A model generated the notes under the pieces. It saw only the letters and a list, made by a program, of their open reading frames with translations. It ran no database searches and was not told the origin of the DNA. The position numbers were made by a program, and so were the translations under genes. From positions 62,001 to 126,000 of the forward strand of contig NZ_BLPG01000001.1 of the NCBI RefSeq assembly GCF_011764445.1: 64,000 nt of DNA. The letters are read 5' to 3'. Within the stretch, counting starts at the first letter, position 1. Every line of letters starts with the position of its first letter. Below are positions 1-64,000 of this stretch, one piece after another. The stretch comes from Phytohabitans rumicis (lineage in GTDB: Bacteria; Actinomycetota; Actinomycetes; Mycobacteriales; Micromonosporaceae).

Positions 1-1
1 G

Positions 2-766
2 GTCACGCTCGCGGTGGTGGCCAGCACGCTGGTCGGCGTGGCGATGTTCGGCGGCACGGTGTTCCTGTCGCAGTACTTCCAGGTGTCGCTCGGCAAGTCC
101 CCGACGGTGGCCGGCCTGATGAGCCTGCCGATGATTTTCGGCGTGCTGGTGTCCTCGACGGTCGCGGGACAGCTTGTCACGCGGTTCGGGCGGTGGAAGG
201 CGTATCTGGTGGTGGGCTCGGTCGTGATGACCGGCGGGTTCCTGTTGCTCAGCACGATCGACGCGAACACCGGCGTCGTGCTGCTGGCGGCGTACATGGT
301 GGTGCTCGGGGTCGGGGTCGGCATGCTCATGCAGAACCTCGTGCTCGCCGCGCAGAACGACGTGCCCGCCGCCGAGTTGGGCGCGGCCACATCGACGATC
401 ACCTTCTTCCGCAGCATGGGCGGCGCGATCGGGGTGAGCGCGCTGGGCGCGGTGCTCACCAACCGGGTGACCTCGCTCTACGTCGACCACTTCGGCGCGG
501 CGGCGACCGGGGGCGGCGGCGCCAAGGTGCCCGACCTGCGGGCGCTGCCCGCGCCGGTCCTCGCCGTGATCCGCGACGTCTACGGCACGGCGACCTCGGA
601 CCTGTTCCTGGTGGCGGCGCCGATCGCATTCCTCGCCGTTCTGTCGGTGGTCTTCATCAGGGAAAAGCCGCTGTCCACCCTCACCGGCGACGAGCGCCGC
701 GCGCGGGAAGCAAGCGGCCCCGAAGCAAACGGCCCCGAAGCAAACGACCCGACAGTGGAGCGATGA
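2..766 (+). CDS. MFS drug exporter, DHA2-like, C-terminal part (5' end outside window)
   Basis: The reading frame is already open at base 2, so the gene begins upstream of the window. The visible part has about six hydrophobic helices separated by short loops, including a glycine-rich GVGVGMLMQN segment and the FFRSMGGAIGVSALG segment typical of the second half of 14-helix H+-coupled multidrug exporters. It should sit in the cytoplasmic membrane. The C-terminus ends in a hydrophilic tail of three near-identical five-residue units (EASGP, EANGP, EANDP) encoded by a 15-bp tandem repeat at about 707-751. The stop is one base before the GTG of the HelR-like gene, so the two are probably co-transcribed and possibly translationally coupled. 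Substrate cannot be read from the sequence. Confidence 0.85.
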   Translation, partial: VTLAVVASTLVGVAMFGGTVFLSQYFQVSLGKSPTVAGLMSLPMIFGVLVSSTVAGQLVTRFGRWKAYLVVGSVVMTGGFLLLSTIDANTGVVLLAAYMVVLGVGVGMLMQNLVLAAQNDVPAAELGAATSTITFFRSMGGAIGVSALGAVLTNRVTSLYVDHFGAAATGGGGAKVPDLRALPAPVLAVIRDVYGTATSDLFLVAAPIAFLAVLSVVFIREKPLSTLTGDERRAREASGPEANGPEANDPTVER

Positions 767-767
767 C

Positions 768-2933
768 GTGAACGATCTGAGCACCAGCGTGTTCGACCTT
801 CCCGACCGCCTCTGCGCCAAGGCCGACCCGACGCTGATCGCCCGCGACGAGCAGCACTTCGCGGCCATCGCGGAGAGCCTTGAGCGGGTGACCGCCGAGC
901 TGTCCGACCGGCTGGACGCCGAGCGCAGGGCGCCCGCCGGCAAGGGCCGGCAGGCGTTGGACCGGGACCAGGAGGTACGCCGGCTGACCGCGCGCCTGCG
1001 TACCCTGCGTCGTTTCAGTGTGGACCTGTGCCTCGGGCGCATGGTCAGCGCGGACGGCTCCGAGCCCGTGTACGTCGGACGGCTCGGCCTCACGGACAGC
1101 ACGGGTCGCCGGCTGTTGCACGACTGGCGCTCCCCCGCGGCCGAGCCGTTCTTCGCCGCGACCCACGCCAACCCGATGGGTCTGGTGAGCCGCCGGCGGT
1201 ACCGCTGGACGCGCGGGCGGATCAGCGACTACTGGGACGAGGTGTTCACCGCGGACGGGTTCGAGGGGCACGCCGCGCTCGACGACCAGTCCGCGTTCAT
1301 CGCCAGCCTGGGCGGCAACCGGTCGGCCCGGATGCGGGACGTGCTCGGCACGATCCAGGCCGACCAGGACGCCATCATCCGGGCGGGATCCCGCGGCGCC
1401 CTCGTCGTCGACGGCGGGCCGGGTACCGGGAAGACCGTCGTCGCGCTGCACCGCACCGCCTACCTGCTCTACTCCGACCCGCGTCTCGGGCACCGCCGGG
1501 GCGGCGTGCTGTTCATCGGTCCGCACCAGCCGTACCTGAACTACGTCGCCGACGTGCTCCCCAGCCTCGGCGAGGAGGACGTGCAGATCTGCACCCTGCG
1601 GGACCTCGTCCCGGAGGGTGCCGCGGCCGCGGTCGAGAGCGACCCGGAGGTGGCCGCGCTGAAGTCGTCCGCGGACCTGGTGAAGGCGATCGAGGCGGCG
1701 GTCAGGTTCTACGAGGAGCCGCCCACCAAGGGGATGCGGGTCGCGACCGAGGAGTCCGACGTCTGGCTGAGCGCCGCCGACTGGGCCGACGCGTTCGACG
1801 CGGCGGGACCCGGCACCCCGCACAACGAGGCGCGCGAGCTGATCTGGCAGGAGCTGCTCACGATCCTGATGGACAAGCACAGCGGCGACGAACCGGATGA
1901 CCTGCTGCGCGCGTCGCTGCTGCGGAACAAGGAGCTCCGCACGACCTTCAACCGCGCGTGGCCGCTGCTGGAGGCGGCAGACCTCGTCGCGGACCTGTGG
2001 TCGGTCCCCGCCTACCTGCGCAAGTGCGCTCCCTGGCTCGGCACCGACGACGTCCGGAAGCTGCAGCGCGCGGACGCCCGGGCCTGGACGGTGTCCGACC
2101 TGCCGCTGCTGGACGCGGCCCGGCAGCGGCTCGGCGACCCGGAGGAGTCACGGCGTGAGCACCGGCACGACGCCGCTCTCGCCGCCCAACGCGCCTACAT
2201 GGACAGGGTCGTCGACGACCTGCTCGCGGCCCACACCTATGACGACGGCGAAGGCTTGCTGATCATGCTGCACGGAAAGGACATGCGGGACTCCCTGGTC
2301 GACGAGACGGTGTCGCCGGCCGCCGCGCCGGACCGGCTCGCCGGCCCGTTCGCGCACATCGTCGTGGACGAGGCCCAGGAGCTGACCGACGCCGAGTGGC
2401 AGATGTTGCTGCTGCGCTGCCCGTCCCGGAGCTTCACGATCGTCGGGGACCGGGCCCAGGCCAGGCACGGGTTCACGCAGTCGTGGCAGGCACGGCTGCA
2501 ACGGATCGGGCTCGACCGGATCAACCTGGCCTCGTTGAGCATCAACTACCGGACGCCGTCGGAGGTCATGGCGGAAGCCGAGCCGGTCATCCGGGCCGTG
2601 CTCCCGGACGCCAACGTGCCGACCTCCATCCGTGACAGCGGCATCCCCGTCGTACACGGATCCGCCGCCGAGCTGGATTCGATCCTCGACACCTGGCTCG
2701 CGGCGCACGCCGACGGGATCGCCTGCGTCATCGGCGATCCCACCTTCCAGCCGACGTCCCGCGTCCGGTCGCTGACCCCGGAGCTGTCGAAGGGGCTCGA
2801 GTTCGACCTGGTGGTCCTGGTCGATCCGGAGGCGTTCGGCGAGGGCATCGAAGGAGCGGTCGACCGCTACGTCGCGATGACCCGGGCGACCCAGCGGTTG
2901 GTCATCCTCACGAGCCTTCCGCGGCGCGGATGA
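768..2933 (+). CDS. helR: HelD/HelR-like RNA polymerase-associated UvrD-family ATPase
   Basis: A 721-residue superfamily I helicase-like protein. An N-terminal helical arm rich in Arg/Glu (about residues 20-90) precedes a segment with GRLGLTDSTGRRLLHDWRSP, characteristic of HelD-type factors. Walker A GGPGTGKT lies near residue 217, the DEAQE Walker B near 533, GDRAQ just after it, and a C-terminal SKGLEFDLVVL motif is present. HelD proteins pry nucleic acid and stalled complexes off RNA polymerase. The actinobacterial HelR branch also displaces rifamycins. Length and domain order fit HelR, but the assignment to that branch rather than general HelD is inference. The GTG start at 768 follows GGAG at 757-760 and is one base from the exporter stop, suggesting an antibiotic-response operon. 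Its 3' end overlaps the convergent TetR gene by 26 bp. Confidence 0.8.
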   Translation: MNDLSTSVFDLPDRLCAKADPTLIARDEQHFAAIAESLERVTAELSDRLDAERRAPAGKGRQALDRDQEVRRLTARLRTLRRFSVDLCLGRMVSADGSEPVYVGRLGLTDSTGRRLLHDWRSPAAEPFFAATHANPMGLVSRRRYRWTRGRISDYWDEVFTADGFEGHAALDDQSAFIASLGGNRSARMRDVLGTIQADQDAIIRAGSRGALVVDGGPGTGKTVVALHRTAYLLYSDPRLGHRRGGVLFIGPHQPYLNYVADVLPSLGEEDVQICTLRDLVPEGAAAAVESDPEVAALKSSADLVKAIEAAVRFYEEPPTKGMRVATEESDVWLSAADWADAFDAAGPGTPHNEARELIWQELLTILMDKHSGDEPDDLLRASLLRNKELRTTFNRAWPLLEAADLVADLWSVPAYLRKCAPWLGTDDVRKLQRADARAWTVSDLPLLDAARQRLGDPEESRREHRHDAALAAQRAYMDRVVDDLLAAHTYDDGEGLLIMLHGKDMRDSLVDETVSPAAAPDRLAGPFAHIVVDEAQELTDAEWQMLLLRCPSRSFTIVGDRAQARHGFTQSWQARLQRIGLDRINLASLSINYRTPSEVMAEAEPVIRAVLPDANVPTSIRDSGIPVVHGSAAELDSILDTWLAAHADGIACVIGDPTFQPTSRVRSLTPELSKGLEFDLVVLVDPEAFGEGIEGAVDRYVAMTRATQRLVILTSLPRRG

Positions 2934-3489
2934 GGTCGCCGACGCGGCGCAGGGCCCCGCGGACGCGCTGGGTCCAGCCGTCGTCGCCGAGCAGGATCAT
3001 CGTCTCGCCGCCGAGGAACGACAGCCCGACCAGGACCGCGACGTCGGCGGCGGTGAACGGGCCGAGCGAGCCGAAGCGCTCCTCGGCCTCGCGGGCGACG
3101 TCCTCCAGGACGTCCATCCAGCCCTGGAGCATCGCGAGCACCTGCCGGGCCACCTCGTCGTCGGACCAGCCGGCGGCGACCATCTCCTGCAGCACGCGGA
3201 CGTAACCGGAGGCCAGGTCGTCGTCGAGCAGGTCGCACGCCTCCTCGTACCGCTTCGACAGCGGGACCTGGGCGGCGTACATCTGCTGCTGCCGGCCGAT
3301 CAGGCGGCGGTTCTCGTGGTCCAGCAGCGCGAGGACCATGCCGCGCTTGCCGCCGAAGTGGTAGTGGATCTGGCTCAGCGGCACGCCGGCCCCCTCGGCC
3401 ACCTTGCGGGTGGAGAGGTTGGCGTAGCCGTCCGCCAGCAGGCACGACCGGGCCGATTCCATGATCTTGATCGCGGTATCGGTAGCCAA
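2908..3489 (-). CDS. TetR-family transcriptional repressor next to mddA
   Basis: A 193-residue regulator with an N-terminal helix-turn-helix (LSTRKVAEGAGVPLSQIHYHF, about residues 22-42) followed by a helical ligand-binding domain. I chose the TTG at 3489 because GGAG lies seven bases upstream and the protein then starts directly before the HTH; the open frame extends further, to 3624, but that would run through the operators. The gene is divergent from the mddA-like gene with two identical palindromes between them, so it probably represses both genes and itself. The inducing ligand is unknown. The 3' end overlaps the HelR-like gene. Confidence 0.85.
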   Translation of the reverse strand: MATDTAIKIMESARSCLLADGYANLSTRKVAEGAGVPLSQIHYHFGGKRGMVLALLDHENRRLIGRQQQMYAAQVPLSKRYEEACDLLDDDLASGYVRVLQEMVAAGWSDDEVARQVLAMLQGWMDVLEDVAREAEERFGSLGPFTAADVAVLVGLSFLGGETMILLGDDGWTQRVRGALRRVGDLIRAAEGS

Positions 3490-3519
3490 TGAGGCGCTCC
3501 TGTCAGGTATCAGACCTTG

Positions 3520-3569
3520 TCGGTCGGTCGACCGAATGATAGCGTACCCCAATTCGGTCGGTCGACCGA
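3520..3569. promoter_or_regulatory. Twin TetR operators between tetR and mddA
   Basis: Two identical 16-bp copies of TCGGTCGGTCGACCGA sit at 3520-3535 and 3554-3569, 34 bp apart from start to start. Each contains the perfect 12-bp palindrome TCGGTCGACCGA. They lie in the short gap between the divergent TetR gene and the methyltransferase, the classic location for TetR binding sites. The spacing of about three helical turns would place two dimers on the same DNA face. Confidence 0.8.
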
Positions 3570-3607
3570 GCGAAAGCGGCAAAAGCGAAATTAAGGGGGC
3601 AACGGCC

Positions 3608-4380
3608 ATGGGCCGACGGATCATGATCTTCGGGTACGGGGTGTTCGCCTACCTGGCGTTCCTCGCCGTCATCGGCTACACCATCGGCTTCCTGGCGGGC
3701 TCCGGGGTGCCGAAGGACGTCGACGACGGCGCCTCCGGCCCGGCCTGGGTGGCGGTGCTGGTCGACGTGGCGCTGCTCGGCCTGTTCGCCGTGCAGCACA
3801 GCGTGATGGCCCGGCCGTGGTTCAAGCGGTGGTGGACCCGGATCGTGCCACCCGCGCTGGAGCGCAGCACCTACGTGCTGGCCGCCAGCCTCGTGGTGGC
3901 CCTGGTGCTGTGGCAGTGGCGGCCGCTGCCGGACATGGTGTGGTCGGTGGACGCGACCTGGACGCGGGCGACGCTCTGGACGATCGGCCTCGGCGGCTGG
4001 GGCGTGCTGGTGTTCAGCACGTTCCTGATCGGGCACTTCGACCTCTTCGGGCTGCGCCAGGTCCTGGCCCGCTTCCGGCGCACCCCCTACACCGAGCCGG
4101 GCTTCCACGAGCCGGTGCTCTACCGCCTCGTCCGCCATCCGATCATGGTCGGGTTCCTGATCGCGTTCTGGGCGACGCCGCAGATGAGCGTCGGGCGGCT
4201 GCTCTTCGTCGGCACGGCCACCGGCTACATCCTGGTCGCCGTCCGGTTCGAGGAGCACGACCTGCGCCGCGAGATCGGTGAGCCGTACGAGCGGTACGCC
4301 GAGCGGGTGCCCCGGTTCATCCCCGGCCGAGCGCGCTGGCCGGACGCGGCCCCGCGGTCCACGACAGCCGCGCACACTAA
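3608..4380 (+). CDS. mddA: Methanethiol S-methyltransferase-like membrane protein (frame broken near the 3' end)
   Basis: A polytopic membrane protein of about 257 residues related to the NnrU/isoprenylcysteine methyltransferase fold. The start GYGVFAYLAFLAVIGYTIGF, the segment FAVQHSVMARP, the RHPIMVGFLIAFWATP motif and the FEEHDL...YAERVPRFIP end are typical of MddA enzymes, which methylate methanethiol to dimethylsulfide with S-adenosylmethionine. The ATG at 3608 has AAGGGGG upstream. As written the frame runs about 220 bp into the next gene. Adding one C to the CCCC at 4350-4353 brings the TAA at 4378 into frame, just before the next gene's ribosome binding site, so I take 4380 as the end. 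Function is inferred from family resemblance. Confidence 0.72.
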
Positions 4381-4397
4381 GGGCGGAGGGGATTGCG

Positions 4398-6541
4398 ATG
4401 CGGGCGCGAGAAGCGGACACCGAGGGCTTCGTCGAGCACGACGGCGTAAAGATCCACTACGAGGTGTACGGGGACGGGGAGCCGACCCTGCTGCTGATGC
4501 CCACCTGGACGATCGTCCACAAGCGACTGTGGAAGGGGCAGATCCCGTTCCTCGCCCGCCATCACCGGGTGGTGACGTACGACGGACCGGGCAACGGTCG
4601 GTCCGACCGGCCGCTTGAGCCGTCCGCCTACGGGCAGGAGGCGCAGGTGGCGTACGCGCTCAAGGTGCTCGACGCCGTGGGCGGCGGCCCGGTGGTCCAG
4701 GTGGCGCTGTCCAAGGCCGCGAACTGGGCGCTGGATCTGGCCGCCCACCACGCCGAGCGCGTACGCGGCACCGTCCTCATCGGACCGACGGTGGCCGTCG
4801 CCGACACCGACGCGGTACGGCTCGCTCACTCGGCGCTGGACGGACCGCGGCCGGACGTCGAGCCGTCGCGGGTGCCGCTCGTCGAGAAGGACCCGCCGGA
4901 GCAGTGGGCGAAGTACAACCGTGCCTACTGGCGCGAGGACTACGACGACTTCGTCTGGTTCTTCCTCGGCCAGTGCTTCTCCGAACGGCACTCGACCAAG
5001 CAGATCGAGGACGGCGTGCGCTGGGGCCGGGAGACCACCGGAGCGGTGCTCGTCGCCGACAGCCACGGCTCCCGGCCGGACGCGGACACGCTCGCCGCCT
5101 GGTGCGCGCGCGTCACGCAGCCGGTCCTGCTGATCCACGGCGACAAGGACCGGATCAGCCCGGTACGCCGCAGCGAACTGCTCGCCGACCTGACCGGCGG
5201 GGAGCTGGTCACGCTGGAGGGCGCGGGCACATCCCGCTCGCCCGCGATCCGGTACGCGTCAACCTCCTGATCCACGACTTCGCCCAGCGGCTCGGGCCGG
5301 CGAGCGCCGCGCGGCGTACCTGGGCGCGCTGGAGCCACCGGCCCAAGCGGGTGCTCTACATCTCCTCGCCGATCGGCCTCGGCCACGCCCGCCGGGACGT
5401 CGCCATCGCCGCGGCGCTGCGGGAGCGGCACCCCGACGTCCAGATCGACTGGCTCGCCCAGCATCCGGTGACGCGGGTGCTGGAGGCGGCCGGCGAGCAC
5501 GTGCACCCGGCCAGCCGCTGGCTCGCCAACGAGTCCGCGCACATCGAGGGCGAGGCCGGCGAGCACGACCCGCACTGCTTCGAGGCGCTGCGGCGGATGG
5601 ACGAGGTGCTGCTGGCCAACTTCATGGTCTTCCACGACGTCGTCCGGGACACGCCGTACGACCTGGTCGTCGGCGACGAGAGCTGGGACGTCGACCACTT
5701 CCTGCACGAGAACCCGGAGCTCAAGCGCTTCGCGTACGCCTGGCTCACCGACTTCGTCGGCAACCTGCCGATGCCCGACGGCGGCCCGCGCGAGGCGCTG
5801 GTCACCGCCGACTACAACGCCGAGATGATCGACCACATCGCCCGGTACCCGCGGATCCGGGACCGCGCCGTCTTCGTCGGCAACCCGGACGACGTGGTCG
5901 ACGCCCACTTCGGCCCCGGGCTGCCGCGGATCCGCGACTGGACCCGCGAGCACTACGCCTTCGCGGGGTACGTCACCGGCTTCGACCCCGCCGCCGTCGC
6001 CGACCGCGAGGCGCTGCGGGCCGACCTCGGCTACCGCCCCGACGAGCGGGTCTGCGTGGTGACCGTCGGCGGCTCGGGGGTCGGCGGCCACCTGCTGCGC
6101 CGGGTGGTCGACGGGTACGGCGCGGCGGCCGCCCGCGTACCCGGGCTCCGGATGGTCGTCGTCACCGGGCCCCGCATCGACCCGCGGTCCGTGCCCGCCG
6201 CGGACGGCCTCGACGTCCGTGCCTTCGTCCCGGACCTCTACCGGCACCTGGCCGCGAGCGACCTCGCGATCGTCCAAGGTGGACTGACGACGTGCATGGA
6301 GCTGACCGCGGCGCGGCGCCCGTTCATCTACATCCCACTGCGCCACCACTTCGAGCAGAACTTCCACGTCGCGCACCGGCTCGACCAGTACGGCGCCGGG
6401 TACCGCCTCGACTACGACGACCTGACGCCGGACACCCTCGGCGCGGCCATCGCGGCGCAGATCGGGCGCGACACGGCGTACCGCCCGGTGGAGACGGACG
6501 GCGCCGCGCGCGCCGCGGACCTGCTCGCCGACCTGCTCTGA
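4398..6541 (+). CDS. Alpha/beta-hydrolase fused to a GT-B glycosyltransferase-like domain (one frameshift)
   Basis: Residues 1-280 form an alpha/beta-hydrolase: the nucleophile region VVQVALSKAANWALDLA has a degenerate GxSxG with serine kept, the acid is in LLIHGDKDRISP, and the histidine is in GAGHIPLARDP. Residues from about 300 form a second domain that starts RVLYISSPIGLGHARRD and ends with IVQGGLTTCMELTAARRP...PLRHHFEQN, the nucleotide-sugar binding signature of UDP-glycosyltransferase/MurG-like enzymes. As written the hydrolase stops at 5270; one missing G in GGG 5225-5227 splits exactly the GAGHIPL motif, and restoring it gives a single 714-residue protein. The ATG at 4398 follows GGAGGGG. 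Substrates are unknown. Whether this fusion exists in relatives needs a database search. Confidence 0.7.
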
Positions 6542-6574
6542 CCCGCGTGGCCGGCGGGGTGCGATGATCGTGGA

Positions 6575-7339
6575 ATGTCTGTGCTTGACGCGTTCGCTCT
6601 GACCGGACGGGTAGCGGTGGTGACCGGCGGAAACCGGGGGCTCGGGCGGGCGTTCGTCGACGCGCTCGCGCAGGCCGGAGCCAGTGTCGCGATCGTCGCC
6701 CGGGACACCGCCAAGACGGCCGAGGTGCTCGCCGAGCTGCCGGACGGGACGGCGGTGCGCGGCTTCGCGGCCGACGTCCGCCAGCGCGCCGAGGTGGACC
6801 GGGCGGTCGAGGAGATCGTGTCCGAGATGGGCGGCGTGGACATCCTGGTCAACAACGCCGGCACCTGCGTCCACGCCCCCGCGCTCGACGTCACCGAGGC
6901 CGACTGGCACGCGGTCGTCGACACCAACGTCACCGGCGTGTGGAACTGCTGCCAGGCGTTCGGCCGCCACATGGCGAGCAACGGCGGCGGCACCATCGTC
7001 AACGTCGGCTCGATCTCCGGCCTGATCGTCAACCGTCCACAGTGGCAGCCCGCCTACAACGCCTCCAAGGCGGCCGTGCACCAGCTCACCAAGTCGCTCG
7101 CCGCCGAGTGGGCACCGCTGGGGATCCGGGTCAACGCCCTCGCCCCCGGCTACATCAAGACCGAGATGGCGCCGGTGGACCGCCCGGAGTTCCGGCAGCA
7201 CTGGATCGAGGACGTGCCCATGAAGCGGTACGCCACCCCGGAGGAGATCGCGCCGAGCCTGATCTACCTGGCCAGCGACGCCTCCGCGTTCATGACCGGA
7301 TCGGTGCTGGTCATCGACGGCGGCTACACCGCCTTCTGA
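6575..7339 (+). CDS. SDR-family oxidoreductase
   Basis: A 254-residue classical short-chain dehydrogenase. The cofactor loop TGGNRGLG is at residues 17-24, NNAG follows, and the catalytic Tyr161/Lys165 pair is in YNASK. The C-terminal part (VNALAPGYIKTEM, then DGGYTAF at the end) is close to polyol/keto-sugar and 3-oxoacyl reductases such as gluconate 5-dehydrogenase or sorbose reductase-like enzymes, so a sugar-type or beta-keto substrate is plausible. It begins 33 bp after the fusion gene on the same strand and may share its transcript. The exact substrate is not predictable. Confidence 0.85.
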   Translation: MSVLDAFALTGRVAVVTGGNRGLGRAFVDALAQAGASVAIVARDTAKTAEVLAELPDGTAVRGFAADVRQRAEVDRAVEEIVSEMGGVDILVNNAGTCVHAPALDVTEADWHAVVDTNVTGVWNCCQAFGRHMASNGGGTIVNVGSISGLIVNRPQWQPAYNASKAAVHQLTKSLAAEWAPLGIRVNALAPGYIKTEMAPVDRPEFRQHWIEDVPMKRYATPEEIAPSLIYLASDASAFMTGSVLVIDGGYTAF

Positions 7340-7347
7340 GACGGCGC

Positions 7348-7656
7348 CTAGCCGGTCTGCCGTTCGAGCGCGCGCCGGGCGAGCTGCCATTCGGACTCGA
7401 ACTCCGGCACGAGCCGGATGAGCATCGTCGTGCCGCCGTCGCCGACCCGCACCTCGCTGGCGCCGCCGCGTTCGAGGGCGCGCCCGGTGATGAGGGAGTC
7501 GTCCGCGCACTCCACGGTGAGGTCGTCCCGGCGCTGGTCGACCTCGAGGGTGACCGCCAGGGCGTCCGGCTCGGCGAGCCTGTCGACGAGGGCGCGGAGC
7601 CGGCTGGACAGCGTCCGGTACGCTCCGCCGATGCTATTCGTGGATGGGCAGGCCAA
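7348..7656 (-). CDS. Small protein of unknown function
   Basis: An acidic protein of roughly 95-102 residues ending LARRALERQTG, with the segments RALVDRLAEPDALAVTLEVD and ECADDSLITGRALE. I recognise no family. The start is uncertain: the only in-frame conventional start upstream is TTG at 7656, inside the divergent gene at 7631, and no clear ribosome binding site is seen. Base composition at third positions supports coding on this strand for 7348-7630. It is head-to-head with the next small gene. Confidence 0.5.
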   Translation of the reverse strand: MACPSTNSIGGAYRTLSSRLRALVDRLAEPDALAVTLEVDQRRDDLTVECADDSLITGRALERGGASEVRVGDGGTTMLIRLVPEFESEWQLARRALERQTG

Positions 7657-7924
7657 CGAGCGACTGGTGCTCGATGGCGAGTGGTTCGAGAAGCTGCGCG
7701 GCGGGCAATCCAAGACCCGCCTACCGGCGTCGTCCTTCCTCGACGCGGCCTGGAAAGACATTGATCGACGGGTACGACTGTTCGGCAGCGAGCGGGAACA
7801 ACTGGTCCAGGTGACGCTGCGGTTCGCGGATGGGCCGTTCGTCGGGTTCGTTACCGCGGCCGCGAAGCGATCGCAGGTAGAGGCCATCGTCGCCGGGTTG
7901 GAGGCCGCCCGAACCGGCGCTTGA
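7631..7924 (+). CDS. Small PH-like/DUF4429-like protein
   Basis: A 97-residue protein starting MLFVDGQANERLVLDGEWFEKL with a later RFADGPFVGFVTAAAKRSQVEAIVAGL. The pattern of short beta strands, a central tryptophan (AAWKDIDRR) and one C-terminal helix resembles the small PH-like DUF4429 fold, but this is a weak visual match. No signal peptide or membrane segment. Its start region overlaps the possible start of the divergent small gene. Function unknown. Confidence 0.55.
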   Translation: MLFVDGQANERLVLDGEWFEKLRGGQSKTRLPASSFLDAAWKDIDRRVRLFGSEREQLVQVTLRFADGPFVGFVTAAAKRSQVEAIVAGLEAARTGA

Positions 7925-7935
7925 GCGTTCCAGCC

Positions 7936-8766
7936 TCACCCGGGCCGCAGCCGGCGGGCGAGCGCCGCGACCGCGGGTGGCAGGGCCGGCGTCGTTCCCG
8001 CGGCGGCCCGCAACGCCCGCGGCGACAGGCCGTACGCGGCCCGGAAGCGGCGGGAGAAGTGCAGCGGGTCGGCGAACCCGACGGAGCGGCCGACCTCGGT
8101 GACGCTGAGGTTGCTGCGCACCAGCAGCGCCTCGGCGCGGGCCAGCCGGACCAGTTCCAGGGCGGCGACCGGGCCGTGCCCGTACGCCTGCCGGAACAGC
8201 CGCGACAGGTGCGCCCGCGACACCCGCGCCGCCGTGGCCAGTTCGCCGACCGGTACGGCCCGGACCCGGGTCGCCCACTGCCGGCGTACGTGGTCGAGCG
8301 CCGCCGCGAGCGGTGGCGGCTCGGCCGGATCGCGCACTGGCGGCAGCGGACCGGACACGAACGTGCGGACCACGGTGGTCAGCATCTGCTCGATCCAGTC
8401 GTCGGTGGCGCCGGAAGCGCCCAGCCAGACCAGGTACGACAGCCAGGCGTCCAGCGGTCCGGTGATCGGCCGGTGCAGCGGCCACCCGTCGAAGCGGCCC
8501 GCGGGCAGGCCGAAGTGCGCGTACCCGTGGCTGCTCGGGCGGTCCGGATCCCACCGGAACTCGTCCCGCATGCCCGGCCGCAGCAACAGCAGCGTGCCGG
8601 GGCGCAGGGTGAGCTCATCCGCCATGTCGAGGCGGCGCCACCGCGCGCTGCCGGCGAGCATCCACACCAGCTCGAAGTCGCGCAACGTACGCGGGCCAAA
8701 CGACGCGCCCGCCGGATAGTTCCCCACGGCCGGACGGCCGAACGTCAACCGCGCCCGATGCGACAT
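7936..8766 (-). CDS. AraC-family transcriptional regulator
   Basis: A protein of about 276 residues with an N-terminal cupin-type sensing domain (DFELVWMLAGSARW, then LRPGTLLLLRPGMRDEF) and a C-terminal double helix-turn-helix from about residue 170 (VGELATAARVSRAHLSRLFR and VTEVGRSVGFADPLHFSRRF). This is the layout of AraC proteins sensing small organic ligands. It is divergent from the phytanoyl-CoA dioxygenase-like gene with about 70 bp between them, a pairing that usually means direct control of the dioxygenase. ATG at 8766 is chosen; a GTG lies one codon upstream. Confidence 0.9.
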   Translation of the reverse strand: MSHRARLTFGRPAVGNYPAGASFGPRTLRDFELVWMLAGSARWRRLDMADELTLRPGTLLLLRPGMRDEFRWDPDRPSSHGYAHFGLPAGRFDGWPLHRPITGPLDAWLSYLVWLGASGATDDWIEQMLTTVVRTFVSGPLPPVRDPAEPPPLAAALDHVRRQWATRVRAVPVGELATAARVSRAHLSRLFRQAYGHGPVAALELVRLARAEALLVRSNLSVTEVGRSVGFADPLHFSRRFRAAYGLSPRALRAAAGTTPALPPAVAALARRLRPG

Positions 8767-8835
8767 CACAATCAGCCATGTTCACGCGCCGCCCGTCCAT
8801 GGTCAACACCCACCCGTCGCGGCAGGCTGAACCGC

Positions 8836-9681
8836 ATGGACTTCACGCTTTCCCAGTACGAGAAGGACGGGTATGCGGTCGTGCCGGAGGCGTTGACGCC
8901 GCAGGAGGTCGACGAGTTGCGCGCCGAGACGCTGCGGATCTGCCGCGGCGAGCTGGGCCAGGTCGACGGGCTCATGCCGCCGCGGCCCGGCGACACCGAC
9001 GACACGCTCGTGCGGCGCTACGTGTGCGTCCACTACCCGCACAAGCTGTCCCCGCTGATGGCCGGCGCGCTGGCCCATCCGTCCATCGTGGACGCGCTGA
9101 CCCAGGTCGTCGGGCCGGACGTCAAGGCCATGCAGTCCATGCTCTTCACCAAGGGCGAGGGCAAGCCGGGCCAGGCATGGCACCAGGACGAGATGTTCAT
9201 CCCGACCCGGGACCGGTCACTGACCGCCGCGTGGATCGCGCTCGACGACGCCACCGTCGAGAACGGCTGCCTGTGGGTGCTGCCCGGATCGCACCGCAGC
9301 GGGATCATCTACCCCGACCGCGAGCAGCACGACGACCGCTTCGACTGCGCCGTCGAGGCGTACGCGTTCCCGTGGCGCGACGAGGACGCCGTGCCGCTGG
9401 AGTTGCCGGCCGGCAGCGCCGTCCTGTTCAACGGCCACCTGCTGCACCGCTCGCTGCCCAACACCGGAAAGCACGGGCTGCGCCGGGCCCTGGTCAACCA
9501 CTACATGAGCGCGACCTCGCGACTACCGTGGGTCAAGGCCCCGGAAGGCGTCTCGTTCGCCAAGTGGGACTACCGCGACATCGTCATGGTCGCCGGCACC
9601 GACCCGTACGCCTATCTCGGCCTCGCCGACCTGGCCCGCCCGCACGTCCGCCCCGAACGCGACGGCGGCTGCGTGCGCTGA
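8836..9681 (+). CDS. Phytanoyl-CoA dioxygenase (PhyH)-family Fe(II)/2-oxoglutarate oxygenase
   Basis: A 281-residue non-heme iron oxygenase. The metal triad is visible as His116 and Asp118 in WHQDEMF and His204 in HLLHRSLPN, with the 2-oxoglutarate-binding arginine at 216-217 (GLRRALV). The family hydroxylates a variety of small molecules or acyl groups using 2-oxoglutarate and oxygen. ATG at 8836 follows a weak purine stretch. The adjacent divergent AraC gene probably controls it. No substrate can be assigned; the lack of a CoA-pathway neighbour argues against true phytanoyl-CoA chemistry. Confidence 0.85.
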   Translation: MDFTLSQYEKDGYAVVPEALTPQEVDELRAETLRICRGELGQVDGLMPPRPGDTDDTLVRRYVCVHYPHKLSPLMAGALAHPSIVDALTQVVGPDVKAMQSMLFTKGEGKPGQAWHQDEMFIPTRDRSLTAAWIALDDATVENGCLWVLPGSHRSGIIYPDREQHDDRFDCAVEAYAFPWRDEDAVPLELPAGSAVLFNGHLLHRSLPNTGKHGLRRALVNHYMSATSRLPWVKAPEGVSFAKWDYRDIVMVAGTDPYAYLGLADLARPHVRPERDGGCVR

Positions 9682-9705
9682 TCGCTGATCTTGCACAATC
9701 GTCGG

Positions 9706-10263
9706 ATGCGTACGTCATCCGCCTACCGCGTCGTCGCGGCGACCGCCGCGCTCGTCCTGCTGGCCGCCTGCACCGATGAGCCCGCGCCGACACCGACACC
9801 GCCCGCCCCGACCACCAGCGGGAACGCGGCGTGCCCGGCGCCCGGCGTGGCGCTCACGGCCGGACCGGTGGACGCCGCGGCGGGGCTGCGGGCCATGCGC
9901 GTCGAGATGGCGAACTGCGGCAGCCAGCCGTACACGGTGGACGGCTATCCGGCGCTCCGGGTGCTCGGCGCCGACCGCGCGCCGCTGGCGGTCACCACGG
10001 CCGAGGGGACGGCCCGGATCTCGTCGATCGCCGGGTTCGACAAGCCGCCGCAGCCGGTGACGCTGGCCCCCGGCGACCGCGCGGCCGCCGTGGTGGTGTG
10101 GCGGAACACCGTCACCGACGGCAACACGCCGGCGACCACGGGCACCCACCTGGAGGTGGCGCCGGCGGCCGGTCAACCCGCGCAGGTGCTCAGCCCGGCG
10201 GGCGGCCTCGACCTGGGCACCACCGGCACCATCGCCACGAGCCCGTGGGTGGCCGAAAGCTAG
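9706..10263 (+). CDS. DUF4232-type lipoprotein
   Basis: A 185-residue secreted protein. The N-terminus has two arginines/tyrosine, a hydrophobic stretch VVAATAALVLLAAC and a lipobox ending LAAC with Cys near residue 22, followed by a Thr/Pro-rich linker. The mature part contains a beta-sandwich-like domain with ANCGSQPYTVDGYPALRVL and a proline/aspartate-rich LAPGDRAAAVVVW strand, typical of actinobacterial DUF4232 proteins. It should be anchored to the outer face of the membrane. Function of the family is not established. Its stop codon overlaps a 12-bp direct repeat shared with the convergent gene's end. Confidence 0.85.
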   Translation: MRTSSAYRVVAATAALVLLAACTDEPAPTPTPPAPTTSGNAACPAPGVALTAGPVDAAAGLRAMRVEMANCGSQPYTVDGYPALRVLGADRAPLAVTTAEGTARISSIAGFDKPPQPVTLAPGDRAAAVVVWRNTVTDGNTPATTGTHLEVAPAAGQPAQVLSPAGGLDLGTTGTIATSPWVAES

Positions 10264-10279
10264 TCGGTGCCGCGCCGGG

Positions 10280-10939
10280 CTAGTCGGTGCTACGCAGTGC
10301 GGCCAGGACCGGGGCGTACATGCGGGCCTTGATGGCGCCCAGCGTGGGACCGGCCTTGCCGGCCGCCGCCCCGGCGAGCTCCACGGCGGTGCGGCGCACC
10401 GCGTCCTCGTCCACGGCGTGGTCGACGACGCCGGCGGCGAGCGCGTCCGCGCCGCCGTACCGGCGGGCGGTGGTCATCGCCTCGTGCGCGGTCCGCTTGC
10501 TCAGCCGGGCCTGGATCAGCGCCGACATGCCTACCGTGAACGGGATGCCGATGTCGACCTCGGGCAGGCACCAGAAGCCGCGGTCGGCGCGCATCACCCG
10601 GAAGTCGTGCGCGAGGGAGAGCATCGCCCCGGCGGCGAACGTGTGCCCTTGCAGGGCGGCGACCGTGATGACCGGCAGGGCCAGCAGCCGGGCGAAGAGG
10701 TCGTGGACGCTGCCGACGTACTCCTGGGACCGGTCGCCGTGGGCGCCCAGCCACTCCAGGTCCAGGCCGTTGGAGTAGAACTTGCCGGTCGCGGCCGTCA
10801 CCAGGGCACGCGGACCCTCGGCCTTCTCCACCTCGTCCAGCGCGGCGTGCACCGCGGCGATCCAGTCGGGGTGGAAGCGGTTCTCGGTGTCCCCGAGGTC
10901 GAGGACGAAGACGTTCTCCTGACGGTCCAGCGTCGGCAT
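10280..10939 (-). CDS. Enoyl-CoA hydratase/isomerase (Delta3-Delta2 enoyl-CoA isomerase-like)
   Basis: A crotonase-fold protein of 219 residues, shorter than usual hydratases and similar in length to peroxisomal-type enoyl-CoA isomerases. The oxyanion-hole segments are GKFYSNGLDLEWL (about residue 52) and LQGHTFAAGAMLSLAHDFRVM (about 97), and a conserved PEVDIGIPFT follows. It would act on cytosolic fatty acyl-CoA intermediates. It stands alone on the minus strand, convergent to the lipoprotein. ATG at 10939 is chosen over a GTG one codon upstream. Confidence 0.8.
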   Translation of the reverse strand: MPTLDRQENVFVLDLGDTENRFHPDWIAAVHAALDEVEKAEGPRALVTAATGKFYSNGLDLEWLGAHGDRSQEYVGSVHDLFARLLALPVITVAALQGHTFAAGAMLSLAHDFRVMRADRGFWCLPEVDIGIPFTVGMSALIQARLSKRTAHEAMTTARRYGGADALAAGVVDHAVDEDAVRRTAVELAGAAAGKAGPTLGAIKARMYAPVLAALRSTD

Positions 10940-11064
10940 CACACGAGGCTACCAGCAAGTAACTTGCCCGATGACATTTGTCATCGGTGCGGCGTGAGAC
11001 CGCCATCGGAACCGATGGGCGGCGGCACTACATCGGCCGCGCCGCCGGCCAAACACTCAAAGGC

Positions 11065-12245
11065 ATGAGGCGCACACTCGCAATCCTGCTGAGTTCGGTC
11101 ATGGGGCTGAGTACGGTCATGGGGCTGGTCGGCGTCGCGCCGGTCGCGGCCCGTACGGCCGACCCCGCCCCGATCCAGCTCACCCTGCCCGCCCCCACCG
11201 GGCCCACCGCATCGGCACCGTTTCGCTGCATCTGGTCGACTCGTCCCGCCCGGACCCGTGGGTGCCGGCCCAGCGGACCCGCGAGATCATGGTGCAGCTC
11301 TGGTACCCGGCCACGAACGTGCGCGCGTACCCGAAGGCGCCCTGGGTCTCGCCCGCCGTCGCGGAGGTCCTGAACCCGCCCGGCTCGGGGGTGCTGCTGC
11401 CGGTCACGCACGGGCATGTGGGCGCGCCGGTGCGGCCGGGCCGCCACCCCGTGGTCGTCTACTCCCCCGGCTTCAGCATCGACCGCGCCGCCAGCACGGC
11501 GCTCGTGGAGGACCTGGCCAGCCGGGGCTTCATCGTGGTCACCATCGACCACACCCACGAAGCCCCGCTGGTCGAGTTTCCCGGCGGGCGGGTCGAGGTG
11601 GCGGCCATCCCGGTGCCGACCACCCCGGAGGAAGAGGAACAGATCCTCACCAGGGCGCTGGCCGTACGGGTCGCCGACGCCCGCTTCACGGTGAACCAGC
11701 TCGCCGCGATCAACAAGGGTCGCAACCCGGACGCCGCCCGGCGCCCGCTGCCGCGCGGCCTGCGCGGCGCGCTGGACATGTCCCGGGTGGGGATGTTCGG
11801 CCACTCCTTCGGCGGCGCCGCCACCGCGCAGACGATGTACGAGGACCGCCGCGTCCGGGCCGGGCTCAACATGGACGGCACCGTCTTCGGCCGGGTCGTC
11901 ACCGCCGGGCTGAACCGGCCGTTCCTGCTCCTCGGCTCGCAGGCGGAGGACGAGCCCGACGAGACGTGGGTCACCCTCTGGGCGAACCTGCGGGGCCCCC
12001 GTCACCAGTTGGAACTGCTCGGTTCGGGGCACCTGTCGTTCAGCGACTACCAGGTGCTGCTGCCGCAGTCGGGCGTGCCGGCCGAGGATCTGGAGCCGTT
12101 GCTGGGGACGATCGACGGCGAGCGCTCGGTCGCCGTGCAGCGGGCGTACGTCGCGGCGTTCTTCGACCGGTACCTGCGGTGGGGCGACGGCCGGCTGCTG
12201 ACCGGCCCGTCGCGGCGCTACCCCGAGATGCGGATCGTGGCCTGA
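11065..12245 (+). CDS. Secreted alpha/beta-hydrolase, PAF-acetylhydrolase/dienelactone hydrolase-like (one frameshift)
   Basis: The ATG at 11065 gives a signal peptide (RRTLAILLSSVMGLSTVM then AAR) leading into the mature part. The catalytic serine is in MFGHSFGGAAT, with VYSPGFSIDR and VVTIDHTHE upstream and a histidine in GSGHLSFSDYQ, as in PAF-acetylhydrolase-type esterases. As written the signal-peptide frame and the catalytic frame do not match; one missing C in CCC 11203-11205 restores GPHRIGTVSLHLVD and a 393-residue protein. It should be an exported esterase or lipase. It overlaps the next ABC gene by ATGA and so heads that operon. Confidence 0.78.
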
Positions 12246-13203
12246 TGACCGCGACGATCGAGGTGACCGACCTCAGTCGCCGCTACGGCGGGCCGGCCGG
12301 GTACGAGGCGGTTCGGGGCGTCTCGTTCTCGGCCGGGCGCGGCGAGCTCTTCGCGCTGCTGGGCACGAACGGCGCCGGCAAGACGTCCACTTTGGAGGTC
12401 GTCGAAGGGCTGGACCGACCCACCGCCGGACGCGTACGCGTATTGGGCCACGACCCGTACGGGCAGCGCTCGCCGGCACGGTCCCGGATGGGCGTGATGC
12501 TCCAGGAGGGCGGGTTCCCGCCGGACCTCACCACGGCCGAGACCGTACGCATGTGGGCCGGCACGCTCACCGCCGCGCGCCCGGTGCCGGAGGCACTGTC
12601 CCTGGTGGACCTGAGCCACCGGGCCGCGGTACGGGTGAAGCAGCTCTCCGGCGGCGAACGCCGCCGCCTGGACCTGGCGCTGGCGCTGCTCGGCCGGCCG
12701 GAGGTGCTCGTCCTCGACGAACCCACCACCGGGCTGGACCCGGAGAGCCGGCGCGCCACCTGGCACCTGATCCGCCGGCTGCTGGGCGACGGCGTCACCG
12801 TGCTGCTGAGCACGCACTACCTGGAGGAGGCGCAGGAGTTGGCCGACCGGCTCGCGATCATGCACGACGGCCGGATCGTCGCGACCGGCTCGGTGGCCGA
12901 CGTGGTCGCCGGGTTCCCGGCCCGGATCCGGTTCGTCCTGCCCGACCGCGTCGACCCGGCGCGCCTGCCCCACCTGCCCGGGACGCGGCCCGGGCCGGCC
13001 CCGGGGTCGAGGCGGGGCCGGACGGGTGGGTCACCATCGAGACCGACGCGCTCCAGCCGGCCCTGACCGCCCTCATGTCGTGGGCCGACGCCCACGGCGT
13101 GGAACTGTCCGGATTGGACGCCCGGTCGGCCTCGCTGGAGGAGACGTTCCTGTCGATCGCGGCGACGCCCGAGCGGCCCCTTGCCCGGCAGGGGGCCCGG
13201 TGA
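12245..13203 (+). CDS. ABC-2 type exporter ATP-binding protein (one frameshift)
   Basis: A DrrA/CcmA-like ATPase of about 319 residues. Walker A GTNGAGKT near residue 42, signature LSGGERRRLDLALAL, Walker B VLVLDEPTTGLDPESRR and the H-loop LSTHYLEEA are all intact. The last 70 residues are out of frame as written; a missing base in one of the CCCGGG/CCCCGGGG runs between 12977 and 13006 restores the usual C-terminal domain ending ETFLSIAATPERP, whose stop overlaps the permease start. It forms an export complex with the permease at 13200. The downstream kinase-regulator pair suggests stress control. Confidence 0.82.
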
Positions 13204-13976
13204 CGCCCCGGGTCCGCGCGATCGGCCGGGCCGAGCTGACGCTGCTGTGGCGCAACCGGACCGCGATGGTCAACGCCGTGCTGCTGCCGGTCGGCGCGGT
13301 CGCGCTGGTCGCCGCCGTCAACGCCGGCGACGCCATCGAACGCGCCGACAACGCCACGTTCGTCACCGGACTGCTCGGCCTCATCCTGCTCAGCGTCGTC
13401 TACTACAACCTGGTCAGCACCTACGTCGCCCGCCGCGAGGAGCTGGTGCTCAAGCGGCTGCGGACCGGCGAGGTGACCGACGCCGAGATCCTCGCCGGCA
13501 CCGCGAGCCCCACCGTCGTCATCGCGGTCGCCCAGGTCGTCCTCTGCGTCGGCGTGGGCGCCGCGCTGGTGGGCCTGCCGGTACCCGTCAACGTGCCCGT
13601 GCTGGTGCTCGGGGTGCTGGCCGGCGTGGTCGTGTTCGTCCTGCTGGCCGCCGCCTCGGCGACGTTCACCCACACCGTGGAGATGGCTCAGGTCACCACC
13701 CTGCCGGTCCTGCTGCTCTGCACGGTCGGCTCCGGCATCGTCGTACCGACGCAGATGCTGCCCGAGCCGATCGCCGCGGTGCTGCGCTTCCTGCCGCTCA
13801 CCCCGGCCGTCGACCTGATGCGCCTAGGCTGGCTGGGCACGACGGGCGACGGCACGCCGGCGGACTTCGCCGGGGTGTTCGGCCCGGCGGCGGTGCCGGC
13901 GGCGATCCTGGCGGCGTGGGCGGCGGTGGGTGTCGCGGCGGTGCGGCGCTGGTTTCGCTGGGCGCCCAGGCGGTAG
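13200..13976 (+). CDS. ABC-2 type exporter permease
   Basis: A 258-residue membrane protein with six predicted helices; examples are FVTGLLGLILLSVVYYNLV, VVIAVAQVVLCVGVGAALVG and VLVLGVLAGVVVFVLLAAA. It starts with a GTG that overlaps the ATPase stop (GTGA), implying coupling. The pattern of a long first loop and a terminal PAAVPAAILAAWAAVGVAAV helix matches ABC-2 permeases. It would export a drug, lipid or peptide with the ATPase upstream. Confidence 0.85.
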   Translation: MTPRVRAIGRAELTLLWRNRTAMVNAVLLPVGAVALVAAVNAGDAIERADNATFVTGLLGLILLSVVYYNLVSTYVARREELVLKRLRTGEVTDAEILAGTASPTVVIAVAQVVLCVGVGAALVGLPVPVNVPVLVLGVLAGVVVFVLLAAASATFTHTVEMAQVTTLPVLLLCTVGSGIVVPTQMLPEPIAAVLRFLPLTPAVDLMRLGWLGTTGDGTPADFAGVFGPAAVPAAILAAWAAVGVAAVRRWFRWAPRR

Positions 13977-14000
13977 GCGGTGAACAGGAGGGCGCAAACG

Positions 14001-15179
14001 GTGAATCTGCTGCGATGGTGGCGCTCACGCGGCCAGGCGGCCCGCTTCGACTTCTACGTCCGCGCGTCGTTCTACGTCAACTTCCTGGTCTTCCCGATGC
14101 TGGCCGCGGGCGCGGTCGACGCGGATCTCGACGGTGCGGCGCCCTGGGTGGCCGGGGCGCTCACCACCGTCCACACCGGAGCGTGCATTCTGCTGGTACG
14201 GGCCGGGCTGGCGCACCACCTCGGGCGGAGCTCCCGGCCCACGGTCCTGATCGCGGTGGCCGGCGCGATGACCGTGGCCGGGGCGGTCGCCACCGTTCTC
14301 GCCTTTCCCGGCCCGGACAGCCCCGGCAACGCCCTGCTGACCGTCATCGTGGTGGCGTACGTGGCCGCCCTGACCATCGCCGCCCCGCCCCGGGTCGCGT
14401 TGGGGGCGGGCGCGGTGGGATGCGCGGCCTTGTACGGGTTCGCCGCCGCCCACGGCGCCAGCAACCCGTTCGCTCGGGTCCTGGGCATGGCCGCGGCGGT
14501 CCTCTTCGTGGTGGGCATCGGCCGGGCGTCGATGTGGACACTGGCCGTCGTCTGGGAGCTCGACCGGGCCCGCCACCTGCAGGCCAGCCTCGCCGTCGCC
14601 GAGGAGCGGCTGCGCTTCTCCCGCGACCTGCACGACGTCGTCGGCCGTACCCTGTCGGCCGTGGCGCTCAAGGCCGAGCTGGCCGCGCAGCTGGCCCGGC
14701 GCGGCCGGGCCGAGGCGATCGACGAGATGCTGGAGGTACGCCGCATCGCCGAGGAGTCGATGACCGAACTGCGCGCCGTCGTGGGCGGGTACCGCACCGC
14801 CGAGCTGGACGTCGAGCTGGCCGGGGCACGGTCCCTGCTCGACTCCGCGGGCATCGGCTGCCGCGTCGTCGGGGACGGCGCCGGCCTGCCCGCGGCGGTG
14901 CAGAGCGGGTTCGGCTGGGTGGTCCGGGAGGGAGCGACGAACATGCTGCGCCACAGCGAGGCGACCACCTGCACGATCACGCTGCGCCCCGGCGACGACG
15001 GCACGGTCACGCTCACCATGGTCAACGACGGCGTGACCGGCCGGACCGCCGGCGGGGGCACCGGAATCGTCGGGCTCACCGAACGGATCGCCGCGCTGGG
15101 CGGCACCGTCACCGCCGCGCCCGAGCCACCCGGCCGGTTCCGCCTGACGGCGCGGCTCCCGATCGGCACGCCGGCATGA
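14001..15179 (+). CDS. Sensor histidine kinase, HisKA_3 (DesK/NarX type)
   Basis: A 392-residue kinase with five to six N-terminal transmembrane helices (about residues 20-180), a short coiled-coil, then the phosphoacceptor box FSRDLHDVVGRTLSAVALK with His211, and a compact ATPase domain with REGATNMLRHSEA (N box) and GGGTGIVGLTERI (G box). I place the start at GTG 14001 because AGGAGG at 13986-13991 is nine bases upstream; an upstream GTG at 13980 lacks such a site. It overlaps the response regulator by ATGA. It probably senses membrane state or an envelope-active compound and controls the upstream ABC exporter. Confidence 0.9.
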   Translation: MNLLRWWRSRGQAARFDFYVRASFYVNFLVFPMLAAGAVDADLDGAAPWVAGALTTVHTGACILLVRAGLAHHLGRSSRPTVLIAVAGAMTVAGAVATVLAFPGPDSPGNALLTVIVVAYVAALTIAAPPRVALGAGAVGCAALYGFAAAHGASNPFARVLGMAAAVLFVVGIGRASMWTLAVVWELDRARHLQASLAVAEERLRFSRDLHDVVGRTLSAVALKAELAAQLARRGRAEAIDEMLEVRRIAEESMTELRAVVGGYRTAELDVELAGARSLLDSAGIGCRVVGDGAGLPAAVQSGFGWVVREGATNMLRHSEATTCTITLRPGDDGTVTLTMVNDGVTGRTAGGGTGIVGLTERIAALGGTVTAAPEPPGRFRLTARLPIGTPA

Positions 15180-15790
15180 GCGCGCCGATCCGGATCCTGC
15201 TCGCCGACGACGAGCACCTCATCCGGGGCGCCCTGGCGGCCCTGCTGGCGCTGGAGAGCGACCTGTCCGTCGTGGCGCAGGCGGCCACCGGCGCCGAGGC
15301 GCTGGCGATGGCCCGCGCCCTGCGGCCCGACGTCGCCGTCCTCGACCTGCAACTGCCCGACCTCGACGGCGTCGCGGTGGCCAAGACGCTGCACGCCGAC
15401 GTGCCCAGCTGCCAGACGATGATCGTCACGAGTCACGGCCGGCCGGGCCACCTCAAGCGCGCGCTGACCGCGGGGGTACGCGGCTTCCTGCCCAAGACGG
15501 TCTCCGCCGACGTCCTCGCCACCGTCGTCCGGACCGTCCACAGTGGCGGCCGGTACGTCGACCCGCAGCTGGCGGCGGAGGCGATCAGCGCCGGGGACAG
15601 CCCGCTGACGGCCCGTGAGGCGCACGTGCTGGCCCTGGCCGCCGAGGGCGCACCCGTCGAGGAGATCGCCCGGCGGGCGGCGCTGACCCCGGGGACCGTC
15701 CGCAACTACCTGTCCTCGGCGGTCAGCAAGCTGCGTACGGCCAACCGGCACGAAGCGGTCCGCATCGCCCGCGGCAACGGCTGGATCTGA
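15176..15790 (+). CDS. NarL/LuxR-type response regulator
   Basis: A 204-residue two-domain regulator. The receiver domain has the acidic pair in LLADDEH and the phospho-acceptor Asp57 in AVLDLQLPD, with the conserved lysine in FLPKTVSAD. The C-terminal LuxR-type HTH (LTAREAHVLALAAEGAPVEEIA ... TVRNYLSSAVSKL, with the run split here) binds DNA. It is translated with the kinase through a 4-bp overlap and is the cognate partner of that kinase. Confidence 0.93.
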   Translation: MSAPIRILLADDEHLIRGALAALLALESDLSVVAQAATGAEALAMARALRPDVAVLDLQLPDLDGVAVAKTLHADVPSCQTMIVTSHGRPGHLKRALTAGVRGFLPKTVSADVLATVVRTVHSGGRYVDPQLAAEAISAGDSPLTAREAHVLALAAEGAPVEEIARRAALTPGTVRNYLSSAVSKLRTANRHEAVRIARGNGWI

Positions 15791-15820
15791 GCCGCACCGC
15801 TTCGCGCCGGTGGTCGGGAC

Positions 15821-15852
15821 TTGACCCTGACGCAGCGTCAACCCTCCATGCT
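15821..15852 (+). promoter_or_regulatory. MerR-type promoter with 20-bp spacer and central palindrome
   Basis: A -35-like TTGACC (15821-15826) is separated by 20 bp from a -10-like CATGCT (15847-15852). The spacer contains a perfect palindrome TGACGC-A-GCGTCA (15828-15840). Long spacers with a central dyad are the hallmark of MerR-activated promoters. A MerR gene is the third gene of the operon, so autoregulation is likely. Transcription would begin at or just before the ATG at 15860, giving a leaderless mRNA. Confidence 0.7.
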
Positions 15853-15859
15853 GGCGGTC

Positions 15860-16651
15860 ATGCGCATCCCGCCACCAACCAACCAGGTCCAGGGGCCCGC
15901 GATCCACGTGCGGGGCCTGGAGAAGTCGTACCAGGAGCTGCGTGTGCTGCGCGGCGTGGACCTCGACGTGGCCCGGGGCAGCATCTTCGCCCTGCTCGGC
16001 TCGAACGGGGCGGGCAAGACCACGATGGTGAAGATCCTGTCCACGCTGCTCAAGGCCGACGCGGGGACCGCCCGGGTCAACGGCTTCGACGTCGCGACCC
16101 AGGCCGCCGACGTACGCGAGTCCATCAGTCTCACCGGCCAGTTCGCGGCGGTCGACGAGATCCTCAGCGGGCGGGAGAACCTCGTCCTGGTCGCCAGGCT
16201 CAGGCACCTGGAGGACCCGGGCGCGATCGCGGACAGCCTGCTGAGGCGCTTCTCGCTGACCGAGGCGGGCGCCCGGAGGGTGGCGACGTACTCCGGTGGC
16301 ATGCGCCGCCGCCTGGACATCGCGATGAGCCTCATCGGGCATCCGCCGGTCATCTTCCTCGACGAGCCGACGGCCGGGCTGGACCCGGAGGCGCGCATCG
16401 AGGTGTGGCAGGCCGTCAAGGAGCTCGCCGAGGGCGGCACGACCGTGCTGCTCACCACCCAGTACCTGGAGGAGGCCGAACAGCTCGCCGACCGGATCGC
16501 GATCCTCCACCGGGGTCGGATCATCGTCCACGGCACCCTGGCCGAGCTCAAAGCGCTGCTGCCACCCGCCAAGGTCGAATACGTCGAGAAGCAGCCCTCC
16601 CTCGAAGACGTCTTCTTCGCGGTCGTCGGCTCCGCCGGCGAAGAGAAGTAG
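15860..16651 (+). CDS. ABC-2 exporter ATP-binding protein (DrrA-like)
   Basis: A 263-residue daunorubicin-resistance-type ATPase. Walker A is GSNGAGKT near residue 46, followed by SLTGQFAAVDEILSGREN, a stretch typical of DrrA proteins; the signature is YSGGMRRRLDIAMSL, Walker B VIFLDEPTAGLDPEARI and the H-loop TTQYLEEAEQ. The start is taken at ATG 15860 because the MerR-type promoter ends immediately upstream; earlier in-frame codons fall inside the promoter. No Shine-Dalgarno is seen, consistent with a leaderless transcript. It pairs with the permease seven bases downstream. Confidence 0.92.
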   Translation: MRIPPPTNQVQGPAIHVRGLEKSYQELRVLRGVDLDVARGSIFALLGSNGAGKTTMVKILSTLLKADAGTARVNGFDVATQAADVRESISLTGQFAAVDEILSGRENLVLVARLRHLEDPGAIADSLLRRFSLTEAGARRVATYSGGMRRRLDIAMSLIGHPPVIFLDEPTAGLDPEARIEVWQAVKELAEGGTTVLLTTQYLEEAEQLADRIAILHRGRIIVHGTLAELKALLPPAKVEYVEKQPSLEDVFFAVVGSAGEEK

Positions 16652-16657
16652 GGAACA

Positions 16658-17422
16658 ATGATGGCCACACATTTCTTCGGCGACACCGCCGTCCTCACCG
16701 GACGGACCTTGCGCCACGTCACCCGCAGCCTGGATACCATCATCACGACCGCGATCACACCGATCGCCATGATGCTGCTGTTCGTCTACGTGTTCGGCGG
16801 CGCGATCGACACCGGGACGGCCTCGTACGTGAACTACATGCTTCCCGGCATCCTGCTCATCACCATCGCGTCGGGCATCGCCTACACCGCGTTCCGGCTC
16901 TTCACCGACATGCAGGGCGGGATCTTCGAGCGATTCCAGTCCATGCCGATCGCACGCTCCTCCGTGCTGTGGGCGCACGTGCTGACCTCGCTGGTCGCCA
17001 ACCTGATCTCGCTCGTGGTCGTCGTCGGCGTCGCCCTCCTCATGGGCTTCCGCACGGGGGCGGGCGTGCTGGGGTGGCTCGCGGTCGCCGGCATTCTGGT
17101 CCTGTTCACCCTGGCGCTGACCTGGATCGCCGTGATCCCCGGCCTCACCGCGAAGAGCGTGGACGGCGCGAGCGCGTTCTCCTACCCGCTGATCTTCCTG
17201 CCGTTCATCAGCTCGGCCTTCGTACCCACCGACACCATGCCCGGCCCGGTGCGCGCCTTCGCCGAACACCAGCCGGTGACCTCCATCGTCAACGCGATCC
17301 GGGACCTGTTCACCCAGCAACCGGTCGGCACCGGCATCTGGACCGCCCTCGCCTGGTGCGTCGGCATCCTCGTCGTCGCCTACCTCTTCGCCAACATCAC
17401 CTACCGCCGCCGGATCTCCTGA
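16658..17422 (+). CDS. ABC-2 exporter permease (DrrB-like)
   Basis: A 254-residue DrrB-type membrane protein with six helices. The family pattern FERFQSMPIARSSVLWAHV in the first cytoplasmic loop and FISSAFVPTDTMPGPVRAFA before the last helix is clear, and it ends ANITYRRRIS. GGGA lies before two adjacent ATGs at 16658 and 16661. It forms the transmembrane half of the exporter with the ATPase upstream; likely cargo is a lipophilic drug or secondary metabolite. Confidence 0.9.
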   Translation: MMATHFFGDTAVLTGRTLRHVTRSLDTIITTAITPIAMMLLFVYVFGGAIDTGTASYVNYMLPGILLITIASGIAYTAFRLFTDMQGGIFERFQSMPIARSSVLWAHVLTSLVANLISLVVVVGVALLMGFRTGAGVLGWLAVAGILVLFTLALTWIAVIPGLTAKSVDGASAFSYPLIFLPFISSAFVPTDTMPGPVRAFAEHQPVTSIVNAIRDLFTQQPVGTGIWTALAWCVGILVVAYLFANITYRRRIS

Positions 17423-17439
17423 ACCGGCAGGATCAGAGC

Positions 17440-18216
17440 ATGCTGACGATCGGTCAACTGGCGGCGCACGCCGGTGTCACGGTGCGGGCGGTGCGGCACT
17501 ATCACCAGATCGGACTGCTGCCCGAGCCGGAGCGGGACGCTTCGGGCTACCGGCGGTACGGCGCTACGGCGGTCGTGTCTCTCATCAAGATCCGCACCCT
17601 CGCCAACGCCGGCGTGCCGCTGTCCCAGATCGGTCAGATGCTCGACGCCGACGCGTCGACCTTCGCCGAAGCGGTCCGCCGGATCGACAGCCACCTGCGC
17701 GACGAGATCGAACGGCTGGAGACCAGCCGCAAGCAGATCGCGCAGCTCACCTCTGGGGACAGCCTGGCGCTCCCCCCGGAGGTGACCTCCTATCTCGATC
17801 GACTCCGGGAGATCGGGGTGTCAGAGCGGATGGTGGACAGTGAGCGGGACGGGTGGATCCTCATCGCGGCTCGCTGGCCCGATGGCATCCGCGAGATCAT
17901 GCCCTACAAACACGCGCAGCTCGATGACCCGCAACTCGTTCGCCTCTATCGTCTCGGGTCGGAGATCCTCGACAGCGACGCCAGCGCCGACGACCCGCGC
18001 CTGGAGGAAGCCGCCGACATCATGGCCGGCCTGCTCGCGCAGGCGTACACATCCGGCGAGATCAACCCCGCCGAGGAAGCGCACGACGACCTACCGTTCG
18101 ACCTTCTGGACGCGCTCGCCGTCGAGTCCGACCCGCGGGCGGTGCGGATGCTCGACCTGATGCGCGAGCGTGGCTGGGCCAGTTGGACGCGGACCCGGCC
18201 GGAGCGACTTGCGTGA
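17440..18216 (+). CDS. MerR-family regulator of the DrrAB-like exporter
   Basis: A 258-residue protein. The N-terminal MerR HTH (LTIGQLAAHAGVTVRAVRHY then GYRRYGATAVVSLIKI, residues 2-60) is followed by a coiled-coil (about 75-110) and an effector-binding C-terminal domain of about 140 residues that I do not recognise, ending in an amphipathic MLDLMRERGW stretch. The MerR activates promoters with long spacers; exactly such a promoter precedes the operon. The ligand is probably a compound the exporter pumps out. Confidence 0.9.
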   Translation: MLTIGQLAAHAGVTVRAVRHYHQIGLLPEPERDASGYRRYGATAVVSLIKIRTLANAGVPLSQIGQMLDADASTFAEAVRRIDSHLRDEIERLETSRKQIAQLTSGDSLALPPEVTSYLDRLREIGVSERMVDSERDGWILIAARWPDGIREIMPYKHAQLDDPQLVRLYRLGSEILDSDASADDPRLEEAADIMAGLLAQAYTSGEINPAEEAHDDLPFDLLDALAVESDPRAVRMLDLMRERGWASWTRTRPERLA

Positions 18217-18237
18217 CCCATTCTGGATATGTAGTGT
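18209..18237 (+). promoter_or_regulatory. Putative promoter of the FAD oxidase gene
   Basis: TTGCGT (18209-18214) and TAGTGT (18232-18237) are separated by 17 bp, an acceptable vegetative actinobacterial promoter. The start point would fall at about 18244-18246, on the ATG of the oxidase, giving a leaderless message. This part of the sequence is also less GC-rich than its surroundings. The -35 box overlaps the end of the merR gene. Confidence 0.45.
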
Positions 18238-18245
18238 CCAGGATT

Positions 18246-19550
18246 ATGAACGCCTTGAACTCCATGACGTCCACCGTCCGCGGCCGTGTCTGGCTACCCG
18301 GCGACCCCGGCTTCGACACCGCCCGCCGCCCGTGGAACCTGGCCATCGAGCAACCGGTCGCGGCCGTGGTCGAGGCCGCCGACGCCGGCGACGTCGCCAC
18401 GCTGGTGCGCCACGCCCGCGCCGCCGGGCTCGGCATCGCCACCCAACCCAACGGCCACGGCGCCACCGGCCGCACCGAGGGCACCGTGCTGCTGCGTACC
18501 CGGGGACTGGACGCTCTGCGGATCGACCCCGTCGCTCGCCGCGCGCGCGTCGGTGCGGGCGTGCCCTCCGGCCGGCTGCAGGCCGCCGCCGCACCGCTGG
18601 GCCTGACCGGCCTGCCCGGCAGCTCCCCCGTCGTCAGCGTCACCGGCGTCGCCCTCGGCGGCGGGCTGAGCTGGTTCGGCCGGGCGCACGGCTGGGTGGC
18701 CGACAGCGTCACCGCGTTCGACGTGGTAGACGCCGGTGGCGACCAGCGGCACGTCACCGCGGACACCGACCCCGACCTGTTCTGGGCCCTGCGCGGCGCG
18801 GGCGGCGACTTCGCCATCGTCACCGCCCTCGAGCTCGCCCTGCACCCCGCTCCCCGGCTGTACGGCGGCCGGACACTGTGGACGGTCGAGCACGCTACGG
18901 CCGTCGCGGACGCCTACCGGCAGATCACGGCGACCGCCCCCGACGAGTTGACGGTCTGGCTGGAACTGCTGCACTTCCCCGGCGCCGACCCGATGGTCGC
19001 GGTGGACGCCACCTACCTCGGTGGCGAGGACGAGGCCCGCGACCTGCTGGCACCGCTGGACCGCCTGCCCGCGCCGCTGTCCGACAGCAGGCGGGTCATG
19101 TCCGTCGCCGAGCTCGGGTCCATCACCGCCGAGCCGACCGACCCGAGCGCCGGCCGGTCGCGCGGCGAACTACTGACCACATTGGACGACGTCACGCTGA
19201 AGGCGTTGCTGGCCGACCCCATCGCGCCGCTGCTGAGCGTGCAGGTTCGGCACCTGGGCGGCGGCTTCGCGCGCGCGTCGGACAGTCCGCACGGCCCGCT
19301 GACCGAGCCCTACGCGCTCTACCTCTTCGGGATCCCCGCCGACCCGGCCACGGCCGAGGCCGTCGCCGCCAAACAACGCGACCTCGCCGGCAGCCTGCCC
19401 GTCAGCGGCCGCAAGCCCTTCACCTTCCTCGGCCCCGACGAGACCGCGGCCGACGCCTTCGGCCCGGACGTCCTGGCCCGCCTGCGCGCCATCAAGCAGC
19501 GGTACGACCCGCACAACGTCTTCCGCGCCAACTTCCCGATGGGCGGCTAG
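18246..19550 (+). CDS. FAD-binding oxidase, berberine-bridge/PCMH family
   Basis: A 434-residue flavoprotein. The PCMH FAD-binding domain (about residues 20-200) carries QPNGHGATGRTEG, where the histidine is the usual covalent flavin attachment site; the second attachment cysteine found in bicovalent BBE enzymes is absent (GLSWFGRAHGWVAD). The C-terminal BBE element RYDPHNVFRANFP is present. Such enzymes oxidise alcohols, sugars or alkaloid-like metabolites with oxygen. It has no signal peptide, so it is cytosolic. An alternative start is ATG 18264. Substrate unknown. Confidence 0.85.
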   Translation: MNALNSMTSTVRGRVWLPGDPGFDTARRPWNLAIEQPVAAVVEAADAGDVATLVRHARAAGLGIATQPNGHGATGRTEGTVLLRTRGLDALRIDPVARRARVGAGVPSGRLQAAAAPLGLTGLPGSSPVVSVTGVALGGGLSWFGRAHGWVADSVTAFDVVDAGGDQRHVTADTDPDLFWALRGAGGDFAIVTALELALHPAPRLYGGRTLWTVEHATAVADAYRQITATAPDELTVWLELLHFPGADPMVAVDATYLGGEDEARDLLAPLDRLPAPLSDSRRVMSVAELGSITAEPTDPSAGRSRGELLTTLDDVTLKALLADPIAPLLSVQVRHLGGGFARASDSPHGPLTEPYALYLFGIPADPATAEAVAAKQRDLAGSLPVSGRKPFTFLGPDETAADAFGPDVLARLRAIKQRYDPHNVFRANFPMGG

Positions 19551-19554
19551 GGCC

Positions 19555-20568
19555 TTACCGGCGCGGGTCGACGTGGACCTTGGGGCCCGGCCCGGCACCG
19601 TCGGGGCGCCGCCCGGCCAGGACCTCGGCGACGTCGGCGAGGCCGACCGTGGCGGCCACCAACGGGCGGGGGTCGACGGCTCCGCTGGCGTACGCGTCGA
19701 TGGTGCCGGCCAGGCCCGCGGACGCGCCGAGGATGCCGACCGTGGTGACGTCCTTGAAGACGATCTCGCGACTGTCCACCGTGCTGGGTGAGCCGGAGAG
19801 TCCGATGTAGACAATCCGTCGGCCCGGCTCGACCAGCTCCACCGCCAGCGCGGGCAAGGCCGGTGCGGTGGACGCGTCGACGATCCCGTCCCACGGCAAC
19901 GGTGGCAGGGTGTGCCGGGTCCAGGCGTTCTCGAATCCGAGCTTTCCGGCCAGCCGCAACTGGCGCTCGTCGCGGCCCATGAGGTGTACGTCAAGGTCGC
20001 GGGCGCGGCCGAACATCGCCACCAGCAGGCCGATCGTGCCCGTGCCGAGGACCAGCAGCCGCTCACCCGGGGCGAGGTCGGCGGCGCGGACGCTGCGCAG
20101 CGCGTTGCCGCCCGGCTCGACGAGCGCGCCGAGGGTGGCATCCACCCCGTCGGGCAGCACGTGCAGCGCCGTCACGGGCACGGCCACCTGCTCGGCGAGC
20201 GCGCCCGCCAGCCCGTCCCGGATCCCGAGCTCGTGGCGGTCGGCGCACACGTGGTGACGGCCGTCGCGGCAACGGCGGCAGCGCCCACACCCGATCATGG
20301 TGTCGCCGGTGACCCGCCGGCCCAGCCAGGCCGCGTCCACGCCCGGCCCGACCGCGCCGACCACCCCGGACCACTCATGGCCGGGCCGCAACGGGTACGA
20401 CGACGCCCCGGTGTGCAGGTAGCTCATCTCCCCGGTGAAGAGCTCGACGTCGGTGCCGCAGATGCCGACCCGTTCCACGTCCACGACCACCTGCCCGGCG
20501 CCCGCCACCGGCGCGGCCACCTCCCGCACCTCAGCCCGGCGCGGTCCGATCAGGACCAGCGCACGCAT
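19555..20568 (-). CDS. Zinc-dependent medium-chain alcohol/threonine dehydrogenase
   Basis: A 337-residue MDR enzyme. Catalytic zinc ligands are Cys37 (GICGTDVEL) and His64-Glu65 (RPGHEWSG); structural zinc cysteines are at 94, 97, 100 and 108 (CGRCRRC...C). The nucleotide-binding loop is VLGTGTIGLLVA. This layout matches threonine/sorbitol-type dehydrogenases acting on secondary alcohols. ATG at 20568 is preceded by GGGGAG six bases upstream. It is convergent with the FAD oxidase; the two ends are 4 bp apart. Confidence 0.88.
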   Translation of the reverse strand: MRALVLIGPRRAEVREVAAPVAGAGQVVVDVERVGICGTDVELFTGEMSYLHTGASSYPLRPGHEWSGVVGAVGPGVDAAWLGRRVTGDTMIGCGRCRRCRDGRHHVCADRHELGIRDGLAGALAEQVAVPVTALHVLPDGVDATLGALVEPGGNALRSVRAADLAPGERLLVLGTGTIGLLVAMFGRARDLDVHLMGRDERQLRLAGKLGFENAWTRHTLPPLPWDGIVDASTAPALPALAVELVEPGRRIVYIGLSGSPSTVDSREIVFKDVTTVGILGASAGLAGTIDAYASGAVDPRPLVAATVGLADVAEVLAGRRPDGAGPGPKVHVDPRR

Positions 20569-20643
20569 CGCGCGCTCCCCACCCCGCCCCTCATCCCCCG
20601 ATGCTATGGCCCGCCTACCCCACCCCACCGCCGCGCCGCGCTC

Positions 20644-20673
20644 GCCCCGCCCCGCCCCGCCCCGCCCCGCCCC
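20644..20673. repeat. GCCCC tandem repeat
   Basis: Six perfect copies of the pentamer GCCCC in the 405-bp gene-free stretch 20569-20973. Such G-runs on the minus strand could fold as a G-quadruplex or simply be a slippage-prone satellite. The rest of that stretch holds the two inverted repeats annotated next and no convincing gene. Confidence 0.8.
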
Positions 20674-20681
20674 GGACGCAA

Positions 20682-20746
20682 CGTCGATCAAGGGCATAAG
20701 GCCGTGGTTCGATCTCCAATCCGCGACCGTTTGCCCTTGATCGACG
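20682..20746. repeat. Inverted repeat with 15-bp perfect arms
   Basis: CGTCGATCAAGGGCA (20682-20696) is repeated in inverse orientation at 20732-20746, with a 35-bp loop. A partial third copy, CCTTGATCG, follows at 20753-20761. The element is intergenic and looks like a dispersed palindromic repeat (REP-like) or a long-loop hairpin rather than a standard terminator, since no U-tract follows. Confidence 0.75.
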
Positions 20747-20791
20747 CGAAAGTCCTTGATCGGCGAGGCGGGGCGCAGGCCGTGCGGAGCC

Positions 20792-20845
20792 GGCGACTGT
20801 GGCGAATTCTTGCCCTCCGCGGGGCAACTCATCGCCACAGTCGCC
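20792..20845. repeat. Inverted repeat with 14-bp perfect arms
   Basis: GGCGACTGTGGCGA (20792-20805) pairs with 20832-20845. Inside the loop a second stem, TTGCCC with GGGCAA, stacks on the first after a small internal loop. Together with the preceding inverted repeat it forms a two-hairpin block just downstream of a deletion scar. Function unknown. Confidence 0.7.
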
Positions 20846-20973
20846 CGCAGGCGTGAGCCCCGGCCGAGCTGCCGCCGGGCCCAGGGCGCGCTGCCGCCCG
20901 GCGCGTGAGTGGAGCAGAGCGGGATCACCTCAGCAATCGGGCCGGGGGCCGATGCGCGGCAGAGCAGGCCGCT

Positions 20974-21208
20974 TCACAGCGCCGGGCGGGCGGGGAGGGG
21001 ATGCGGGGCGGCGGGTGGGTGGGGGGCTACCGGAGGGCCTTCGCGGAGTAGGACGGCGACCAAGGCGGCGCCGGCCAGGCCCACGACTCCGGCGATCACC
21101 ATGACCAGGCTGAGCGCGGACGCGGCGTCGGCGCGGGCGGTGAACGCCGTACCCAGGGCGGCGATCCCGAGCGCGAGGCCGAGTTGGCGGGCGGTGTTGA
21201 GCGCCCCG
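20974..21208 (-). pseudogene. MFS transporter fragment (C-terminus only)
   Basis: About 78 codons matching the end of a DHA2-type exporter: ALNTARQLGLALGIAALG and two further hydrophobic helices (LSLVMVIAGVVGLAGAALVAV), ending in a Pro/His-rich tail. The homology begins abruptly at about 21208, where an Lrp/AsnC fragment begins on the other strand. The N-terminal roughly 400 residues are missing, so it is a remnant. Confidence 0.8.
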
Positions 21209-21642
21209 GCTGACCGACGAGGACCGGCTCCTGATCCGGGCCCTGGGGCACGACGGGCGGGCCGGCTACGCCGAGCTGGCGACCGCGACCGGGTGGTCCG
21301 AGTCGACCGCGAAGCGCCGCACGGAGTATCTGCGCGAGGCCGACGTCGTCTTCTTCGACCTCGACCTGGATCCCCGGCCGCTCGGCTTCGACGCGATGGC
21401 GATCCTGTGGCTGTCGGTGGCGCCGTCCGACCTGGTCGAGGTGGGCCGCGCCGTCGCCGCGCACCCCCGAGGTCGCCTTCGCCGCCGCCACCACCGGGCC
21501 GACCAATCTGGTCGCCACCGTCGTCTGCCGGGACGTGCAGGCCCTGTACCGGTACCTGACCGAGCGGCTGGGGACGCTGCCGGCCATCCGGCACGTCGAG
21601 TCCGCGCCCATCATCCGTACGGTGAAGAGCGCCGGAAGCTAG
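21209..21642 (+). pseudogene. Lrp/AsnC-family regulator fragment (second half only)
   Basis: The frame starting LTDEDRLLIRALGHDGR reads as the second HTH unit (YAELATATGWSESTAKRRTEYL) and ligand domain of a tandem AsnC-type regulator, ending APIIRTVKSAGS. There is no upstream start: the N-terminal half is gone and the sequence abuts the MFS fragment. The frame is also broken by one extra C in the run 21464-21468, after which AVAAHPEVAFAAATTGPTNL resumes. This indel is an insertion, unlike the deletions elsewhere, and fits a decaying remnant. Confidence 0.8.
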
Positions 21643-21776
21643 GTGGTGAGCAGGTGCCCAGCCAGGGCCGGGGTGAACCCCGTCGCCGAGGTGCCGGGAC
21701 ACCGCACGGAAGCACAGCTGTCCGTCCCGTGCGCTCAGCAGCACGGCTTCGACGAGCGCCCGGACGCTCGGGATCA

Positions 21777-22552
<776 letters not shown>

Positions 22553-22556
<4 letters not shown>

Positions 22557-23314
22557 CGCAGCACCGCCGCGACCCCGATGCACGCCGCCGCGGCGGGGAG
22601 CGCGGCGGAGGCGACCCACTGGCCGGTGGTGGCGCCCGCGCCGTCCGGTGCCGGCAGCCGGCCGGCGTACCCGCGGGACACCATCGCCAGGTAGACCCGC
22701 TCGCCGCGCTCGAACGCCCGCAGGAACAGCGCGCCGAGGCTCACCGCGAACGCCTTGACCTGCCACAGGAACCGGGGGTCGTACCCGCGCGAGAGCCGGG
22801 CGATCCGCATGCGCCGCGCGTCGTCGGCCAGGATGTCCATGTAGCGCAGCATGAACGTGGCGATCTGGGTGAACACCCGCGGGCAGCGCAACCGGTCCAG
22901 GCCGAGGATCAGGTCACGCATGGTGGTGGTCGCGGCCAGCAGCAGCGAGGCCAGCACGCCGAGCGTGCCCTTGGCGAAGATGTTCCACGCCCCGTACAGC
23001 CCGTCGACGGACAGCGACATGCCCAACCAGGTGACCCGCTCGCCGTGGCCGGCGAACGGCAGCGCGACCGCCAGCAGCACGAACGGCAGCTCGATGGTGG
23101 CGCGCTTAGCCAGCCAGCGCGCCGGGACGCGGGCCAGCACGGCCACCACCGCCACCAGCACCGCGTAGCCGGCGAACGCGGCGAACTCGGTGCGCGGGGT
23201 GACCACCACGACGATGGTGTAGAGCAGCGTCGCGACGATCTTCACCTGCGGGGGCAGCCGATGCACCACGCTGTCGTGGTCGAGGTGCAGCGGATGGGCG
23301 TGGCCGGCGCCCAT
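22553..23314 (-). CDS. cbiQ: Cobalt/nickel ECF transporter T component CbiQ
   Basis: A 253-residue membrane protein with about five helices. It starts with a His-rich MGAGHAHPLHLDHDSVVH, then VKIVATLLYTIVVVVTP, and carries the two coupling-helix motifs: ARLSRGYDP and SRGYAG (A-R-S/G type) that contact the ATPase. It transmits ATP hydrolysis to the substrate component CbiM. Stop-start overlaps on both sides show one operon. Confidence 0.92.
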
Positions 23315-23694
23315 CAGCCCTTCCCGGTGCCCGTCTCGGCCGGGGTCCGGGCCGGACCGCGGCGACGGACCAGCCAGAACACGCCGCCGCCGACCGCGAA
23401 CGTGACCAGCACGCCCAGGACCCCGGACAGCCCGGTCGACAGGTACGGGTTGTCGATGCCCTTGATGCCGTAGTCCGCCAGCGGGCTGTCCTTCGTCTGG
23501 TGCTCCTGCTCCTGCTGGGCCATGCAGGTGCCCCCGGTGATGGTGCCGTCGGCGTCGGTGGTGCAGCCGTCCCGGGCGGTGTAGTCCAGGCCGTCCGGGC
23601 TGCCCGAGGCGACGTTGCTGACCAGCCCGGCGAGCAGCAGGGCGACGAGCAGCCCACCGGCCAGGAACCACCACAGCGGTCGCTTGGTGCTCAC
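23314..23694 (-). CDS. cbiN: CbiN/PDGLE-domain small membrane subunit
   Basis: A 126-residue protein with one N-terminal and one C-terminal membrane helix (WWFLAGGLLVALLLAGLV and GVLGVLVTFAVGGGVFWLV). Between them lies an extracytoplasmic loop beginning SPDGLDYTA, the PDGLE signature of the accessory subunit needed for cobalt or nickel loading of CbiM/NikM. Start is GTG 23694, overlapping the cbiM stop. Confidence 0.88.
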   Translation of the reverse strand: MSTKRPLWWFLAGGLLVALLLAGLVSNVASGSPDGLDYTARDGCTTDADGTITGGTCMAQQEQEHQTKDSPLADYGIKGIDNPYLSTGLSGVLGVLVTFAVGGGVFWLVRRRGPARTPAETGTGKG

Positions 23695-24410
23695 GCGGCA
23701 CCTCCCACCACGGACGTCGCCGCCGGCGCGGGCGCGGCGGCCCGGGTGCGGAAGCGGCGCAGCGCGTACACCAGGTCCGGACGGACCCGGGCCACCGTGG
23801 CCACGGTCGTCGCGGTGATCAACCCCTCGCCGATCCCGATCAGCACGTGCACCCCGGCCATCGTCGCGGAGATCGTGGGCAGCGACAGGTCCGTGGTGCC
23901 GCCGAGCCAGTACTGGAGCACGAAGCCCTGGGACGCGACCACCACGCCGATCACCGCGGCGATGAATCCGGTCACCGCCAGCCCGGTCGGCGTCTTCGGC
24001 AGCACCCTCAGCAGGCCGGCCACCAGCACGTACCCGGCGGCCGTGCCGAGCACCGCCATGTTGGTGATGTTCAGCCCGAGGGCGGTCAGACCGCCGTCGG
24101 CGAAGAGCAGGCACTGGATGATCAGAACCGTCGACACGCATAGCGCGCCGACCCACGGGCCCACCAGCATCACCGCGAGGGTGCCGCCCAGCAGGTGCCC
24201 GGACACGCCCGGCAGCACCTGGAAGTTGAGCATCTGCACGGCGAAGATGAACGCCGCCACCAGCCCGGCCATCGGCGCCAACCGGTCGTCGAGGTCCGCC
24301 CGACCGCGCGTCACGCACACCGCCAGCGCGATCACGGCGATCACCAGGAACACCGCGGACACCTGCGCGTTGACTATGCCGTTGGCGATGTGCATCGCCA
24401 CTGTTTCCAT
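23691..24410 (-). CDS. cbiM: Cobalt/nickel ECF substrate-binding component CbiM
   Basis: A 239-residue membrane protein with seven helices, including FAVQMLNFQVLPGVSGHLLGG and the ADGGLTALGLNITNM loop, all conserved in CbiM/NikM. The ATG at 24410 has GGAGG ideally spaced. However, family members bind metal with an N-terminal Met-His dipeptide, and here MHIANG begins five codons later (ATG at 24395), so translation or processing may start there. Whether the metal is cobalt or nickel cannot be told from the protein; a Nur-like box upstream favours nickel. Confidence 0.9.
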   Translation of the reverse strand: METVAMHIANGIVNAQVSAVFLVIAVIALAVCVTRGRADLDDRLAPMAGLVAAFIFAVQMLNFQVLPGVSGHLLGGTLAVMLVGPWVGALCVSTVLIIQCLLFADGGLTALGLNITNMAVLGTAAGYVLVAGLLRVLPKTPTGLAVTGFIAAVIGVVVASQGFVLQYWLGGTTDLSLPTISATMAGVHVLIGIGEGLITATTVATVARVRPDLVYALRRFRTRAAAPAPAATSVVGGAA

Positions 24411-24461
24411 GATCCCCTCCCCCACGCCGTCGCTGACCAGCATATTGGGCAAGAGGGGTAG

Positions 24462-24478
24462 CTGCATAGTCTTTGCAA
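24462..24478 (-). promoter_or_regulatory. Possible Nur (nickel-Fur) box upstream of cbiMNQO
   Basis: On the minus strand the sequence reads TTGCAA-AGACT-ATGCAG, two TGCA half-sites in the tTGCaA-N5-tTGCaA arrangement of the Streptomyces Nur operator. It lies 50-70 bp upstream of cbiM. No cobalamin riboswitch fits in the short gap between cbiM and the tetR stop. Single-site visual match only. Confidence 0.4.
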
Positions 24479-24498
24479 CAAGGCCGAAACGTTGGCGG

Positions 24499-25193
24499 CT
24501 ACGGGAGGGTGGCGGCCTCGATCTGCTGGACCACGCGCCACATCGGCGCGCCGCGCCGGACCGCCACCACGACCACGTCGCCGCCGTCCGGGTCGTCCGG
24601 CCCGGTGGCGCGGCCGTCCAGCCAGCCACTCAGGACATCGGTGACGGCACCGAGTGCCACGTCCAGCCGGGCGTGGGCGTCGTCCTTGCCGCCCTCGCGC
24701 AGCCATTGGCGCAGGACGTGGTTGTGCGCGGCCACCACGGCGGCGGCCACCACCTCGTCGCGCAGCCGCGCCTGTTCGCCGCCGCGCGACCGCTTGTGCA
24801 GGTGGTCGGTGAACACGCGCTGGTAGCGGCTGGTGGCGGTGATCTCCCGCTCGCGCAGGGGCGCCACGCCGCGGGTCAGCTCGTACCGCTTGACGGCCGT
24901 CGCGGGATCGTCGGTGAACATGGCGAGGACGAGATGCGCGGCCTGGCCGACCGCCGCGAGGGGCGGCGTGCCGGGGCGGCCACGTTGAGCACCGCCTCGA
25001 CCCTGGCCAGGCAGTCGTCGTGGTCGGGGAAGACCGCGTCCTCCTTGGTCCGGAAGTACCGGAAGAAGGTACGCCGGGCCACGCCGGCGGCCTCGGCGAT
25101 CTCGTCGACGGTGGTCTCGTCGTACCCCCGCTTGAGAAACAGCGCGATGGCCGCGGCGGTGAGATCCTCGCGGACCCGAGGCTTGCCGGTCAC
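24499..25193 (-). CDS. TetR-family regulator (one frameshift)
   Basis: The N-terminal HTH (AAGVARRTFFRYFRTKEDAVF, about residues 35-55; the region before reads IALFLKRGYDETTVDEI) is typical of TetR proteins. As written the frame ends after VLNVAAPARRP; adding one C at 24971-24972 joins it to AVGQAAHLVLAMFTDDPATAVKRYELTRG and a full 231-residue protein. Start is GTG 25193. It is divergent from the acyl-CoA dehydrogenase gene with a perfect palindrome between, so it likely controls that gene. Confidence 0.78.
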
Positions 25194-25225
25194 GCCGTGA
25201 ACCGTAACACCATCCCTTTCAGATT

Positions 25226-25238
25226 GGCACTCAGTGCC
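25226..25238. promoter_or_regulatory. Palindrome between tetR and the acyl-CoA dehydrogenase gene
   Basis: GGCACT-C-AGTGCC, a perfect 13-bp dyad, with a further TTGGCA at 25246-25251. It sits in the divergent promoter region and is the best candidate operator for the adjacent TetR protein. Confidence 0.55.
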
Positions 25239-25287
25239 GTACGGTTTGGCACGGCGTGACGTTGCCGAGCGGGAGGCGCGGGAGACA

Positions 25288-26439
25288 ATGACCTTCGATG
25301 CGTATCGGATTCCGGAGGAGCACGAGGCCATCCGGGCCGCGGTGCGTGACCTGTGCGTGGACAAGGTCGCGCCGAACGCGGCGGCGACCGACGAGAAGGG
25401 CGAGTTCCCGCAGGCGTCGTTCGACGCGCTGCGCGCCGGCGACTTCCACGCCCCGCACATCCCCACCGAGTACGGCGGCGCCGGCGCGGACGCCCTCGCC
25501 ACGGCGATCGTGATCGAGGAGGTCGCTCGGGCCTGCGCGGCGTCCTCCCTGATCCCCGCGGTCAACAAGCTCGGCACCATGCCGCTGCTGCTGGCCGGGT
25601 CCGCCCAGCTCAAGCGGCGCTACCTGCCGCCGGTCGCGCGCGGGGACGCGATGTTCTCGTACTGCCTGTCCGAACCCGAGGCCGGCAGCGACGCGGCGGC
25701 CATGCGCACCCGCGCCGTCCGCGACGGCGACGGCTACGTGCTCGACGGCGTCAAGCGCTGGATCACCAACGCGGGCGTCTCGGAGTACTACACGGTCTTC
25801 GCGACGACCGATCCGAGCGCCGGCTCGCGCGGCATCTCGGCCTTCGTCGTGGAGAAGTCCGATCCCGGCGTCGGCTTCGGCGCGCTGGAGAAGAAGCTCG
25901 GCATCAAGGGCTCGCCGACCCGCGAGGTCTACTTCGACGGGGTACGCCTGCCGGCCGACCGCATGATCGGCGCGCCCGGCGAGGGCTTCCGCACGGCGAT
26001 GCGCACCCTGGACCACACCCGGGTGACGATCGCCGCCCAGGCCGTCGGCATCGCCCAGGGCGCCCTCGACCTGGCCCTGGAGTACGTGACGCAGCGCGAG
26101 CAGTTCGGCAAGACCGTCGCGACGTTCCAGGGCATCCAGTTCATGCTCGCCGACATGGGCATGAAGCTCGCCGCGGCCAGGCAGCTCACCTACGCCGCCG
26201 CGGCCAAGTCCGAGCGCGACGAGGCCGACCTGCGCTACTTCGGCGCGGCCGCCAAGTGCTTCGCCTCCGACGCCGCCATGCAGATCACCACCGACGCGGT
26301 CCAGCTGCTCGGCGGCTACGGCTACACCAGCGACTTCCCGGCCGAACGGATGATGCGCGACGCGAAGATCACGCAGATCTACGAGGGCACCAACCAGATC
26401 CAGCGCGTCGTCATGGCGCGCCACCTGCTGCACGGGTGA
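25288..26439 (+). CDS. Acyl-CoA dehydrogenase
   Basis: A 383-residue flavoenzyme of the short/medium-chain type. FAD and substrate motifs are FSYCLSEPEAGSDAA and RWITNAGVSEYYTVF; the catalytic glutamate is in IYEGTNQIQRVVMARHLL near the C-terminus. It catalyses the first beta-oxidation step, passing electrons to ETF. ATG at 25288 follows GGGAG. It stands apart from the large cluster downstream and is probably governed by the divergent TetR. Confidence 0.92.
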   Translation: MTFDAYRIPEEHEAIRAAVRDLCVDKVAPNAAATDEKGEFPQASFDALRAGDFHAPHIPTEYGGAGADALATAIVIEEVARACAASSLIPAVNKLGTMPLLLAGSAQLKRRYLPPVARGDAMFSYCLSEPEAGSDAAAMRTRAVRDGDGYVLDGVKRWITNAGVSEYYTVFATTDPSAGSRGISAFVVEKSDPGVGFGALEKKLGIKGSPTREVYFDGVRLPADRMIGAPGEGFRTAMRTLDHTRVTIAAQAVGIAQGALDLALEYVTQREQFGKTVATFQGIQFMLADMGMKLAAARQLTYAAAAKSERDEADLRYFGAAAKCFASDAAMQITTDAVQLLGGYGYTSDFPAERMMRDAKITQIYEGTNQIQRVVMARHLLHG

Positions 26440-26538
26440 GCCGTGCCAGCTTCGGTAGGTAGTTGAACTGCTGCACGCCGCACACCGTACTGGCCGGTAA
26501 TTACGACGTTGTCGACGCCGGTGGATGGGAGGTGGCGC

Positions 26539-28035
26539 GTGGAGACGCTCATACCTGCCACGGGCACCACGAGGGCGAAACGGGCACACGCGGCCGGTAG
26601 CCGCTTCCTGCGGGGGCGGCGCGCCAAGCTGCTGGCCTTCGGCCTGGTACCGCTGCTGGCCCTCCCGCTGGCGGTGCTGTTGCTGCCGCTGCCCTTCCTG
26701 GACGGCTACCTCGCCGGCCTGGTCACCGAGCGGGTGTCCAGCCAGGTCGCCTGCCCCGGCAGCCTCGCGCAGCCGCCGACGGTCACGGTCGGCGGCGGCC
26801 GCCTCGTCCCGCAACTGCTGCGCCAGCGTATGTCCGAGGTGCGGCTGACCGTGCCGGACGTGACCATCGGCGACACCCAGCACGCCACCTTCGACGCCAC
26901 GCTGCGCGACGTCAGCCAGCCCGAGCCGGGCACCACCCGCGTCGGCAGCATGGACGCGTCCATCACGGTCGGCTTCGCCAACATGCCGACCACGCCGGGC
27001 GAGCCGCCGACCACGTACGGGCAGGCTCCGGACGGCCAGCTGACCGTCAAGACGGTGTCTCCGGCGGAGAACGCGAAGAACGTCACGGCCAAGCTCTTCC
27101 TGAAGATGGAGCTGCGCGGCGAGTCGGTCGTGGCGGTGCCGCAACGGCTGCAACTGTTCGGCAAGACGTTGCCGGCCAACCAGGTCGCCAGCCTGGCCGG
27201 CGGGGAACGCAAGCAGGAGCTGCCCGCGCTGCCGGCCGGGGTGACCTACAAGTCGATCACCCCGAAGGCGGACGGCGTACACGTCGAGCTCGGCGGCGTC
27301 GCCGTCGAGCCGCTGACCAACCTCCCCAAGGAGGTGGACGGCCGCGCGGTCACCTACCAGGCCGCGAACGGGCTGCTGGGCATCTCCACCGCGCTGAGCG
27401 TGGAGCCGATCGTCAACATCCCGCTGACCATCCACACCGCGCCCCGGCTGAGCGGCGGCACGCTGAACCTGGTGCCGCAGTCGGTCGAGATCCTCGGCGC
27501 CAACCGCCCGCCCGACGACCTGCTCGCCAGGCTGGTGCTGAGCCAGATCAAGCAGGAGTCGCTCAGTCGCGAGCTGCCCGCGCTGCCCAGTGGGGTGCGG
27601 TACCGGTCGGTGAGCGTCGACAGCGGCGGCGTCAAGGTGGCCGTGGGCGGCGTCACCGTCCAGCCGTTCTCCGAACTGTCCACCGGTGACGGCCGGCCGA
27701 CCACGTTCGGCGCAGAGGGCGGGCTGCTGACCGCGACCACCAAGGGCGGCAACCCGGACGGCACGCCGACCCCCATCGTCCTCTACGCCAAGCCCACGAT
27801 CGCCGGCGCGAAGCTCGACATCGCGCCGCAGCAGATCGAGATGTTCGGCTTCCTCTTCCCGGCCGACAACGTGCTGTCCCAGGTGCGGGCGCGGGAGACC
27901 TCGTACCCGCTGCAGGCCCTGCCGGCCAACCTGGAGTACCGCGCGGTCGAGGTCCTCCCCGAAGGGCTGCGGATCACGCTGAGCGGCAAGGACGTGACCC
28001 TCCAGAAGGGGCAGCTGACCGGCAGCACCTGCTGA
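26539..28035 (+). CDS. LmeA-like DUF2993 lipid-binding protein with three internal repeats
   Basis: A 498-residue protein with an N-terminal cytoplasmic basic segment, one membrane anchor (LLAFGLVPLLALPLAVLLLPL) and a long extracytoplasmic part. That part holds three DUF2993 units; each ends with a similar motif: LPALPAGVTYKSITP, LPALPSGVRYRSVSV and LQALPANLEYRAVEV. DUF2993/LmeA proteins bind phospholipids and, in mycobacteria, assist lipomannan elongation. GTG at 26539 is chosen because GGGAGG lies six bases upstream; an upstream TTG at 26509 lacks one. Its role here is likely envelope lipid handling. Confidence 0.8.
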   Translation: METLIPATGTTRAKRAHAAGSRFLRGRRAKLLAFGLVPLLALPLAVLLLPLPFLDGYLAGLVTERVSSQVACPGSLAQPPTVTVGGGRLVPQLLRQRMSEVRLTVPDVTIGDTQHATFDATLRDVSQPEPGTTRVGSMDASITVGFANMPTTPGEPPTTYGQAPDGQLTVKTVSPAENAKNVTAKLFLKMELRGESVVAVPQRLQLFGKTLPANQVASLAGGERKQELPALPAGVTYKSITPKADGVHVELGGVAVEPLTNLPKEVDGRAVTYQAANGLLGISTALSVEPIVNIPLTIHTAPRLSGGTLNLVPQSVEILGANRPPDDLLARLVLSQIKQESLSRELPALPSGVRYRSVSVDSGGVKVAVGGVTVQPFSELSTGDGRPTTFGAEGGLLTATTKGGNPDGTPTPIVLYAKPTIAGAKLDIAPQQIEMFGFLFPADNVLSQVRARETSYPLQALPANLEYRAVEVLPEGLRITLSGKDVTLQKGQLTGSTC

Positions 28036-28078
28036 TCATCCAAGATCCGTGGCTTGACGGCGCCGACCAACCAAACCA

Positions 28079-28092
28079 AACTTGGTTCAGTT
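28079..28092 (+). promoter_or_regulatory. AACTGAnnTCAGTT-type operator, HAD-SDR-MDR operon
   Basis: AACTTGGTTCAGTT matches 12 of 14 positions of the dyad shared by seven promoters in 28-56 kb. It lies 20-40 bp downstream of a TTGACG -35 candidate (28054-28059) and 27 bp before the GTG of the HAD gene, a position where a repressor would block transcription. Confidence 0.65.
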
Positions 28093-28119
28093 AGGTGGAG
28101 GTTGACTGGAGGCTGTCCG

Positions 28120-28728
28120 GTGCGAGGGCTCTTGGTGGACTACGGTGGCGTGCTCACCACGAGCGTCTTCGCGTCGTTCGCGGCCTTCTGCCGGGCCGAA
28201 GGGCTGCCGGACGACCGGGTCGTGGACCTGCTGCGCGGGCCGGCTCAGCCGCTGCTCGCCGGCCTGGAGGACGGCACGCTGCCGGCCGCGTCGTTCGAGG
28301 CGGAGTTCGCGGCGCTGCTGGGCGTACCGGCCGGCGACCTCATCGCGCGGATGATGGCCGGCGCGACCGTCGACCGCCGCATGGCCGCCGCCGTGCGGCA
28401 GGCCCGCCGCCACGGCATCCGCACCGGGCTGGTCTCGAACTCCTGGGGCCTTTCCGGGTACGACCAGCCGCTGCTCGCGGAGCTGTTCGACGGCGTGGTG
28501 CTGTCCGCCGAGGCGGGCGTGCGCAAGCCCGCCCCCGAGATCTACCGGCTCGGCGCCGCGGCGGTCGGGCTGCCGCCGCGGGACTGCGTGTTCGTCGACG
28601 ACCTCGGCGGCAACCTCAAGCCGGCCGCGCGGCTGGGCATGGCGACGGTGCGCCACGACAACACCGCGGACACGATCGCCGCGCTGGAGCGGCTCTTCGG
28701 CAGGAAACTGGAGGACCCATGCGACTGA
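28120..28728 (+). CDS. HAD-like hydrolase resembling the N-terminal domain of ACAD10
   Basis: A 202-residue HAD-superfamily protein. Motif I is LLVDYGGVL with Asp7, but the second aspartate of typical phosphatases is Gly, as in ACAD10-type domains. Motif II serine is in LVSNSWG, the lysine in RKPAPEIYRL, and motif IV is FVDDLGGNLKPAARLGM, very like the ACAD10 HAD domain and the epoxide hydrolase N-domain. GTG at 28120 follows GGAGG. It heads an operon with an SDR and an MDR enzyme. A role in removing phosphate from a phosphoacyl-CoA or phospho-acid is inference from the ACAD10 parallel. Confidence 0.8.
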   Translation: MRGLLVDYGGVLTTSVFASFAAFCRAEGLPDDRVVDLLRGPAQPLLAGLEDGTLPAASFEAEFAALLGVPAGDLIARMMAGATVDRRMAAAVRQARRHGIRTGLVSNSWGLSGYDQPLLAELFDGVVLSAEAGVRKPAPEIYRLGAAAVGLPPRDCVFVDDLGGNLKPAARLGMATVRHDNTADTIAALERLFGRKLEDPCD

Positions 28729-29459
28729 CCGGGAAGACGGCGCTGGTCACCGGCGCGACCGGCGGCATCGGCGCGGCGACCGCGCGCCGGCTGGCCGCCG
28801 AGGGCGCGGCGGTCGTGGTCACCGACCTGGACGCGGGGCGGTGCGCCGCGCTCGCCAAGGAACTGCGCGAGTCCGGGGCGAGCGCGGAGCCGTACGCGCT
28901 GGACGTCTCCGACGAAGGGGCGTGGGAGCGGGTCGTCGCCTCCCTGGGCGGCCTGCACGTGCTGGTCAACAACGCCGGCATCGGCCACTTCACGACCGTG
29001 GAGTCGGAGACGCTGGAGACCTGGCAGGAGGTGGAGGCGGTCACCCAGCGCGGTGTGTGGCTGGGCATGAAGCACGCCGGCCCGGTCATCGAGGCCACCG
29101 GCGGCGGCGCCATCGTCAACGTCTGCTCCATCTTCGGCACCGTCGGCGGCTTCGGGTCGAGCTTCTCGTACCACGCGGCCAAGGGCGCGGTCCGGGTGAT
29201 GACCAAGAACGCCGCCCTGCACTGGGCGGAGCGCGGCGTCCGCGTCAACTCGGTCCATCCCGGGTTCATCGCGACCGGCACGCTGATCGAGCGCACCAGC
29301 GGCACCCCGCGGGAGCGGGCGATGGTGGACGGTACGCCGATGCGCCGCCTCGGCCGGCCCGAGGAGGTGGCGGCGGCGATCGCGTTCCTGGCCAGCGAAG
29401 ACGCGACGTTCATGACCGGCAGCGAGCTCTACGTCGACGGCGGCTGGACGGCCCGGTGA
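28719..29459 (+). CDS. SDR-family oxidoreductase (hydroxyacyl-CoA/cyclic alcohol type)
   Basis: A 246-residue SDR. Cofactor loop TGATGGIG (about residues 12-19), NNAG, catalytic Tyr151/Lys155 in SYHAAKGAV and a C-terminal DGGWTAR. The VCSIFGTVGGFGSSF segment before the tyrosine resembles cyclohexanol and hydroxysteroid dehydrogenases. ATG at 28719 lies inside the end of the HAD gene (10-bp overlap), so the two are coupled. It likely oxidises a hydroxyl group of the pathway substrate. Confidence 0.85.
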   Translation: MRLTGKTALVTGATGGIGAATARRLAAEGAAVVVTDLDAGRCAALAKELRESGASAEPYALDVSDEGAWERVVASLGGLHVLVNNAGIGHFTTVESETLETWQEVEAVTQRGVWLGMKHAGPVIEATGGGAIVNVCSIFGTVGGFGSSFSYHAAKGAVRVMTKNAALHWAERGVRVNSVHPGFIATGTLIERTSGTPRERAMVDGTPMRRLGRPEEVAAAIAFLASEDATFMTGSELYVDGGWTAR

Positions 29460-30505
29460 CCCTGGGTTCAGTGACCAGCCGGGAGGTCTGGCCGGTCGCG
29501 TACCCGCGGGGCGAGGTGCGGCCGGCGGACTTCCGGCTGGTCGACGTGCCGGTGCCCGAGCCGGGTACGGGCGAGGTGCTGGTCCGCAACACGTGGACCT
29601 CGGTCGACGCCGCGCTCCGGCTGCGGCTGCGCGAGACGGCACCGCCTGGGTACTTCCCGGCGTTCCCGCTGGGACGACCGCTGGACGGAGTCATGACGGT
29701 CGGCGAGGTGGTGGCCTCCCACGCGGACGGCTTCGCCGCGGGCGACACGGTGTGGCACGCCGCCGGCTGGCGGGACTACGCGGTCGTCGCGGCCGGTCAG
29801 CCCGCGCTCGGCGGCGTGGGCACGCTGCGCCGGCTCGACGTGCGGGCCGCGCCGGCGCAGGCGTACCTCGGGGCGCTCGGCGCCAACGGGCTCACCGCGT
29901 ACGCCGGCCTGCTGCACGTGGCCGGGCTGCGCGACGGCGACGTCGTGTGGGTCTCCGCCGCGGCCGGCGCCGTCGGCAGCCTCGTCGCCCAGATCGCGAA
30001 GCTGCGCGGCCACCGCGTCATCGGCAGCGCCGGCTCCGCCGCGAAGGTGCGCTACCTGCTGGACGAGGTCGGCGTGGACGCCGCGTTCGACTACCGCGCC
30101 GGCCCGCTCCCCGACCTGCTGGCCGAGGCGGCACCGGACGGCGTCGACGTGTACTTCGACAACGTGGGCGGCGACCACCTCCGCGCCGCGATCGGCGCGC
30201 TGCGCCCGCACGGCCGCGTCGCGATCTGCGGCATGATCTCCGAGTACGCGGCGGAGCGGTCGGCGCCAGGCCCGGACAACCTGATGCTGGCGGTCACCAA
30301 GAGCCTGACGATCCGCGGGTTCCGGGCCAGCGCGATGGCGCACCTGATACCCGAGATGACCCGGGAGGTGGGCGCCTGGATCCGCGCCGGGCGGCTGCGC
30401 TACCGCGAGACGGTCGTCGACGGCCTGGAGCGGGCGCCGGCCGCGCTCGCCGGCCTGTTGCGTGGCGACAATACCGGCAAGACCCTGGTACGGATCACGC
30501 GGTAA
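29456..30505 (+). CDS. Zinc-independent MDR enoyl/alkenal reductase (CurA/PTGR-like)
   Basis: A 349-residue medium-chain reductase. No zinc cysteines are present; the NADPH loop is VSAAAGAVGSLVAQIAKL, followed by YFDNVGGDHLRAAI, a signature of leukotriene B4 12-hydroxydehydrogenase/CurA-type double-bond reductases. The family reduces alpha,beta-unsaturated ketones or aldehydes. GTG at 29456 overlaps the SDR stop. The 3' end overlaps the convergent EthD-type gene by 11 bp. Confidence 0.85.
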   Translation: MTLGSVTSREVWPVAYPRGEVRPADFRLVDVPVPEPGTGEVLVRNTWTSVDAALRLRLRETAPPGYFPAFPLGRPLDGVMTVGEVVASHADGFAAGDTVWHAAGWRDYAVVAAGQPALGGVGTLRRLDVRAAPAQAYLGALGANGLTAYAGLLHVAGLRDGDVVWVSAAAGAVGSLVAQIAKLRGHRVIGSAGSAAKVRYLLDEVGVDAAFDYRAGPLPDLLAEAAPDGVDVYFDNVGGDHLRAAIGALRPHGRVAICGMISEYAAERSAPGPDNLMLAVTKSLTIRGFRASAMAHLIPEMTREVGAWIRAGRLRYRETVVDGLERAPAALAGLLRGDNTGKTLVRITR

Positions 30506-30824
30506 ACAGCTCGGCCTCCGGCCCCATCACCGCGATCCGCCGGCCCCGCATCGGGCCGACATGCGCGATCGCGGCCTTCCACTCCGGGCTCGCCAGCGCA
30601 AGGTCGAGGTCCTCGGCGGTGTCGAAGCTCAGCACCGACAGCCCGTCCCAGCCCTCGGAGCGCGGCTCCAGCGCCCGGTCGACGGCCATGTGCCGCCATC
30701 GCCGCAGGCCGGGCAGGGCCAGGGTGACGCCGGCGTGCTCGCCCCGCCACCACGCGATGAACTGCTCATGGCTCCACTCCGGCGGGCGCGACGCGAGCAC
30801 GACGAGGTTGTACACGGCGGTCAC
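30495..30824 (-). CDS. EthD-domain protein
   Basis: A 109-residue dimeric alpha-beta barrel-type protein. It starts AVYNLVVLASRPPEWSHEQF with FIAWWRGEHAGVTLALPGLRRW, the EthD pattern. EthD-type proteins accompany ring-oxidising or hydroxylating pathways and may act as isomerase-like or binding enzymes. GTG at 30824 overlaps the stop of the preceding SnoaL-like gene once that gene's frame is corrected. Precise reaction unknown. Confidence 0.8.
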   Translation of the reverse strand: MTAVYNLVVLASRPPEWSHEQFIAWWRGEHAGVTLALPGLRRWRHMAVDRALEPRSEGWDGLSVLSFDTAEDLDLALASPEWKAAIAHVGPMRGRRIAVMGPEAELFTA

Positions 30825-31191
30825 TCCCCGCCGGAAACGCGACGCCGGGGGAACGGCCGATGATGAGCCGGCGGAGCCGACCCTGGCCGTCCAGCAGCGC
30901 GGAGGCGACGAAGCTCGCCTCCCACTCGCCGAGCCGGATCACCTCGCCGAGCGCGAACTCGGTCTCGCCGCTCGCGCCGGTGGCCAGCAGCCGGTGCACG
31001 CGGGTGCCCTTCTCGCGCTGCTCCAGGTAGCCCACCATCGCGTCCCGGCCGCCGGCGAAGTCGCGGGCGGTGGTGTCGTCGCCGGTGGAGAAGACGACGG
31101 AGAACTGGAAGTCCTCGGCGAGCAGGCCGAGGACGTCGTCGGGTACATCGCTGTCCATGATCTCGAACCAGCGGACCAGCACCGCGGGCAC
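30821..31191 (-). CDS. SnoaL/NTF2-like protein (one frameshift)
   Basis: A cone-shaped NTF2-fold protein, about 123 residues, with WFEIMDSDVPDDVLGLLAED at the start and a RDAMVGYLEQREKG helix, like SnoaL-type polyketide cyclases, limonene epoxide hydrolases and ketosteroid isomerase relatives. As written it runs past the EthD start; adding one G to GGGGG at 30847-30851 puts the TGA at 30821-30823 in frame, overlapping the EthD GTG. It could isomerise or hydrate a cyclic intermediate. A paralogous gene lies at 43935. Confidence 0.72.
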
Positions 31192-31196
31192 TCCCT

Positions 31197-31210
31197 TCCT
31201 GAATTCAGTT
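31197..31210 (-). promoter_or_regulatory. AACTGAnnTCAGTT-type operator, SnoaL-EthD unit
   Basis: TCCTGAATTCAGTT, 12 of 14 matches to the shared dyad, six bases upstream of the SnoaL-like start codon. Its last base is also the first base of the tetR stop anticodon region, so the operator is embedded in the 3' end of the regulator gene. Confidence 0.6.
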
Positions 31211-31824
31211 CAAGATAGCACCATGCGCAAGGCGCAGCCGGCGTAGAAATCGCGGACCGCCGCCAGGTCCAGCCGCCCGCCCCAGCGGTACCACCGCCAG
31301 ACGCTCACCAGCAGGCCCAGCACGGCCTGGGCGAGCGTGTGCGGGTCGCGGGCCGGGAACGCGCCGGCCGCCATCCCGCGGTCGAGCAGCCCGGTCCAGG
31401 CCATCTCGATGTCGTGCACCAGGGCGCGGGCGGCCTGCCGGGACTCCTCCTCGCGGGCCGAGGCGCGCGGGATCTCCAGCAGGTCGATGTGGTTCTGCAG
31501 GATGCGCATCTGCAGGACCTCGCGCTCGGTGACGTCGAACGCGCCGGCCAGCGCCGCCCGCAGGCCGTCCGCCGGGTCGACGCCCGCGGTCGCCTCCAGG
31601 AAGCGCTCGTGGGAACGGTGCAACTCGGCGTGCATGATGGTCAGCAGGCAGTGCGCTTTGGACTCGAAGTAGTGGTAGAGCGCCGTCTGCCCGATACCGA
31701 CCCGGTCGGCCACGGTCGACCACTTCGTCGCCTCGTACCCGAACTCGCCGAAGCAGCCGACGGCGGCCGCGAGGATCGCGGCGCGCTTGGACCGCGGGCC
31801 GGCGTCACTGTCCATGATGGTCAT
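31210..31824 (-). CDS. TetR-family regulator, paralogue A of the catabolic regulon
   Basis: A 204-residue TetR protein. The HTH region (ATKWSTVADRVGIGQTALYH then YFESKAHCLLTIM) is nearly identical to that of the TetR at 44333, and it begins with the same PRSKRAAIL. The C-terminal helices (RILQNHIDLLEIPRASAREE) form the ligand pocket. It overlaps the SDR gene upstream by ATGA and so shares its promoter at the 32634 operator. It probably binds AACTGAnnTCAGTT and responds to a CoA-ester or pathway intermediate. Confidence 0.88.
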   Translation of the reverse strand: MTIMDSDAGPRSKRAAILAAAVGCFGEFGYEATKWSTVADRVGIGQTALYHYFESKAHCLLTIMHAELHRSHERFLEATAGVDPADGLRAALAGAFDVTEREVLQMRILQNHIDLLEIPRASAREEESRQAARALVHDIEMAWTGLLDRGMAAGAFPARDPHTLAQAVLGLLVSVWRWYRWGGRLDLAAVRDFYAGCALRMVLS

Positions 31825-32618
31825 CGGGTACCCCTCCAGGCGAGCGAGCCGCCGTCGATGAGCCAGACCGCGCCGTTGACGTACGCGGCCTCCGCGCTGG
31901 CCAGGAAGCAGACCAGGTGCGCGATGTCGTCCGGCTGCCCGATGCGGGAAACCAGTTGGGTCCGGGCGAGCGTGCGCAGCCGCGCCTCCCGGTCGTCCCC
32001 CGCCGCGAGGTAGTCCTCGACCATGCGGGTCTCGGTGGCGCTCGGGCAGTAGCAGTTGACCCGGATGCCGTACGGGGCCAGCTCGACGGCGAGGTTCTTG
32101 GTGAGCAGCGCGAGGCCGCCCTTGCTGGCGCCGTACGCGAGGCTGGACATGCCGCCGACCCACGAGCCGGTGGAGCCGGCGTTGATGATGGAGGGGCCGT
32201 GCCGGCTCTTCTTCAGGTACGGCACGGCGAACTTGGCGCACAGCCACGGCCCGCGCAGGTTGACCGCGACGACCCGGTCCCAGGCGTCCAGCGGCATCTC
32301 CTCGATCGACACCGGTACGCCCAGCGCGGTCTCGTGGACGCCCGCGTTGTTGTGCAGCACGTCGATCCCGCCGTACGCCTCGTCGGCCGCGCGCATCAGG
32401 TCGCGCACCTGGTCCGGGTCGGTCACGTCGCAGTGCCGGTACGTCGCGCGGCCACCGGCGGCGGCGATGTCCTCGGCCGTACGCGCGCCCGCGCCGTCGT
32501 CGACGTCGGCCACCACGACGCTGGCTCCCCGGGCCGCCGCCATCCGCGCCGTGGCCGCCCCGATGCCCTGCGCCGCACCGGTGATTACGAAGGTCATGCC
32601 GTCCAGTCGAGCGCTCAT
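31821..32618 (-). CDS. SDR-family oxidoreductase
   Basis: A 265-residue SDR. TGAAQGIG at residues 13-20, variant HNNAG, catalytic Tyr162/Lys166 in AYGASKGG and end DGGSLAWRGTR. The VNCYCPSATETRMVEDYL stretch is typical of SDRs in cyclic-terpene and steroid-type clusters. ATG at 32618 is chosen (AAGGGTGGCG before it). It is the first gene of the unit with TetR A and is divergent from the ABC importer genes, sharing the operator at 32634. Confidence 0.85.
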   Translation of the reverse strand: MSARLDGMTFVITGAAQGIGAATARMAAARGASVVVADVDDGAGARTAEDIAAAGGRATYRHCDVTDPDQVRDLMRAADEAYGGIDVLHNNAGVHETALGVPVSIEEMPLDAWDRVVAVNLRGPWLCAKFAVPYLKKSRHGPSIINAGSTGSWVGGMSSLAYGASKGGLALLTKNLAVELAPYGIRVNCYCPSATETRMVEDYLAAGDDREARLRTLARTQLVSRIGQPDDIAHLVCFLASAEAAYVNGAVWLIDGGSLAWRGTR

Positions 32619-32633
32619 CGCCACCCTTGCCAA

Positions 32634-32647
32634 AACCGAGTTCAGTT
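32634..32647. promoter_or_regulatory. AACTGAnnTCAGTT-type operator between SDR-tetR and the importer operon
   Basis: AACCGAGTTCAGTT, 13 of 14 matches to the shared dyad. It lies 16 bp upstream of the SDR start and about 80 bp upstream of the solute-binding protein gene, so it could repress both divergent operons. Confidence 0.7.
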
Positions 32648-32728
32648 TGGTAACTTCCTCGAAATCTTAGCTAGCCGGGCCCCTGTCCAGCAAGAACGCT
32701 AAGCCGGTTTCACTTTAGGGAGCCGAGT

Positions 32729-33790
32729 ATGGGAGCCAATTCGAGACGGCGCGGGGGCTTTCCCCTCGTCCTGCTGCTGATAACCACCCTGATGGTCGCC
32801 GCGTGCGGCGGCGGCAACGACGACAAGTCCGACACCGTGGTGTCGGCCGACGCCGGCATCGACGCGCTGGTCGCCGCGGCCAAGAAGGAAGGCAAGGTCA
32901 CCATCTACTCGGCGCAGGGCCTGGACGCGCTGAACAACTTCGCCGCCGAGTTCGAGAAGGAATACCCGGGGATCGACGTGGAGACCGTCCGCGGCGTCGA
33001 CGGCGACCTGAGCGTCAAGGTCGAGACCGAGTTCCAGACCGGCAAGGGCATCGCCGACATGTACGTCAACGCGAGCCTGTCCTGGGTCCAGACGCAGGCC
33101 AAGGCGGGGCGCTTCCTCGCGCCGACCGGCCCCGAGCTGACCGGCAAGGGCACCTACGACGCCAAGCAGTACGTCCACGACGGCAACTACTTCGAGACCA
33201 ACTCGGCCGTGCTCACGTTCGGCTGGAACACCAAGCTGTACCCCAAGGGCCTGACCGACTACCCGGACCTGCTCGACCCGGCGCTCACCGGCAAGATCGG
33301 CGTCATCGAGCCCACCGCGCCGTCGATCGTCGACTTCTACCTGTGGCTGGAGGAGACGTACGGCGCCGACTTCGTGACCAAGCTGGCCGCGCAGAAGCCG
33401 CGCATCTACCCCAGCTCGCTGCCGATGGGTGAGGCGATGGCGTCCGGCGAGATCGCCGCCGGCAGCTTCGTGGCGCCGATCGCGCTGGTGCCCGCCAAGG
33501 CCAAGGGCGCACCGGTGGACTTCAAGATGCCGCCGAGCGGCGCCTGGGGCTCCCGGTACTACGGCATGGTGCTCAAGAGCGGCCCGCACCCGAACGCCGC
33601 CCAGCTCCTGGCCAACTTCATGGTGACCGAAAAGGGGCAGGAGCTGATCACCCCGTCGGCCGGTTCCGTGCTGGCCAACGTGCCGGGCACGCTGATCACG
33701 AACGACAAGGTCCGCCTCCAGGACCCGTCCAAGCTCACGCCGGACGCCGTGGCCGCGTACCAGAAGAAGTGGAAGTCCCTCTTCCAGTAA
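32729..33790 (+). CDS. ABC importer solute-binding lipoprotein (iron/Fbp-type family)
   Basis: A 353-residue lipoprotein with signal peptide and lipobox LMVAAC (Cys near residue 26). The mature part begins VVSADAGIDALVAAAKKEGK and has VTIYSAQGLDALNNFAAEFEKE split over strands typical of family-1 ferric-iron/thiamine-type binding proteins. The tyrosines used for ferric iron are not clearly placed, and the gene sits at the head of a catabolic operon, so an organic acid ligand is more likely than iron. It delivers substrate to the two genes downstream. Confidence 0.85.
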   Translation: MGANSRRRGGFPLVLLLITTLMVAACGGGNDDKSDTVVSADAGIDALVAAAKKEGKVTIYSAQGLDALNNFAAEFEKEYPGIDVETVRGVDGDLSVKVETEFQTGKGIADMYVNASLSWVQTQAKAGRFLAPTGPELTGKGTYDAKQYVHDGNYFETNSAVLTFGWNTKLYPKGLTDYPDLLDPALTGKIGVIEPTAPSIVDFYLWLEETYGADFVTKLAAQKPRIYPSSLPMGEAMASGEIAAGSFVAPIALVPAKAKGAPVDFKMPPSGAWGSRYYGMVLKSGPHPNAAQLLANFMVTEKGQELITPSAGSVLANVPGTLITNDKVRLQDPSKLTPDAVAAYQKKWKSLFQ

Positions 33791-33798
33791 GGATTCCG

Positions 33799-34938
33799 AT
33801 GTCCCAGGTGCGGATCGAGGGCCTGACCAAGCGGTTCGCCGGCAAGCCGCCGGCGGTCGCGGTGGACGGCCTGTCGCTGGAGATCGAGTCGGGCGAGTTC
33901 GTCGTGCTGCTCGGCCCCAGCGGCTGCGGGAAGATCACCACGCTGCGTAGCCTGGCCGGCCTGGAAACGCCCGACGAGGGACGTATCTCGCTGGGCGGCC
34001 AGACCGTGCTGGACGTGCGCGCAAAGGTCAACCTGCCGCCGAACAAGCGGCGGATCGGGATGGTCTTCCAGTCGTACGCCCTCTGGCCGCACATGACGGT
34101 ACGCCGCAACATCGGGTACCCGCTGCGGGCCCGCCGGGTGGGCCGCGACCAGTCGCGGGAGTGGATCGAGGAGACGGCGCGGTTGGTCGACTGCGCCGGC
34201 CTCCTCGACCGCTACCCCGCGCAGCTGTCCGGCGGGCAGCAGCAGCGGGTCGCACTGGCCCGCGGCCTGGTGGCCCGGCCCGACCTGGTCCTGTTCGACG
34301 AGCCGATGAGCAACCTCGACGCCCGCCTGCGCGACCAGGTCCGCGCCCAGCTGCACGAGCTGCACGCGCGGTTGGGCTTCACCGCCGTGTTCGTCACCCA
34401 CGACCAGAGCGAGGCGCTGGCCCTGGGCGACCGCCTGGCCATCATGCGGGCGGGCCGGATCGAGCAGCTCGACACGCCGCAGCGGGTGTTCGAGGAGCCG
34501 GCCACCGAGTACGTCGCCGGGTTCATCGGCATGTCGAACCGGCTGGTCCTGCGCCGCACCGGCGGTGGCTGGGCCGCCGGCGACGAGCCGGTGACCGGCG
34601 ACATTCCGGTGCCGCGGGAGCACGCCGAGGTCGCGGTCCGGCTGCGCCCCGACGACGTGCTGCTGGCCCAGCCCGACCAGCGGCCGCCCCCGGGCGCGAT
34701 CGGCCTGCCCGCGCAGGTCGTCGACGCGCAGTTCGGCGGCCGGCACATGGACGTGGTGGTCTCGGCCGGCGGCACCCGCCTACACGCCAAGACGCCCCTG
34801 GCCGGGAACGCCTGGGTCCGGCACCTCGCGGCGGGAGAGCCGGTGACGGCCTGGTACGCCGACCAGGCGGCCATCTACTACGGCGCCGGCGACGAACGGA
34901 TCGCCGGGCACCGGCCGGCCGCGGCAGTGGGGGCGTGA
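33799..34938 (+). CDS. ABC importer ATP-binding protein with altered Walker A
   Basis: A 379-residue PotA/FbpC-type ATPase with a C-terminal TOBE-like domain. Walker A reads GPSGCGKITTLR: the residue after the essential Lys45 is Ile46 (codon ATC, 33934-33936) instead of Thr/Ser, which normally holds Mg2+. All else is canonical: GMVFQSYALWPHM, LSGGQQQRVALA, VLFDEPMSNLDARLR, VFVTHDQSEAL. Either a C-to-T sequencing error or a genuine impaired ATPase. ATG at 33799 is nine bases after the binding-protein stop; the stop overlaps the permease ATG. Confidence 0.85.
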   Translation: MSQVRIEGLTKRFAGKPPAVAVDGLSLEIESGEFVVLLGPSGCGKITTLRSLAGLETPDEGRISLGGQTVLDVRAKVNLPPNKRRIGMVFQSYALWPHMTVRRNIGYPLRARRVGRDQSREWIEETARLVDCAGLLDRYPAQLSGGQQQRVALARGLVARPDLVLFDEPMSNLDARLRDQVRAQLHELHARLGFTAVFVTHDQSEALALGDRLAIMRAGRIEQLDTPQRVFEEPATEYVAGFIGMSNRLVLRRTGGGWAAGDEPVTGDIPVPREHAEVAVRLRPDDVLLAQPDQRPPPGAIGLPAQVVDAQFGGRHMDVVVSAGGTRLHAKTPLAGNAWVRHLAAGEPVTAWYADQAAIYYGAGDERIAGHRPAAAVGA

Positions 34939-36628
34939 TGAGCGCACCCGCGATGCCCCTGGCGCTGACCCGCACGCGGCGGCTGCTGCCGCGGCTCGCC
35001 GCGCTCGCGTTCCTCGCCGGGATCGGCTACCTGGTGATCGCGCCGCTCGTCGGCCTGCAACGGCTGGCCTTCGAGGACGGCGCCCGCGGGTACGAGGCCG
35101 CCTTCGACCGGCCGGAGGTGGCGCAGACGCTGCGTACGACGGTCGGCCTGGCGCTCGGTTCGCTGGCCATCGCGCTGGTCCTCGGCACGCTGCTGGCCTG
35201 GGCGGCGACCCGGCTGCCACCGCGGCTGCGGCTGCTGCGGGCGCTGCCGATCCTGCCGATCGTCGTGCCGGCGGTGGCCGCGGTGACCGGCTGGGCGTTC
35301 CTGTTCTCCCCCGCCCCGGCTACCTGAACGCGCTGCTGCGCAACCTGCCCTGGTGGAACCACCTGCAGGAGGGGCCGGTCGACGTCTACTCGCTGCCGTG
35401 GATCGTGGTCATCACCGGCTTCGGGCTGACCGCGTTCGTCTACCTGTTCGTCAGCTCCGGCTTCGCCGGCATCAACTCCGAGCTGATCGAGGCCGCGCAG
35501 GTGAGCGGCTCGTCGGCGGTCGGCGTGTTCTTCCGGGTCACGCTGCCGCTGCTGCGGCCGAGCCTGGTGTACGGCGGTTTCGTCGCGCTGCTGCTGGGCC
35601 TGGGGCAGTTCACCGGCCCGCTGCTGCTGGGGCGCACCGGCGGCATCAACGTGCTCACCACCGACATGTACGTGGCGGTCTCGCAGAGCCCGATCGACTA
35701 CGGCCGGGCGGCCGCGATCGGGTCGCCGCTGCTGTTGTTCGGCATCGCGGTGGTCGTCCTGCAGAAGGTGATCCTGGGCGACCACAGCCGGTTCGTCACG
35801 CACGGCGGCAAGGCGTTCCGGGCCACGAGCCGGCCCTCGCGGCTGGCCGTCGCCGGCATCCTCACCTACAGCGTGCTGGCCCTCGGGCTGCCGCTCGGCG
35901 CGCTCGCGCTGGTGTCGCTGTCCCCGTTCTGGAGCGGCTCGGTCGACCCGGGCGGCTTCACGCTGGCCAACTTCCGGCAGGTGTTCGCCGAGTCGGGCAT
36001 CACCGACGCGATCGTCAACAGCCTCACCATCTCGGTCATCTCCGTGGCGATCGCCCTCCCGGTGGGCTTCGTCGCCGCCTCGCTGCTGCTCAAGGGGCGC
36101 AAGTTCCCGATCATCCGGGCCGCCGTCGACTTCATCGTGGCCATGCCGCTGGGCATCCCCGCCGTGGTCTTCGGCGCCGGCTTCCTGCTCACGTACAGCC
36201 GGGAGCCGTTCATCCTGTACGGCACCCGCGAGGTGATCGTGCTGGTCTACGTGACGCTCATGCTGCCGTTCACCACCCGGATGCAGCTGGCCGGGATGGT
36301 GGCGCTCGGCGACGCGTACCAGGAGGCGTCGCGGACCAGCGGGGCCGGGCCGGTGCGGACCACCACGGAGATCATGCTGCCGCTGCTGCGCCCCACCATC
36401 GCCGGGGCGGCGGCGCTGATGTTCGTGCTGCTGACCCACGAGTTCACCGCGTCGCTGCTGGTCCGGGCGCCCACCACGCAGGTCATGGGCACCATCCTGT
36501 TCGACTACTGGGGCAACGGCTCGTACCCCCTGGTCGCCGCGATCGCCCTGGTCATGACGCTGGTGACGGGGGCCGGCGTGTTCGTGGCGATGGCCGTGGC
36601 CGGCTCCGACATCTTCGACAAGTTGTGA
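34938..36628 (+). CDS. ABC importer two-module permease (FbpB-like; one frameshift)
   Basis: A fused permease of about 563 residues with two binding-protein-dependent transport modules and about 12 helices. Each module carries an EAA loop: ELIEAAQVSGSSAVGVFFRV and DAYQEASRTSGAGPVRTTTE. As written it stops at 35327; adding one C to CCCCC at 35308-35312 gives LFSPRPGYLNALLRNLPWWN and joins both halves. ATG at 34938 overlaps the ATPase stop. It imports the substrate presented by the lipoprotein at 32729. Confidence 0.85.
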
Positions 36629-36629
36629 C

Positions 36630-37814
36630 ATGACCATTTCGTTCTCCATCAGCGACGAGGTGGCCGGCATCGCCCGGCGCACCGCCGAGTTCGTCCGGGA
36701 CGTGGTCATCCCCGAGGAGCGGGCCTGCGGCGGGTCGGTGCACGACGCCCCCGAGCCGCTGCGGCACCGGCTGCAACAGGCGGCCCGGGACGCCGGCGTG
36801 TTCGCGCCGCACGTACCCCGGGAATTTGGCGGCCTCGGCCTGGACCTGCGCGGGCAGGCCGTGGTCTTCGAGGAGGCCGGCTACTCGCTGCTCGGCCCGC
36901 TCGCCATGAACTGCGCGGCACCCGACGAGGGCAACACGCACCTGCTCCACACGGTGGCGACGGCGGAGCAGCGGGAACGGTACCTGCGCCCGCTGGCCGC
37001 CGGCGAGGTCCGGTCCTGCTTCGCGATGACCGAGCCGGCGCCGGGCGCCGGCTCCGACCCGCGCGCCCTGGCCACCACCGCCACCCGGGTCGCCGGCGGC
37101 TGGCGGATCGACGGACGCAAGTGGTTCATCAGCGGCGCGGACGGCGCCGCGTTCGCGATCTGCATGGCCCGCACCAGTGGTACGCCCGGCGACGCGGGCG
37201 GCGCGACGATGTTCCTCGTCGACGCCGGCACCCCGGGCATGAAGCTCGTCCGCAACCTGGAGACCCTCGACGAGGGCCTGTTCGGCGGGCACAGCGAGCT
37301 GGCCTTCGACGGCTGTCTCGTCGGGGACGAGCAGGTCCTCGGCGAGGTCGACGCGGGCTTCGCGTACGCCCAGGTGCGGCTCGGCCCGGCCCGGCTGACG
37401 CACTGCATGCGCTGGCTGGGCGCCGCCCGCCGGGCCCGGGACATCGCCCTGGAACGCGCCGCGAGCCGGTCCGCGTTCGGCCGGCCGCTGGCCGAGTTGG
37501 GCATGGTGCAGCAGATGCTGGCCGACACGGAGATCGACATCGAGGCCAGCCGGGCGCTGCTGTGGCGGGCGTGCTGGGAGCTGGACCAGGGCCGGCCGGG
37601 CGCGCAGCACACCTCCATCACCAAGACGTTCGTGTCCGAGGCGGTGGGCCGGATCGTGGACCGGGCCGTGCAGGTGTGCGGCGCCCTCGGCATCTCCGCG
37701 GACCTGCCGCTGTCCCGCCTGCTGCGCGAGGTCCGGCCGTTCCGCATCTACGACGGGCCCTCCGAGACGCACCGGTGGGCCATCGCCCGGCGCGCGGTGC
37801 GGTCGTTCACCTGA
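36630..37814 (+). CDS. ACAD10/11-type acyl-CoA dehydrogenase family protein
   Basis: A 394-residue ACAD. Flavin motif CFAMTEPAPGAGSDPRAL and RKWFISGADGAAFAI match ACAD11-like proteins, and the C-terminal catalytic region is RIYDGPSETHRWAIARRAV, where Asp replaces the usual Glu, as in ACAD10/11. It is followed by an APH-type kinase whose ATG overlaps its stop. In animals the same kinase and ACAD are fused, and in Pseudomonas levulinate catabolism LvaA and LvaC do the same job: phosphorylating and then rearranging a 4-hydroxyacyl-CoA. I infer that role here. Confidence 0.85.
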   Translation: MTISFSISDEVAGIARRTAEFVRDVVIPEERACGGSVHDAPEPLRHRLQQAARDAGVFAPHVPREFGGLGLDLRGQAVVFEEAGYSLLGPLAMNCAAPDEGNTHLLHTVATAEQRERYLRPLAAGEVRSCFAMTEPAPGAGSDPRALATTATRVAGGWRIDGRKWFISGADGAAFAICMARTSGTPGDAGGATMFLVDAGTPGMKLVRNLETLDEGLFGGHSELAFDGCLVGDEQVLGEVDAGFAYAQVRLGPARLTHCMRWLGAARRARDIALERAASRSAFGRPLAELGMVQQMLADTEIDIEASRALLWRACWELDQGRPGAQHTSITKTFVSEAVGRIVDRAVQVCGALGISADLPLSRLLREVRPFRIYDGPSETHRWAIARRAVRSFT

Positions 37815-38814
37815 TGGACGCGCTGGAGTCGTACTTCGCCGCGCACGTCCCCGGCGTGCGGGGCCCGCTCACGCTCAGCCTCATCACGGGCGGGAAGTCC
37901 AACCTCACGTACGAGGTGACGGACGGGCACAGCCGCTGGGTGCTGCGCCGGCCACCGCTGGGCACGCTCACCCCGACCGCGCACGACATGGCCCGCGAGT
38001 ACCGCGTGGTGGCCGCGCTGGGTCGCAGTGGCGTACCGGTGGCACGGGCGGTCTGCTACTGCCCCGATCCCGACGTCATCGGCGCGCCGTTCACCGTCAT
38101 GTCCTTTGTGGACGGCGCGGTGCTGCGCGACGGCGACCTCGCCGCGACGCTCGCCCCCGCCGACGCCCGGCGGTGCGCCGAGGCGCTGGTCGACGAGCTG
38201 GCCCGACTGCACGCGGTCGACCCTCACGAGGTGGGCCTGGCCGACTTCGGCCGGCCGGTGGGCTACCTGGGACGGCAGGTGCGGCGCTGGCGTGGCCAGT
38301 GGTCCCGGGTCGCCACCCGCTCACTGTCCACCTTGGATGCTCTGCACCGCGCGCTGGAGCGGGCGACACCGCCGGAGAGCGGTGCGGCGATCGTGCACGG
38401 CGACTACCGGCTCGACAACGCCATCCTCGACGCCGGCGACCCCGGCACGGTCCGGGCGATCGTGGACTGGGAGATGGCCACGCTCGGCGACCCGCTCGCC
38501 GACCTGGGGCTGATGCTCGTCTACTGGGACCCGGTCTGCGCGCCGGTGCTGGGCGTACGCCACGCCCCCACCGCCAACCCCGGCTTTCCGACCGGCCCCG
38601 AACTGGCCGCGCGGTACGCCGCCCGCTCCGGCCGCGACCTGAGCCGGCTCTCCTTCTACCGCGCGCTGGGCTACCTGAAGCTGGCCGTCATCGCCGAGGG
38701 CATCCACGCCCGCCACCTCGCCGGCCAGACCGTCGGCCCCGGCTTCGACGCCGTCGGCTCGGCCGTACCCGCCCTGCTGGACGCGGGCCTCGACACGCTG
38801 GGGGTTCATCATGA
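37814..38814 (+). CDS. APH-type phosphotransferase, ACAD10/LvaA kinase-like (one frameshift)
   Basis: A 333-residue kinase of the aminoglycoside phosphotransferase fold. N-lobe SLITGGKSNLTYEV and WVLRRPPLG; catalytic loop AIVHGDYRLDNAIL (HGD, N) and Mg loop IVDWEMATLGDPLADLG. This sub-family is linked to ACADs, not antibiotic resistance. As written no stop occurs for 2.2 kb; adding one G to GGGGG at 38800-38804 makes the TGA at 38812-38814 in frame, overlapping the next ATG by 4 bp. It probably phosphorylates the 4-hydroxyl of an acyl-CoA. Confidence 0.82.
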
Positions 38815-40078
38815 CGGTCGACCTGCTCGTGATCGGCGGCGGCATGGCCGGGCTCACCGCCGCCGCGACCGCCGCCACCGCCGGGGCCCGCGTGCTGGTC
38901 GCCGAGAAGGGCGACCACACCGGCGGATCCGCCGTCTACGCCGGGTACGCCTGGACCGCGCCGACCGTGGACGTGCTCCGCGAGGTCAACCCCGACGGCG
39001 ACCAGGCCCTCGGCGCGCGGCTGGTCGACGGCTTTCCCGGCGGCGTGGAATGGATCCGCTCGCTCGGCGTCGACTGCCGCCCCGCGGTGACCGTCCTGGG
39101 CTACGGCCGCGGCCACCAGTTCGACACGAACCACTACATCGCACGCTGCGAACAGCGGATCAAGGAACACGGCGGGCAGGTGCTGACCCGTACCCGCGTC
39201 ACGTCGCTCCTGTCCTCCGGCGCAGCGGTCACCGGGGCGACCCTGCGCCTGCCGGACGGCTCCACCCAACAGGTCGACGCCCGCTGGACCCTGCTGGCCA
39301 CCGGCGGGTACCAGGGCGACCCGGACCTGCGGGCCAGCCTGATCCACCCGCGGGCGCGCGACATCGAACTGCGCGGCAACCCGTGGAGCACCGGCGACGG
39401 CCTGCGGCTGGGCCAGGCGGCCGGCGCGGCGTTCGGCACCGACGGGGCCGGCTTCTACGGCCACCTGATCCCCGCCGGCGTCCCGCTCAGCGACCCGTCC
39501 CTGTACGTCGACCTGGCGCTGTACTTCAGCCAGCACTCCCTGCTCTTCAACCTCGACGGCGAACGCTTCATCGACGAGACGCTCGGCGACCACCTCACCA
39601 CGATCGCCCTGGTGCACCAGCCGCAGGCGCGCGGACTGCTCGTCGCGGACGCGGCCGCGTACCGGGACCACATCACCCAGTCCTATGTGGAGGGCGCACC
39701 GAAGCTGGACAGGTTCGCCCTCGCCAGCCGCCGCGGGGCCCGCTGCGCGGTCGCGCACAGCCTGGACGAGTTGGACGACATGCCCCCGAGTGGGGCTACC
39801 CCGGCCCGAAGATCCGGGCGGCGATCGAGGCCCTCGACGGCCCGGTGACCGAGCCGCCCTTCTACGTCCTGGAGGCCGCCCCCGCCATCACGTTCACCTT
39901 CGGCGGCCTCCTCATCACCCCCGACGCCCGCGTTCGCGCCGCAGAGGGTGGCGTGATCCCCGGCCTACTCGCGGCCGGCGCCGACGCGGGCGGCCTCTAC
40001 CACAACGCGTACGCCGGCGGCCTAGCCGCAGCCCTAGTCTTCGGCCAACTCGCCGCCCAAACCGCCCTCACCCGTTAA
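38811..40078 (+). CDS. FAD-dependent dehydrogenase, fumarate reductase/ketosteroid-dehydrogenase type (one frameshift)
   Basis: A 422-residue flavoprotein. The N-terminal FAD fold reads LLVIGGGMAGLTAAATAAT with GDHTGGSAVYAGYAW; the C-terminal part has FTFGGLLITPDARV and AGADAGGLYHNAYAGGLAAA, the second FAD-binding end of the fumarate reductase/3-ketosteroid dehydrogenase group. As written it stops at 39848; adding one C to CCCCC at 39783-39787 restores PPEWGYPGPKIRAAIEALDG. It likely introduces a double bond into a carboxylate or ring ketone. Last gene of the importer operon. Confidence 0.83.
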
Positions 40079-40125
40079 CGCGAAAGAATCGGGTCGCTAT
40101 AGCGACTCAAATCCTTCACGTTAAC
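40074..40125. terminator. 52-bp imperfect palindrome spanning both stop codons (bidirectional terminator or repeat)
   Basis: A near-perfect dyad centred at 40099/40100 with core TCGCTATAGCGA and ends GTTAAC. Arms of 26 nt match at 21 positions. It contains the TAA of the flavoprotein (40076-40078) and the corrected TGA of the convergent nuclease-like gene (40116-40118). In a minus-strand transcript three of the five mismatches become G-U pairs, so the RNA stem is best on that strand. No U-tract, so it may also be a dispersed repeat. Confidence 0.65.
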
Positions 40126-41062
40126 TCGCATCCAGGGCCGCAGCGGCGTAGCGAGCCCGTCCAGCCGTTGCGTGCCAGCACCGTGGCCACCTGTGCGGCG
40201 ACGCGGCACGGCCGGCCCGTCACATCCGCTGGGCCGTAGCGCAGGACGCTCTCCCCGCGGCCACCCCGGCGTTGTCGCGCTCCATGTCACGCCAGCGCCG
40301 CTCATCGGGGTGCGCCGCCCGGCCATCCACCTCGACAACGACCTGGTACTCGGCGTAGTAGACGTCGTCGTACCACCGGCCGCCGGGCCGACGCCGGGCC
40401 CGCTGCCGGGTGCTACGGGGTAGGCCGTGCGCGCGCTCCACCCGTCGCAGGTAGCGCATCTCCAGCACCGAGTGGCAGCCGTCAGCCACGTCCCGCAGCG
40501 CGGCCGTCAGCTCCGTGCGCCACCGCACCCGAAACCTGGCGCCGAAGGCTTCGCTCAGACGCGCCGCGGTCGTGAGTCGCTGGCCGCACGCCCGCGCCAG
40601 CCAACCGATCGCCTCGTCGAGGTCACGGGCCGACTGTGTCAGGTCCACCACGGTCTCCTCGACCCGGGTCTGCGCAGGCACCCGGGTGGGATGGCGGCCG
40701 GCGCCGGCCGCGCGAGACACGTGCACCACCACGCCAGGAATCCGAGCCACCCGCCGGCTCGGCGGCAGCGTCACATGGACGGGATCCTGCGCGGGCACCA
40801 GACCGGCGAGTTCGGCGGCGGTGTGGTGGCTGAGCACGGCACCCGGACCGGCCCGCAGCAGCACCGCCCACAGCCGCGCCATCCGTGGCAGCGGCCCGGA
40901 GAACGCCGCGAACACGCCGTCGAATACGCGCTGCCACCGACCCGAACGCAGCCGTGCGCGGAGCTCGGACAGCGTCATGCCGCCGCGCAGAGCCTGCGCG
41001 CGGGTGACCACCCCGCATTGACGCTCGCACAGCTCCTCCAGCACGGGGCGAGGATGGCGCAA
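40116..41062 (-). CDS. AbiEi-like winged-helix plus DUF559 nuclease-like protein (one frameshift)
   Basis: A protein of about 315 residues. The N-terminus (LEELCERQCGVVTRAQALRG) is an AbiEi_4-type winged helix; the C-terminal half has HSVLEMRYLRRVERAHGLPR, WYDDVY and VVVEVDGRAAHPDERRWRD-type residues, a PD-(D/E)XK-like DUF559 fold. As written it ends at 40220; one missing C in CCCC 40253-40256 restores GESVLRYGPADVTGRP and a stop in the palindrome. Such orphan proteins are abundant in actinomycetes; a role in defence is only suggested by the name. It is the only gene in 28-58 kb without the regulon operator. Confidence 0.75.
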
Positions 41063-41146
41063 CCGCCCCGCAGCCGCCAGCGGTTGCCGGCGAAATGCCC
41101 CCTATCGCGATCCCGACAGACTCCGGGTGCGCGCGGGTCGCCTGGG

Positions 41147-41452
41147 CTAGCCGGTGTCGGTCGCTCGGGGGTCGCGCAGGCCGGAGACGGCGACGGTGAG
41201 CTGGTGACCGGCCGCGGCGAAGAGCTCGCCGGCGCGGTGCGCGGCACGGGCGGCCGGCTCGTCGACGGATGTCGCGGCGCGGCTCAGCTCTTCGGCGATT
41301 TCCCTGAGCCGCAGCGTGGCACTCAGCAGCGGCACGAACACCTGCACGGGGTCGACTCGCACGTCGGTCGCCAGGCAGCGGGCAAGCTCGGCGGCCGTGT
41401 CGTGAACTTGGCGCGCCAACTGCGCTGGGTCAGCGTACGTCACCGGGGTCAC
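41147..41452 (-). CDS. Small helical protein of unknown function
   Basis: A 101-residue, mostly alpha-helical protein, with ARQVHDTAAELARCLATD and RLREIAEELSRAATSVD and no membrane segment. It resembles WXG-like or chaperone-type helical hairpins but no family is recognisable. The GTG at 41452 lies one base after the stop of the MBL gene, so it is the fourth gene of that operon. A second GTG four codons in is an alternative start. Confidence 0.6.
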   Translation of the reverse strand: MTPVTYADPAQLARQVHDTAAELARCLATDVRVDPVQVFVPLLSATLRLREIAEELSRAATSVDEPAARAAHRAGELFAAAGHQLTVAVSGLRDPRATDTG

Positions 41453-41453
41453 C

Positions 41454-42473
41454 CTACGCCCCGTCCGTCCACCGCACGCCGTCGGACACGGCCTGGCCGC
41501 GGGAGGCCAGCACGTCGAGGTGGGCGACCGTCTCGCAGACGGCGAGCATCTGGTTCATGTCGTCCAGGTCGGCGAACGGGATCTCCCGCCGGGTCCAGGT
41601 GAGCTGGCGCGCCACCGCGTACCCGTCGACCGGCCCGTCGCGCAGCGTGCGCCGGGTGGCCGCGAGCCGCCGGTCGTGGTGGGCCAGCAGTTCGGCGACC
41701 CGGGCGTGCGTGCTGCCCGCCACCGGTCCGTGGGCGGGCAGCAGCCGGGCGTCGGCGTACGTCGTCATCAGGCGCAGCGAACGCAGGTAGTCGGCCAGCG
41801 GCAGGCCGGGCTCGCCGAGCTCGAAGCCGATCGACGGGGTGATGTGCGGCAGCACGTGGTCGCCGGCGAAGAGCAGCCCGGCGGCCTCGTCCAAGTAGAC
41901 GACGTGGCCCTTGGTGTGCCCGGGGGTGGGGATGACGCGCAGCGCCCGGCCGCCGAGGTCGAGCACGCCCGCGCCGAGCCACTCGTCGGGCGCCTCCCAG
42001 TCGCGCTCGTCGAAGTCGGCGCCGTCGAGCGCCTTGCCGATCCGGTCGGCGAGGTCGTGCGCGCCGGCGCGGCGCAGGACGTCCATCGAGGTGACCGGGG
42101 CGCGGGTGCGGATCTGCTGGAGCATTTCCAGGCCGGGCCGCTCGCCGGCGCCGAGCAGCACCCGCGCACCGAGCAGCCGGCGCAGGGCCACCGCCTGCGT
42201 GTAGTGGTCGCGGTGGATGTGGGTGACCAGGATCCGGGTGATGGCGCCCAGGTCGTACCCGAGGGCGGCCATGGCGTCCTCGAGCGCCCGGCGGGACGCC
42301 GGCAGCGCCCAGCCGCCGTCCACCATCACGATGCCGCCGTCCTCTTCGAGGAGGTAGACGTTGACCGCCCGGAGCCCGTCGTTGGGCAGCGGCAGCGGCA
42401 CCCGGTGCACGCCGGGCCGGACGGTCTCGGGGCCGGCCTCGGCCCAGCGCCCCCGGCCGGCGCGCTCCGTCAC
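41454..42473 (-). CDS. MBL-fold hydrolase (lactonase-like)
   Basis: A 339-residue metallo-beta-lactamase fold protein. The metal motif THIHRDH (His85, His87, Asp89, His90) is perfect, followed by a histidine in PTPGHTKGHVVYL, the aspartate in LLFAGDHVLP and a last histidine in LPAHGPVAGS. Family members hydrolyse lactones, thioesters or glyoxalase-type substrates. Coupling by GTGA overlap to the CoA ligase suggests it releases the acid that the ligase activates, for instance by opening a lactone; that step is inference. Confidence 0.85.
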   Translation of the reverse strand: MTERAGRGRWAEAGPETVRPGVHRVPLPLPNDGLRAVNVYLLEEDGGIVMVDGGWALPASRRALEDAMAALGYDLGAITRILVTHIHRDHYTQAVALRRLLGARVLLGAGERPGLEMLQQIRTRAPVTSMDVLRRAGAHDLADRIGKALDGADFDERDWEAPDEWLGAGVLDLGGRALRVIPTPGHTKGHVVYLDEAAGLLFAGDHVLPHITPSIGFELGEPGLPLADYLRSLRLMTTYADARLLPAHGPVAGSTHARVAELLAHHDRRLAATRRTLRDGPVDGYAVARQLTWTRREIPFADLDDMNQMLAVCETVAHLDVLASRGQAVSDGVRWTDGA

Positions 42474-43925
42474 GCGGCGCCCCGGTCGGCCAGCGACGCG
42501 GCCAGCGAGCGGGCGCCGGCCCGGGACAGCTTGCCCACCGCCGTCTGCGGCAGGTCGGGAACGGCGAAGACGTACTCGGGCCACTTGGCCTTGGACAGGC
42601 CCTGCTCGTGCAGGTGCGCGGTCACCTCGCCGAGCGGCAGGTCGCCGCCGTCGGCGACGACGACCAGCGCGGCCGCCCGTTCGCCGAGGATCTCATCGGG
42701 TACGGGGCCACGCACACCTGCGCGACCCGGGGTGGCTGGCGATCGCCCGTTCCACCTCGGTGATGTCGATGTTGCGGCCGCCGCGGATGATGACGTCCTT
42801 CTCCCGTCCCATGATCGTGACGGTGCCGTCGTCGCCGACCACCAGCAGGTCGCCGGTCGGCAGGAACCCGTCGGCGGTCAGCTCGGGCGGATCCACCTTG
42901 CCGCCGCGGGCGTACCCGAGAAACAGGGACGGGCCGCGGACCTGAGCCTGGCCGACCTCGCCGGCGCGGACCGGGCGGCCGTCGCCGCCGACCGCGCGCA
43001 GCTGCGTGCCCGGGAACGGGCGGCCGTCCCGGCCGAGCCGGATCTCGGGTGGGTCCTCGGGCGCGGGTGAGGTGTGCCCGAGGCACTCGGACATCCCGAA
43101 GACCCGCAGGATCCGGGTGCCCAGCGACCGCTCGGCGCGGCCGAGCGCGCCGGCGTTCATCGGGCCGCCGCCCACCGTCATGGCCCGCATGCCGTGCAGG
43201 GCGCCGGATCCGGCCGCGGCCGCGCCCAACTGGAGCGCCATCGTGGGTACGCACATGGTCCAGCGGGCCTCGGTCTGCGCCATCCGGGGCAGGGTGGCCG
43301 CCGGGTCCCACCGGCCCCACAGCACCAGCGGGCCGCCGAGCAGCAGGGACAGGTAGACGCCGAAGCAGTACGCCGCCGTGGAGGACAGTGGCACGATCGC
43401 CGCGACCGCGTCGCCGGGGCGCAGTCCGTTGACGGCGATGGTCTGCTCGGCGGCGTACCGGAGCGCGGCCTCGGACTGCACGACGCCCTTGGCCCGGCCG
43501 GTGGAGCCGGAGGTCAGCCCGATCAGGACACCGCCGCCCCACCGCGACACATCTCGCCGGCCCGCCGTGGTACGCGCCACCCAGCCGTCGAGCGCCGGAG
43601 CGTCGCGGTCCCCCGGCACCGCCCACTCGGCCAACGCGGCCGGCTCGGCCACCACGACGTCCGGCTGGATGTCCTCGAACGCGGCGGCGAACTCGGCGGC
43701 CGTGCTGTGCCGGTTGACGAGGGCGAGCGTCCCCCCGCTCATCCCGACCGCGAGCGTGGCCGCGACCGTACGCCAGGAGTTGTCGGCCTGGAGCAGCACG
43801 GTGCCGGAGAGCGTGCCGGCGTCCGCGTGCCGCAGCAGGTCCCGCGCGGTGTGGGAGCCGGAGTCGTCGATCACGGCCACGGCGTCCGGGTCCCGCCGCC
43901 GGAACTCGCTCACTACCTGTCGCAC
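42470..43925 (-). CDS. Acyl-CoA synthetase, ANL/AMP-forming family (two frameshifts)
   Basis: A ligase of about 485 residues. The phosphate loop is LIGLTSGSTGRAKGV, then VFGMSECLGHTSP, the TGD in LPTGDLLVV and the hinge IMGREKDVIIRGGRNIDITE; the catalytic C-terminal lysine is in PQTAVGKLSR. Two single-base deletions separate the N- and C-domains: near 42697 and in GGGG 42729-42732; restoring both yields SHPRVAQVCVAPYPDEILGE. Short for the family, mainly in the N-domain. It activates a carboxylic acid with ATP and CoA and is the entry enzyme of the regulon. GTG start at 43925. Confidence 0.82.
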
Positions 43926-43934
43926 TTCGTGCCC

Positions 43935-44279
43935 CTACTCGAAGAGCTCGAACGACGTGCTGAAGTACGCCTGGTAGCGCGCCATCCGCCCGGCGGGCGA
44001 GACGACGGCCGCGGAGTGGAACGCGCCGACCCGCTCGCCGGCGTCCGTCACGACGCCGTACACCGTCTCGAAGTCCCCGTCGGCGGCGGCGCGCAGGACG
44101 TGGTGCACGCGCTCGGTGGCGGCCCGACCGGCGATGTAGGCGGCGAAGTCGTCCCGGGACCGGCCGGTCACCTCGCGCCCCGGCAGCGCGATCAGGAATT
44201 GGAAGTCCGGTTCGACCCAGTCCAGGGCCTTGTCCGGATCGGAGCTGTCCATGCAGGCCAGGTACTCGCGCAGCACCAT
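43935..44279 (-). CDS. SnoaL/NTF2-like protein
   Basis: A 114-residue NTF2-fold protein: MDSSDPDKALDWVEPDFQF, then DDFAAYIAGRAATERVHHVL and a final YQAYFSTSFELFE strand. It is a distant paralogue of the protein at 30821 and has the same place next to a TetR gene and an operator. It may be an isomerase, dehydratase or epoxide-hydrolase-like enzyme acting on the activated substrate. First gene of the ligase operon; ten bases separate its stop from the ligase start. Confidence 0.75.
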   Translation of the reverse strand: MVLREYLACMDSSDPDKALDWVEPDFQFLIALPGREVTGRSRDDFAAYIAGRAATERVHHVLRAAADGDFETVYGVVTDAGERVGAFHSAAVVSPAGRMARYQAYFSTSFELFE

Positions 44280-44292
44280 CGGAGCCTCCCGT

Positions 44293-44306
44293 AACTGAGT
44301 TCAGTT
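44293..44306 (-). promoter_or_regulatory. AACTGAnnTCAGTT operator, ligase operon
   Basis: AACTGAGTTCAGTT, a perfect match to the 6-2-6 dyad, 14 bp upstream of the SnoaL-like start. The wider repeat TAACTGA...TCAGTTA (44292-44312) gives a possible second registration. The best example of the motif in the window. Confidence 0.75.
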
Positions 44307-44332
44307 CAGTTACTAGGACTGTAACGCCGCTG

Positions 44333-44959
44333 CTACGGCCGCACAACCCGGACGCAGGCGTCCTCGATCAGGTCGCGCACCTCGGCCAGCGGGGTGGTGC
44401 CGCGCGGGCGGTACCAGCGCCACACGCTGACGATCATGCCGAGCATGGACAGCGCGAGGGTACGGGCGTCGCGGCGCACGAACACGCCCGCGTCCATCCC
44501 CCGCTGCACCAGCTCGGTCCACGATGTCTCGATCTGCTGCACCAGCTCCCGGGCTGCCGCGCGCTCGGTCTCCTCCCGGGCGGACGCGCGCCGGTTGGCC
44601 AGCAGGTCGACGTTGTTCTCCAGGATCCGCATGCGCAGCACGTCGTGCCCGGACACGTCGTACGCGGCGCGCACGGCGGCCCGCAGCGCGGCCATCGGGT
44701 CGGTCTCGCCGGCGGTCGCCTTGACGAACATCTCGTGCGAGCGCTGCAACTCCATCCGCATGATGGTGAGCAGGCAGTGCGCCTTGGACTCGAAGTAGTG
44801 GTAGAGCGCGGTCTGGCCGATGCCGACCTGGTCCGCCACCGCCGACCACTTCGTCGCGTCGTACCCGTTCTTGCCGAAGCTCTTGATCGCCGCGGACAGG
44901 ATCGCGGCACGCTTGGAGCGAGGCCCCTCGTCCGGTTCTACGATCCGCGTCGCAGGCAT
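44333..44959 (-). CDS. TetR-family regulator, paralogue B of the catabolic regulon
   Basis: A 208-residue TetR protein. The HTH DATKWSAVADQVGIGQTALY and YFESKAHCLLTIM are almost identical to those of paralogue A at 31210, and both share the PRSKRAAIL start; the ligand domains differ more (RILENNVDLLANRRASAREE versus the A form). The two probably recognise the same operator but may sense different ligands. The gene has its own operator copy at 45005, implying autoregulation. Confidence 0.88.
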   Translation of the reverse strand: MPATRIVEPDEGPRSKRAAILSAAIKSFGKNGYDATKWSAVADQVGIGQTALYHYFESKAHCLLTIMRMELQRSHEMFVKATAGETDPMAALRAAVRAAYDVSGHDVLRMRILENNVDLLANRRASAREETERAAARELVQQIETSWTELVQRGMDAGVFVRRDARTLALSMLGMIVSVWRWYRPRGTTPLAEVRDLIEDACVRVVRP

Positions 44960-45004
44960 CTAAGCTCCCCGAGTTGTCCGTCTTGGAACGACAGCGTAGA
45001 CGCG

Positions 45005-45018
45005 ACCTGAACTCGGTT
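45005..45018 (-). promoter_or_regulatory. AACTGAnnTCAGTT-type operator upstream of TetR B
   Basis: On the minus strand AACCGAGTTCAGGT, 12 of 14 matches, 46 bp upstream of the regulator's ATG and just beyond the stop of the thiolase gene. Weakest of the seven sites together with 28079 and 31197. Confidence 0.55.
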
Positions 45019-45032
45019 CCAGTTGGCTCGCG

Positions 45033-46181
45033 TCAGAGGCGTTCGACGATGGTGGCGTTGGCCATGCCGCCGCCCTCGCACATGGTCTGCAGGCCGTACC
45101 GGCCGCCGGTGCGGCGCAGCTGGTGCACGAGCGTGGTCATCAGCCGGGCGCCGGTCGCGCCGAGCGGGTGCCCGAGGGCGATCGCGCCGCCGTACGCGTT
45201 GGTGCGCCCCGGGTCGGCGCCGAGCTCCTTCTGCCAGGCCAGGACGACCGGCGCGAACGCCTCGTTGATCTCCACCAGGTCGATGTCGTCGATGGCGAGA
45301 CCGGACTGGTGCAGGATCTTCTCGGTCGCCGGGATGGGGCCGGTGAGCATGAAGATCGGGTCGGAGCCGACCACCGCCATCGCGTGCACCCGGGCCACCG
45401 GCGCCAGGTTGTGGCGGCGTACGGCGTCGGCGGAGGCGACGAGCAGCGCGGCGGCGCCGTCGGAGATCGGGCTCGACACCGCCGCGGTGAGCCGGCCGCC
45501 GTCGCGCAGCGGCTTCAGGGCGGCCATCTTGTCCAGCGACGTGTCCGGACGCGGGCCCTCGTCGGCCGCCACGCCGAACGCGGGCACCACCTCGTCCGCG
45601 AACGCCCCGGCGGCCCACGCGGCGGCCGCCCGCTGGTGGCTGGCCAGCGCGAAGCGCTCCATATCCGGGCGGGACACGTCCCACTTCTCGGCGATCAGTT
45701 CGGCGCCGTGGAACTGGGACACCTCCTGGTCGCCGAAGTGGGTGCGCCAGCCCGTCCCGTCGTACGGGTTGCCCATCCCCTCGCGGGCGCCGAGGATCGC
45801 CGGGCTGGCGATCGGCACCAGGCTCATCACCTCCACCCCGCCGGCGACCACGAGGTCGGCGGCGCCGGACATGACCGCCTGGGCGGCGAAGTGCACCGCC
45901 TGCTGCGACGACCCGCACTGCCGGTCGATGGTGGTGCCCGGCACGTGCTGCGGCAGTCCGGCGGCCAGCCAGGCGGTGCGCGCGATGTTGCCGGTCTGCG
46001 CGCCGATCTGGCCGACGCAGCCGAGGTAGACGTCGTCCACCGCGCCGGGGTCGACCCCGGTCCGGTCCAGCAGCGCGGCGAGCACGTGCCCGGCGAGGTC
46101 CGCGGGGTGTACGCCGCTGAGCCCGCCGCCCCGGCGGCCCACCGGGGTGCGGACGGCGTCGACGATGAAGGCTTCCGGCAT
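45033..46181 (-). CDS. Acetyl-CoA acetyltransferase/3-ketoacyl-CoA thiolase
   Basis: A 382-residue thiolase. The nucleophile Cys89 is in DRQCGSSQQAVH, the histidine in LGHPLGATGAR and the second cysteine in MCEGGGMANAT. It cleaves a beta-ketoacyl-CoA with CoA to release acetyl- or propionyl-CoA. It is the last gene of an 11-gene operon that starts at 55221; four bases separate it from the enoyl-CoA hydratase upstream. The sequence is of the FadA5/FadA6-like actinobacterial type used for branched or cyclic substrates, by resemblance only. Confidence 0.9.
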   Translation of the reverse strand: MPEAFIVDAVRTPVGRRGGGLSGVHPADLAGHVLAALLDRTGVDPGAVDDVYLGCVGQIGAQTGNIARTAWLAAGLPQHVPGTTIDRQCGSSQQAVHFAAQAVMSGAADLVVAGGVEVMSLVPIASPAILGAREGMGNPYDGTGWRTHFGDQEVSQFHGAELIAEKWDVSRPDMERFALASHQRAAAAWAAGAFADEVVPAFGVAADEGPRPDTSLDKMAALKPLRDGGRLTAAVSSPISDGAAALLVASADAVRRHNLAPVARVHAMAVVGSDPIFMLTGPIPATEKILHQSGLAIDDIDLVEINEAFAPVVLAWQKELGADPGRTNAYGGAIALGHPLGATGARLMTTLVHQLRRTGGRYGLQTMCEGGGMANATIVERL

Positions 46182-46184
46182 CGG

Positions 46185-46955
46185 TTACTCCTTGCGTCTG
46201 TTCAGGAAGGCCGCCACGCCCGCGCGGCCTTCGGGGGAGATCGCGGCGGCGGCCAGCGCCTCCGCCTCGCGGTCCAGGTGTGCGTCCAGATCGGCGGACA
46301 GGCCGGCCGCGACGAGCCGGCGGGTGGCGCCGAAAGCGGCGGTGGCGCCGGTTGCCAGCGCCGCGGCGACCCGTTCCACCTCGCCGTCGAGGAGCGAAAG
46401 CGCCACCACCCGGGACACCAGCCCGATCTCGGCCGCCTCCCGGGCACCGAGCCGCCGGTTGGTCAGCAGCAGGTCCAACGCCCGCTTCGGGCCGACGAGC
46501 CGGGGCAGCGTCCAGGTCACGCCGGCGTCCGGGGTGTAGCCGATGCCGGTGTAGGCGCACACGAACGTGGCGTCGTCGGCCGCGATCGTGAGGTCGGCCG
46601 CGGCGGCCAGGCCCACGCCCGCGCCGGCCACCGCGCCGTGCACGGCGGCCACCAGCGGGGCGTCCAAGGCGGCGAAGGCCCGCAGCGCCGCGTGCAGGGC
46701 GCCGGTCACCTCGACCAGATGCCGGGCCAGCGCGTCACCCTCGAACGACGCGAACTCGCGCAGGTCGCCGCCCACGCAGAAGGATCGCCCGGCGCCGCGC
46801 AACACGACGGCGCGTACCCGATGCTGCTGGCACGCGGTCGCGGCCGCGAGCAGGCCGCGGGCGGTGGCCAGGTCGATGGCGTTGCCCCGGTCCGGGCGGC
46901 GCAGCCGCACGTGCGCGACGCCGTCGCGCACGTCGAGGGTGACCGGCTCGCTCAT
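46185..46955 (-). CDS. Enoyl-CoA hydratase/isomerase
   Basis: A 256-residue crotonase. Oxyanion-hole segments are GRSFCVGGDLREFA and VHGAVAGAGVGLAAAADLTI; the position of the first catalytic glutamate is YTGIGYTPDAGVTWTLPRL, where Asp-Ala replaces Glu-Gly, as in PaaG-like isomerases. It may isomerise or hydrate a double bond produced by one of the ACADs. ATG at 46955 overlaps the SDR stop. Confidence 0.85.
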   Translation of the reverse strand: MSEPVTLDVRDGVAHVRLRRPDRGNAIDLATARGLLAAATACQQHRVRAVVLRGAGRSFCVGGDLREFASFEGDALARHLVEVTGALHAALRAFAALDAPLVAAVHGAVAGAGVGLAAAADLTIAADDATFVCAYTGIGYTPDAGVTWTLPRLVGPKRALDLLLTNRRLGAREAAEIGLVSRVVALSLLDGEVERVAAALATGATAAFGATRRLVAAGLSADLDAHLDREAEALAAAAISPEGRAGVAAFLNRRKE

Positions 46956-47710
46956 CGCGCGGTCCAGCCGCCGTCGACGACCAGGACCTGCCCGGTGCAG
47001 TACGAGGAGGCGTCGGAGGCGAGGAACAGCAGCGCGCCGTCCAGTTCGCCGCCCTCGCCGCCGCGGCGCAGCATGGTGTTGCGCTCGACCCAGGCGCTGG
47101 AGCGGGTGTCCGCGAACAGCGCCTCGGTCATCTCGGACCGGAACCAGCCGGGGGCGAGGGCGTTGACGCGCACGCCGGTGCGGCCCCACTGGCCGGCCAG
47201 CTCGCGGGTCAGGCCGAGCAGCCCGGCCTTGGACGCGGCGTAGCTGGCGCCGCCCATCGGGGCGCCGGAGACCAGGCCGAGGATCGAGGCGACGTTCACG
47301 ATGCTGCGGCTGGTGTCCGGGCCCGCCGCCTCCGCCATGAGCCGGGCCAAATGGAACGGGGCGACGAGGTTGACCGCGAGCACGTCGGCGAAGTCGTCGG
47401 GGGTCTCGTCGGCCGCGCGCGGGGCGCCCGACATGCCGGCGTTGTTGACCAGCACGTCGAACCGGCCGGTGGCCGCCAGGACCGTCTCGACCAGCCGGGC
47501 GCGATCCGCCTCGCTGCTCACGTCGCACGCCACCGGGTGGATGCGGGCGTCGGCGGCGGCGACCTCGGCCAGCCGCTCCACCCGCCGGGCCGCGGCGAAG
47601 ACGGTCGCGCCGGCGGCGGCGAGGACCGCGGCGAAGCGGGCGCCGAGCCCCGACGACGCGCCGGTGACCACCGCTGTGCGGCCGCACAGCGAGAAGAGCT
47701 CACTGTTCAT
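46952..47710 (-). CDS. SDR-family oxidoreductase
   Basis: A 252-residue SDR: TGASSGLG at 17-24, NNAG, Ser142, Tyr157 and Lys161 (SYAASKAG) and DGGWTAR at the end. Its ALAPGWFRSEMTE stretch fits FabG/3-hydroxyacyl-CoA dehydrogenase-like enzymes. It would oxidise a hydroxyacyl-CoA before thiolysis. Overlaps of 4 bp on both sides place it in the 11-gene operon. Confidence 0.85.
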   Translation of the reverse strand: MNSELFSLCGRTAVVTGASSGLGARFAAVLAAAGATVFAAARRVERLAEVAAADARIHPVACDVSSEADRARLVETVLAATGRFDVLVNNAGMSGAPRAADETPDDFADVLAVNLVAPFHLARLMAEAAGPDTSRSIVNVASILGLVSGAPMGGASYAASKAGLLGLTRELAGQWGRTGVRVNALAPGWFRSEMTEALFADTRSSAWVERNTMLRRGGEGGELDGALLFLASDASSYCTGQVLVVDGGWTAR

Positions 47711-48477
47711 GACTCGACGCCGATGGGCAGCGCGAGCGCGCCGCCGTCGATGACCAGGGTCTGGCCGGTGATCCAGGACGAGGCGTCCGAGGCCAGGAAG
47801 ACGGCCGCGTGCGCGACGTCCTCCGGCGTGCCGAGCCGGCGCAGCGGCAGCTTCGCGGTCAGGATCGGCTCGCGTACCTCCCAGACCGCGCGGGCCAGCT
47901 CGGTCTTGATCAGGCCGGGCGCGATGGCGTTGACCCGGGCCTTGGGCCCCAGCTCGTACGCCAGCTGCCGGGTCATGTGGATCATGGCGGCCTTGGTGGC
48001 GTTGTAGTAGCCGATGTGCGGGTCGACGATCAGCCCGCCGACCGAGGCGATGTTGACGACGGCGCCGCCGTGCTCGGCCATCGACGCCTTCCAGGCGCAG
48101 CGGATCCAGGCGAGCATGCCGTACTGGTTGACCCGCACGGTCTTCTCCGCCCGCGGCAGGTCCAGGTCGATCAGGTCGCCGTGGTACGGGTTGGTGGCCG
48201 CGTTGTTGACCAGGATGTCGAGGCGGCCGAACCGGGCCATCGTCTCGTCCACACAGGACTGCGCCTGGTCCGGCTCGCCGGCGTTGGCGACCACCGTGTG
48301 CACGCCACCGGGCGCCTCGACCGCCTCCAGTGCGGCGCGGGCGGCGGCGAGGCCGTCGGCCTTGCGGGCGGCGAGGACCACGTGCGCGCCGGCCGCCCGG
48401 TACGCGTGCGCGATGGCCAGCCCGATGCCGCGGGACCCGCCGGTGATGACCGCGACCCGACCTTTTAGGACGGTCAT
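47707..48477 (-). CDS. SDR-family oxidoreductase
   Basis: A 256-residue SDR: TGGSRGIG at 12-19, NNAA instead of NNAG, Ser145, Tyr158 and Lys162 (YYNATKAAM). The TNPYHGDLIDLDL insertion after NNAA is typical of SDRs that accompany ACAD10/11-like genes in actinobacteria. It may supply the oxidation step on the 4- or 3-hydroxyacyl-CoA. Directly downstream of the ACAD at 48474, with a 4-bp overlap. Confidence 0.83.
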   Translation of the reverse strand: MTVLKGRVAVITGGSRGIGLAIAHAYRAAGAHVVLAARKADGLAAARAALEAVEAPGGVHTVVANAGEPDQAQSCVDETMARFGRLDILVNNAATNPYHGDLIDLDLPRAEKTVRVNQYGMLAWIRCAWKASMAEHGGAVVNIASVGGLIVDPHIGYYNATKAAMIHMTRQLAYELGPKARVNAIAPGLIKTELARAVWEVREPILTAKLPLRRLGTPEDVAHAAVFLASDASSWITGQTLVIDGGALALPIGVES

Positions 48478-49688
48478 GCCGCTTCCTCCTTGTACTTGGC
48501 CAGCTCCCGGCGCGCCACGGTGCGCAGGTGCACCTCGTCCGGACCGTCGGCGATGCGCAGCGCGCGGGTGATGGCGAACAGGCGGGCCAGCACGGTGTCG
48601 TCGCTGACCCCGGCCGCACCGTGCGCCTGCACCGCGCGGTCCACCACGCGGTGCGCCACCTGCAGGGCGGCCACCTTGATGGCGGCCACCTCCGTACGCG
48701 CCGCCGCGTTGCCCACGGTGTCCATCAGCCACGCCGACTTGAGCACCAGCAACCGCAGCTGCTCGACCTCGATCCGGCTGTGGGCGATCCACTCGCGTAC
48801 CACGCCCTGGTCGGCGAGCGGGCCGCCGAACGCCTCGCGGGCCAGCACCCGGCGGCACATCAGCTCCAGCGCGCGCTCGGCGAAGCCCACCGCCCGCATC
48901 GCGTAGTGCATCCGGCCCGGCCCGAGCCGCCCCTGGGCGAGCGCGAAGCCCTCCCCCTGCGCGCCCAGCAGGTTGGCGGCGGGCACGCGTACGTCGGTGA
49001 ACTGCACGTCGCCGTGCCCGAGCCGGTCGGTGTAGCCGAACATGGGCAGGTCGCGCAGCACCGTGATGCCCGGGGTGTCGCGCGGCACGAGCAGCATGCT
49101 CTGCTGGCGGTACGCCGGAGCGTCCGGATCGGACACTCCCATGAGGATGATCAGCGCGCAGTCCGGGTCGAGGATCCCGGAGGTGTACCACTTGCGGCCG
49201 TTGACGACGTACGCGTCGCCGTCCCGGGTGATCCGGGTGCGCAGGTTGCGCGGGTCGGAGCTGGCCACGTCCGGCTCGGTCATCGCGAAGCAGGACCGGA
49301 TCCGCGCCTCCAGCAACGGGCGCAGCCACCGGTCCCGCTGCTCGGGCGTGCCGTAGAGGGCGAGCAGCTCCATGTTGCCGGTGTCCGGGGCGGAGCAGTT
49401 GAAGACCTCCGGCCCGATGATGGACCGGCCGGCGATCTCGGCCAGCGGGGCGTACTCCAGGTTGGACAGTCCGGCGCCCCAGTCGCCGTGGGACATGAAC
49501 AGGTTCCACAGCCCTTCGGCGCGGGCCTTCTCCTTCAGCTCGCGCATGACCGGCGGGAGCGCGTGCGGGTCGTCGGCCGCGGCGAGCTGCTGGTCGTACA
49601 CCGGCTCGCCGGGGTAGACGTGCTGGTCCATGAAGGAGCGCATCCGGTCCTGCAGCTCCCGGGCGCGCGGCGAGAAGTCGAAGTCCAC
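48474..49688 (-). CDS. ACAD10/11-type acyl-CoA dehydrogenase family protein
   Basis: A 404-residue protein with RSCFAMTEPDVASSDPRNL and GRKWYTSGILDPDCALIIL, both diagnostic of the ACAD11-like group, and IADGPDEVHLRTVARREL at the C-terminus with Asp in place of the usual catalytic Glu. The GTG start at 49688 follows GAGGA. It sits eight bases after the APH kinase gene. With that kinase it forms the second kinase-ACAD pair of the regulon; the first is at 36630/37814. Confidence 0.87.
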   Translation of the reverse strand: MDFDFSPRARELQDRMRSFMDQHVYPGEPVYDQQLAAADDPHALPPVMRELKEKARAEGLWNLFMSHGDWGAGLSNLEYAPLAEIAGRSIIGPEVFNCSAPDTGNMELLALYGTPEQRDRWLRPLLEARIRSCFAMTEPDVASSDPRNLRTRITRDGDAYVVNGRKWYTSGILDPDCALIILMGVSDPDAPAYRQQSMLLVPRDTPGITVLRDLPMFGYTDRLGHGDVQFTDVRVPAANLLGAQGEGFALAQGRLGPGRMHYAMRAVGFAERALELMCRRVLAREAFGGPLADQGVVREWIAHSRIEVEQLRLLVLKSAWLMDTVGNAAARTEVAAIKVAALQVAHRVVDRAVQAHGAAGVSDDTVLARLFAITRALRIADGPDEVHLRTVARRELAKYKEEAA

Positions 49689-49696
49689 TGTGGTCC

Positions 49697-50659
49697 TCAG
49701 TCCAGTAGCTCGGCGGCGGTACGGATCATCGCGGCGATGGTGGGCGGCAGCCGTTCCTGGTCCGGGTCGTGGATCCGGCCCTCGCGGTGGCGGCGCAGGT
49801 TGTGGCCCATGATGGCGGCCATCTTCATCCGGCACAGCGCCTGGAACCAGGTGAGCGCCGGCGGCGGCGCGGCGCCGTCCAGGTAGGTGTCCAGCAGCTC
49901 CTTCTCCCCCGGCAGGCCCTCGACCGGCCGGCCGAGGGCGGGAAAGTTGCGGTGGTCGGCGAAGAGCAGGAACCAGCCCAGGTCGGTGCGCGGGTCGCCG
50001 ACCGTCCAGATCTCCCAGTCGACGACGGCGGCCACCCGCTCGTCTTGGCACAGCGTGTTGCCGAGCCGGAAGTCGCCGTGCACGAGCACGGGCGGCAGGT
50101 CCGTTGGCACGCCCTTCGCGAGCCGGCGCAGCAACGCCTCCGAGCCGGGCCGCCGCTCGTCGGGGACCGCGCGCATGGTGCGCGCCCACCGCGCAAGCTC
50201 CGAGTGCAAGGAAGGGCCCCCTGTTATCGCTTTTTGCATAGCAAGGTGCCCTTGCATGCACTCGATCTTGAGGGTGTGGAGGCGGTGCAGCACGCGGGCG
50301 GCGTCGAGCATGCGTGCCGCTAGGAGGGAGCCGGGCAGGTCGTGCGAGTCGAGGACCGGCTCCACGGCGTCGCCGTCGACGTACTCCATCGCGAACCAGG
50401 CCGGCTCCGCCTCGTCGACCACCACGACCTCGGGTACGGGCACCGGCGTACCGGCCAGGGCCCGCAGCACCCCAGCCTGGCGCAGCATGTCGTTGCGCCC
50501 AACCGGCCGTTCCGCGGGCGGCACCGCCTTGACCACGTACCGGCGCTCCCCCACCGGGACCGTGTACGTCAGCCCGGAGTGCCCGCCGGGCAGCGTGCGC
50601 AGCGGTCCCACCGGTTGCCCGGGAAAGGCGGCACGGACGCGGTCGGCCAGGTCGCTCAT
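49697..50659 (-). CDS. APH-type phosphotransferase, ACAD-associated, with palindromic insert
   Basis: A 320-residue kinase: RTLPGGHSGLTYTV loop, YVVKAVPP lysine, VLVHGDFRLGNTL catalytic loop and VVDWEIWTVGDPRTDLGW metal loop. All catalytic residues are intact, so it should be active. Between LHRLHTL and SELARWARTMRAVP lies an unusual stretch (IECMQGHLAMQKAITGGPS) encoded by a 62-bp palindrome, which replaces the normal linker. Probably phosphorylates a 4-hydroxyacyl-CoA, in parallel to the kinase at 37814. Confidence 0.85.
   Translation of the reverse strand: MSDLADRVRAAFPGQPVGPLRTLPGGHSGLTYTVPVGERRYVVKAVPPAERPVGRNDMLRQAGVLRALAGTPVPVPEVVVVDEAEPAWFAMEYVDGDAVEPVLDSHDLPGSLLAARMLDAARVLHRLHTLKIECMQGHLAMQKAITGGPSLHSELARWARTMRAVPDERRPGSEALLRRLAKGVPTDLPPVLVHGDFRLGNTLCQDERVAAVVDWEIWTVGDPRTDLGWFLLFADHRNFPALGRPVEGLPGEKELLDTYLDGAAPPPALTWFQALCRMKMAAIMGHNLRRHREGRIHDPDQERLPPTIAAMIRTAAELLD
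50202..50263. repeat. 62-bp palindromic element inside the APH coding sequence
   Basis: GAGTGC at 50202-50207 pairs with GCACTC at 50258-50263, and 21 of the first 26 positions of the two arms are complementary. It contains an AT-rich centre (TTATCGCTTTTTGCATAGC) unlike the surrounding coding DNA. The reading frame of the kinase continues through it. It looks like an inserted mobile palindromic repeat. Confidence 0.7.
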
Positions 50660-51837
50660 CGGGGCTCTTTCGGCAGGCCCAGCACCCGCTCGGCCAGGAT
50701 CGTGCGCTGGATCTCGTCGGAGCCGCCGGCGATCCGGTAGCCGGGCGCGCCCAGCAGGTGCTCGGTCCAGGCGTACGTGCCCCATTGTCCGGTGTCGGCG
50801 ACCAGGCGCGGGCCGAGCAGGCGCAGCGCCAGGTCGCCGGTGCGCCGCATGGTCTCGGTGGCGTACAGCTTGCCCACCGACGCCTCGGCGCCCGGCTCGC
50901 GGCCGGCGACCAGCGCGGCGGTGACCCGCAGCCCGATCAGGCGCTGCACCATGGCCCGGACGAACAGGTCGGCGACCTGCTCCGCCTCGCCGCCGACCAG
51001 GGGCCGGTCCAGATGCCGGGCGAGCGCGACCGCGCGGTCGGCGTTGGCCAGCCCGAGCGAGCCGCTGTCCAGCCGCTCAGCGGCCAGCACGCTGAGCGTG
51101 ACCCGCCAGCCCTGCCCCACCGGTCCGAGCCGGTCGGTGTCCGGCACGACCACCTCGTCGAGGTAGACCTCGTTGAAGGCGGCGCCGCCGGTCATCTGCC
51201 GGATCGGCCGTACGGTCACCCCGGGCGCGTCCATCCGTACCAGGAACACGGTGATGCCAGCGTGTTTGGGCGCGTCCGGGTCGGTGCGGCAGACCGCGAC
51301 GCCCCAGTCCGCCACCCGCGCGCCGGAGGTCCACACCTTGTGTCCAGAAAGGATCCACCGGTCGCCCTCGCGGGTCGCGCGGGTGCGCACCGCGGCCAGG
51401 TCCGAGCCGGCCTCGGTCTCCGAGAACAGCTGGCAGGCCAGCTCGTCGGTGCGCAGCATGGGCGCGATCCACCGGTCCTGCTGCTCGGGCGTGCCCCAGA
51501 TCCGGATGGCCGGGGCGACGAGCTGCTGGGTGACCGGAAAGACCTCGGTGCGGCGGGGCACGTCGTACGCCGCCTCCTCGGCCCGGTAGAGCTGCTCGTA
51601 GTACGCCGGCAGGTCCCGGCCGCCGAAGCGCGCCGGCCAGCTCAGCGCGCCCCAGCCGGCCGCGTACCGGGTCCGCTCCCAGGCCCGGATCCGGTCGGTG
51701 TGCGCGCGCTCCTGCTCCGCGGTCCAGTTCTCGAACACGGCGACCGAGTCGTCGCCGGTGCCCCACGCACCGTCCGCCGCCTGTGGCGAAGCGACGCTCG
51801 CCAGCCAGCGTCGCGCCTCGGCGCGGAACTCGCTCAC
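50656..51837 (-). CDS. Acyl-CoA dehydrogenase, FadE-type
   Basis: A 393-residue ACAD: QLFSETEAGSDLAAVRTRA, HKVWTSGARVADWGV, and the C-terminal GGSDEIQRTILAERVLGLP where Asp-Glu take the EGT position. This class includes actinobacterial ACADs that dehydrogenate branched or ring-bearing acyl-CoAs. It is translated from GTG 51837 with GTGA overlap to the Ltp2-like gene. It may form a mixed tetramer with the shorter ACAD at 54133. Confidence 0.85.
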   Translation of the reverse strand: MSEFRAEARRWLASVASPQAADGAWGTGDDSVAVFENWTAEQERAHTDRIRAWERTRYAAGWGALSWPARFGGRDLPAYYEQLYRAEEAAYDVPRRTEVFPVTQQLVAPAIRIWGTPEQQDRWIAPMLRTDELACQLFSETEAGSDLAAVRTRATREGDRWILSGHKVWTSGARVADWGVAVCRTDPDAPKHAGITVFLVRMDAPGVTVRPIRQMTGGAAFNEVYLDEVVVPDTDRLGPVGQGWRVTLSVLAAERLDSGSLGLANADRAVALARHLDRPLVGGEAEQVADLFVRAMVQRLIGLRVTAALVAGREPGAEASVGKLYATETMRRTGDLALRLLGPRLVADTGQWGTYAWTEHLLGAPGYRIAGGSDEIQRTILAERVLGLPKEPR

Positions 51838-52964
51838 CTGCTCAGCACCGTGCACGCGCTCACCCCCGGAGCCCCGTAGACATGGGTGAACCCGATGCGC
51901 GGCGTGCCGGGGACCTGGCGCGCGCCGGCCCGGCCGCGCAGCTGCTGGACCACCTCGTACACCTGGCGCAGGCCGGACGCGCCGATCGGCTCGCCGTTGG
52001 CGATGCAGCCGCCGTCGGTGTTGACCGGCAGCGCGCCGCCGATGTCCGTGGCGCCGTCGGCGATCAGCTTCTCCTGCTCGCCGTCCGCGCAGAAGCCACA
52101 TTCGGCCAGGTGCATCACCTCGGCCCCGCTCTCGGTGTCCTGCAGCTGGCAGACGTCCACATCGGACGGTGCGGCCCCGGCGGTCTCGAACGCGGCGGCC
52201 GCCGCGTCGCGGCTCACGCTGGTCGGCTCGCCGGCGGCGACCCACGGGCTGAAGACCTCGAAGGACCCGAAGCGCCGGGTCCGCACCACCGCGGCGTCCA
52301 GTCGCACGGGTACGCCTATCGCCGCCCTGGAAAGCACCACCGCCGCCGCGCCCTCGCCCGGGGAGCAGAACATGTACCGGGTCAGCGGGTCGCTGACCAT
52401 CCCGGAGGCGAGGATCTCCTCGGCGCTGATCGGGTCGCGCCGCCAGGCGTTGGGGTTGCGGCTGCCGTTGCGGTACGCCTTCTCGGCCACCAGCGCGAGC
52501 GTGCGGGCGCTGATGCCGTACTCGTGCATGTAGCGCTGGATCTTCATGCCGAAGAACTGGGTGGTGACCATCAGCCCGTCGCGGCCGTACGCCTCGTCCA
52601 GCCCCCAGTCGGCCGGCAGCGGGTCGAACGCGCCGCGCGGGTGCTTGTCGAACCCGACCGCGAGCGCGATGTCGGCCATGCCGGCGCGGATGGCGTTGAC
52701 CGCGCTGACCAGCGCGCTGCCGCCGGTCGCGCAGCCGTTCTTGACGTTGACGAACGGCACGCCGGTCAGGCCGAGCTCTGCCACCAGCGTGTCGGCGAGG
52801 CCGGCCGCGTCGCTGCCGCCGAACGCCGCCCCGACCTGGGACCAGCCGATCCCGGCGTCGGCCAGCGCCGCCCGTACGGCGTGGACGGCGTGCTCCCGGC
52901 CGCTGGTGTGCTCGGTGCGGCCGAACCACGAGATCCCGGCGCCGGCGATGAACACCTCACCCAT
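51834..52964 (-). CDS. Thiolase-fold lipid-transfer protein/aldolase (Ltp2-like)
   Basis: A 376-residue thiolase-fold protein without the classical thiolase C-terminal cysteine motif. Cys78 lies in VNVKNGCATGGSAL, and NTDGGCIANGEPIGASGLRQ is typical of SCP-x/Ltp enzymes. In mycobacterial steroid degradation Ltp2 needs a DUF35 partner to catalyse retro-aldol cleavage of a tertiary hydroxyacyl-CoA; here a DUF35 gene is directly upstream with a TGATG overlap. I infer a retro-aldolase acting on a branched intermediate. Confidence 0.82.
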   Translation of the reverse strand: MGEVFIAGAGISWFGRTEHTSGREHAVHAVRAALADAGIGWSQVGAAFGGSDAAGLADTLVAELGLTGVPFVNVKNGCATGGSALVSAVNAIRAGMADIALAVGFDKHPRGAFDPLPADWGLDEAYGRDGLMVTTQFFGMKIQRYMHEYGISARTLALVAEKAYRNGSRNPNAWRRDPISAEEILASGMVSDPLTRYMFCSPGEGAAAVVLSRAAIGVPVRLDAAVVRTRRFGSFEVFSPWVAAGEPTSVSRDAAAAAFETAGAAPSDVDVCQLQDTESGAEVMHLAECGFCADGEQEKLIADGATDIGGALPVNTDGGCIANGEPIGASGLRQVYEVVQQLRGRAGARQVPGTPRIGFTHVYGAPGVSACTVLSR

Positions 52965-53303
52965 CACGCCTCCCCGATCGCGGTGGCCCGGGGCACGCCG
53001 CCGGTGGCCTCGATCCGGTACGGCGCGCCGATCCTGATCGCGTCGAGGTCGCCGTCGAGCACGGCCGCGACGCGTACCCCCTCGGGCAGCTCCACGTAGC
53101 CCACCGCGAAGGGCGGAAGCCCTCCGCCGGCGGGACGTACGGCGGGGACTTGGGGGCGAAGCGCTGCACCGTCCAGGTCCACAGGTGACCCACAGTGGAC
53201 AGTGCGTACGGCGCCGCCCCCGCCCGCACCGCGGGCACGCGTCGTCGGCCGGGTACACCGTCACCGCGCACTCGGTGCAACGGGAGCCGACCAGTGCCGC
53301 CAT
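52964..53303 (-). CDS. DUF35 zinc-ribbon/OB-fold partner of the Ltp2-like protein (two frameshifts)
   Basis: A protein of about 113 residues after correction. Zinc ribbon cysteines are at 9, 12, 23 and 26 (CTEC...CPRC); the OB-fold follows with FAVGYVELPEGVRVAAVL. The length of 340 bases is two short of a multiple of three, and restoring one C at 53217-53221 and one at 53120-53122 joins CPRCGRGAAPYALSTVGHLW to PAEGLPPFAVGY and a stop overlapping the Ltp2-like ATG. DUF35 domains dock on thiolase-like enzymes and position CoA substrates. Confidence 0.8.
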
Positions 53304-53307
53304 CGCC

Positions 53308-54095
53308 TCAGCGGCCCTTCCACTTGGGTTCGCGCTTTTCCAGGAACGCCGCCACGCCCTCCGCGGCGTCCTCGGAGTTGAGGGTCACGCCGACCGCGAG
53401 GTGCTCCAGGACCATCAGCGAGTGCACGTCCGCGTCGAGGCTGCGGTCGATCGCCATCTTGGTGATGCGCATCTGGAACGGGCTCTTGTCGGTCAGGTGG
53501 CTGATGAACTCCTCCACCGTCGCGTCCAGCTCCTCGGCCGGCGCCGACTTGTTGATCAGGTCGAAGTCGGCGGCCTCCACACCGGACAGCAGCTTGCCGG
53601 TGAGCATCAGCTCCTTGGTCTTGCGGATGCCGATCATGCGGGGACGCGGTAGATCGGGCCGGCGCCGCCGAAGAGGGCGCGGCGGATGTGGAAGTCGCCG
53701 ATCTTGGCGTCGTCGGCCGCGATGGCGAAGTCGCACGAGATCATCAGCTCGAAGCCGCCGGCGGTGACGTATCCCTCCAGCACGGCCACCGAGGGGGTGT
53801 TCATCGAGTACATCCGGTCGCAGACCTTGGCCGAGATGACCGCGACGTCCATGGCGGTGCTGCGGCCGATGTAGTCGGCCTGCAGCTCGTCCAGGTCGAA
53901 GCCGGAGCAGAACGTGCCGCCGCGCCCCCGCAGCACCAGGACGCGCAGCTCGGGGTCGGCGTCGACCTCGGTGATGATCTCGTCCAGCCGTTTGAGGAGG
54001 GTCAGGGTGACGGCGTTCTTCTTCCACGGGCGGTTGAGCCACACGCGGGCCACATGCCCATCGCGTTCCAGCTGGATCTCGTCGGTTTCGATCAC
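53308..54095 (-). CDS. Enoyl-CoA hydratase (one frameshift)
   Basis: A 262-residue crotonase: GGTFCSGFDLDELQAD and LEGYVTAGGFELMISCDFAI form the oxyanion hole. As written two frames are needed; one missing G in GGGG 53640-53643 joins PIYRVPRMIGIRKTKEL. It ends VAAFLEKREPKWKGR, typical of hydratases. GTG at 54095 follows GGAGG. It is second in the 11-gene operon and would hydrate the product of the ACAD at 54133. Confidence 0.83.
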
Positions 54096-54107
54096 GGTGC
54101 CTCCTTG

Positions 54108-54139
54108 AGCGGATTTCAGTGGGTAGCGGATTTCAGTGG
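54108..54139. repeat. 17-bp tandem duplication at the ACAD stop codon
   Basis: AGCGGATTTCAGTGG occurs at 54108-54122 and again at 54125-54139. The second copy contains the ACAD stop codon on the minus strand, so the duplicated stretch adds a second TGA in the intergenic gap. Confidence 0.8.
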
Positions 54140-55221
54140 ATGAGGTCCAGCAGCGCGGCCAGCCGCGCCCGGTGCGCGTCGGCCGTGCCGAAGAGCACCT
54201 CGGTCGAGCGGGCCCGCCGCACGTACCGGTGGGCCGGGTGCTCCCAGGTGAAGCCGATGCCCCCGTGCAGCTGGACGTACTCGGCCGTGGCGAGCCGGTA
54301 CGTCTCGGAACAGACCACCTGGGCCGCGCTGGCCGCGACCGGCAGCTCGTCCGGCGCGCCGGTGACGCAGGCCGCCGCGTACGCCGCCGCCGAGCGCGCC
54401 GCCTCGACCTCGACCAGCAGGTCGGCCAGCCGGTGTTTGACCGCCTGGAACGAGCCGACCGGCCGGCCGAACTGCTGGCGCTGCGCCACGTACGCCACGG
54501 TGGCCTCCAGCGCGTGGGCGCTGCCACCGACCTGCTCGGCGGCCAGCCCGGCCCGGCCGACGTCGAGGACCCGGTCCACCACGGCGGCGGCGGTGCCCGG
54601 CTCGCCGATCGGGATCAGTGGCGTCTGTCGCAGCGTGACCAGCGCCTGCGGGCGGGTGGGGTCCAGCACCGGCCGGGCCTGGGCGGCCAGGCCGTGCGCG
54701 CCGGCCTCGCAGGCGAACAGGCGGGCGCCGGCCTCGGTGCGGGCGACGAGGAGGATGAGGTCGGCGCCGGTCCCGTCGAGGACGAGGTCGGCGCGGCCGT
54801 CGCCCACCCAGCCGCCGAACTCCGGCGTGGCGGTCACCTCGGTGCCGGCGTCGCCGAAGCCGGCCACGGTCGCGGTGAGCGTGCCCGCGGCGATGCCCGG
54901 CAGGTACCGGCGGCAGGCCGCGCGGTCGGCGCTCAGCAGCAGGGCGTGGCCGGCCAGCACCACTGTGGACAGTAGGGGCCCGCAGGCGAGGGCCCGCCCG
55001 GCCTCCTCCAGCGCGACGGCGAGCTCGGCGAACGAGAAGCCGGACCCGCCGTACTCCTCCGGGATCGCCAGGCCCTGCACGCCGATCTCCTTGGCCAGCC
55101 GCGACCAGAGCGCCCCGTCCTCCTCCGCCGCCGGCGTCTCGGCGAAGAGGTCGCGCAGGACGGCGCGCAGCTGCGCGCGCTCCTCGGTCTCGCCGAGGAG
55201 CGCCGGGTCGACGTCGCGCAT
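54133..55221 (-). CDS. Acyl-CoA dehydrogenase, short FadE-type subunit
   Basis: A 362-residue ACAD. It has AIPEEYGGSGFSFAELAVAL near the start, RQQFGRPVGSFQAVKHRLAD and a C-terminal LHGGIGFTWEHPAHRYVRRA, where a histidine replaces the usual catalytic Glu region. Such short ACADs often pair with a longer one in alpha2beta2 complexes in actinobacteria; the partner may be at 50656. It is the first gene of the 11-gene operon, directly behind the operator at 55239. Confidence 0.85.
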   Translation of the reverse strand: MRDVDPALLGETEERAQLRAVLRDLFAETPAAEEDGALWSRLAKEIGVQGLAIPEEYGGSGFSFAELAVALEEAGRALACGPLLSTVVLAGHALLLSADRAACRRYLPGIAAGTLTATVAGFGDAGTEVTATPEFGGWVGDGRADLVLDGTGADLILLVARTEAGARLFACEAGAHGLAAQARPVLDPTRPQALVTLRQTPLIPIGEPGTAAAVVDRVLDVGRAGLAAEQVGGSAHALEATVAYVAQRQQFGRPVGSFQAVKHRLADLLVEVEAARSAAAYAAACVTGAPDELPVAASAAQVVCSETYRLATAEYVQLHGGIGFTWEHPAHRYVRRARSTEVLFGTADAHRARLAALLDLIH

Positions 55222-55238
55222 CCCACCCTCCCGCCTTT

Positions 55239-55252
55239 AATTGAACTCAGTT
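55239..55252 (-). promoter_or_regulatory. AACTGAnnTCAGTT-type operator, 11-gene operon
   Basis: AATTGAACTCAGTT (on the minus strand AACTGAGTTCAATT), 13 of 14 matches, 18 bp upstream of the ACAD ATG. It lies between the 3' end of the SDR gene and the ACAD, so it must belong to the ACAD promoter. Confidence 0.7.
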
Positions 55253-55288
55253 CAGTAACGGTAACCCACCAGCGGATCGCCGGCAAGG

Positions 55289-56065
55289 TCAGGCCGTGAA
55301 GCGACCGCCGTTGGCCAGCAGCACCGCCCCGACGAGGTTGGCCGCCCCGTCGCCGGCGAGGAAGAGCGCGACGTCGGCGATCTCCTCCGGCGTCGCGTAC
55401 GGGCGGACACGGCCGCCCGACATCGAATGCCGCAGCGCCTCCGGCGTCCGCGCGGCCATGCCGGTGTCCGTCGGCCCGGGCGCCACGACGTTGACGCGGA
55501 TCCCGAAGGCGATGGCCTCCTTCGCGACCGACTGGCTCAGCGCGTGCACCCCGGCCTTGGCGGCGGCGTAGTGGGCGTACCCGATCGGCGCGTCGAACGA
55601 CGCCGACGAGCCGACGACGACGATCGCGCCGGAGCGGGCCGGCAGCATCGCCCGCAGGGCGGCGCGCAGGACGTGGAACGTGCCGTCGAGGTTGACGGAC
55701 CGCACCCGGCGCCACGAGGCGTCGTCCAGCCGGGCCGTGATGTCGGGCGGCTCCCCCGCGGTCAGCGCGTCCGCGATCGCCTGCTTGGCCGCCGGGTCGT
55801 CCACGCCCGCGGCGTGCACCACGACGTCCAGCCGCCCGTGGTCCCGGACGACCTGCGCGATCGCCTCCTCCACTCCGGCGGCGTCGGCGACGTCCACGGT
55901 CGCGGCGCGGGCGGCCGGCAGCGCGGACGCCACGGCCCGCGCGGCGGCGGCGTTCACGTCGGCCACCACCACCGCCGCGGCGCCCCGGCCCGCCAGGCCC
56001 CGCGCCACGGCGGCGCCGATCCCCGAGCCGCCGCCGGTGACCAGGGCCGTCTTGTTGGTGAACAT
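55289..56065 (-). CDS. SDR-family oxidoreductase
   Basis: A 258-residue SDR: TGGGSGIG at 10-17, HAAG instead of NNAG at 84-87, Tyr166/Lys170 in HYAAAKAG, and NGGRFTA at the end. ATG at 56065 has GAGGTGG before it. It is transcribed alone, divergent from the ADH gene, with the shared operator at 56084 between them. Likely a hydroxyacyl or alcohol dehydrogenase of the pathway. Confidence 0.83.
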   Translation of the reverse strand: MFTNKTALVTGGGSGIGAAVARGLAGRGAAAVVVADVNAAAARAVASALPAARAATVDVADAAGVEEAIAQVVRDHGRLDVVVHAAGVDDPAAKQAIADALTAGEPPDITARLDDASWRRVRSVNLDGTFHVLRAALRAMLPARSGAIVVVGSSASFDAPIGYAHYAAAKAGVHALSQSVAKEAIAFGIRVNVVAPGPTDTGMAARTPEALRHSMSGGRVRPYATPEEIADVALFLAGDGAANLVGAVLLANGGRFTA

Positions 56066-56083
56066 GAGCCACCTCACCTCCTG

Positions 56084-56097
56084 AACTGATATCAGTT
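56084..56097. promoter_or_regulatory. AACTGATATCAGTT operator, SDR and ADH divergent promoters
   Basis: A perfect 14-bp palindrome, 18 bp from the SDR start and 15 bp from the ADH start. With so little space it must overlap the transcription start of at least one of the two genes and could repress both. Confidence 0.75.
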
Positions 56098-56112
56098 TGC
56101 TACCGTGGCGGC

Positions 56113-57144
56113 ATGCCGGTGTCAACACGCGACCGGGCGCTGCGCCTGCTCGAACCGGGGCGCCCGCCCGCGCTCGTCGAGGTCGACCGGCCCGTCCCGC
56201 GCGGCACCGAGGTGCTCGTCAGGGTGACGGCCGCCGGGCTGTGCCACTCCGATCTGCACGTCATCGACGCGGCACCGTTCGCGACGCCGTACACGCTCGG
56301 CCACGAGGTGGCCGGACAGGTGGCGCGGGTGGGCCCGGACGCCACCGGCGTCGCGCCGGGCGACCCGGTGGTGGTGTACGGCCCGTGGGGCTGCGGCGGG
56401 TGCGCGCGCTGCGCGGCCGGCCGGGACAACTACTGCGACCGCCGCGCCGAGCTGACCTGGGCCGGCGTGGGACTCGGCCGGGACGGCGGGATGGCCGACC
56501 ACCTGCTGGTGCCGTCGGCCCGGTACCTGGTGCCGATCGGCGACCTCGACCCCGCCCAGGCCGCGCCGCTGGCGGACGCCGGGCTCACGCCGTACCACGC
56601 CATCCAGCGATGCCTGCCCGCGCTGCGCGTGGACGCGACGGTGGCCGTCATCGGCGTCGGCGGCCTCGGGCACGTGGCCATCCAGCTGCTGCGCGCGCTG
56701 ACCCCCAGCCGGGTGATCGCGGTCGACGTCCGCCCCGAGGCGCTCGCGCTCGCCGACAAGTACGGCGCCCACGCCAGCGTGCCCGCCTCCGCCGACGCCG
56801 ACCGCCACCTGCGCGGGGCGGACGTCGTACTCGACTTCGCCGGCACCGAGGCGACGCTGGCGCTGGCCGCGCGGAGCCTGCGCGCCGACGGCGACCTCGT
56901 GATCGTGGGCAGCGGCGGCGGGCAGCTGACCGTCCGCAAACCCGGCCCGCTGCCCCCGGGCGGCCGGGTGTCGCTGCCCTTCTGGGGCACCCGGGCGGAG
57001 CTCGCCGACGTGGTCGCGCTGGCCCGCTCCGGTGCCATCACCGTCGAGGTCGAGCGCTTCCCCCTCACCGCCGCCGCGGACGCCATCGACCGGCTGCGCG
57101 CCGGCCGGCTCACCGGCCGCGCGGTCCTGATCCCCACGCGTTGA
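56113..57144 (+). CDS. Zinc-dependent alcohol dehydrogenase
   Basis: A 343-residue MDR alcohol dehydrogenase. Catalytic zinc: Cys44 (GLCHSDLH) and His64-Glu65 (GHEVAG); structural zinc: Cys94, 97, 100 and 108 (CGGCARC...C). NAD loop VIGVGGLGHVAIQLL. It closely follows the type that oxidises primary or cyclic alcohols and 6-hydroxyhexanoate-like substrates. It heads a two-gene unit with the FabG-like gene. Confidence 0.88.
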   Translation: MPVSTRDRALRLLEPGRPPALVEVDRPVPRGTEVLVRVTAAGLCHSDLHVIDAAPFATPYTLGHEVAGQVARVGPDATGVAPGDPVVVYGPWGCGGCARCAAGRDNYCDRRAELTWAGVGLGRDGGMADHLLVPSARYLVPIGDLDPAQAAPLADAGLTPYHAIQRCLPALRVDATVAVIGVGGLGHVAIQLLRALTPSRVIAVDVRPEALALADKYGAHASVPASADADRHLRGADVVLDFAGTEATLALAARSLRADGDLVIVGSGGGQLTVRKPGPLPPGGRVSLPFWGTRAELADVVALARSGAITVEVERFPLTAAADAIDRLRAGRLTGRAVLIPTR

Positions 57145-57154
57145 AGGAGCTCCC

Positions 57155-57916
57155 GTGACACCAACCCCGTCCCGTACCGCGATCGTCACCGGCGCCGCCC
57201 GCGGCATCGGCGCCGCGGTGGCCCGCCGCCTCGCCGCCGACGGCTTCGCCGTCGCCGTCCTCGACCGCACCGAGGGCGACGGCAAGCAGACCGTCGCCGC
57301 GATCGACGCCGCGGGCGGCCGTGCCGTGGCGGTCGGCGCCGACGTCGGCGACCCCGATCGGGTACGCGCCGCGGTGGACCAGGTGGCCGCCGAGCTCGGA
57401 CCGCCCGGCGTGCTGGTGAACAACGCCGGCATCACCCGGGACAACCTGCTCTTCAAGATGACCGACGACGACTGGGACGCGGTCATGTGGGTGCACGTGC
57501 GCGGCGCGTTCCTGATGACCCGGGCGGTCCAGCGGCACATGGTGGACCAGGGCTGGGGCCGGATCGTCAACCTGTCCAGCACGTCCGCGCTCGGCAACCG
57601 CGGGCAGGCCAACTACGCCGCCGCCAAGGCCGGTCTGCAGGGCTTCACCAAGACGCTGGCCATCGAGCTGGGCCGGTACGGCGTGACCGCCAACGCGATC
57701 GCGCCCGGCTTCATCGCCACCGACATGACGGCCGCCACCGCGGCCCGCGTCGGGATGTCCGTCGCGGACTTCCAGCAGGCCGCCGCCGCCCAGATCCCGG
57801 TGCGCCGGGTCGGCACCCCCGAGGACATCGCGCACGTGGCGTCGTTTCTGGCCAGCGACGCGGCCTCGTTCGTGTCCGGCCAGATCGTCTACGTCGCCGG
57901 CGGTCCGGCCGCGTAG
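57155..57916 (+). CDS. FabG-like SDR (3-oxoacyl reductase/hydroxyacyl-CoA dehydrogenase)
   Basis: A 253-residue SDR: TGAARGIG at 12-19, NNAGITRDNLLFKMTDDDWDA, which is the FabG pattern, and NYAAAKAGLQGFTK, ending VYVAGGPAA. It follows the ADH with a GGAG ribosome site in the ten-base gap. It probably oxidises a 3-hydroxyacyl-CoA in this catabolic setting rather than serving fatty acid synthesis. Confidence 0.87.
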   Translation: MTPTPSRTAIVTGAARGIGAAVARRLAADGFAVAVLDRTEGDGKQTVAAIDAAGGRAVAVGADVGDPDRVRAAVDQVAAELGPPGVLVNNAGITRDNLLFKMTDDDWDAVMWVHVRGAFLMTRAVQRHMVDQGWGRIVNLSSTSALGNRGQANYAAAKAGLQGFTKTLAIELGRYGVTANAIAPGFIATDMTAATAARVGMSVADFQQAAAAQIPVRRVGTPEDIAHVASFLASDAASFVSGQIVYVAGGPAA

Positions 57917-57973
57917 CCGGGTCGGCCCGTCCACGATGGACATCGGCGCTGGCCCCCTCTAGGCTCGCGCCGC

Positions 57974-58528
57974 ATGGGTGAGCTCACGACGGAGCGGTTC
58001 GCCGAGCTGCGGCAGCGAAGCAGCCTCCTGGTGGCGGGCCTGCTCGTGTTTCCCCGGCTGGACGGCGACCTGGACGCCAAGCGTGAGCTCATCGGCGCCG
58101 GGCAGGCGTTCGCGCTGATCCAGCGCGGGCACCTGCGGTTCGCCGGCGTGGCGGACGCCCCCATGGTGGCGCGTGCCGAGGTGCCCCCGGACGAGGAGCT
58201 GCGGCCGGAGGAAGCGCTCCTGGTCGACGAGCTGTGCCCGACCGCCGAGCCGGCGCCGTTCCCCCGGTACGGCCCGATCCTGGCCCGGCTCGGCCCGGTG
58301 ATCGAGTCCCGGGCGCACGCCGAGGGGCTCCTGCGCCGGCCGGCGATCGGTCTCCTGGCTGGCAGGTTCGGCCGCACCCGGGCCGGCAACCAGTTGGCCG
58401 GGGACCTGCTGGCGCTGCGCGATGACCTGCGGTCGTACGCGGCGGGCGGAGACCCGGCGCGGATCGAGCCGGCGGCGCAGGCGGCGGCCCAGCCCTACGC
58501 GATCATGCTCGGCGTCCGCGTCATGTAG
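57974..58528 (+). CDS. Hypothetical protein
   Basis: A 184-residue, charged, mainly helical protein: FAELRQRSSLLVAGLLVFPRL at the start and RTRAGNQLAGDLLALRDDLR later. No signal peptide, membrane segment or motif is recognised. ATG at 57974, no strong ribosome site. It follows the FabG-like gene after 57 bp and may be the end of that transcript. Downstream, 58529-58777 holds a short tandem duplication and the promoter region of the next operon. Confidence 0.6.
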   Translation: MGELTTERFAELRQRSSLLVAGLLVFPRLDGDLDAKRELIGAGQAFALIQRGHLRFAGVADAPMVARAEVPPDEELRPEEALLVDELCPTAEPAPFPRYGPILARLGPVIESRAHAEGLLRRPAIGLLAGRFGRTRAGNQLAGDLLALRDDLRSYAAGGDPARIEPAAQAAAQPYAIMLGVRVM

Positions 58529-58529
58529 T

Positions 58530-58561
58530 GCTCTGCTCGCCGGTAGGGCTCTGCTCGCCGG
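58530..58561. repeat. 18-bp period tandem duplication after a stop codon
   Basis: GCTCTGCTCGCCGG is present at 58530-58543 and 58548-58561. It begins two bases after the stop of the hypothetical gene. No coding or structural role is evident. Confidence 0.8.
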
Positions 58562-58741
58562 CGATCGCCCGTACGCACCGGCGCGCCGGATCGGGAGCGA
58601 CGCCGGCGGCGACGAGGACGGCGGTCGCGGCGGCTGTGCAAGTTCCCCTGGTCGCGGTGATCCTGCCCGGACGCCGCCGGGCCGCCGCGGCCGAGCCGGA
58701 GCACGCGAGCGCCGAGCCGTTGACAACACCGGACCCAGAGT

Positions 58742-58755
58742 TGATGATTTCATCA
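58742..58755. promoter_or_regulatory. TGATGATTTCATCA palindrome upstream of the meta-cleavage operon
   Basis: A perfect 14-bp dyad in the 6-2-6 format (TGATGA-TT-TCATCA), 23 bp before the ATG of the extradiol dioxygenase, just upstream of its GGAGG site. It is the likely operator of the TetR protein encoded as the last gene of the same operon (62360). Confidence 0.6.
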
Positions 58756-58777
58756 GTTATGCGGAGGTGATCACAAC

Positions 58778-59887
58778 ATGGCGACGGCACACGAGGACCT
58801 GCACAGCGAGCGCGGGGCGGTGCGCGGCGACCGGCCGGCGCGTGCCATCGACCCGGTGATCAAGGTCGAGGACCTGGCCTGGCTGGAGTTCGAGAAGCCG
58901 GACCTGGACGCGGCGGAGCGGTTCGCGCACGACTTCGGGTTCGCCACCGCGTTCCGCGACGGCGCCGAGCTGCACCTGCGCGGGACCCTGCCCGGATCGC
59001 AATGCGTGATCGTCCGCCAGGGCCGAAGGTCGCGGTTCGTCGGGCCGGCGTTTCGCGCGTCTGATCGCGCGGATCTGGAGCGACTCGCGCGTGCCCGCGG
59101 TACGAGCGTGCGGGAGCTGCCCGGCCACGGGGCCGTGGTGCGGCTGACCGACCCGTCAGGCGTCCCGGTCCAGGTGGTGGCGGGGACCGAGGAGCTGCCA
59201 GAGCTGCCCCGGCAGGCGCCGCTGCCGCTCAACGTCGGGCGGCTGCGGCGGGTCAACGCGACCCAGCGGCCACCGCGCGCGCCGGCGCGCATCGAGCGGC
59301 TCGGCCACGTCGTGCTGGAGACGCCCCGGTTCGGCCGGACGCTGGACTGGTACCTGGAAAACCTCGGGATGATCGTCAGCGACTTCCTGTACTTCCCCGG
59401 ACAGCGCGACCGCGGCCCGACCATGGCGTTCGTCCGCTGCGACCGCGGCACGACACCGGCCGACCACCACACCCTCGCGATGCACCTGGGGCCGGGCCGC
59501 CGGTACGTGCACTCGGCGTACCAGGTGGCCGACCTGGACGCGGTCGCGGCGGGCGGGGAGTTCCTGGCCGGCCGCGGGTACAAGCGCGCCTGGGGCATCG
59601 GCCGGCACATCCAGGGCAGCCAGATCTTCGACTACTGGCGCGACCCGGACAGCGTGATGGTCGAGCACTTCGCCGACGGGGACATGTTCGACAACACCGT
59701 CGAGGTGGGCTGGGCCCAGATGTCGGCCAGCGGGCTGGCGCAGTGGGGGCCCTCGGTCACCCGGGACTTCCTCGGCGCCAAACCGTCCGCGCACGTGCTC
59801 CGCGACCTGGTCACGGCGCTGCGCGACGGCGACAACGAGTTCGACGTCCGGCGCCTGGTCGGACTGCTGAAGGTGGCTACCCGATGA
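58778..59887 (+). CDS. Extradiol (type I, VOC-fold) ring-cleavage dioxygenase
   Basis: A 369-residue two-domain VOC protein. The C-terminal domain holds the metal ligands: His177 (LGHVVLETP), His245 (RYVHSAYQV) and Glu296 (MVEHFADGD), as in catechol 2,3-dioxygenase-type enzymes. The N-terminal domain keeps the fold but not the metal site. It cleaves a catechol or hydroxylated phenyl compound next to the hydroxyls. GGAGG lies upstream of ATG 58778. Its stop overlaps the next gene by 4 bp. Confidence 0.87.
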   Translation: MATAHEDLHSERGAVRGDRPARAIDPVIKVEDLAWLEFEKPDLDAAERFAHDFGFATAFRDGAELHLRGTLPGSQCVIVRQGRRSRFVGPAFRASDRADLERLARARGTSVRELPGHGAVVRLTDPSGVPVQVVAGTEELPELPRQAPLPLNVGRLRRVNATQRPPRAPARIERLGHVVLETPRFGRTLDWYLENLGMIVSDFLYFPGQRDRGPTMAFVRCDRGTTPADHHTLAMHLGPGRRYVHSAYQVADLDAVAAGGEFLAGRGYKRAWGIGRHIQGSQIFDYWRDPDSVMVEHFADGDMFDNTVEVGWAQMSASGLAQWGPSVTRDFLGAKPSAHVLRDLVTALRDGDNEFDVRRLVGLLKVATR

Positions 59888-60819
59888 GCGTGAACCTGGT
59901 CCGGTACGCGACCGCCGACGGCGCCGCGTGGGGCGTACTGCGCGGCGACGACGTCCTGCCGCTGCCGCCCGAGTACGTCACCACCGCCGACGTGCTCGGC
60001 GACGGCGCGAAGCTGGCGCGGACCCTCGACACCGCACCGGTCCGGCGGGACGGGCTGCGGTTGCTGCACCCCACGCCCGGCGCCCGGATCGTCTGCCAGG
60101 GCGCCAACTACCGGTCCCACATGGTCGAGTCCGGGATGGACCCGGACCGGGCGTTCAACATGCTCTTCACCAAGTCGACGGCCTCGCTGGCCGGGCCGGA
60201 CGACGACATCGTCCGGCCCGCGCACGTGCGGCTGCTGGACTACGAGGTCGAGCTGGGCATCGTGCTCGGCAAGTCCATCACCGGCCCGGTCACCGTCACC
60301 GACGACAACCTTTCCGAGTACGTCGGCGGGTTCGTGCTCGCCAACGACGTCAGCGCCCGGGACGTGCAGCTACCGCAGGGCCAGTGGTACAAGGGCAAGA
60401 GCTACCCGTCGTTCTGCCCCGTGGGGCCGTACCTGTGCGTACCCGATGAGCGGGAGGTCGCGCGCTGGCGCGAGCTGCGGCTGACGCTGTCCGTCAACGG
60501 CGCCCCGCGGCAGGACGGGCTGGCCGGCGACATGGTCTTCGGCCCGGCCGCGACGCTGTCCGAGCTGTCCGGGCTGGAACGCCTCGACGCCGGCGACCTG
60601 CTGCTGACCGGTACCCCGGGCGGTGTCGCCCTGCAGCCGCCGGGCGCGCTGGTGCAGCGCGTCGCCGGGTTGCTGCCCGAGGCCAAGCGGTGGGAGCTGT
60701 TCGTGAAGGGGCAGGCGCGCAGCGACGCGTACCTCAAGCCGGGCGACCGGGTGGTCGCCGCGATCCGGACCGATGACGGCGCGCTGGACCTCGGCGCGCA
60801 GCACAATACGGTGCGATGA
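59884..60819 (+). CDS. Fumarylacetoacetate hydrolase (FAH)-family protein
   Basis: A 311-residue FAH-fold enzyme. Metal-binding acids are in LDYEVELGIVLGKS (two Glu) and FVLANDVSARDVQ (Asp), with the conserved GTPGGVAL near the C-terminus. In meta-cleavage pathways such proteins are hydratases, decarboxylases or hydrolases acting on the ring-opened oxo-dienoate. ATG at 59884 overlaps the dioxygenase stop, so the two reactions are consecutive. Confidence 0.88.
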   Translation: MSVNLVRYATADGAAWGVLRGDDVLPLPPEYVTTADVLGDGAKLARTLDTAPVRRDGLRLLHPTPGARIVCQGANYRSHMVESGMDPDRAFNMLFTKSTASLAGPDDDIVRPAHVRLLDYEVELGIVLGKSITGPVTVTDDNLSEYVGGFVLANDVSARDVQLPQGQWYKGKSYPSFCPVGPYLCVPDEREVARWRELRLTLSVNGAPRQDGLAGDMVFGPAATLSELSGLERLDAGDLLLTGTPGGVALQPPGALVQRVAGLLPEAKRWELFVKGQARSDAYLKPGDRVVAAIRTDDGALDLGAQHNTVR

Positions 60820-62363
60820 CACCACACGTTCAGGCCGCGGTGATCGGTGCCGGGCCGACCGGCACCACGGCCGCGATCATGCTGGCGCGGCGCGGCGTCG
60901 AGTGTCTCGTGCTGGACCGCTGGCCCGAGGTGTACCCGCTGCCGCGGGCGGTGCACTTCGACGACGAGGTCTTCCGGATCCTCGCCGGCCTCGGCGTCGG
61001 CGAGCAGGTACGGGCCATCTCCCGCCCGGCCGCGGGCATGCGCCTGGTCGACGCGAACCTGCGGCCGCTGGCCGAGTTCACCCGCGACCCGCACGCGGGC
61101 CCGCACGGCTACCCGCAGGCGAACATGTTCGACCAGCCGGACCTCGAACGCGTCCTGCGGGCCCGGCTCGCCGAGCTGCCCCACGCCCGGCTGCGTACCG
61201 GGGTGGAGGTGTTCGCCGTCGAGCAGGTGCCCGGCGGCCCGGCACCGGTACAGGTGCGCTACCGCGACCTGAGCACCGGCGCCGAGCTCGAGGTCTGGGC
61301 GGACGCGGTGCTCGGGTGCGACGGCGCCAACAGCCTCGTCCGTGACGGCATCGGCGCCGCCATGGAGGACCTGGGGTTCGCGCAGCGGTGGCTGGTCGTC
61401 GACGCGCACAGCCCGCGGCCCCTCGACGGGTACGACGGGGTGCAGCAGGTCTGCGACCCCGACCGGGCGGCCACGTTCATGATGGTCACCCCGGGCCGGT
61501 ACCGGTGGGAGTTCCGGCTGCGCGACGGCGAGCCGGACGACCTGGACCAGGCGCGCGTCGTCGCGCTGATCCGGCCCTGGCTCGGCACCGTCGACCCGGA
61601 CAAGCTCACGTTCCAGCGCCGCACCGCGTACACCTTCCGGGGCAGCGTGGCGCGGCGCTGGCGCGACCGGCGGGTGTTCCTGCTCGGCGACGCCGCGCAC
61701 CTCACGCCGCCGTTCATCGGCCAGGGCATGTGCGCCGGCATCCGCGACGCCGCCAACCTCACCTGGAAGCTCGCGCTGGTCCTTTCCGGCCGGGCCGGCG
61801 ACCGGCTGCTGGACACCTACGAGGCCGAGCGGCGCCCGTACGCCCGCCGGGTCGTCCGCATGGCGATCCTCGTCGGCTGGCTCATGACCGGCTGCAGCGC
61901 GCGCACCGCCGGGCTGCGGCGGGCCGCCCTGCGTACCGTGAGCCGGCTGCCCGGCGTCGAGCAGCGGGTCCTCGACACGGCCTGGCCCGCCTTTCCCGCC
62001 GGGCCGTTGACCGCCCGTCGCGACCGCGCCGCGGGCCGGCTCTGCCCGCAGCCGCGCGTGCGTACGGCGGACGGCGACGTGCCGCTGGACCAGGCCCTCG
62101 GCGACGGGTTCGCGGTCGTCACCCGCCGCCCCGACACGGGTAGCGCCTTCGACCCGCGGACGCGTGACTTCTTCGAGGCGCTCGGCACCCGGTTCGTCCA
62201 CTGCGACGATCCAGCGCTGCGGCCCCTGTTCGACCGGGCCCGCGCCGAGGCTCTGCTGGTGCGGCCGGACCGGGTGGTCGCCGCCAGCGCCGACCGGGCC
62301 GACCTGCGCGGCTGGCGCCACCTCCTGGAGGCCGCCGGGATCACCTCTACGATTTCGGCATGA
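60816..62363 (+). CDS. FAD-dependent aromatic hydroxylase (MhpA-like)
   Basis: A 515-residue flavoprotein monooxygenase. It has VIGAGPTGTTAAIMLARRG at residues 9-27, then the NAD(P)H/FAD motif VLGCDGANSLVRDGIGA and the GDAAHLTPPFIGQGMCAGIRD-type FAD motif (here split to stay short), and a thioredoxin-like C-terminal domain. This matches 3-(3-hydroxyphenyl)propionate and related hydroxylases that make the catechol for the dioxygenase at 58778. Overlaps of 4 bp tie it to FAH and TetR genes. Confidence 0.88.
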   Translation: MTPHVQAAVIGAGPTGTTAAIMLARRGVECLVLDRWPEVYPLPRAVHFDDEVFRILAGLGVGEQVRAISRPAAGMRLVDANLRPLAEFTRDPHAGPHGYPQANMFDQPDLERVLRARLAELPHARLRTGVEVFAVEQVPGGPAPVQVRYRDLSTGAELEVWADAVLGCDGANSLVRDGIGAAMEDLGFAQRWLVVDAHSPRPLDGYDGVQQVCDPDRAATFMMVTPGRYRWEFRLRDGEPDDLDQARVVALIRPWLGTVDPDKLTFQRRTAYTFRGSVARRWRDRRVFLLGDAAHLTPPFIGQGMCAGIRDAANLTWKLALVLSGRAGDRLLDTYEAERRPYARRVVRMAILVGWLMTGCSARTAGLRRAALRTVSRLPGVEQRVLDTAWPAFPAGPLTARRDRAAGRLCPQPRVRTADGDVPLDQALGDGFAVVTRRPDTGSAFDPRTRDFFEALGTRFVHCDDPALRPLFDRARAEALLVRPDRVVAASADRADLRGWRHLLEAAGITSTISA

Positions 62364-62995
62364 CGCAGGCGGCATCCGGAAATCGTCTGGACCGGCGCAA
62401 GGCACGCACCCGCGCCGCGCTGGTGTCGGCCGCCCGGGCGCTGCTGACCTCCCGCGATCCGGGCGAAGTCAGCATCCAGGAGATCACCGACGCGGCCGAC
62501 GTGGGCTTCGGGTCCTTCTACAACCACTTCACGTCGAAGCAGGAGCTCTTCGAGGCGGCCGTGGACGAGGTCATCGAGGAGCACGGCGCGATGCTGGACG
62601 AGGTCACCGCGGACATCCGCGATCCGGCCGAGGTCTTCGCCGCGTCGGTGCGCATCACCGCGCGGTTCCCGAAGACGCAGCCCGAGATGGCGAAGATCAT
62701 CGACCGGGTCGGGCCGCGCTACCTCACCGCGTCGCACGGGCTGGCGCCGCGGGCGCTGCGCGATCTGCTGCACGCCCGGGACGCCGGCCGGCTCGCGTTC
62801 GCCGACCCGACCGTGGCCATCGCGTGCGCCGGCGGCGCCCTGCTGGGCGTGCTGCACCTGAGCCTGTTCCAGCAGCAGGCGTCCGCCATCGACCACGCCG
62901 CGGACGAGCTCGCCGTCAGCCTGCTGCGGATGTTCGGACTGGCCGAGGCCGACGCCCGCGAGGTGGCCGGCCGCCCGCTGCCGCGCTCACGCTGA
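62360..62995 (+). CDS. TetR-family regulator of the meta-cleavage operon
   Basis: A 211-residue TetR protein: HTH VSIQEITDAADVGFGSFYNH with FTSKQELFEAAVDEV, followed by helical ligand-binding region (PRYLTASHGLAPRALRDLL). ATG overlaps the hydroxylase stop, so it is made with the enzymes. It probably represses the promoter carrying TGATGATTTCATCA and is released by an aromatic substrate or its CoA-free product. Confidence 0.88.
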   Translation: MTQAASGNRLDRRKARTRAALVSAARALLTSRDPGEVSIQEITDAADVGFGSFYNHFTSKQELFEAAVDEVIEEHGAMLDEVTADIRDPAEVFAASVRITARFPKTQPEMAKIIDRVGPRYLTASHGLAPRALRDLLHARDAGRLAFADPTVAIACAGGALLGVLHLSLFQQQASAIDHAADELAVSLLRMFGLAEADAREVAGRPLPRSR

Positions 62996-63021
62996 CCCCG
63001 CCTCGCGGGCTGAGCCGCCGG

Positions 63022-63507
63022 TCAAGCGCTGGCGGACAGGTCGTGCGTGGCGGTACGGCCGGCGCCGGTGGCCTTGGCCAGGAAGTCGGCCACTAGCCGC
63101 AGTTGCCCGTCGTCGTACTCGGCGCAGATGGCGTCCATCGCCGTGTTCATCCCGGCGAAGAGGCCGAACATCTCCTTGCCGCGGTCCGGCAGCGCGCGGA
63201 CGATGACAGCGCGCCGGTCCGCGGCGTCACGCTCGCGCACGATCCAGCCGGCGCGCTCCAGCCGGTCCAGGATGCCGGTCATGGTGGCCGGGTGCAGGCC
63301 GGCCAGGCGGGCCAGGGCGGTCGGGCTCAGCGGCCCCTGCCGGCTGACGAGGTCGAGACAGTCCATGTCGATGTCCTTGAGGTCGAGGTGGGTCCCGACC
63401 TGGCGGTTCAGCATCGACAGCTGGTTGTGCAGGTCGCGCATCGACTCCTTGATCTGCGTGGTGAGGCGCCGCCGGGCACGCTGATCCCCTGATGTTACGT
63501 GACTCAT
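63022..63507 (-). CDS. MarR-family regulator
   Basis: A 161-residue MarR protein: LARLAGLHPATMTGILDRLE is the recognition helix region and RAGWIVRERDAADRRAVIVR the wing. It is divergent from the NAD(P)-binding protein gene with an AT-rich gap containing direct repeats, and likely represses both genes in response to a phenolic or oxidant signal. ATG at 63507. Confidence 0.9.
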   Translation of the reverse strand: MSHVTSGDQRARRRLTTQIKESMRDLHNQLSMLNRQVGTHLDLKDIDMDCLDLVSRQGPLSPTALARLAGLHPATMTGILDRLERAGWIVRERDAADRRAVIVRALPDRGKEMFGLFAGMNTAMDAICAEYDDGQLRLVADFLAKATGAGRTATHDLSASA

Positions 63508-63524
63508 ATTGTCTCGATCCCGAA

Positions 63525-63551
63525 CTCAACTAATATGGTTCTCAAATAATA
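63525..63551. promoter_or_regulatory. Direct repeats in the marR/oxidoreductase promoter
   Basis: CTCAACTAATA (63525-63535) and CTCAAATAATA (63541-63551) form an 11-bp direct repeat with one mismatch and a 16-bp period in an unusually AT-rich stretch between the two divergent genes. Likely MarR binding or -10 elements. Confidence 0.5.
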
Positions 63552-63584
63552 CGGCATCGAGAGTCCCAGAGAGGGGCAGGACCG

Positions 63585-64000
63585 ATGAGACTCACGATCG
63601 TGGCCGCCACCGGCGGCATCGGACGGCACCTGGTCGAGCAGGCGGTGGCCGGCGGGCACGAGGTGACCGCCGTCGCGCGCCGCCCCCGCGACCTTCCGCC
63701 CGGCATCCGCACCGTCGCCGTCGACCTCGCCGCGCCGGACCCGCGGGCGCTGGCCTCGGCCGTCCGCGGCGCCGACGCCGTGCTGTCCGGGCTCGGCCCG
63801 CGCGACCCGCGCACGGACGTCGGCATCACCTCGGGCGGCACCCGCGCGATCGTCGCGGCCATGCAGGCCGAGCACGTCCGGCGGATCATCATCGTCAGCG
63901 CCGCACCGGTCGGACCGGTGCCCGTGCCCGGCCAGCCGAAGCCGCCCCGGCACGATCCGGGCGACGGCTTCTTCATGCGCCACCTGGGCAGCCGGTTCGC
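63585..64000 (+). CDS. NAD(P)-binding oxidoreductase, NmrA/atypical SDR (3' end outside window)
   Basis: The first 138 codons of an atypical SDR run to the window edge. MRLTIVAATGGIGRHLVEQA has the TGGIG nucleotide loop at the very N-terminus, VTAVARRPRDL follows at the second strand, and SAAPVGPVPVPGQ takes the place of the usual active-site serine region. This pattern fits NAD(P)H-binding quinone reductase-like proteins often placed under MarR control. GAGGGG lies upstream of ATG 63585. Confidence 0.82.
   Translation, partial: MRLTIVAATGGIGRHLVEQAVAGGHEVTAVARRPRDLPPGIRTVAVDLAAPDPRALASAVRGADAVLSGLGPRDPRTDVGITSGGTRAIVAAMQAEHVRRIIIVSAAPVGPVPVPGQPKPPRHDPGDGFFMRHLGSRF

Follow-up and report, generated by a model that had tools for sequence, protein, structure and literature searches.

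A rare cluster in Phytohabitans rumicis with two unlike kinase-acyl-CoA dehydrogenase pairs related to ACAD10/11, probably acting on the hydroxyl groups of a CoA-bound acid

The stretch of Phytohabitans rumicis DNA analysed here (the window; 64,000 nucleotides) harbors a rare gene cluster with two unlike pairs of an APH-type kinase and an acyl-CoA dehydrogenase (ACAD), relatives of the animal enzymes ACAD10/11 which, as judged from their sequences, probably take hydroxyl groups off a CoA-bound acid. A separate HAD gene, similar to the remaining domain of ACAD10, accompanies them. The predicted genes and operator sites are given below, with the basis of each assignment in brackets.

28076..28090, unstranded: operator of the HAD operon, the weakest of the set (3 mismatches; PWM 15.3 bits, Markov null 0.067 per 64 kb)
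28120..28728, + strand: HAD protein resembling EPHX2-N and TIGR02247, with DYGGV as motif I and no second Asp (Pfam PF00702, NCBIfam and PDB matches)
28719..29459, + strand: SDR (Pfam; a 73% homolog adjoins APH1 in the Streptomyces island L126)
29471..30505, + strand: ADH_N_2/zinc-type oxidoreductase (Pfam; homologs in islands L127 and L102)
31199..31213, unstranded: operator between TetR1 and a SnoaL-like gene (mismatch scan, PWM)
31210..31824, - strand: TetR regulator 1 (TetR1), TetR_N plus TetR_C_24 (Pfam)
32631..32645, unstranded: operator between an SDR and the ABC/ACAD1/APH1 genes (mismatch scan, PWM)
32729..36628, + strand: ABC importer, comprising solute-binding protein, ATPase and permease (gene calls, Pfam; permease frameshifted near 35.31 kb)
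36630..37814, + strand: ACAD1, divergent ACAD10/11-type ACAD with R626, H634, R637 and D753 (Pfam, alignment, tree)
37814..38810, + strand: APH1 kinase, ACAD11/LvaA type, 3' end uncertain (Pfam, alignment)
38811..40078, + strand: FAD_binding_2 dehydrogenase (Pfam; frameshifted near 39785)
41454..42473, - strand: MBL-fold hydrolase (profile matches)
42470..43913, - strand: CoA ligase (profile matches; frameshifted near 42705)
44290..44309, unstranded: operator, two overlapping matches (mismatch scan, PWM)
44333..44959, - strand: TetR regulator 2 (TetR2), a paralog of TetR1 (profile matches, sequence comparison)
45007..45021, unstranded: operator upstream of TetR2 (mismatch scan, PWM)
45033..48477, - strand: thiolase, enoyl-CoA hydratase and two SDRs (similarity and reading rather than Pfam; gene order shared with the homologs of L126)
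48474..49688, - strand: ACAD2, ACAD11-clade ACAD, H634 replaced by Tyr (profile, alignment, tree)
49697..50659, - strand: APH2, remote kinase lineage, presumed alpha-C Glu replaced by Gln, R176 absent (profile, alignment)
50656..51828, - strand: ACAD3, lacking the ACAD11 residues (profile, alignment)
51834..53307, - strand: thiolase-like protein and OB-fold partner (the latter frameshifted)
53308..54095, - strand: enoyl-CoA hydratase family protein (profile; frameshifted near 53638)
54133..55221, - strand: ACAD4, lacking the ACAD11 residues (profile, alignment)
55241..55255, unstranded: best operator, heading the gene run towards pair 2 (no mismatch on one strand)
56081..56095, unstranded: operator between a divergent SDR and ADH (mismatch scan, PWM)

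According to the gene calls, the HAD protein, kinases and ACADs of the window are encoded by separate open reading frames, with no single ACAD10-like polypeptide, and the HAD gene is separated from pair 1 by about 8 kb and from pair 2 by about 20 kb. In pair 1 ACAD1 precedes APH1, while the order in pair 2 is APH2 followed by ACAD2. The initial annotation had described a HAD protein with a DYG motif I, two kinase-ACAD pairs and a common operator; these are upheld, the HAD product carrying both DYGGV and VDDLGGN, but its proposal that the pair had been duplicated is not. The last residues of APH1 are unreadable, the frame continuing to 40078 without a stop, and this readthrough is probably one of several frameshifts in the region. 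The MBL-fold protein had been termed a lactonase, an assignment the profiles do not return: its highest-scoring NCBIfam match, at 159.5 bits against a cut-off of 525, is to a non-specific MBL model, and AidB, which models AHL lactonases, reaches only 39.5 bits (cut-off: 360).

A palindrome, TGAACTNAGTTCA, is found 15 times in 8 places of the window when up to 3 mismatches are allowed (expected: 0.45; 0/100 shuffles reach 15). With no more than 2 mismatches, seven of the twelve genome-wide matches (4 places) fall inside the window, the reversed control pattern giving 5 matches across the whole genome. At this threshold the four related islands contain 1, 1, 3 and 4 matches (null means: 0, 0, 0 and 0.1), and two non-island loci contain none. 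The site preceding the HAD operon was excluded from the training of the PWM, which was based on window and island sites, and its 15.3 bits are the lowest among nine window matches (7 places) with at least that score. Pair 1 is located 4 kb downstream of its operator, behind the ABC genes, and pair 2 4.6-5.6 kb downstream, so that the suggestion that the HAD protein and both pairs stand behind the same operator presupposes long operons. The TetR-type regulators probably act at the TGAACTNAGTTCA sites.

Both ACAD1 and ACAD2 contain D753, the catalytic Asp that replaces Glu, as well as the phosphate-binding R626 and R637. All three are conserved in the fifteen ACAD1-type rows (mouse ACAD11 not counted) and thirty ACAD2-type rows of the alignment, and in 5/5 further ACAD1-type loci, while Arg occurs at position 626 in one and at 637 in none of seven ordinary ACAD rows. 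H634 of the HCMR motif is retained in ACAD1 (THCMR) and replaced by Tyr in ACAD2 (HYAMR), and none of the four residues is present in the three other window ACADs compared (ACADstd, ACAD3 and ACAD4). The proline described in PMC11342911 is not diagnostic in these rows, being present in 5/7 ordinary rows and absent in 5/30 ACAD2-type rows. In a first tree the ACAD1 clade stood beside ACAD2/ACAD11 with support of 83/43 only and a long-branch warning. In a second, from which the six ACAD3/ACAD4 rows were omitted and nine more thinned, and to which fifteen outgroup rows were added, the ACAD1-type, ACAD2-type and ACAD11 sequences form one 38-row clade (support: 100/99) against sixteen ordinary ACADs, fifteen of which were chosen for motif absence. 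Within this clade ACAD2 falls inside the ACAD11 subclade and ACAD1 in its sister. The reference in the ACAD and kinase trees was ACAD11, the sequences of LvaA, LvaC and ACAD10 lying outside the set of rows. The tree and most residue tests thus support the assignment of both ACADs to the ACAD10/11 type.

A kinase gene adjoins seventeen of the eighteen ACAD1-type genes examined (24 found); in 7/18 of these loci the pattern search missed the first motif, with the residues kept in all once aligned. The ACADs could alternatively be conventional 2,3-dehydrogenases, with the APH proteins acting elsewhere, such as on drugs or sugars, and among the NCBIfam matches of the kinases there are APH(3') and thiamine kinase models, none of which comes near its cut-off. 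This is very improbable given the Asp base in place of Glu, the Arg/His cluster, the frequent kinase-ACAD adjacency and the lack of ACAD10/11 activity on plain acyl-CoAs (PMC12440821, in the part available).

The two pairs are not recent copies of one another, as the ACADs share 36% and the kinases 28% amino acid identity and they belong to separate clades with separate histories. ACAD2 shares 51% identity with ACAD11 and ACAD1 32%, while APH2 is 27% identical to the ACAD11 kinase. Both kinases have the catalytic D220, N225 and the Asp of the DWE motif. Every ACAD11 kinase residue tested is present in APH1, including R176, a CoA contact, and the presumed alpha-C Glu, which together with the presumed R86 was taken to be the Arg-Glu pair at chain positions 83-84 of ACAD11. 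In APH2 R176 is replaced by Ser or a gap in 5/5 island copies and is retained in the 36 other rows; at the presumed alpha-C position the same five have Gln, and Glu is found in mouse ACAD11 as well as in the five other rows shown. A long branch sets the APH2 clade off in the kinase tree. Tyr at H634 is likewise restricted, among the thirty ACAD2-type rows, to the five island copies (window plus four related islands). Pair 1 therefore keeps every residue tested, and the differences of pair 2 from ACAD11 extend to each of the five islands compared. Substitutions to Ala or Leu at R626, H634 or R637 affect the ACAD activity of ACAD10/11 most severely (PMC12440821, in the part available), and, with H634 and R176 lost, a 4-phospho reading may fail for pair 2. 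There is a nearly even chance that pair 1 is a 4-hydroxyacyl-CoA system and pair 2 performs another dehydroxylation, in which Tyr stands in for the phosphate-binding His and the group removed might be a tertiary, ring or 3/5-hydroxyl, although the retention of R626, R637 and the catalytic Asp still makes elimination of phosphate likely. The ACAD10-like interpretation put forward earlier consequently stands for both ACADs and APH1, but not in its plain form for pair 2, with its remote kinase and missing His, nor for a tight association of the HAD protein.

The island with pair 2 recurs in two further genomes (G021 and G087) and on two plasmids, of Rhodococcus and Streptomyces, the latter of which carries both pairs. 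Rhodococcus qingshengii J1-2 and Streptomyces sp. NBC_01450 are carriers of the island. Homologs of the two genes downstream of the HAD gene (SDR and ADH_N_2) also occur in other islands, and the region seems to be an accessory catabolic regulon that is spreading horizontally. An operator-like site precedes the oxidoreductase homolog in L127.

The HAD gene begins with GTG at 28120 or 28135, the latter being the choice of the gene caller. Its product is nearest to the NCBIfam model TIGR02247 (96.8 bits; cut-off: 125.4), but this name proves little since the model gives weak matches in 14/14 control genomes; the best PDB matches are EPHX2. Only the first motif-I Asp is present, as in the ACAD10 HAD domain (PMC11342911, in the part available). 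Unlinked HADs share this feature, which is therefore not specific to ACAD10, and also carry DYG, and the motif was rejected as proof of a link. In the HAD tree, in which a few rows come from the same or near-identical genomes (L047/L148) after removal of poor or truncated (L060, L066 and L067) and repeated sequences (L155, L191 and L193, repeating L033, L034 and L040), the window protein falls outside the clade of HADs that form operons with a kinase and an ACAD. The nearest relative (L032, 50%) has no kinase-ACAD pair alongside and adjoins what is presumably a WS/DGAT-like gene. No counterpart was found in the stretches of the four related islands (L102, L103, L126 and L127), nor any match above 38 bits in G021, G087 or the Rhodococcus plasmid; the Streptomyces plasmid encodes a 39% HAD some 880 kb from the island with no pair beside it, the search having covered the plasmids of these two hosts. 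The HAD protein was consequently rejected as a core member of the regulon.

Similar HADs are nevertheless found near such ACADs in other genomes. Among forty loci not chosen by linkage, thirteen show this association, against an expected 1.5 or so even if such ACADs are taken to occur at 6 per 2.4 Mb, the extreme among the matches listed; 27/40 lack an ACAD of this type within the sequence inspected, which for a few of them is a short contig. A collinear HAD>kinase>ACAD arrangement, the domain order of ACAD10, is present in 36 of the best 80 loci, mostly actinobacterial, any ACAD2 match being accepted as ACAD; this and a count of 34 of 80 are biased upward because the query alignment was built from twelve linked HADs plus that of the window and the best 80 were kept. 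Loci termed 'LvaC' number 49, one of which (L165) has 1/2 motifs. In some of these operons the HAD gene is followed by an SDR gene, as in the window. One example of the three-gene operon is locus L141 of Allokutzneria. The available parts of PMC12440821 and PMC11342911 make no mention of such operons. Comparison of these loci supports broad-family HADs as genuine partners of kinase-ACAD pairs in many Actinobacteria. For the window protein itself, the chance that it is an ordinary metabolic phosphatase or dehalogenase-fold enzyme, brought under the regulon by coincidence and unrelated to the kinases, falls only a little short of even: its absence from related islands, its position outside the operonic clade, its weak operator and the unlinked majority of its relatives favour this, but its missing second Asp, the excess of linked relatives and the island homologs of both downstream operon genes argue for a connection.

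In ACAD10/11 and LvaA/LvaC the kinase is reported to phosphorylate the substrate and the ACAD then to perform the elimination. By analogy, the ABC importer and CoA ligase would take up and activate either a hydroxy acid or a lactone whose ring the MBL enzyme opens; an APH kinase would use ATP to phosphorylate the hydroxyl of the hydroxyacyl-CoA, after which the ACAD, with FAD as cofactor but no net oxidation, would expel the phosphate to yield a 2-enoyl-CoA, as the residues and phylogeny suggest. The other ACADs, hydratases, SDRs and thiolases would carry out beta-oxidation, with a possible retro-aldol cut by the thiolase/OB pair. The substrates of pair 1 should be ordinary 4-hydroxyacyl-CoAs; the altered phosphate and CoA site common to the five islands makes another substrate probable for pair 2, perhaps one that is bulkier or ring-bound. 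A literature search produced no substrate that could be tied to the cluster. The lactone or 4-hydroxy acid proposed in the initial annotation, and its suggestion that the two pairs serve two chain lengths, are conjectural. The HAD protein, which would have been recruited into the window copy of the regulon and is not part of its core, would most likely influence the kinase step in trans, braking it or acting as a weak phosphatase, like the HAD domain of ACAD10. Taken as a whole, we marginally favour a TetR-controlled hydroxy-acid catabolic regulon with two unlike dehydroxylating pairs and a recruited HAD acting in trans. More tentatively, and with the balance somewhat against it, an old bacterial HAD>kinase>ACAD operon, its order conserved in Actinobacteria, may correspond to the three domains of ACAD10, the free HAD braking or editing the phospho-acyl-CoA step in trans; the window would then hold rewired parts, with a distant HAD, a shared operator and a second pair remodelled for another hydroxyl.

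The ACAD10 HAD domain has negligible phosphatase activity, and mutation of its Asp raises kinase activity (PMC11342911, in the part available). A free bacterial HAD, apparently co-operonic with an unfused kinase and ACAD, would make this role testable by adding or omitting one protein. In pair 2 nature has varied the active site at H634, a residue whose loss abolishes the ACAD activity of ACAD10/11 (PMC12440821, in the part available), and the pair so asks which other groups phosphorylate-and-eliminate chemistry can remove. As in ACAD11 (mouse 8V3U/8V3V, human 2WBI), a kinase is combined with an ACAD that has the catalytic Asp and equivalents of Arg626/637, and pair 2 follows its order, which is reversed in pair 1; unlike in ACAD11, the window components are encoded separately, Tyr occupies the H634 position of ACAD2 and R176 is missing from APH2. 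With the HAD-kinase-ACAD fusion ACAD10 the window shares three domain types, here under one operator, and a HAD with the first motif-I Asp only, a likeness drawn from description, but the parts are unfused and dispersed. The lva operon of Pseudomonas putida, likened by description rather than sequence, similarly has separate kinase and ACAD genes and a CoA ligase, whereas the window adds a second pair, an ABC importer, the thiolase/OB genes and TetR control. Finally, the actinobacterial HAD>kinase>ACAD operons have the three families, and sometimes the SDR after the HAD, in common with the window, whose own HAD lies outside their clade and is not adjacent to a kinase.

The host genome comprises 10.7 Mb in three contigs, and the window, positions 62001-126000 of contig 1, has a GC content of 71-75%. 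The relatives of this genome are actinobacterial. Genes were called with a codon model and part of them were compared against Pfam and NCBIfam, which recovered the HAD gene and both APH-ACAD pairs at the positions proposed in the initial annotation:

28120 (or 28135)-28728, + strand: HAD (codon-model call, Pfam/NCBIfam)
36630-37814, + strand: ACAD1 (codon-model call, Pfam/NCBIfam)
from 37814, + strand: APH1 (start ATG overlaps the ACAD1 stop)
48474-49688, - strand: ACAD2 (codon-model call, Pfam/NCBIfam)
49697-50659, - strand: APH2 (codon-model call, Pfam/NCBIfam)
35310, 39785, 42705, 53638, 53077-53294 and APH1 3′ end: frame changes (alignment to Rhodococcus homolog)

The surrounding genes encode an ABC importer, a CoA ligase, an MBL hydrolase, two TetR_C_24 regulators, several SDRs and ADHs, two thiolases, two enoyl-CoA hydratases and two additional ACADs. 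Five cluster genes change frame once or more although the alignment to the Rhodococcus homolog continues, and the ACAD of the third pair (8.91 Mb; L001, 7805-7817) is also split. The frame changes look more like assembly indel errors than like gene decay.

Numbered by alignment to mouse ACAD11, the residues at P462, R626, R631, H634, C635, M636, R637 and D753 are P, R, R, H, C, M, R and D in ACAD1, and P, R, R, Y, A, M, R and D in ACAD2. In the experiments of PMC12440821, no changes were more disruptive than Ala/Leu substitutions at R626, H634 and R637; D753 serves as the base, and R631 is common to ACADs in general. An additional conserved proline is described in PMC11342911. R626, R637 and D753 are missing from the other ACADs of the window (ACADstd, ACAD3 and ACAD4). 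All 15 ACAD1-type sequences and 5/5 further ones retain R626, H634, R637 and D753; R626, R637 and D753 are retained in 30/30 ACAD2-type sequences, in five of which, the island copies, H634 is replaced by Tyr. The proline is not diagnostic, since it occurs in 5/7 ordinary and 25/30 ACAD2-type sequences.

In a first ACAD tree, the ACAD1-type joined the ACAD2/ACAD11 clade weakly (83/43), with a long-branch warning. The rebuilt tree places ACAD1-type and ACAD2-type sequences, mouse ACAD11 and 4hr3 in one 38-sequence clade (100/99) against 16 ordinary ACADs, with the ACAD1-type as sister of the ACAD2/ACAD11 part. An 11-sequence branch (95/92) holds ACAD11, 4hr3 and nine bacterial sequences, seven of them from HAD-linked loci. 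In these trees, built without ACAD10 and LvaC sequences, the predicted affinity to ACAD10/11 held for ACAD11, both ACAD types lying in its clade. A further ACAD (L137:3832), with HHSMR and YDGP motifs and a kinase and MBL gene nearby, forms a basal branch of the ACAD2/ACAD11 clade.

In both kinases the catalytic Asp and the Asn are retained, as is the Asp of DWE. APH1 also retains R176 and an Arg-Glu pair, which we presume to correspond to R86 and the alpha-C Glu of ACAD11. APH2 and its four homologs in other islands, which form a five-sequence clade on a long branch of the kinase tree, have lost R176 and carry Gln at the presumed alpha-C Glu. On these residues, pair 1 is the canonical and pair 2 the modified pair, despite the 51% identity of ACAD2 to ACAD11. 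The suggestion that the pair is duplicated was not borne out, with identities of 36% between the ACADs and 28% between the kinases. A third pair, of the ordinary HHCMR type with an SDR alongside, is located at 8.91 Mb of the same genome (L001, G000:C1:8906000-8922000), and no HAD was found in this 16-kb stretch.

The palindromic site TGAACTNAGTTCAGT has 15 matches in the window at up to three mismatches, at eight places (0.45 expected). At up to two mismatches it has 12 matches in the whole genome, seven inside the window, and the reversed pattern, as control, has five genome-wide. At this stringency sites also occur in the related islands L102 (1), L103 (1), L126 (3) and L127 (4; null means 0, 0, 0 and 0.1, respectively); L001 and L128, two loci outside the islands, have none. 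With a weight matrix whose training set excluded the HAD site, that site (28076) scores 15.3 bits, the lowest of nine window matches (seven places) with at least this score, against a null expectation of 0.067 per 64 kb. We take the shared putative operator to be real, and HAD membership in the putative regulon to be likely, yet least secure. An apparently separate aromatic cluster lies at 58778-62363, with genes judged by eye to resemble VOC-type dioxygenase, FAH and FAD monooxygenase genes; there the weight-matrix scan found no match reaching the HAD site's score.

ACAD1-type genes gave 24 matches at ≥45% identity, one partial, in 150 genomes (window's own copy excluded), with a kinase neighbour at 17/18 loci examined and a HAD nearby at 0/18. 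Further copies of the pair-2 island occur in genomes G021 and G087. Rhodococcus qingshengii J1-2 and Streptomyces sp. NBC_01450 carry it on plasmids, the latter copy having been matched against the window proteins. Among the island stretches read, both pairs occur together in the Streptomyces copy only; in G021 and G087 the ACAD1-type genes are located on other contigs. ACAD2 matches at E≤1e-180 occur in 2/396 genomes of the phylum, including the window's own, and in 0/5 congeners, while matches of ≥74% are restricted to G021 and G087 besides the window's own (order sample of 150, among the matches listed). The pair-2 island is thus rare and patchy, which points to horizontal spread. The Streptomyces copy (L126, NZ_CP109481.1) is on a megaplasmid and the Rhodococcus copy (L127, NZ_CP089607.1) on a plasmid from activated sludge, both with operator sites; the Rhodococcus sp. 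BH4 plasmid NZ_CP014942.1 shows the same 73% ACAD2 match.

Used as query, the window HAD matched 61/150 genomes of the order (65 places, window's own counted). Of the 64 loci outside the window's own, 40 were examined, a few of the stretches being cut short by contig ends. At 13 of these 40, an ACAD carrying the complete ACAD11 motif lies within ~7 kb, accompanied by a kinase at 7/13, where ~1.5/40 would be expected even at six such ACADs per 2.4-Mb genome (extremes among the matches listed). In a 115-sequence HAD tree, one clade of 53 contains 44 linked HADs; the window HAD falls outside it, in a 19-sequence set with mixed linkage and long branches. Beside its close relatives L032, L035 and L038 are what we take to be a wax-ester synthase/DGAT-like gene and a conserved gene. 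The window HAD matches TIGR02247 below cut-off, and this model gives weak matches in 14/14 control genomes. It lacks the second motif-I Asp, likewise lost from the HAD of ACAD10 (PMC11342911); the ACAD10-like motif first noted stands in this respect, but unlinked relatives lack the residue too. No HAD above 38 bits was found in G021, G087 or the Rhodococcus plasmid, the Streptomyces plasmid carries a 39% HAD far from the island, and five congeners have HADs at 37-45 bits only. Its operon neighbours, an SDR (28719) and an oxidoreductase (29471), have homologs in other islands, where no close HAD counterpart was found, and the HAD hence looks, from this synteny, like a local recruit to the regulon operon.

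Beyond the gene content, operator, residues, clades and synteny demonstrated here, a pathway can be proposed in which the substrate would be imported and then activated with CoA, its hydroxyl phosphorylated by the APH, and the phosphate eliminated by the FAD-dependent ACAD to yield a 2-enoyl-CoA for beta-oxidation. The thiolase/OB pair may perform a retro-aldol cut, in analogy to steroid side-chain aldolases. By analogy with ACAD10, the HAD could act as a trans-acting brake.

A search with linked HADs as queries, and thus biased to linkage, listed 80 matches, with both ACAD and kinase at 34, ACAD alone at 15, kinase alone at five and neither at 26. Among these matches, HAD, kinase and ACAD follow in this order on one strand at 36/80 loci, with a HAD-kinase gap of ≤50 bases in 23/36 (starts approximate) and a fused gene in 0/36. 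Such operons are widespread and mostly actinobacterial among the matches listed (L141-L220, e.g. L141, L143, L148 and L169); in some of them an SDR separates the HAD from the kinase. We found no literature on the subject beyond PMC12440821 and PMC11342911, which do not mention bacterial HAD partners in the passages searched; as most subscription papers lie outside the literature searched, these operons are only tentatively put forward as new to the literature. According to PMC12440821, the lva operon has no homolog of the ACAD10 HAD, which restrains the kinase and has negligible phosphatase activity (PMC11342911). The domain order of ACAD10 is the same as the gene order of the actinobacterial HAD-kinase-ACAD operons.
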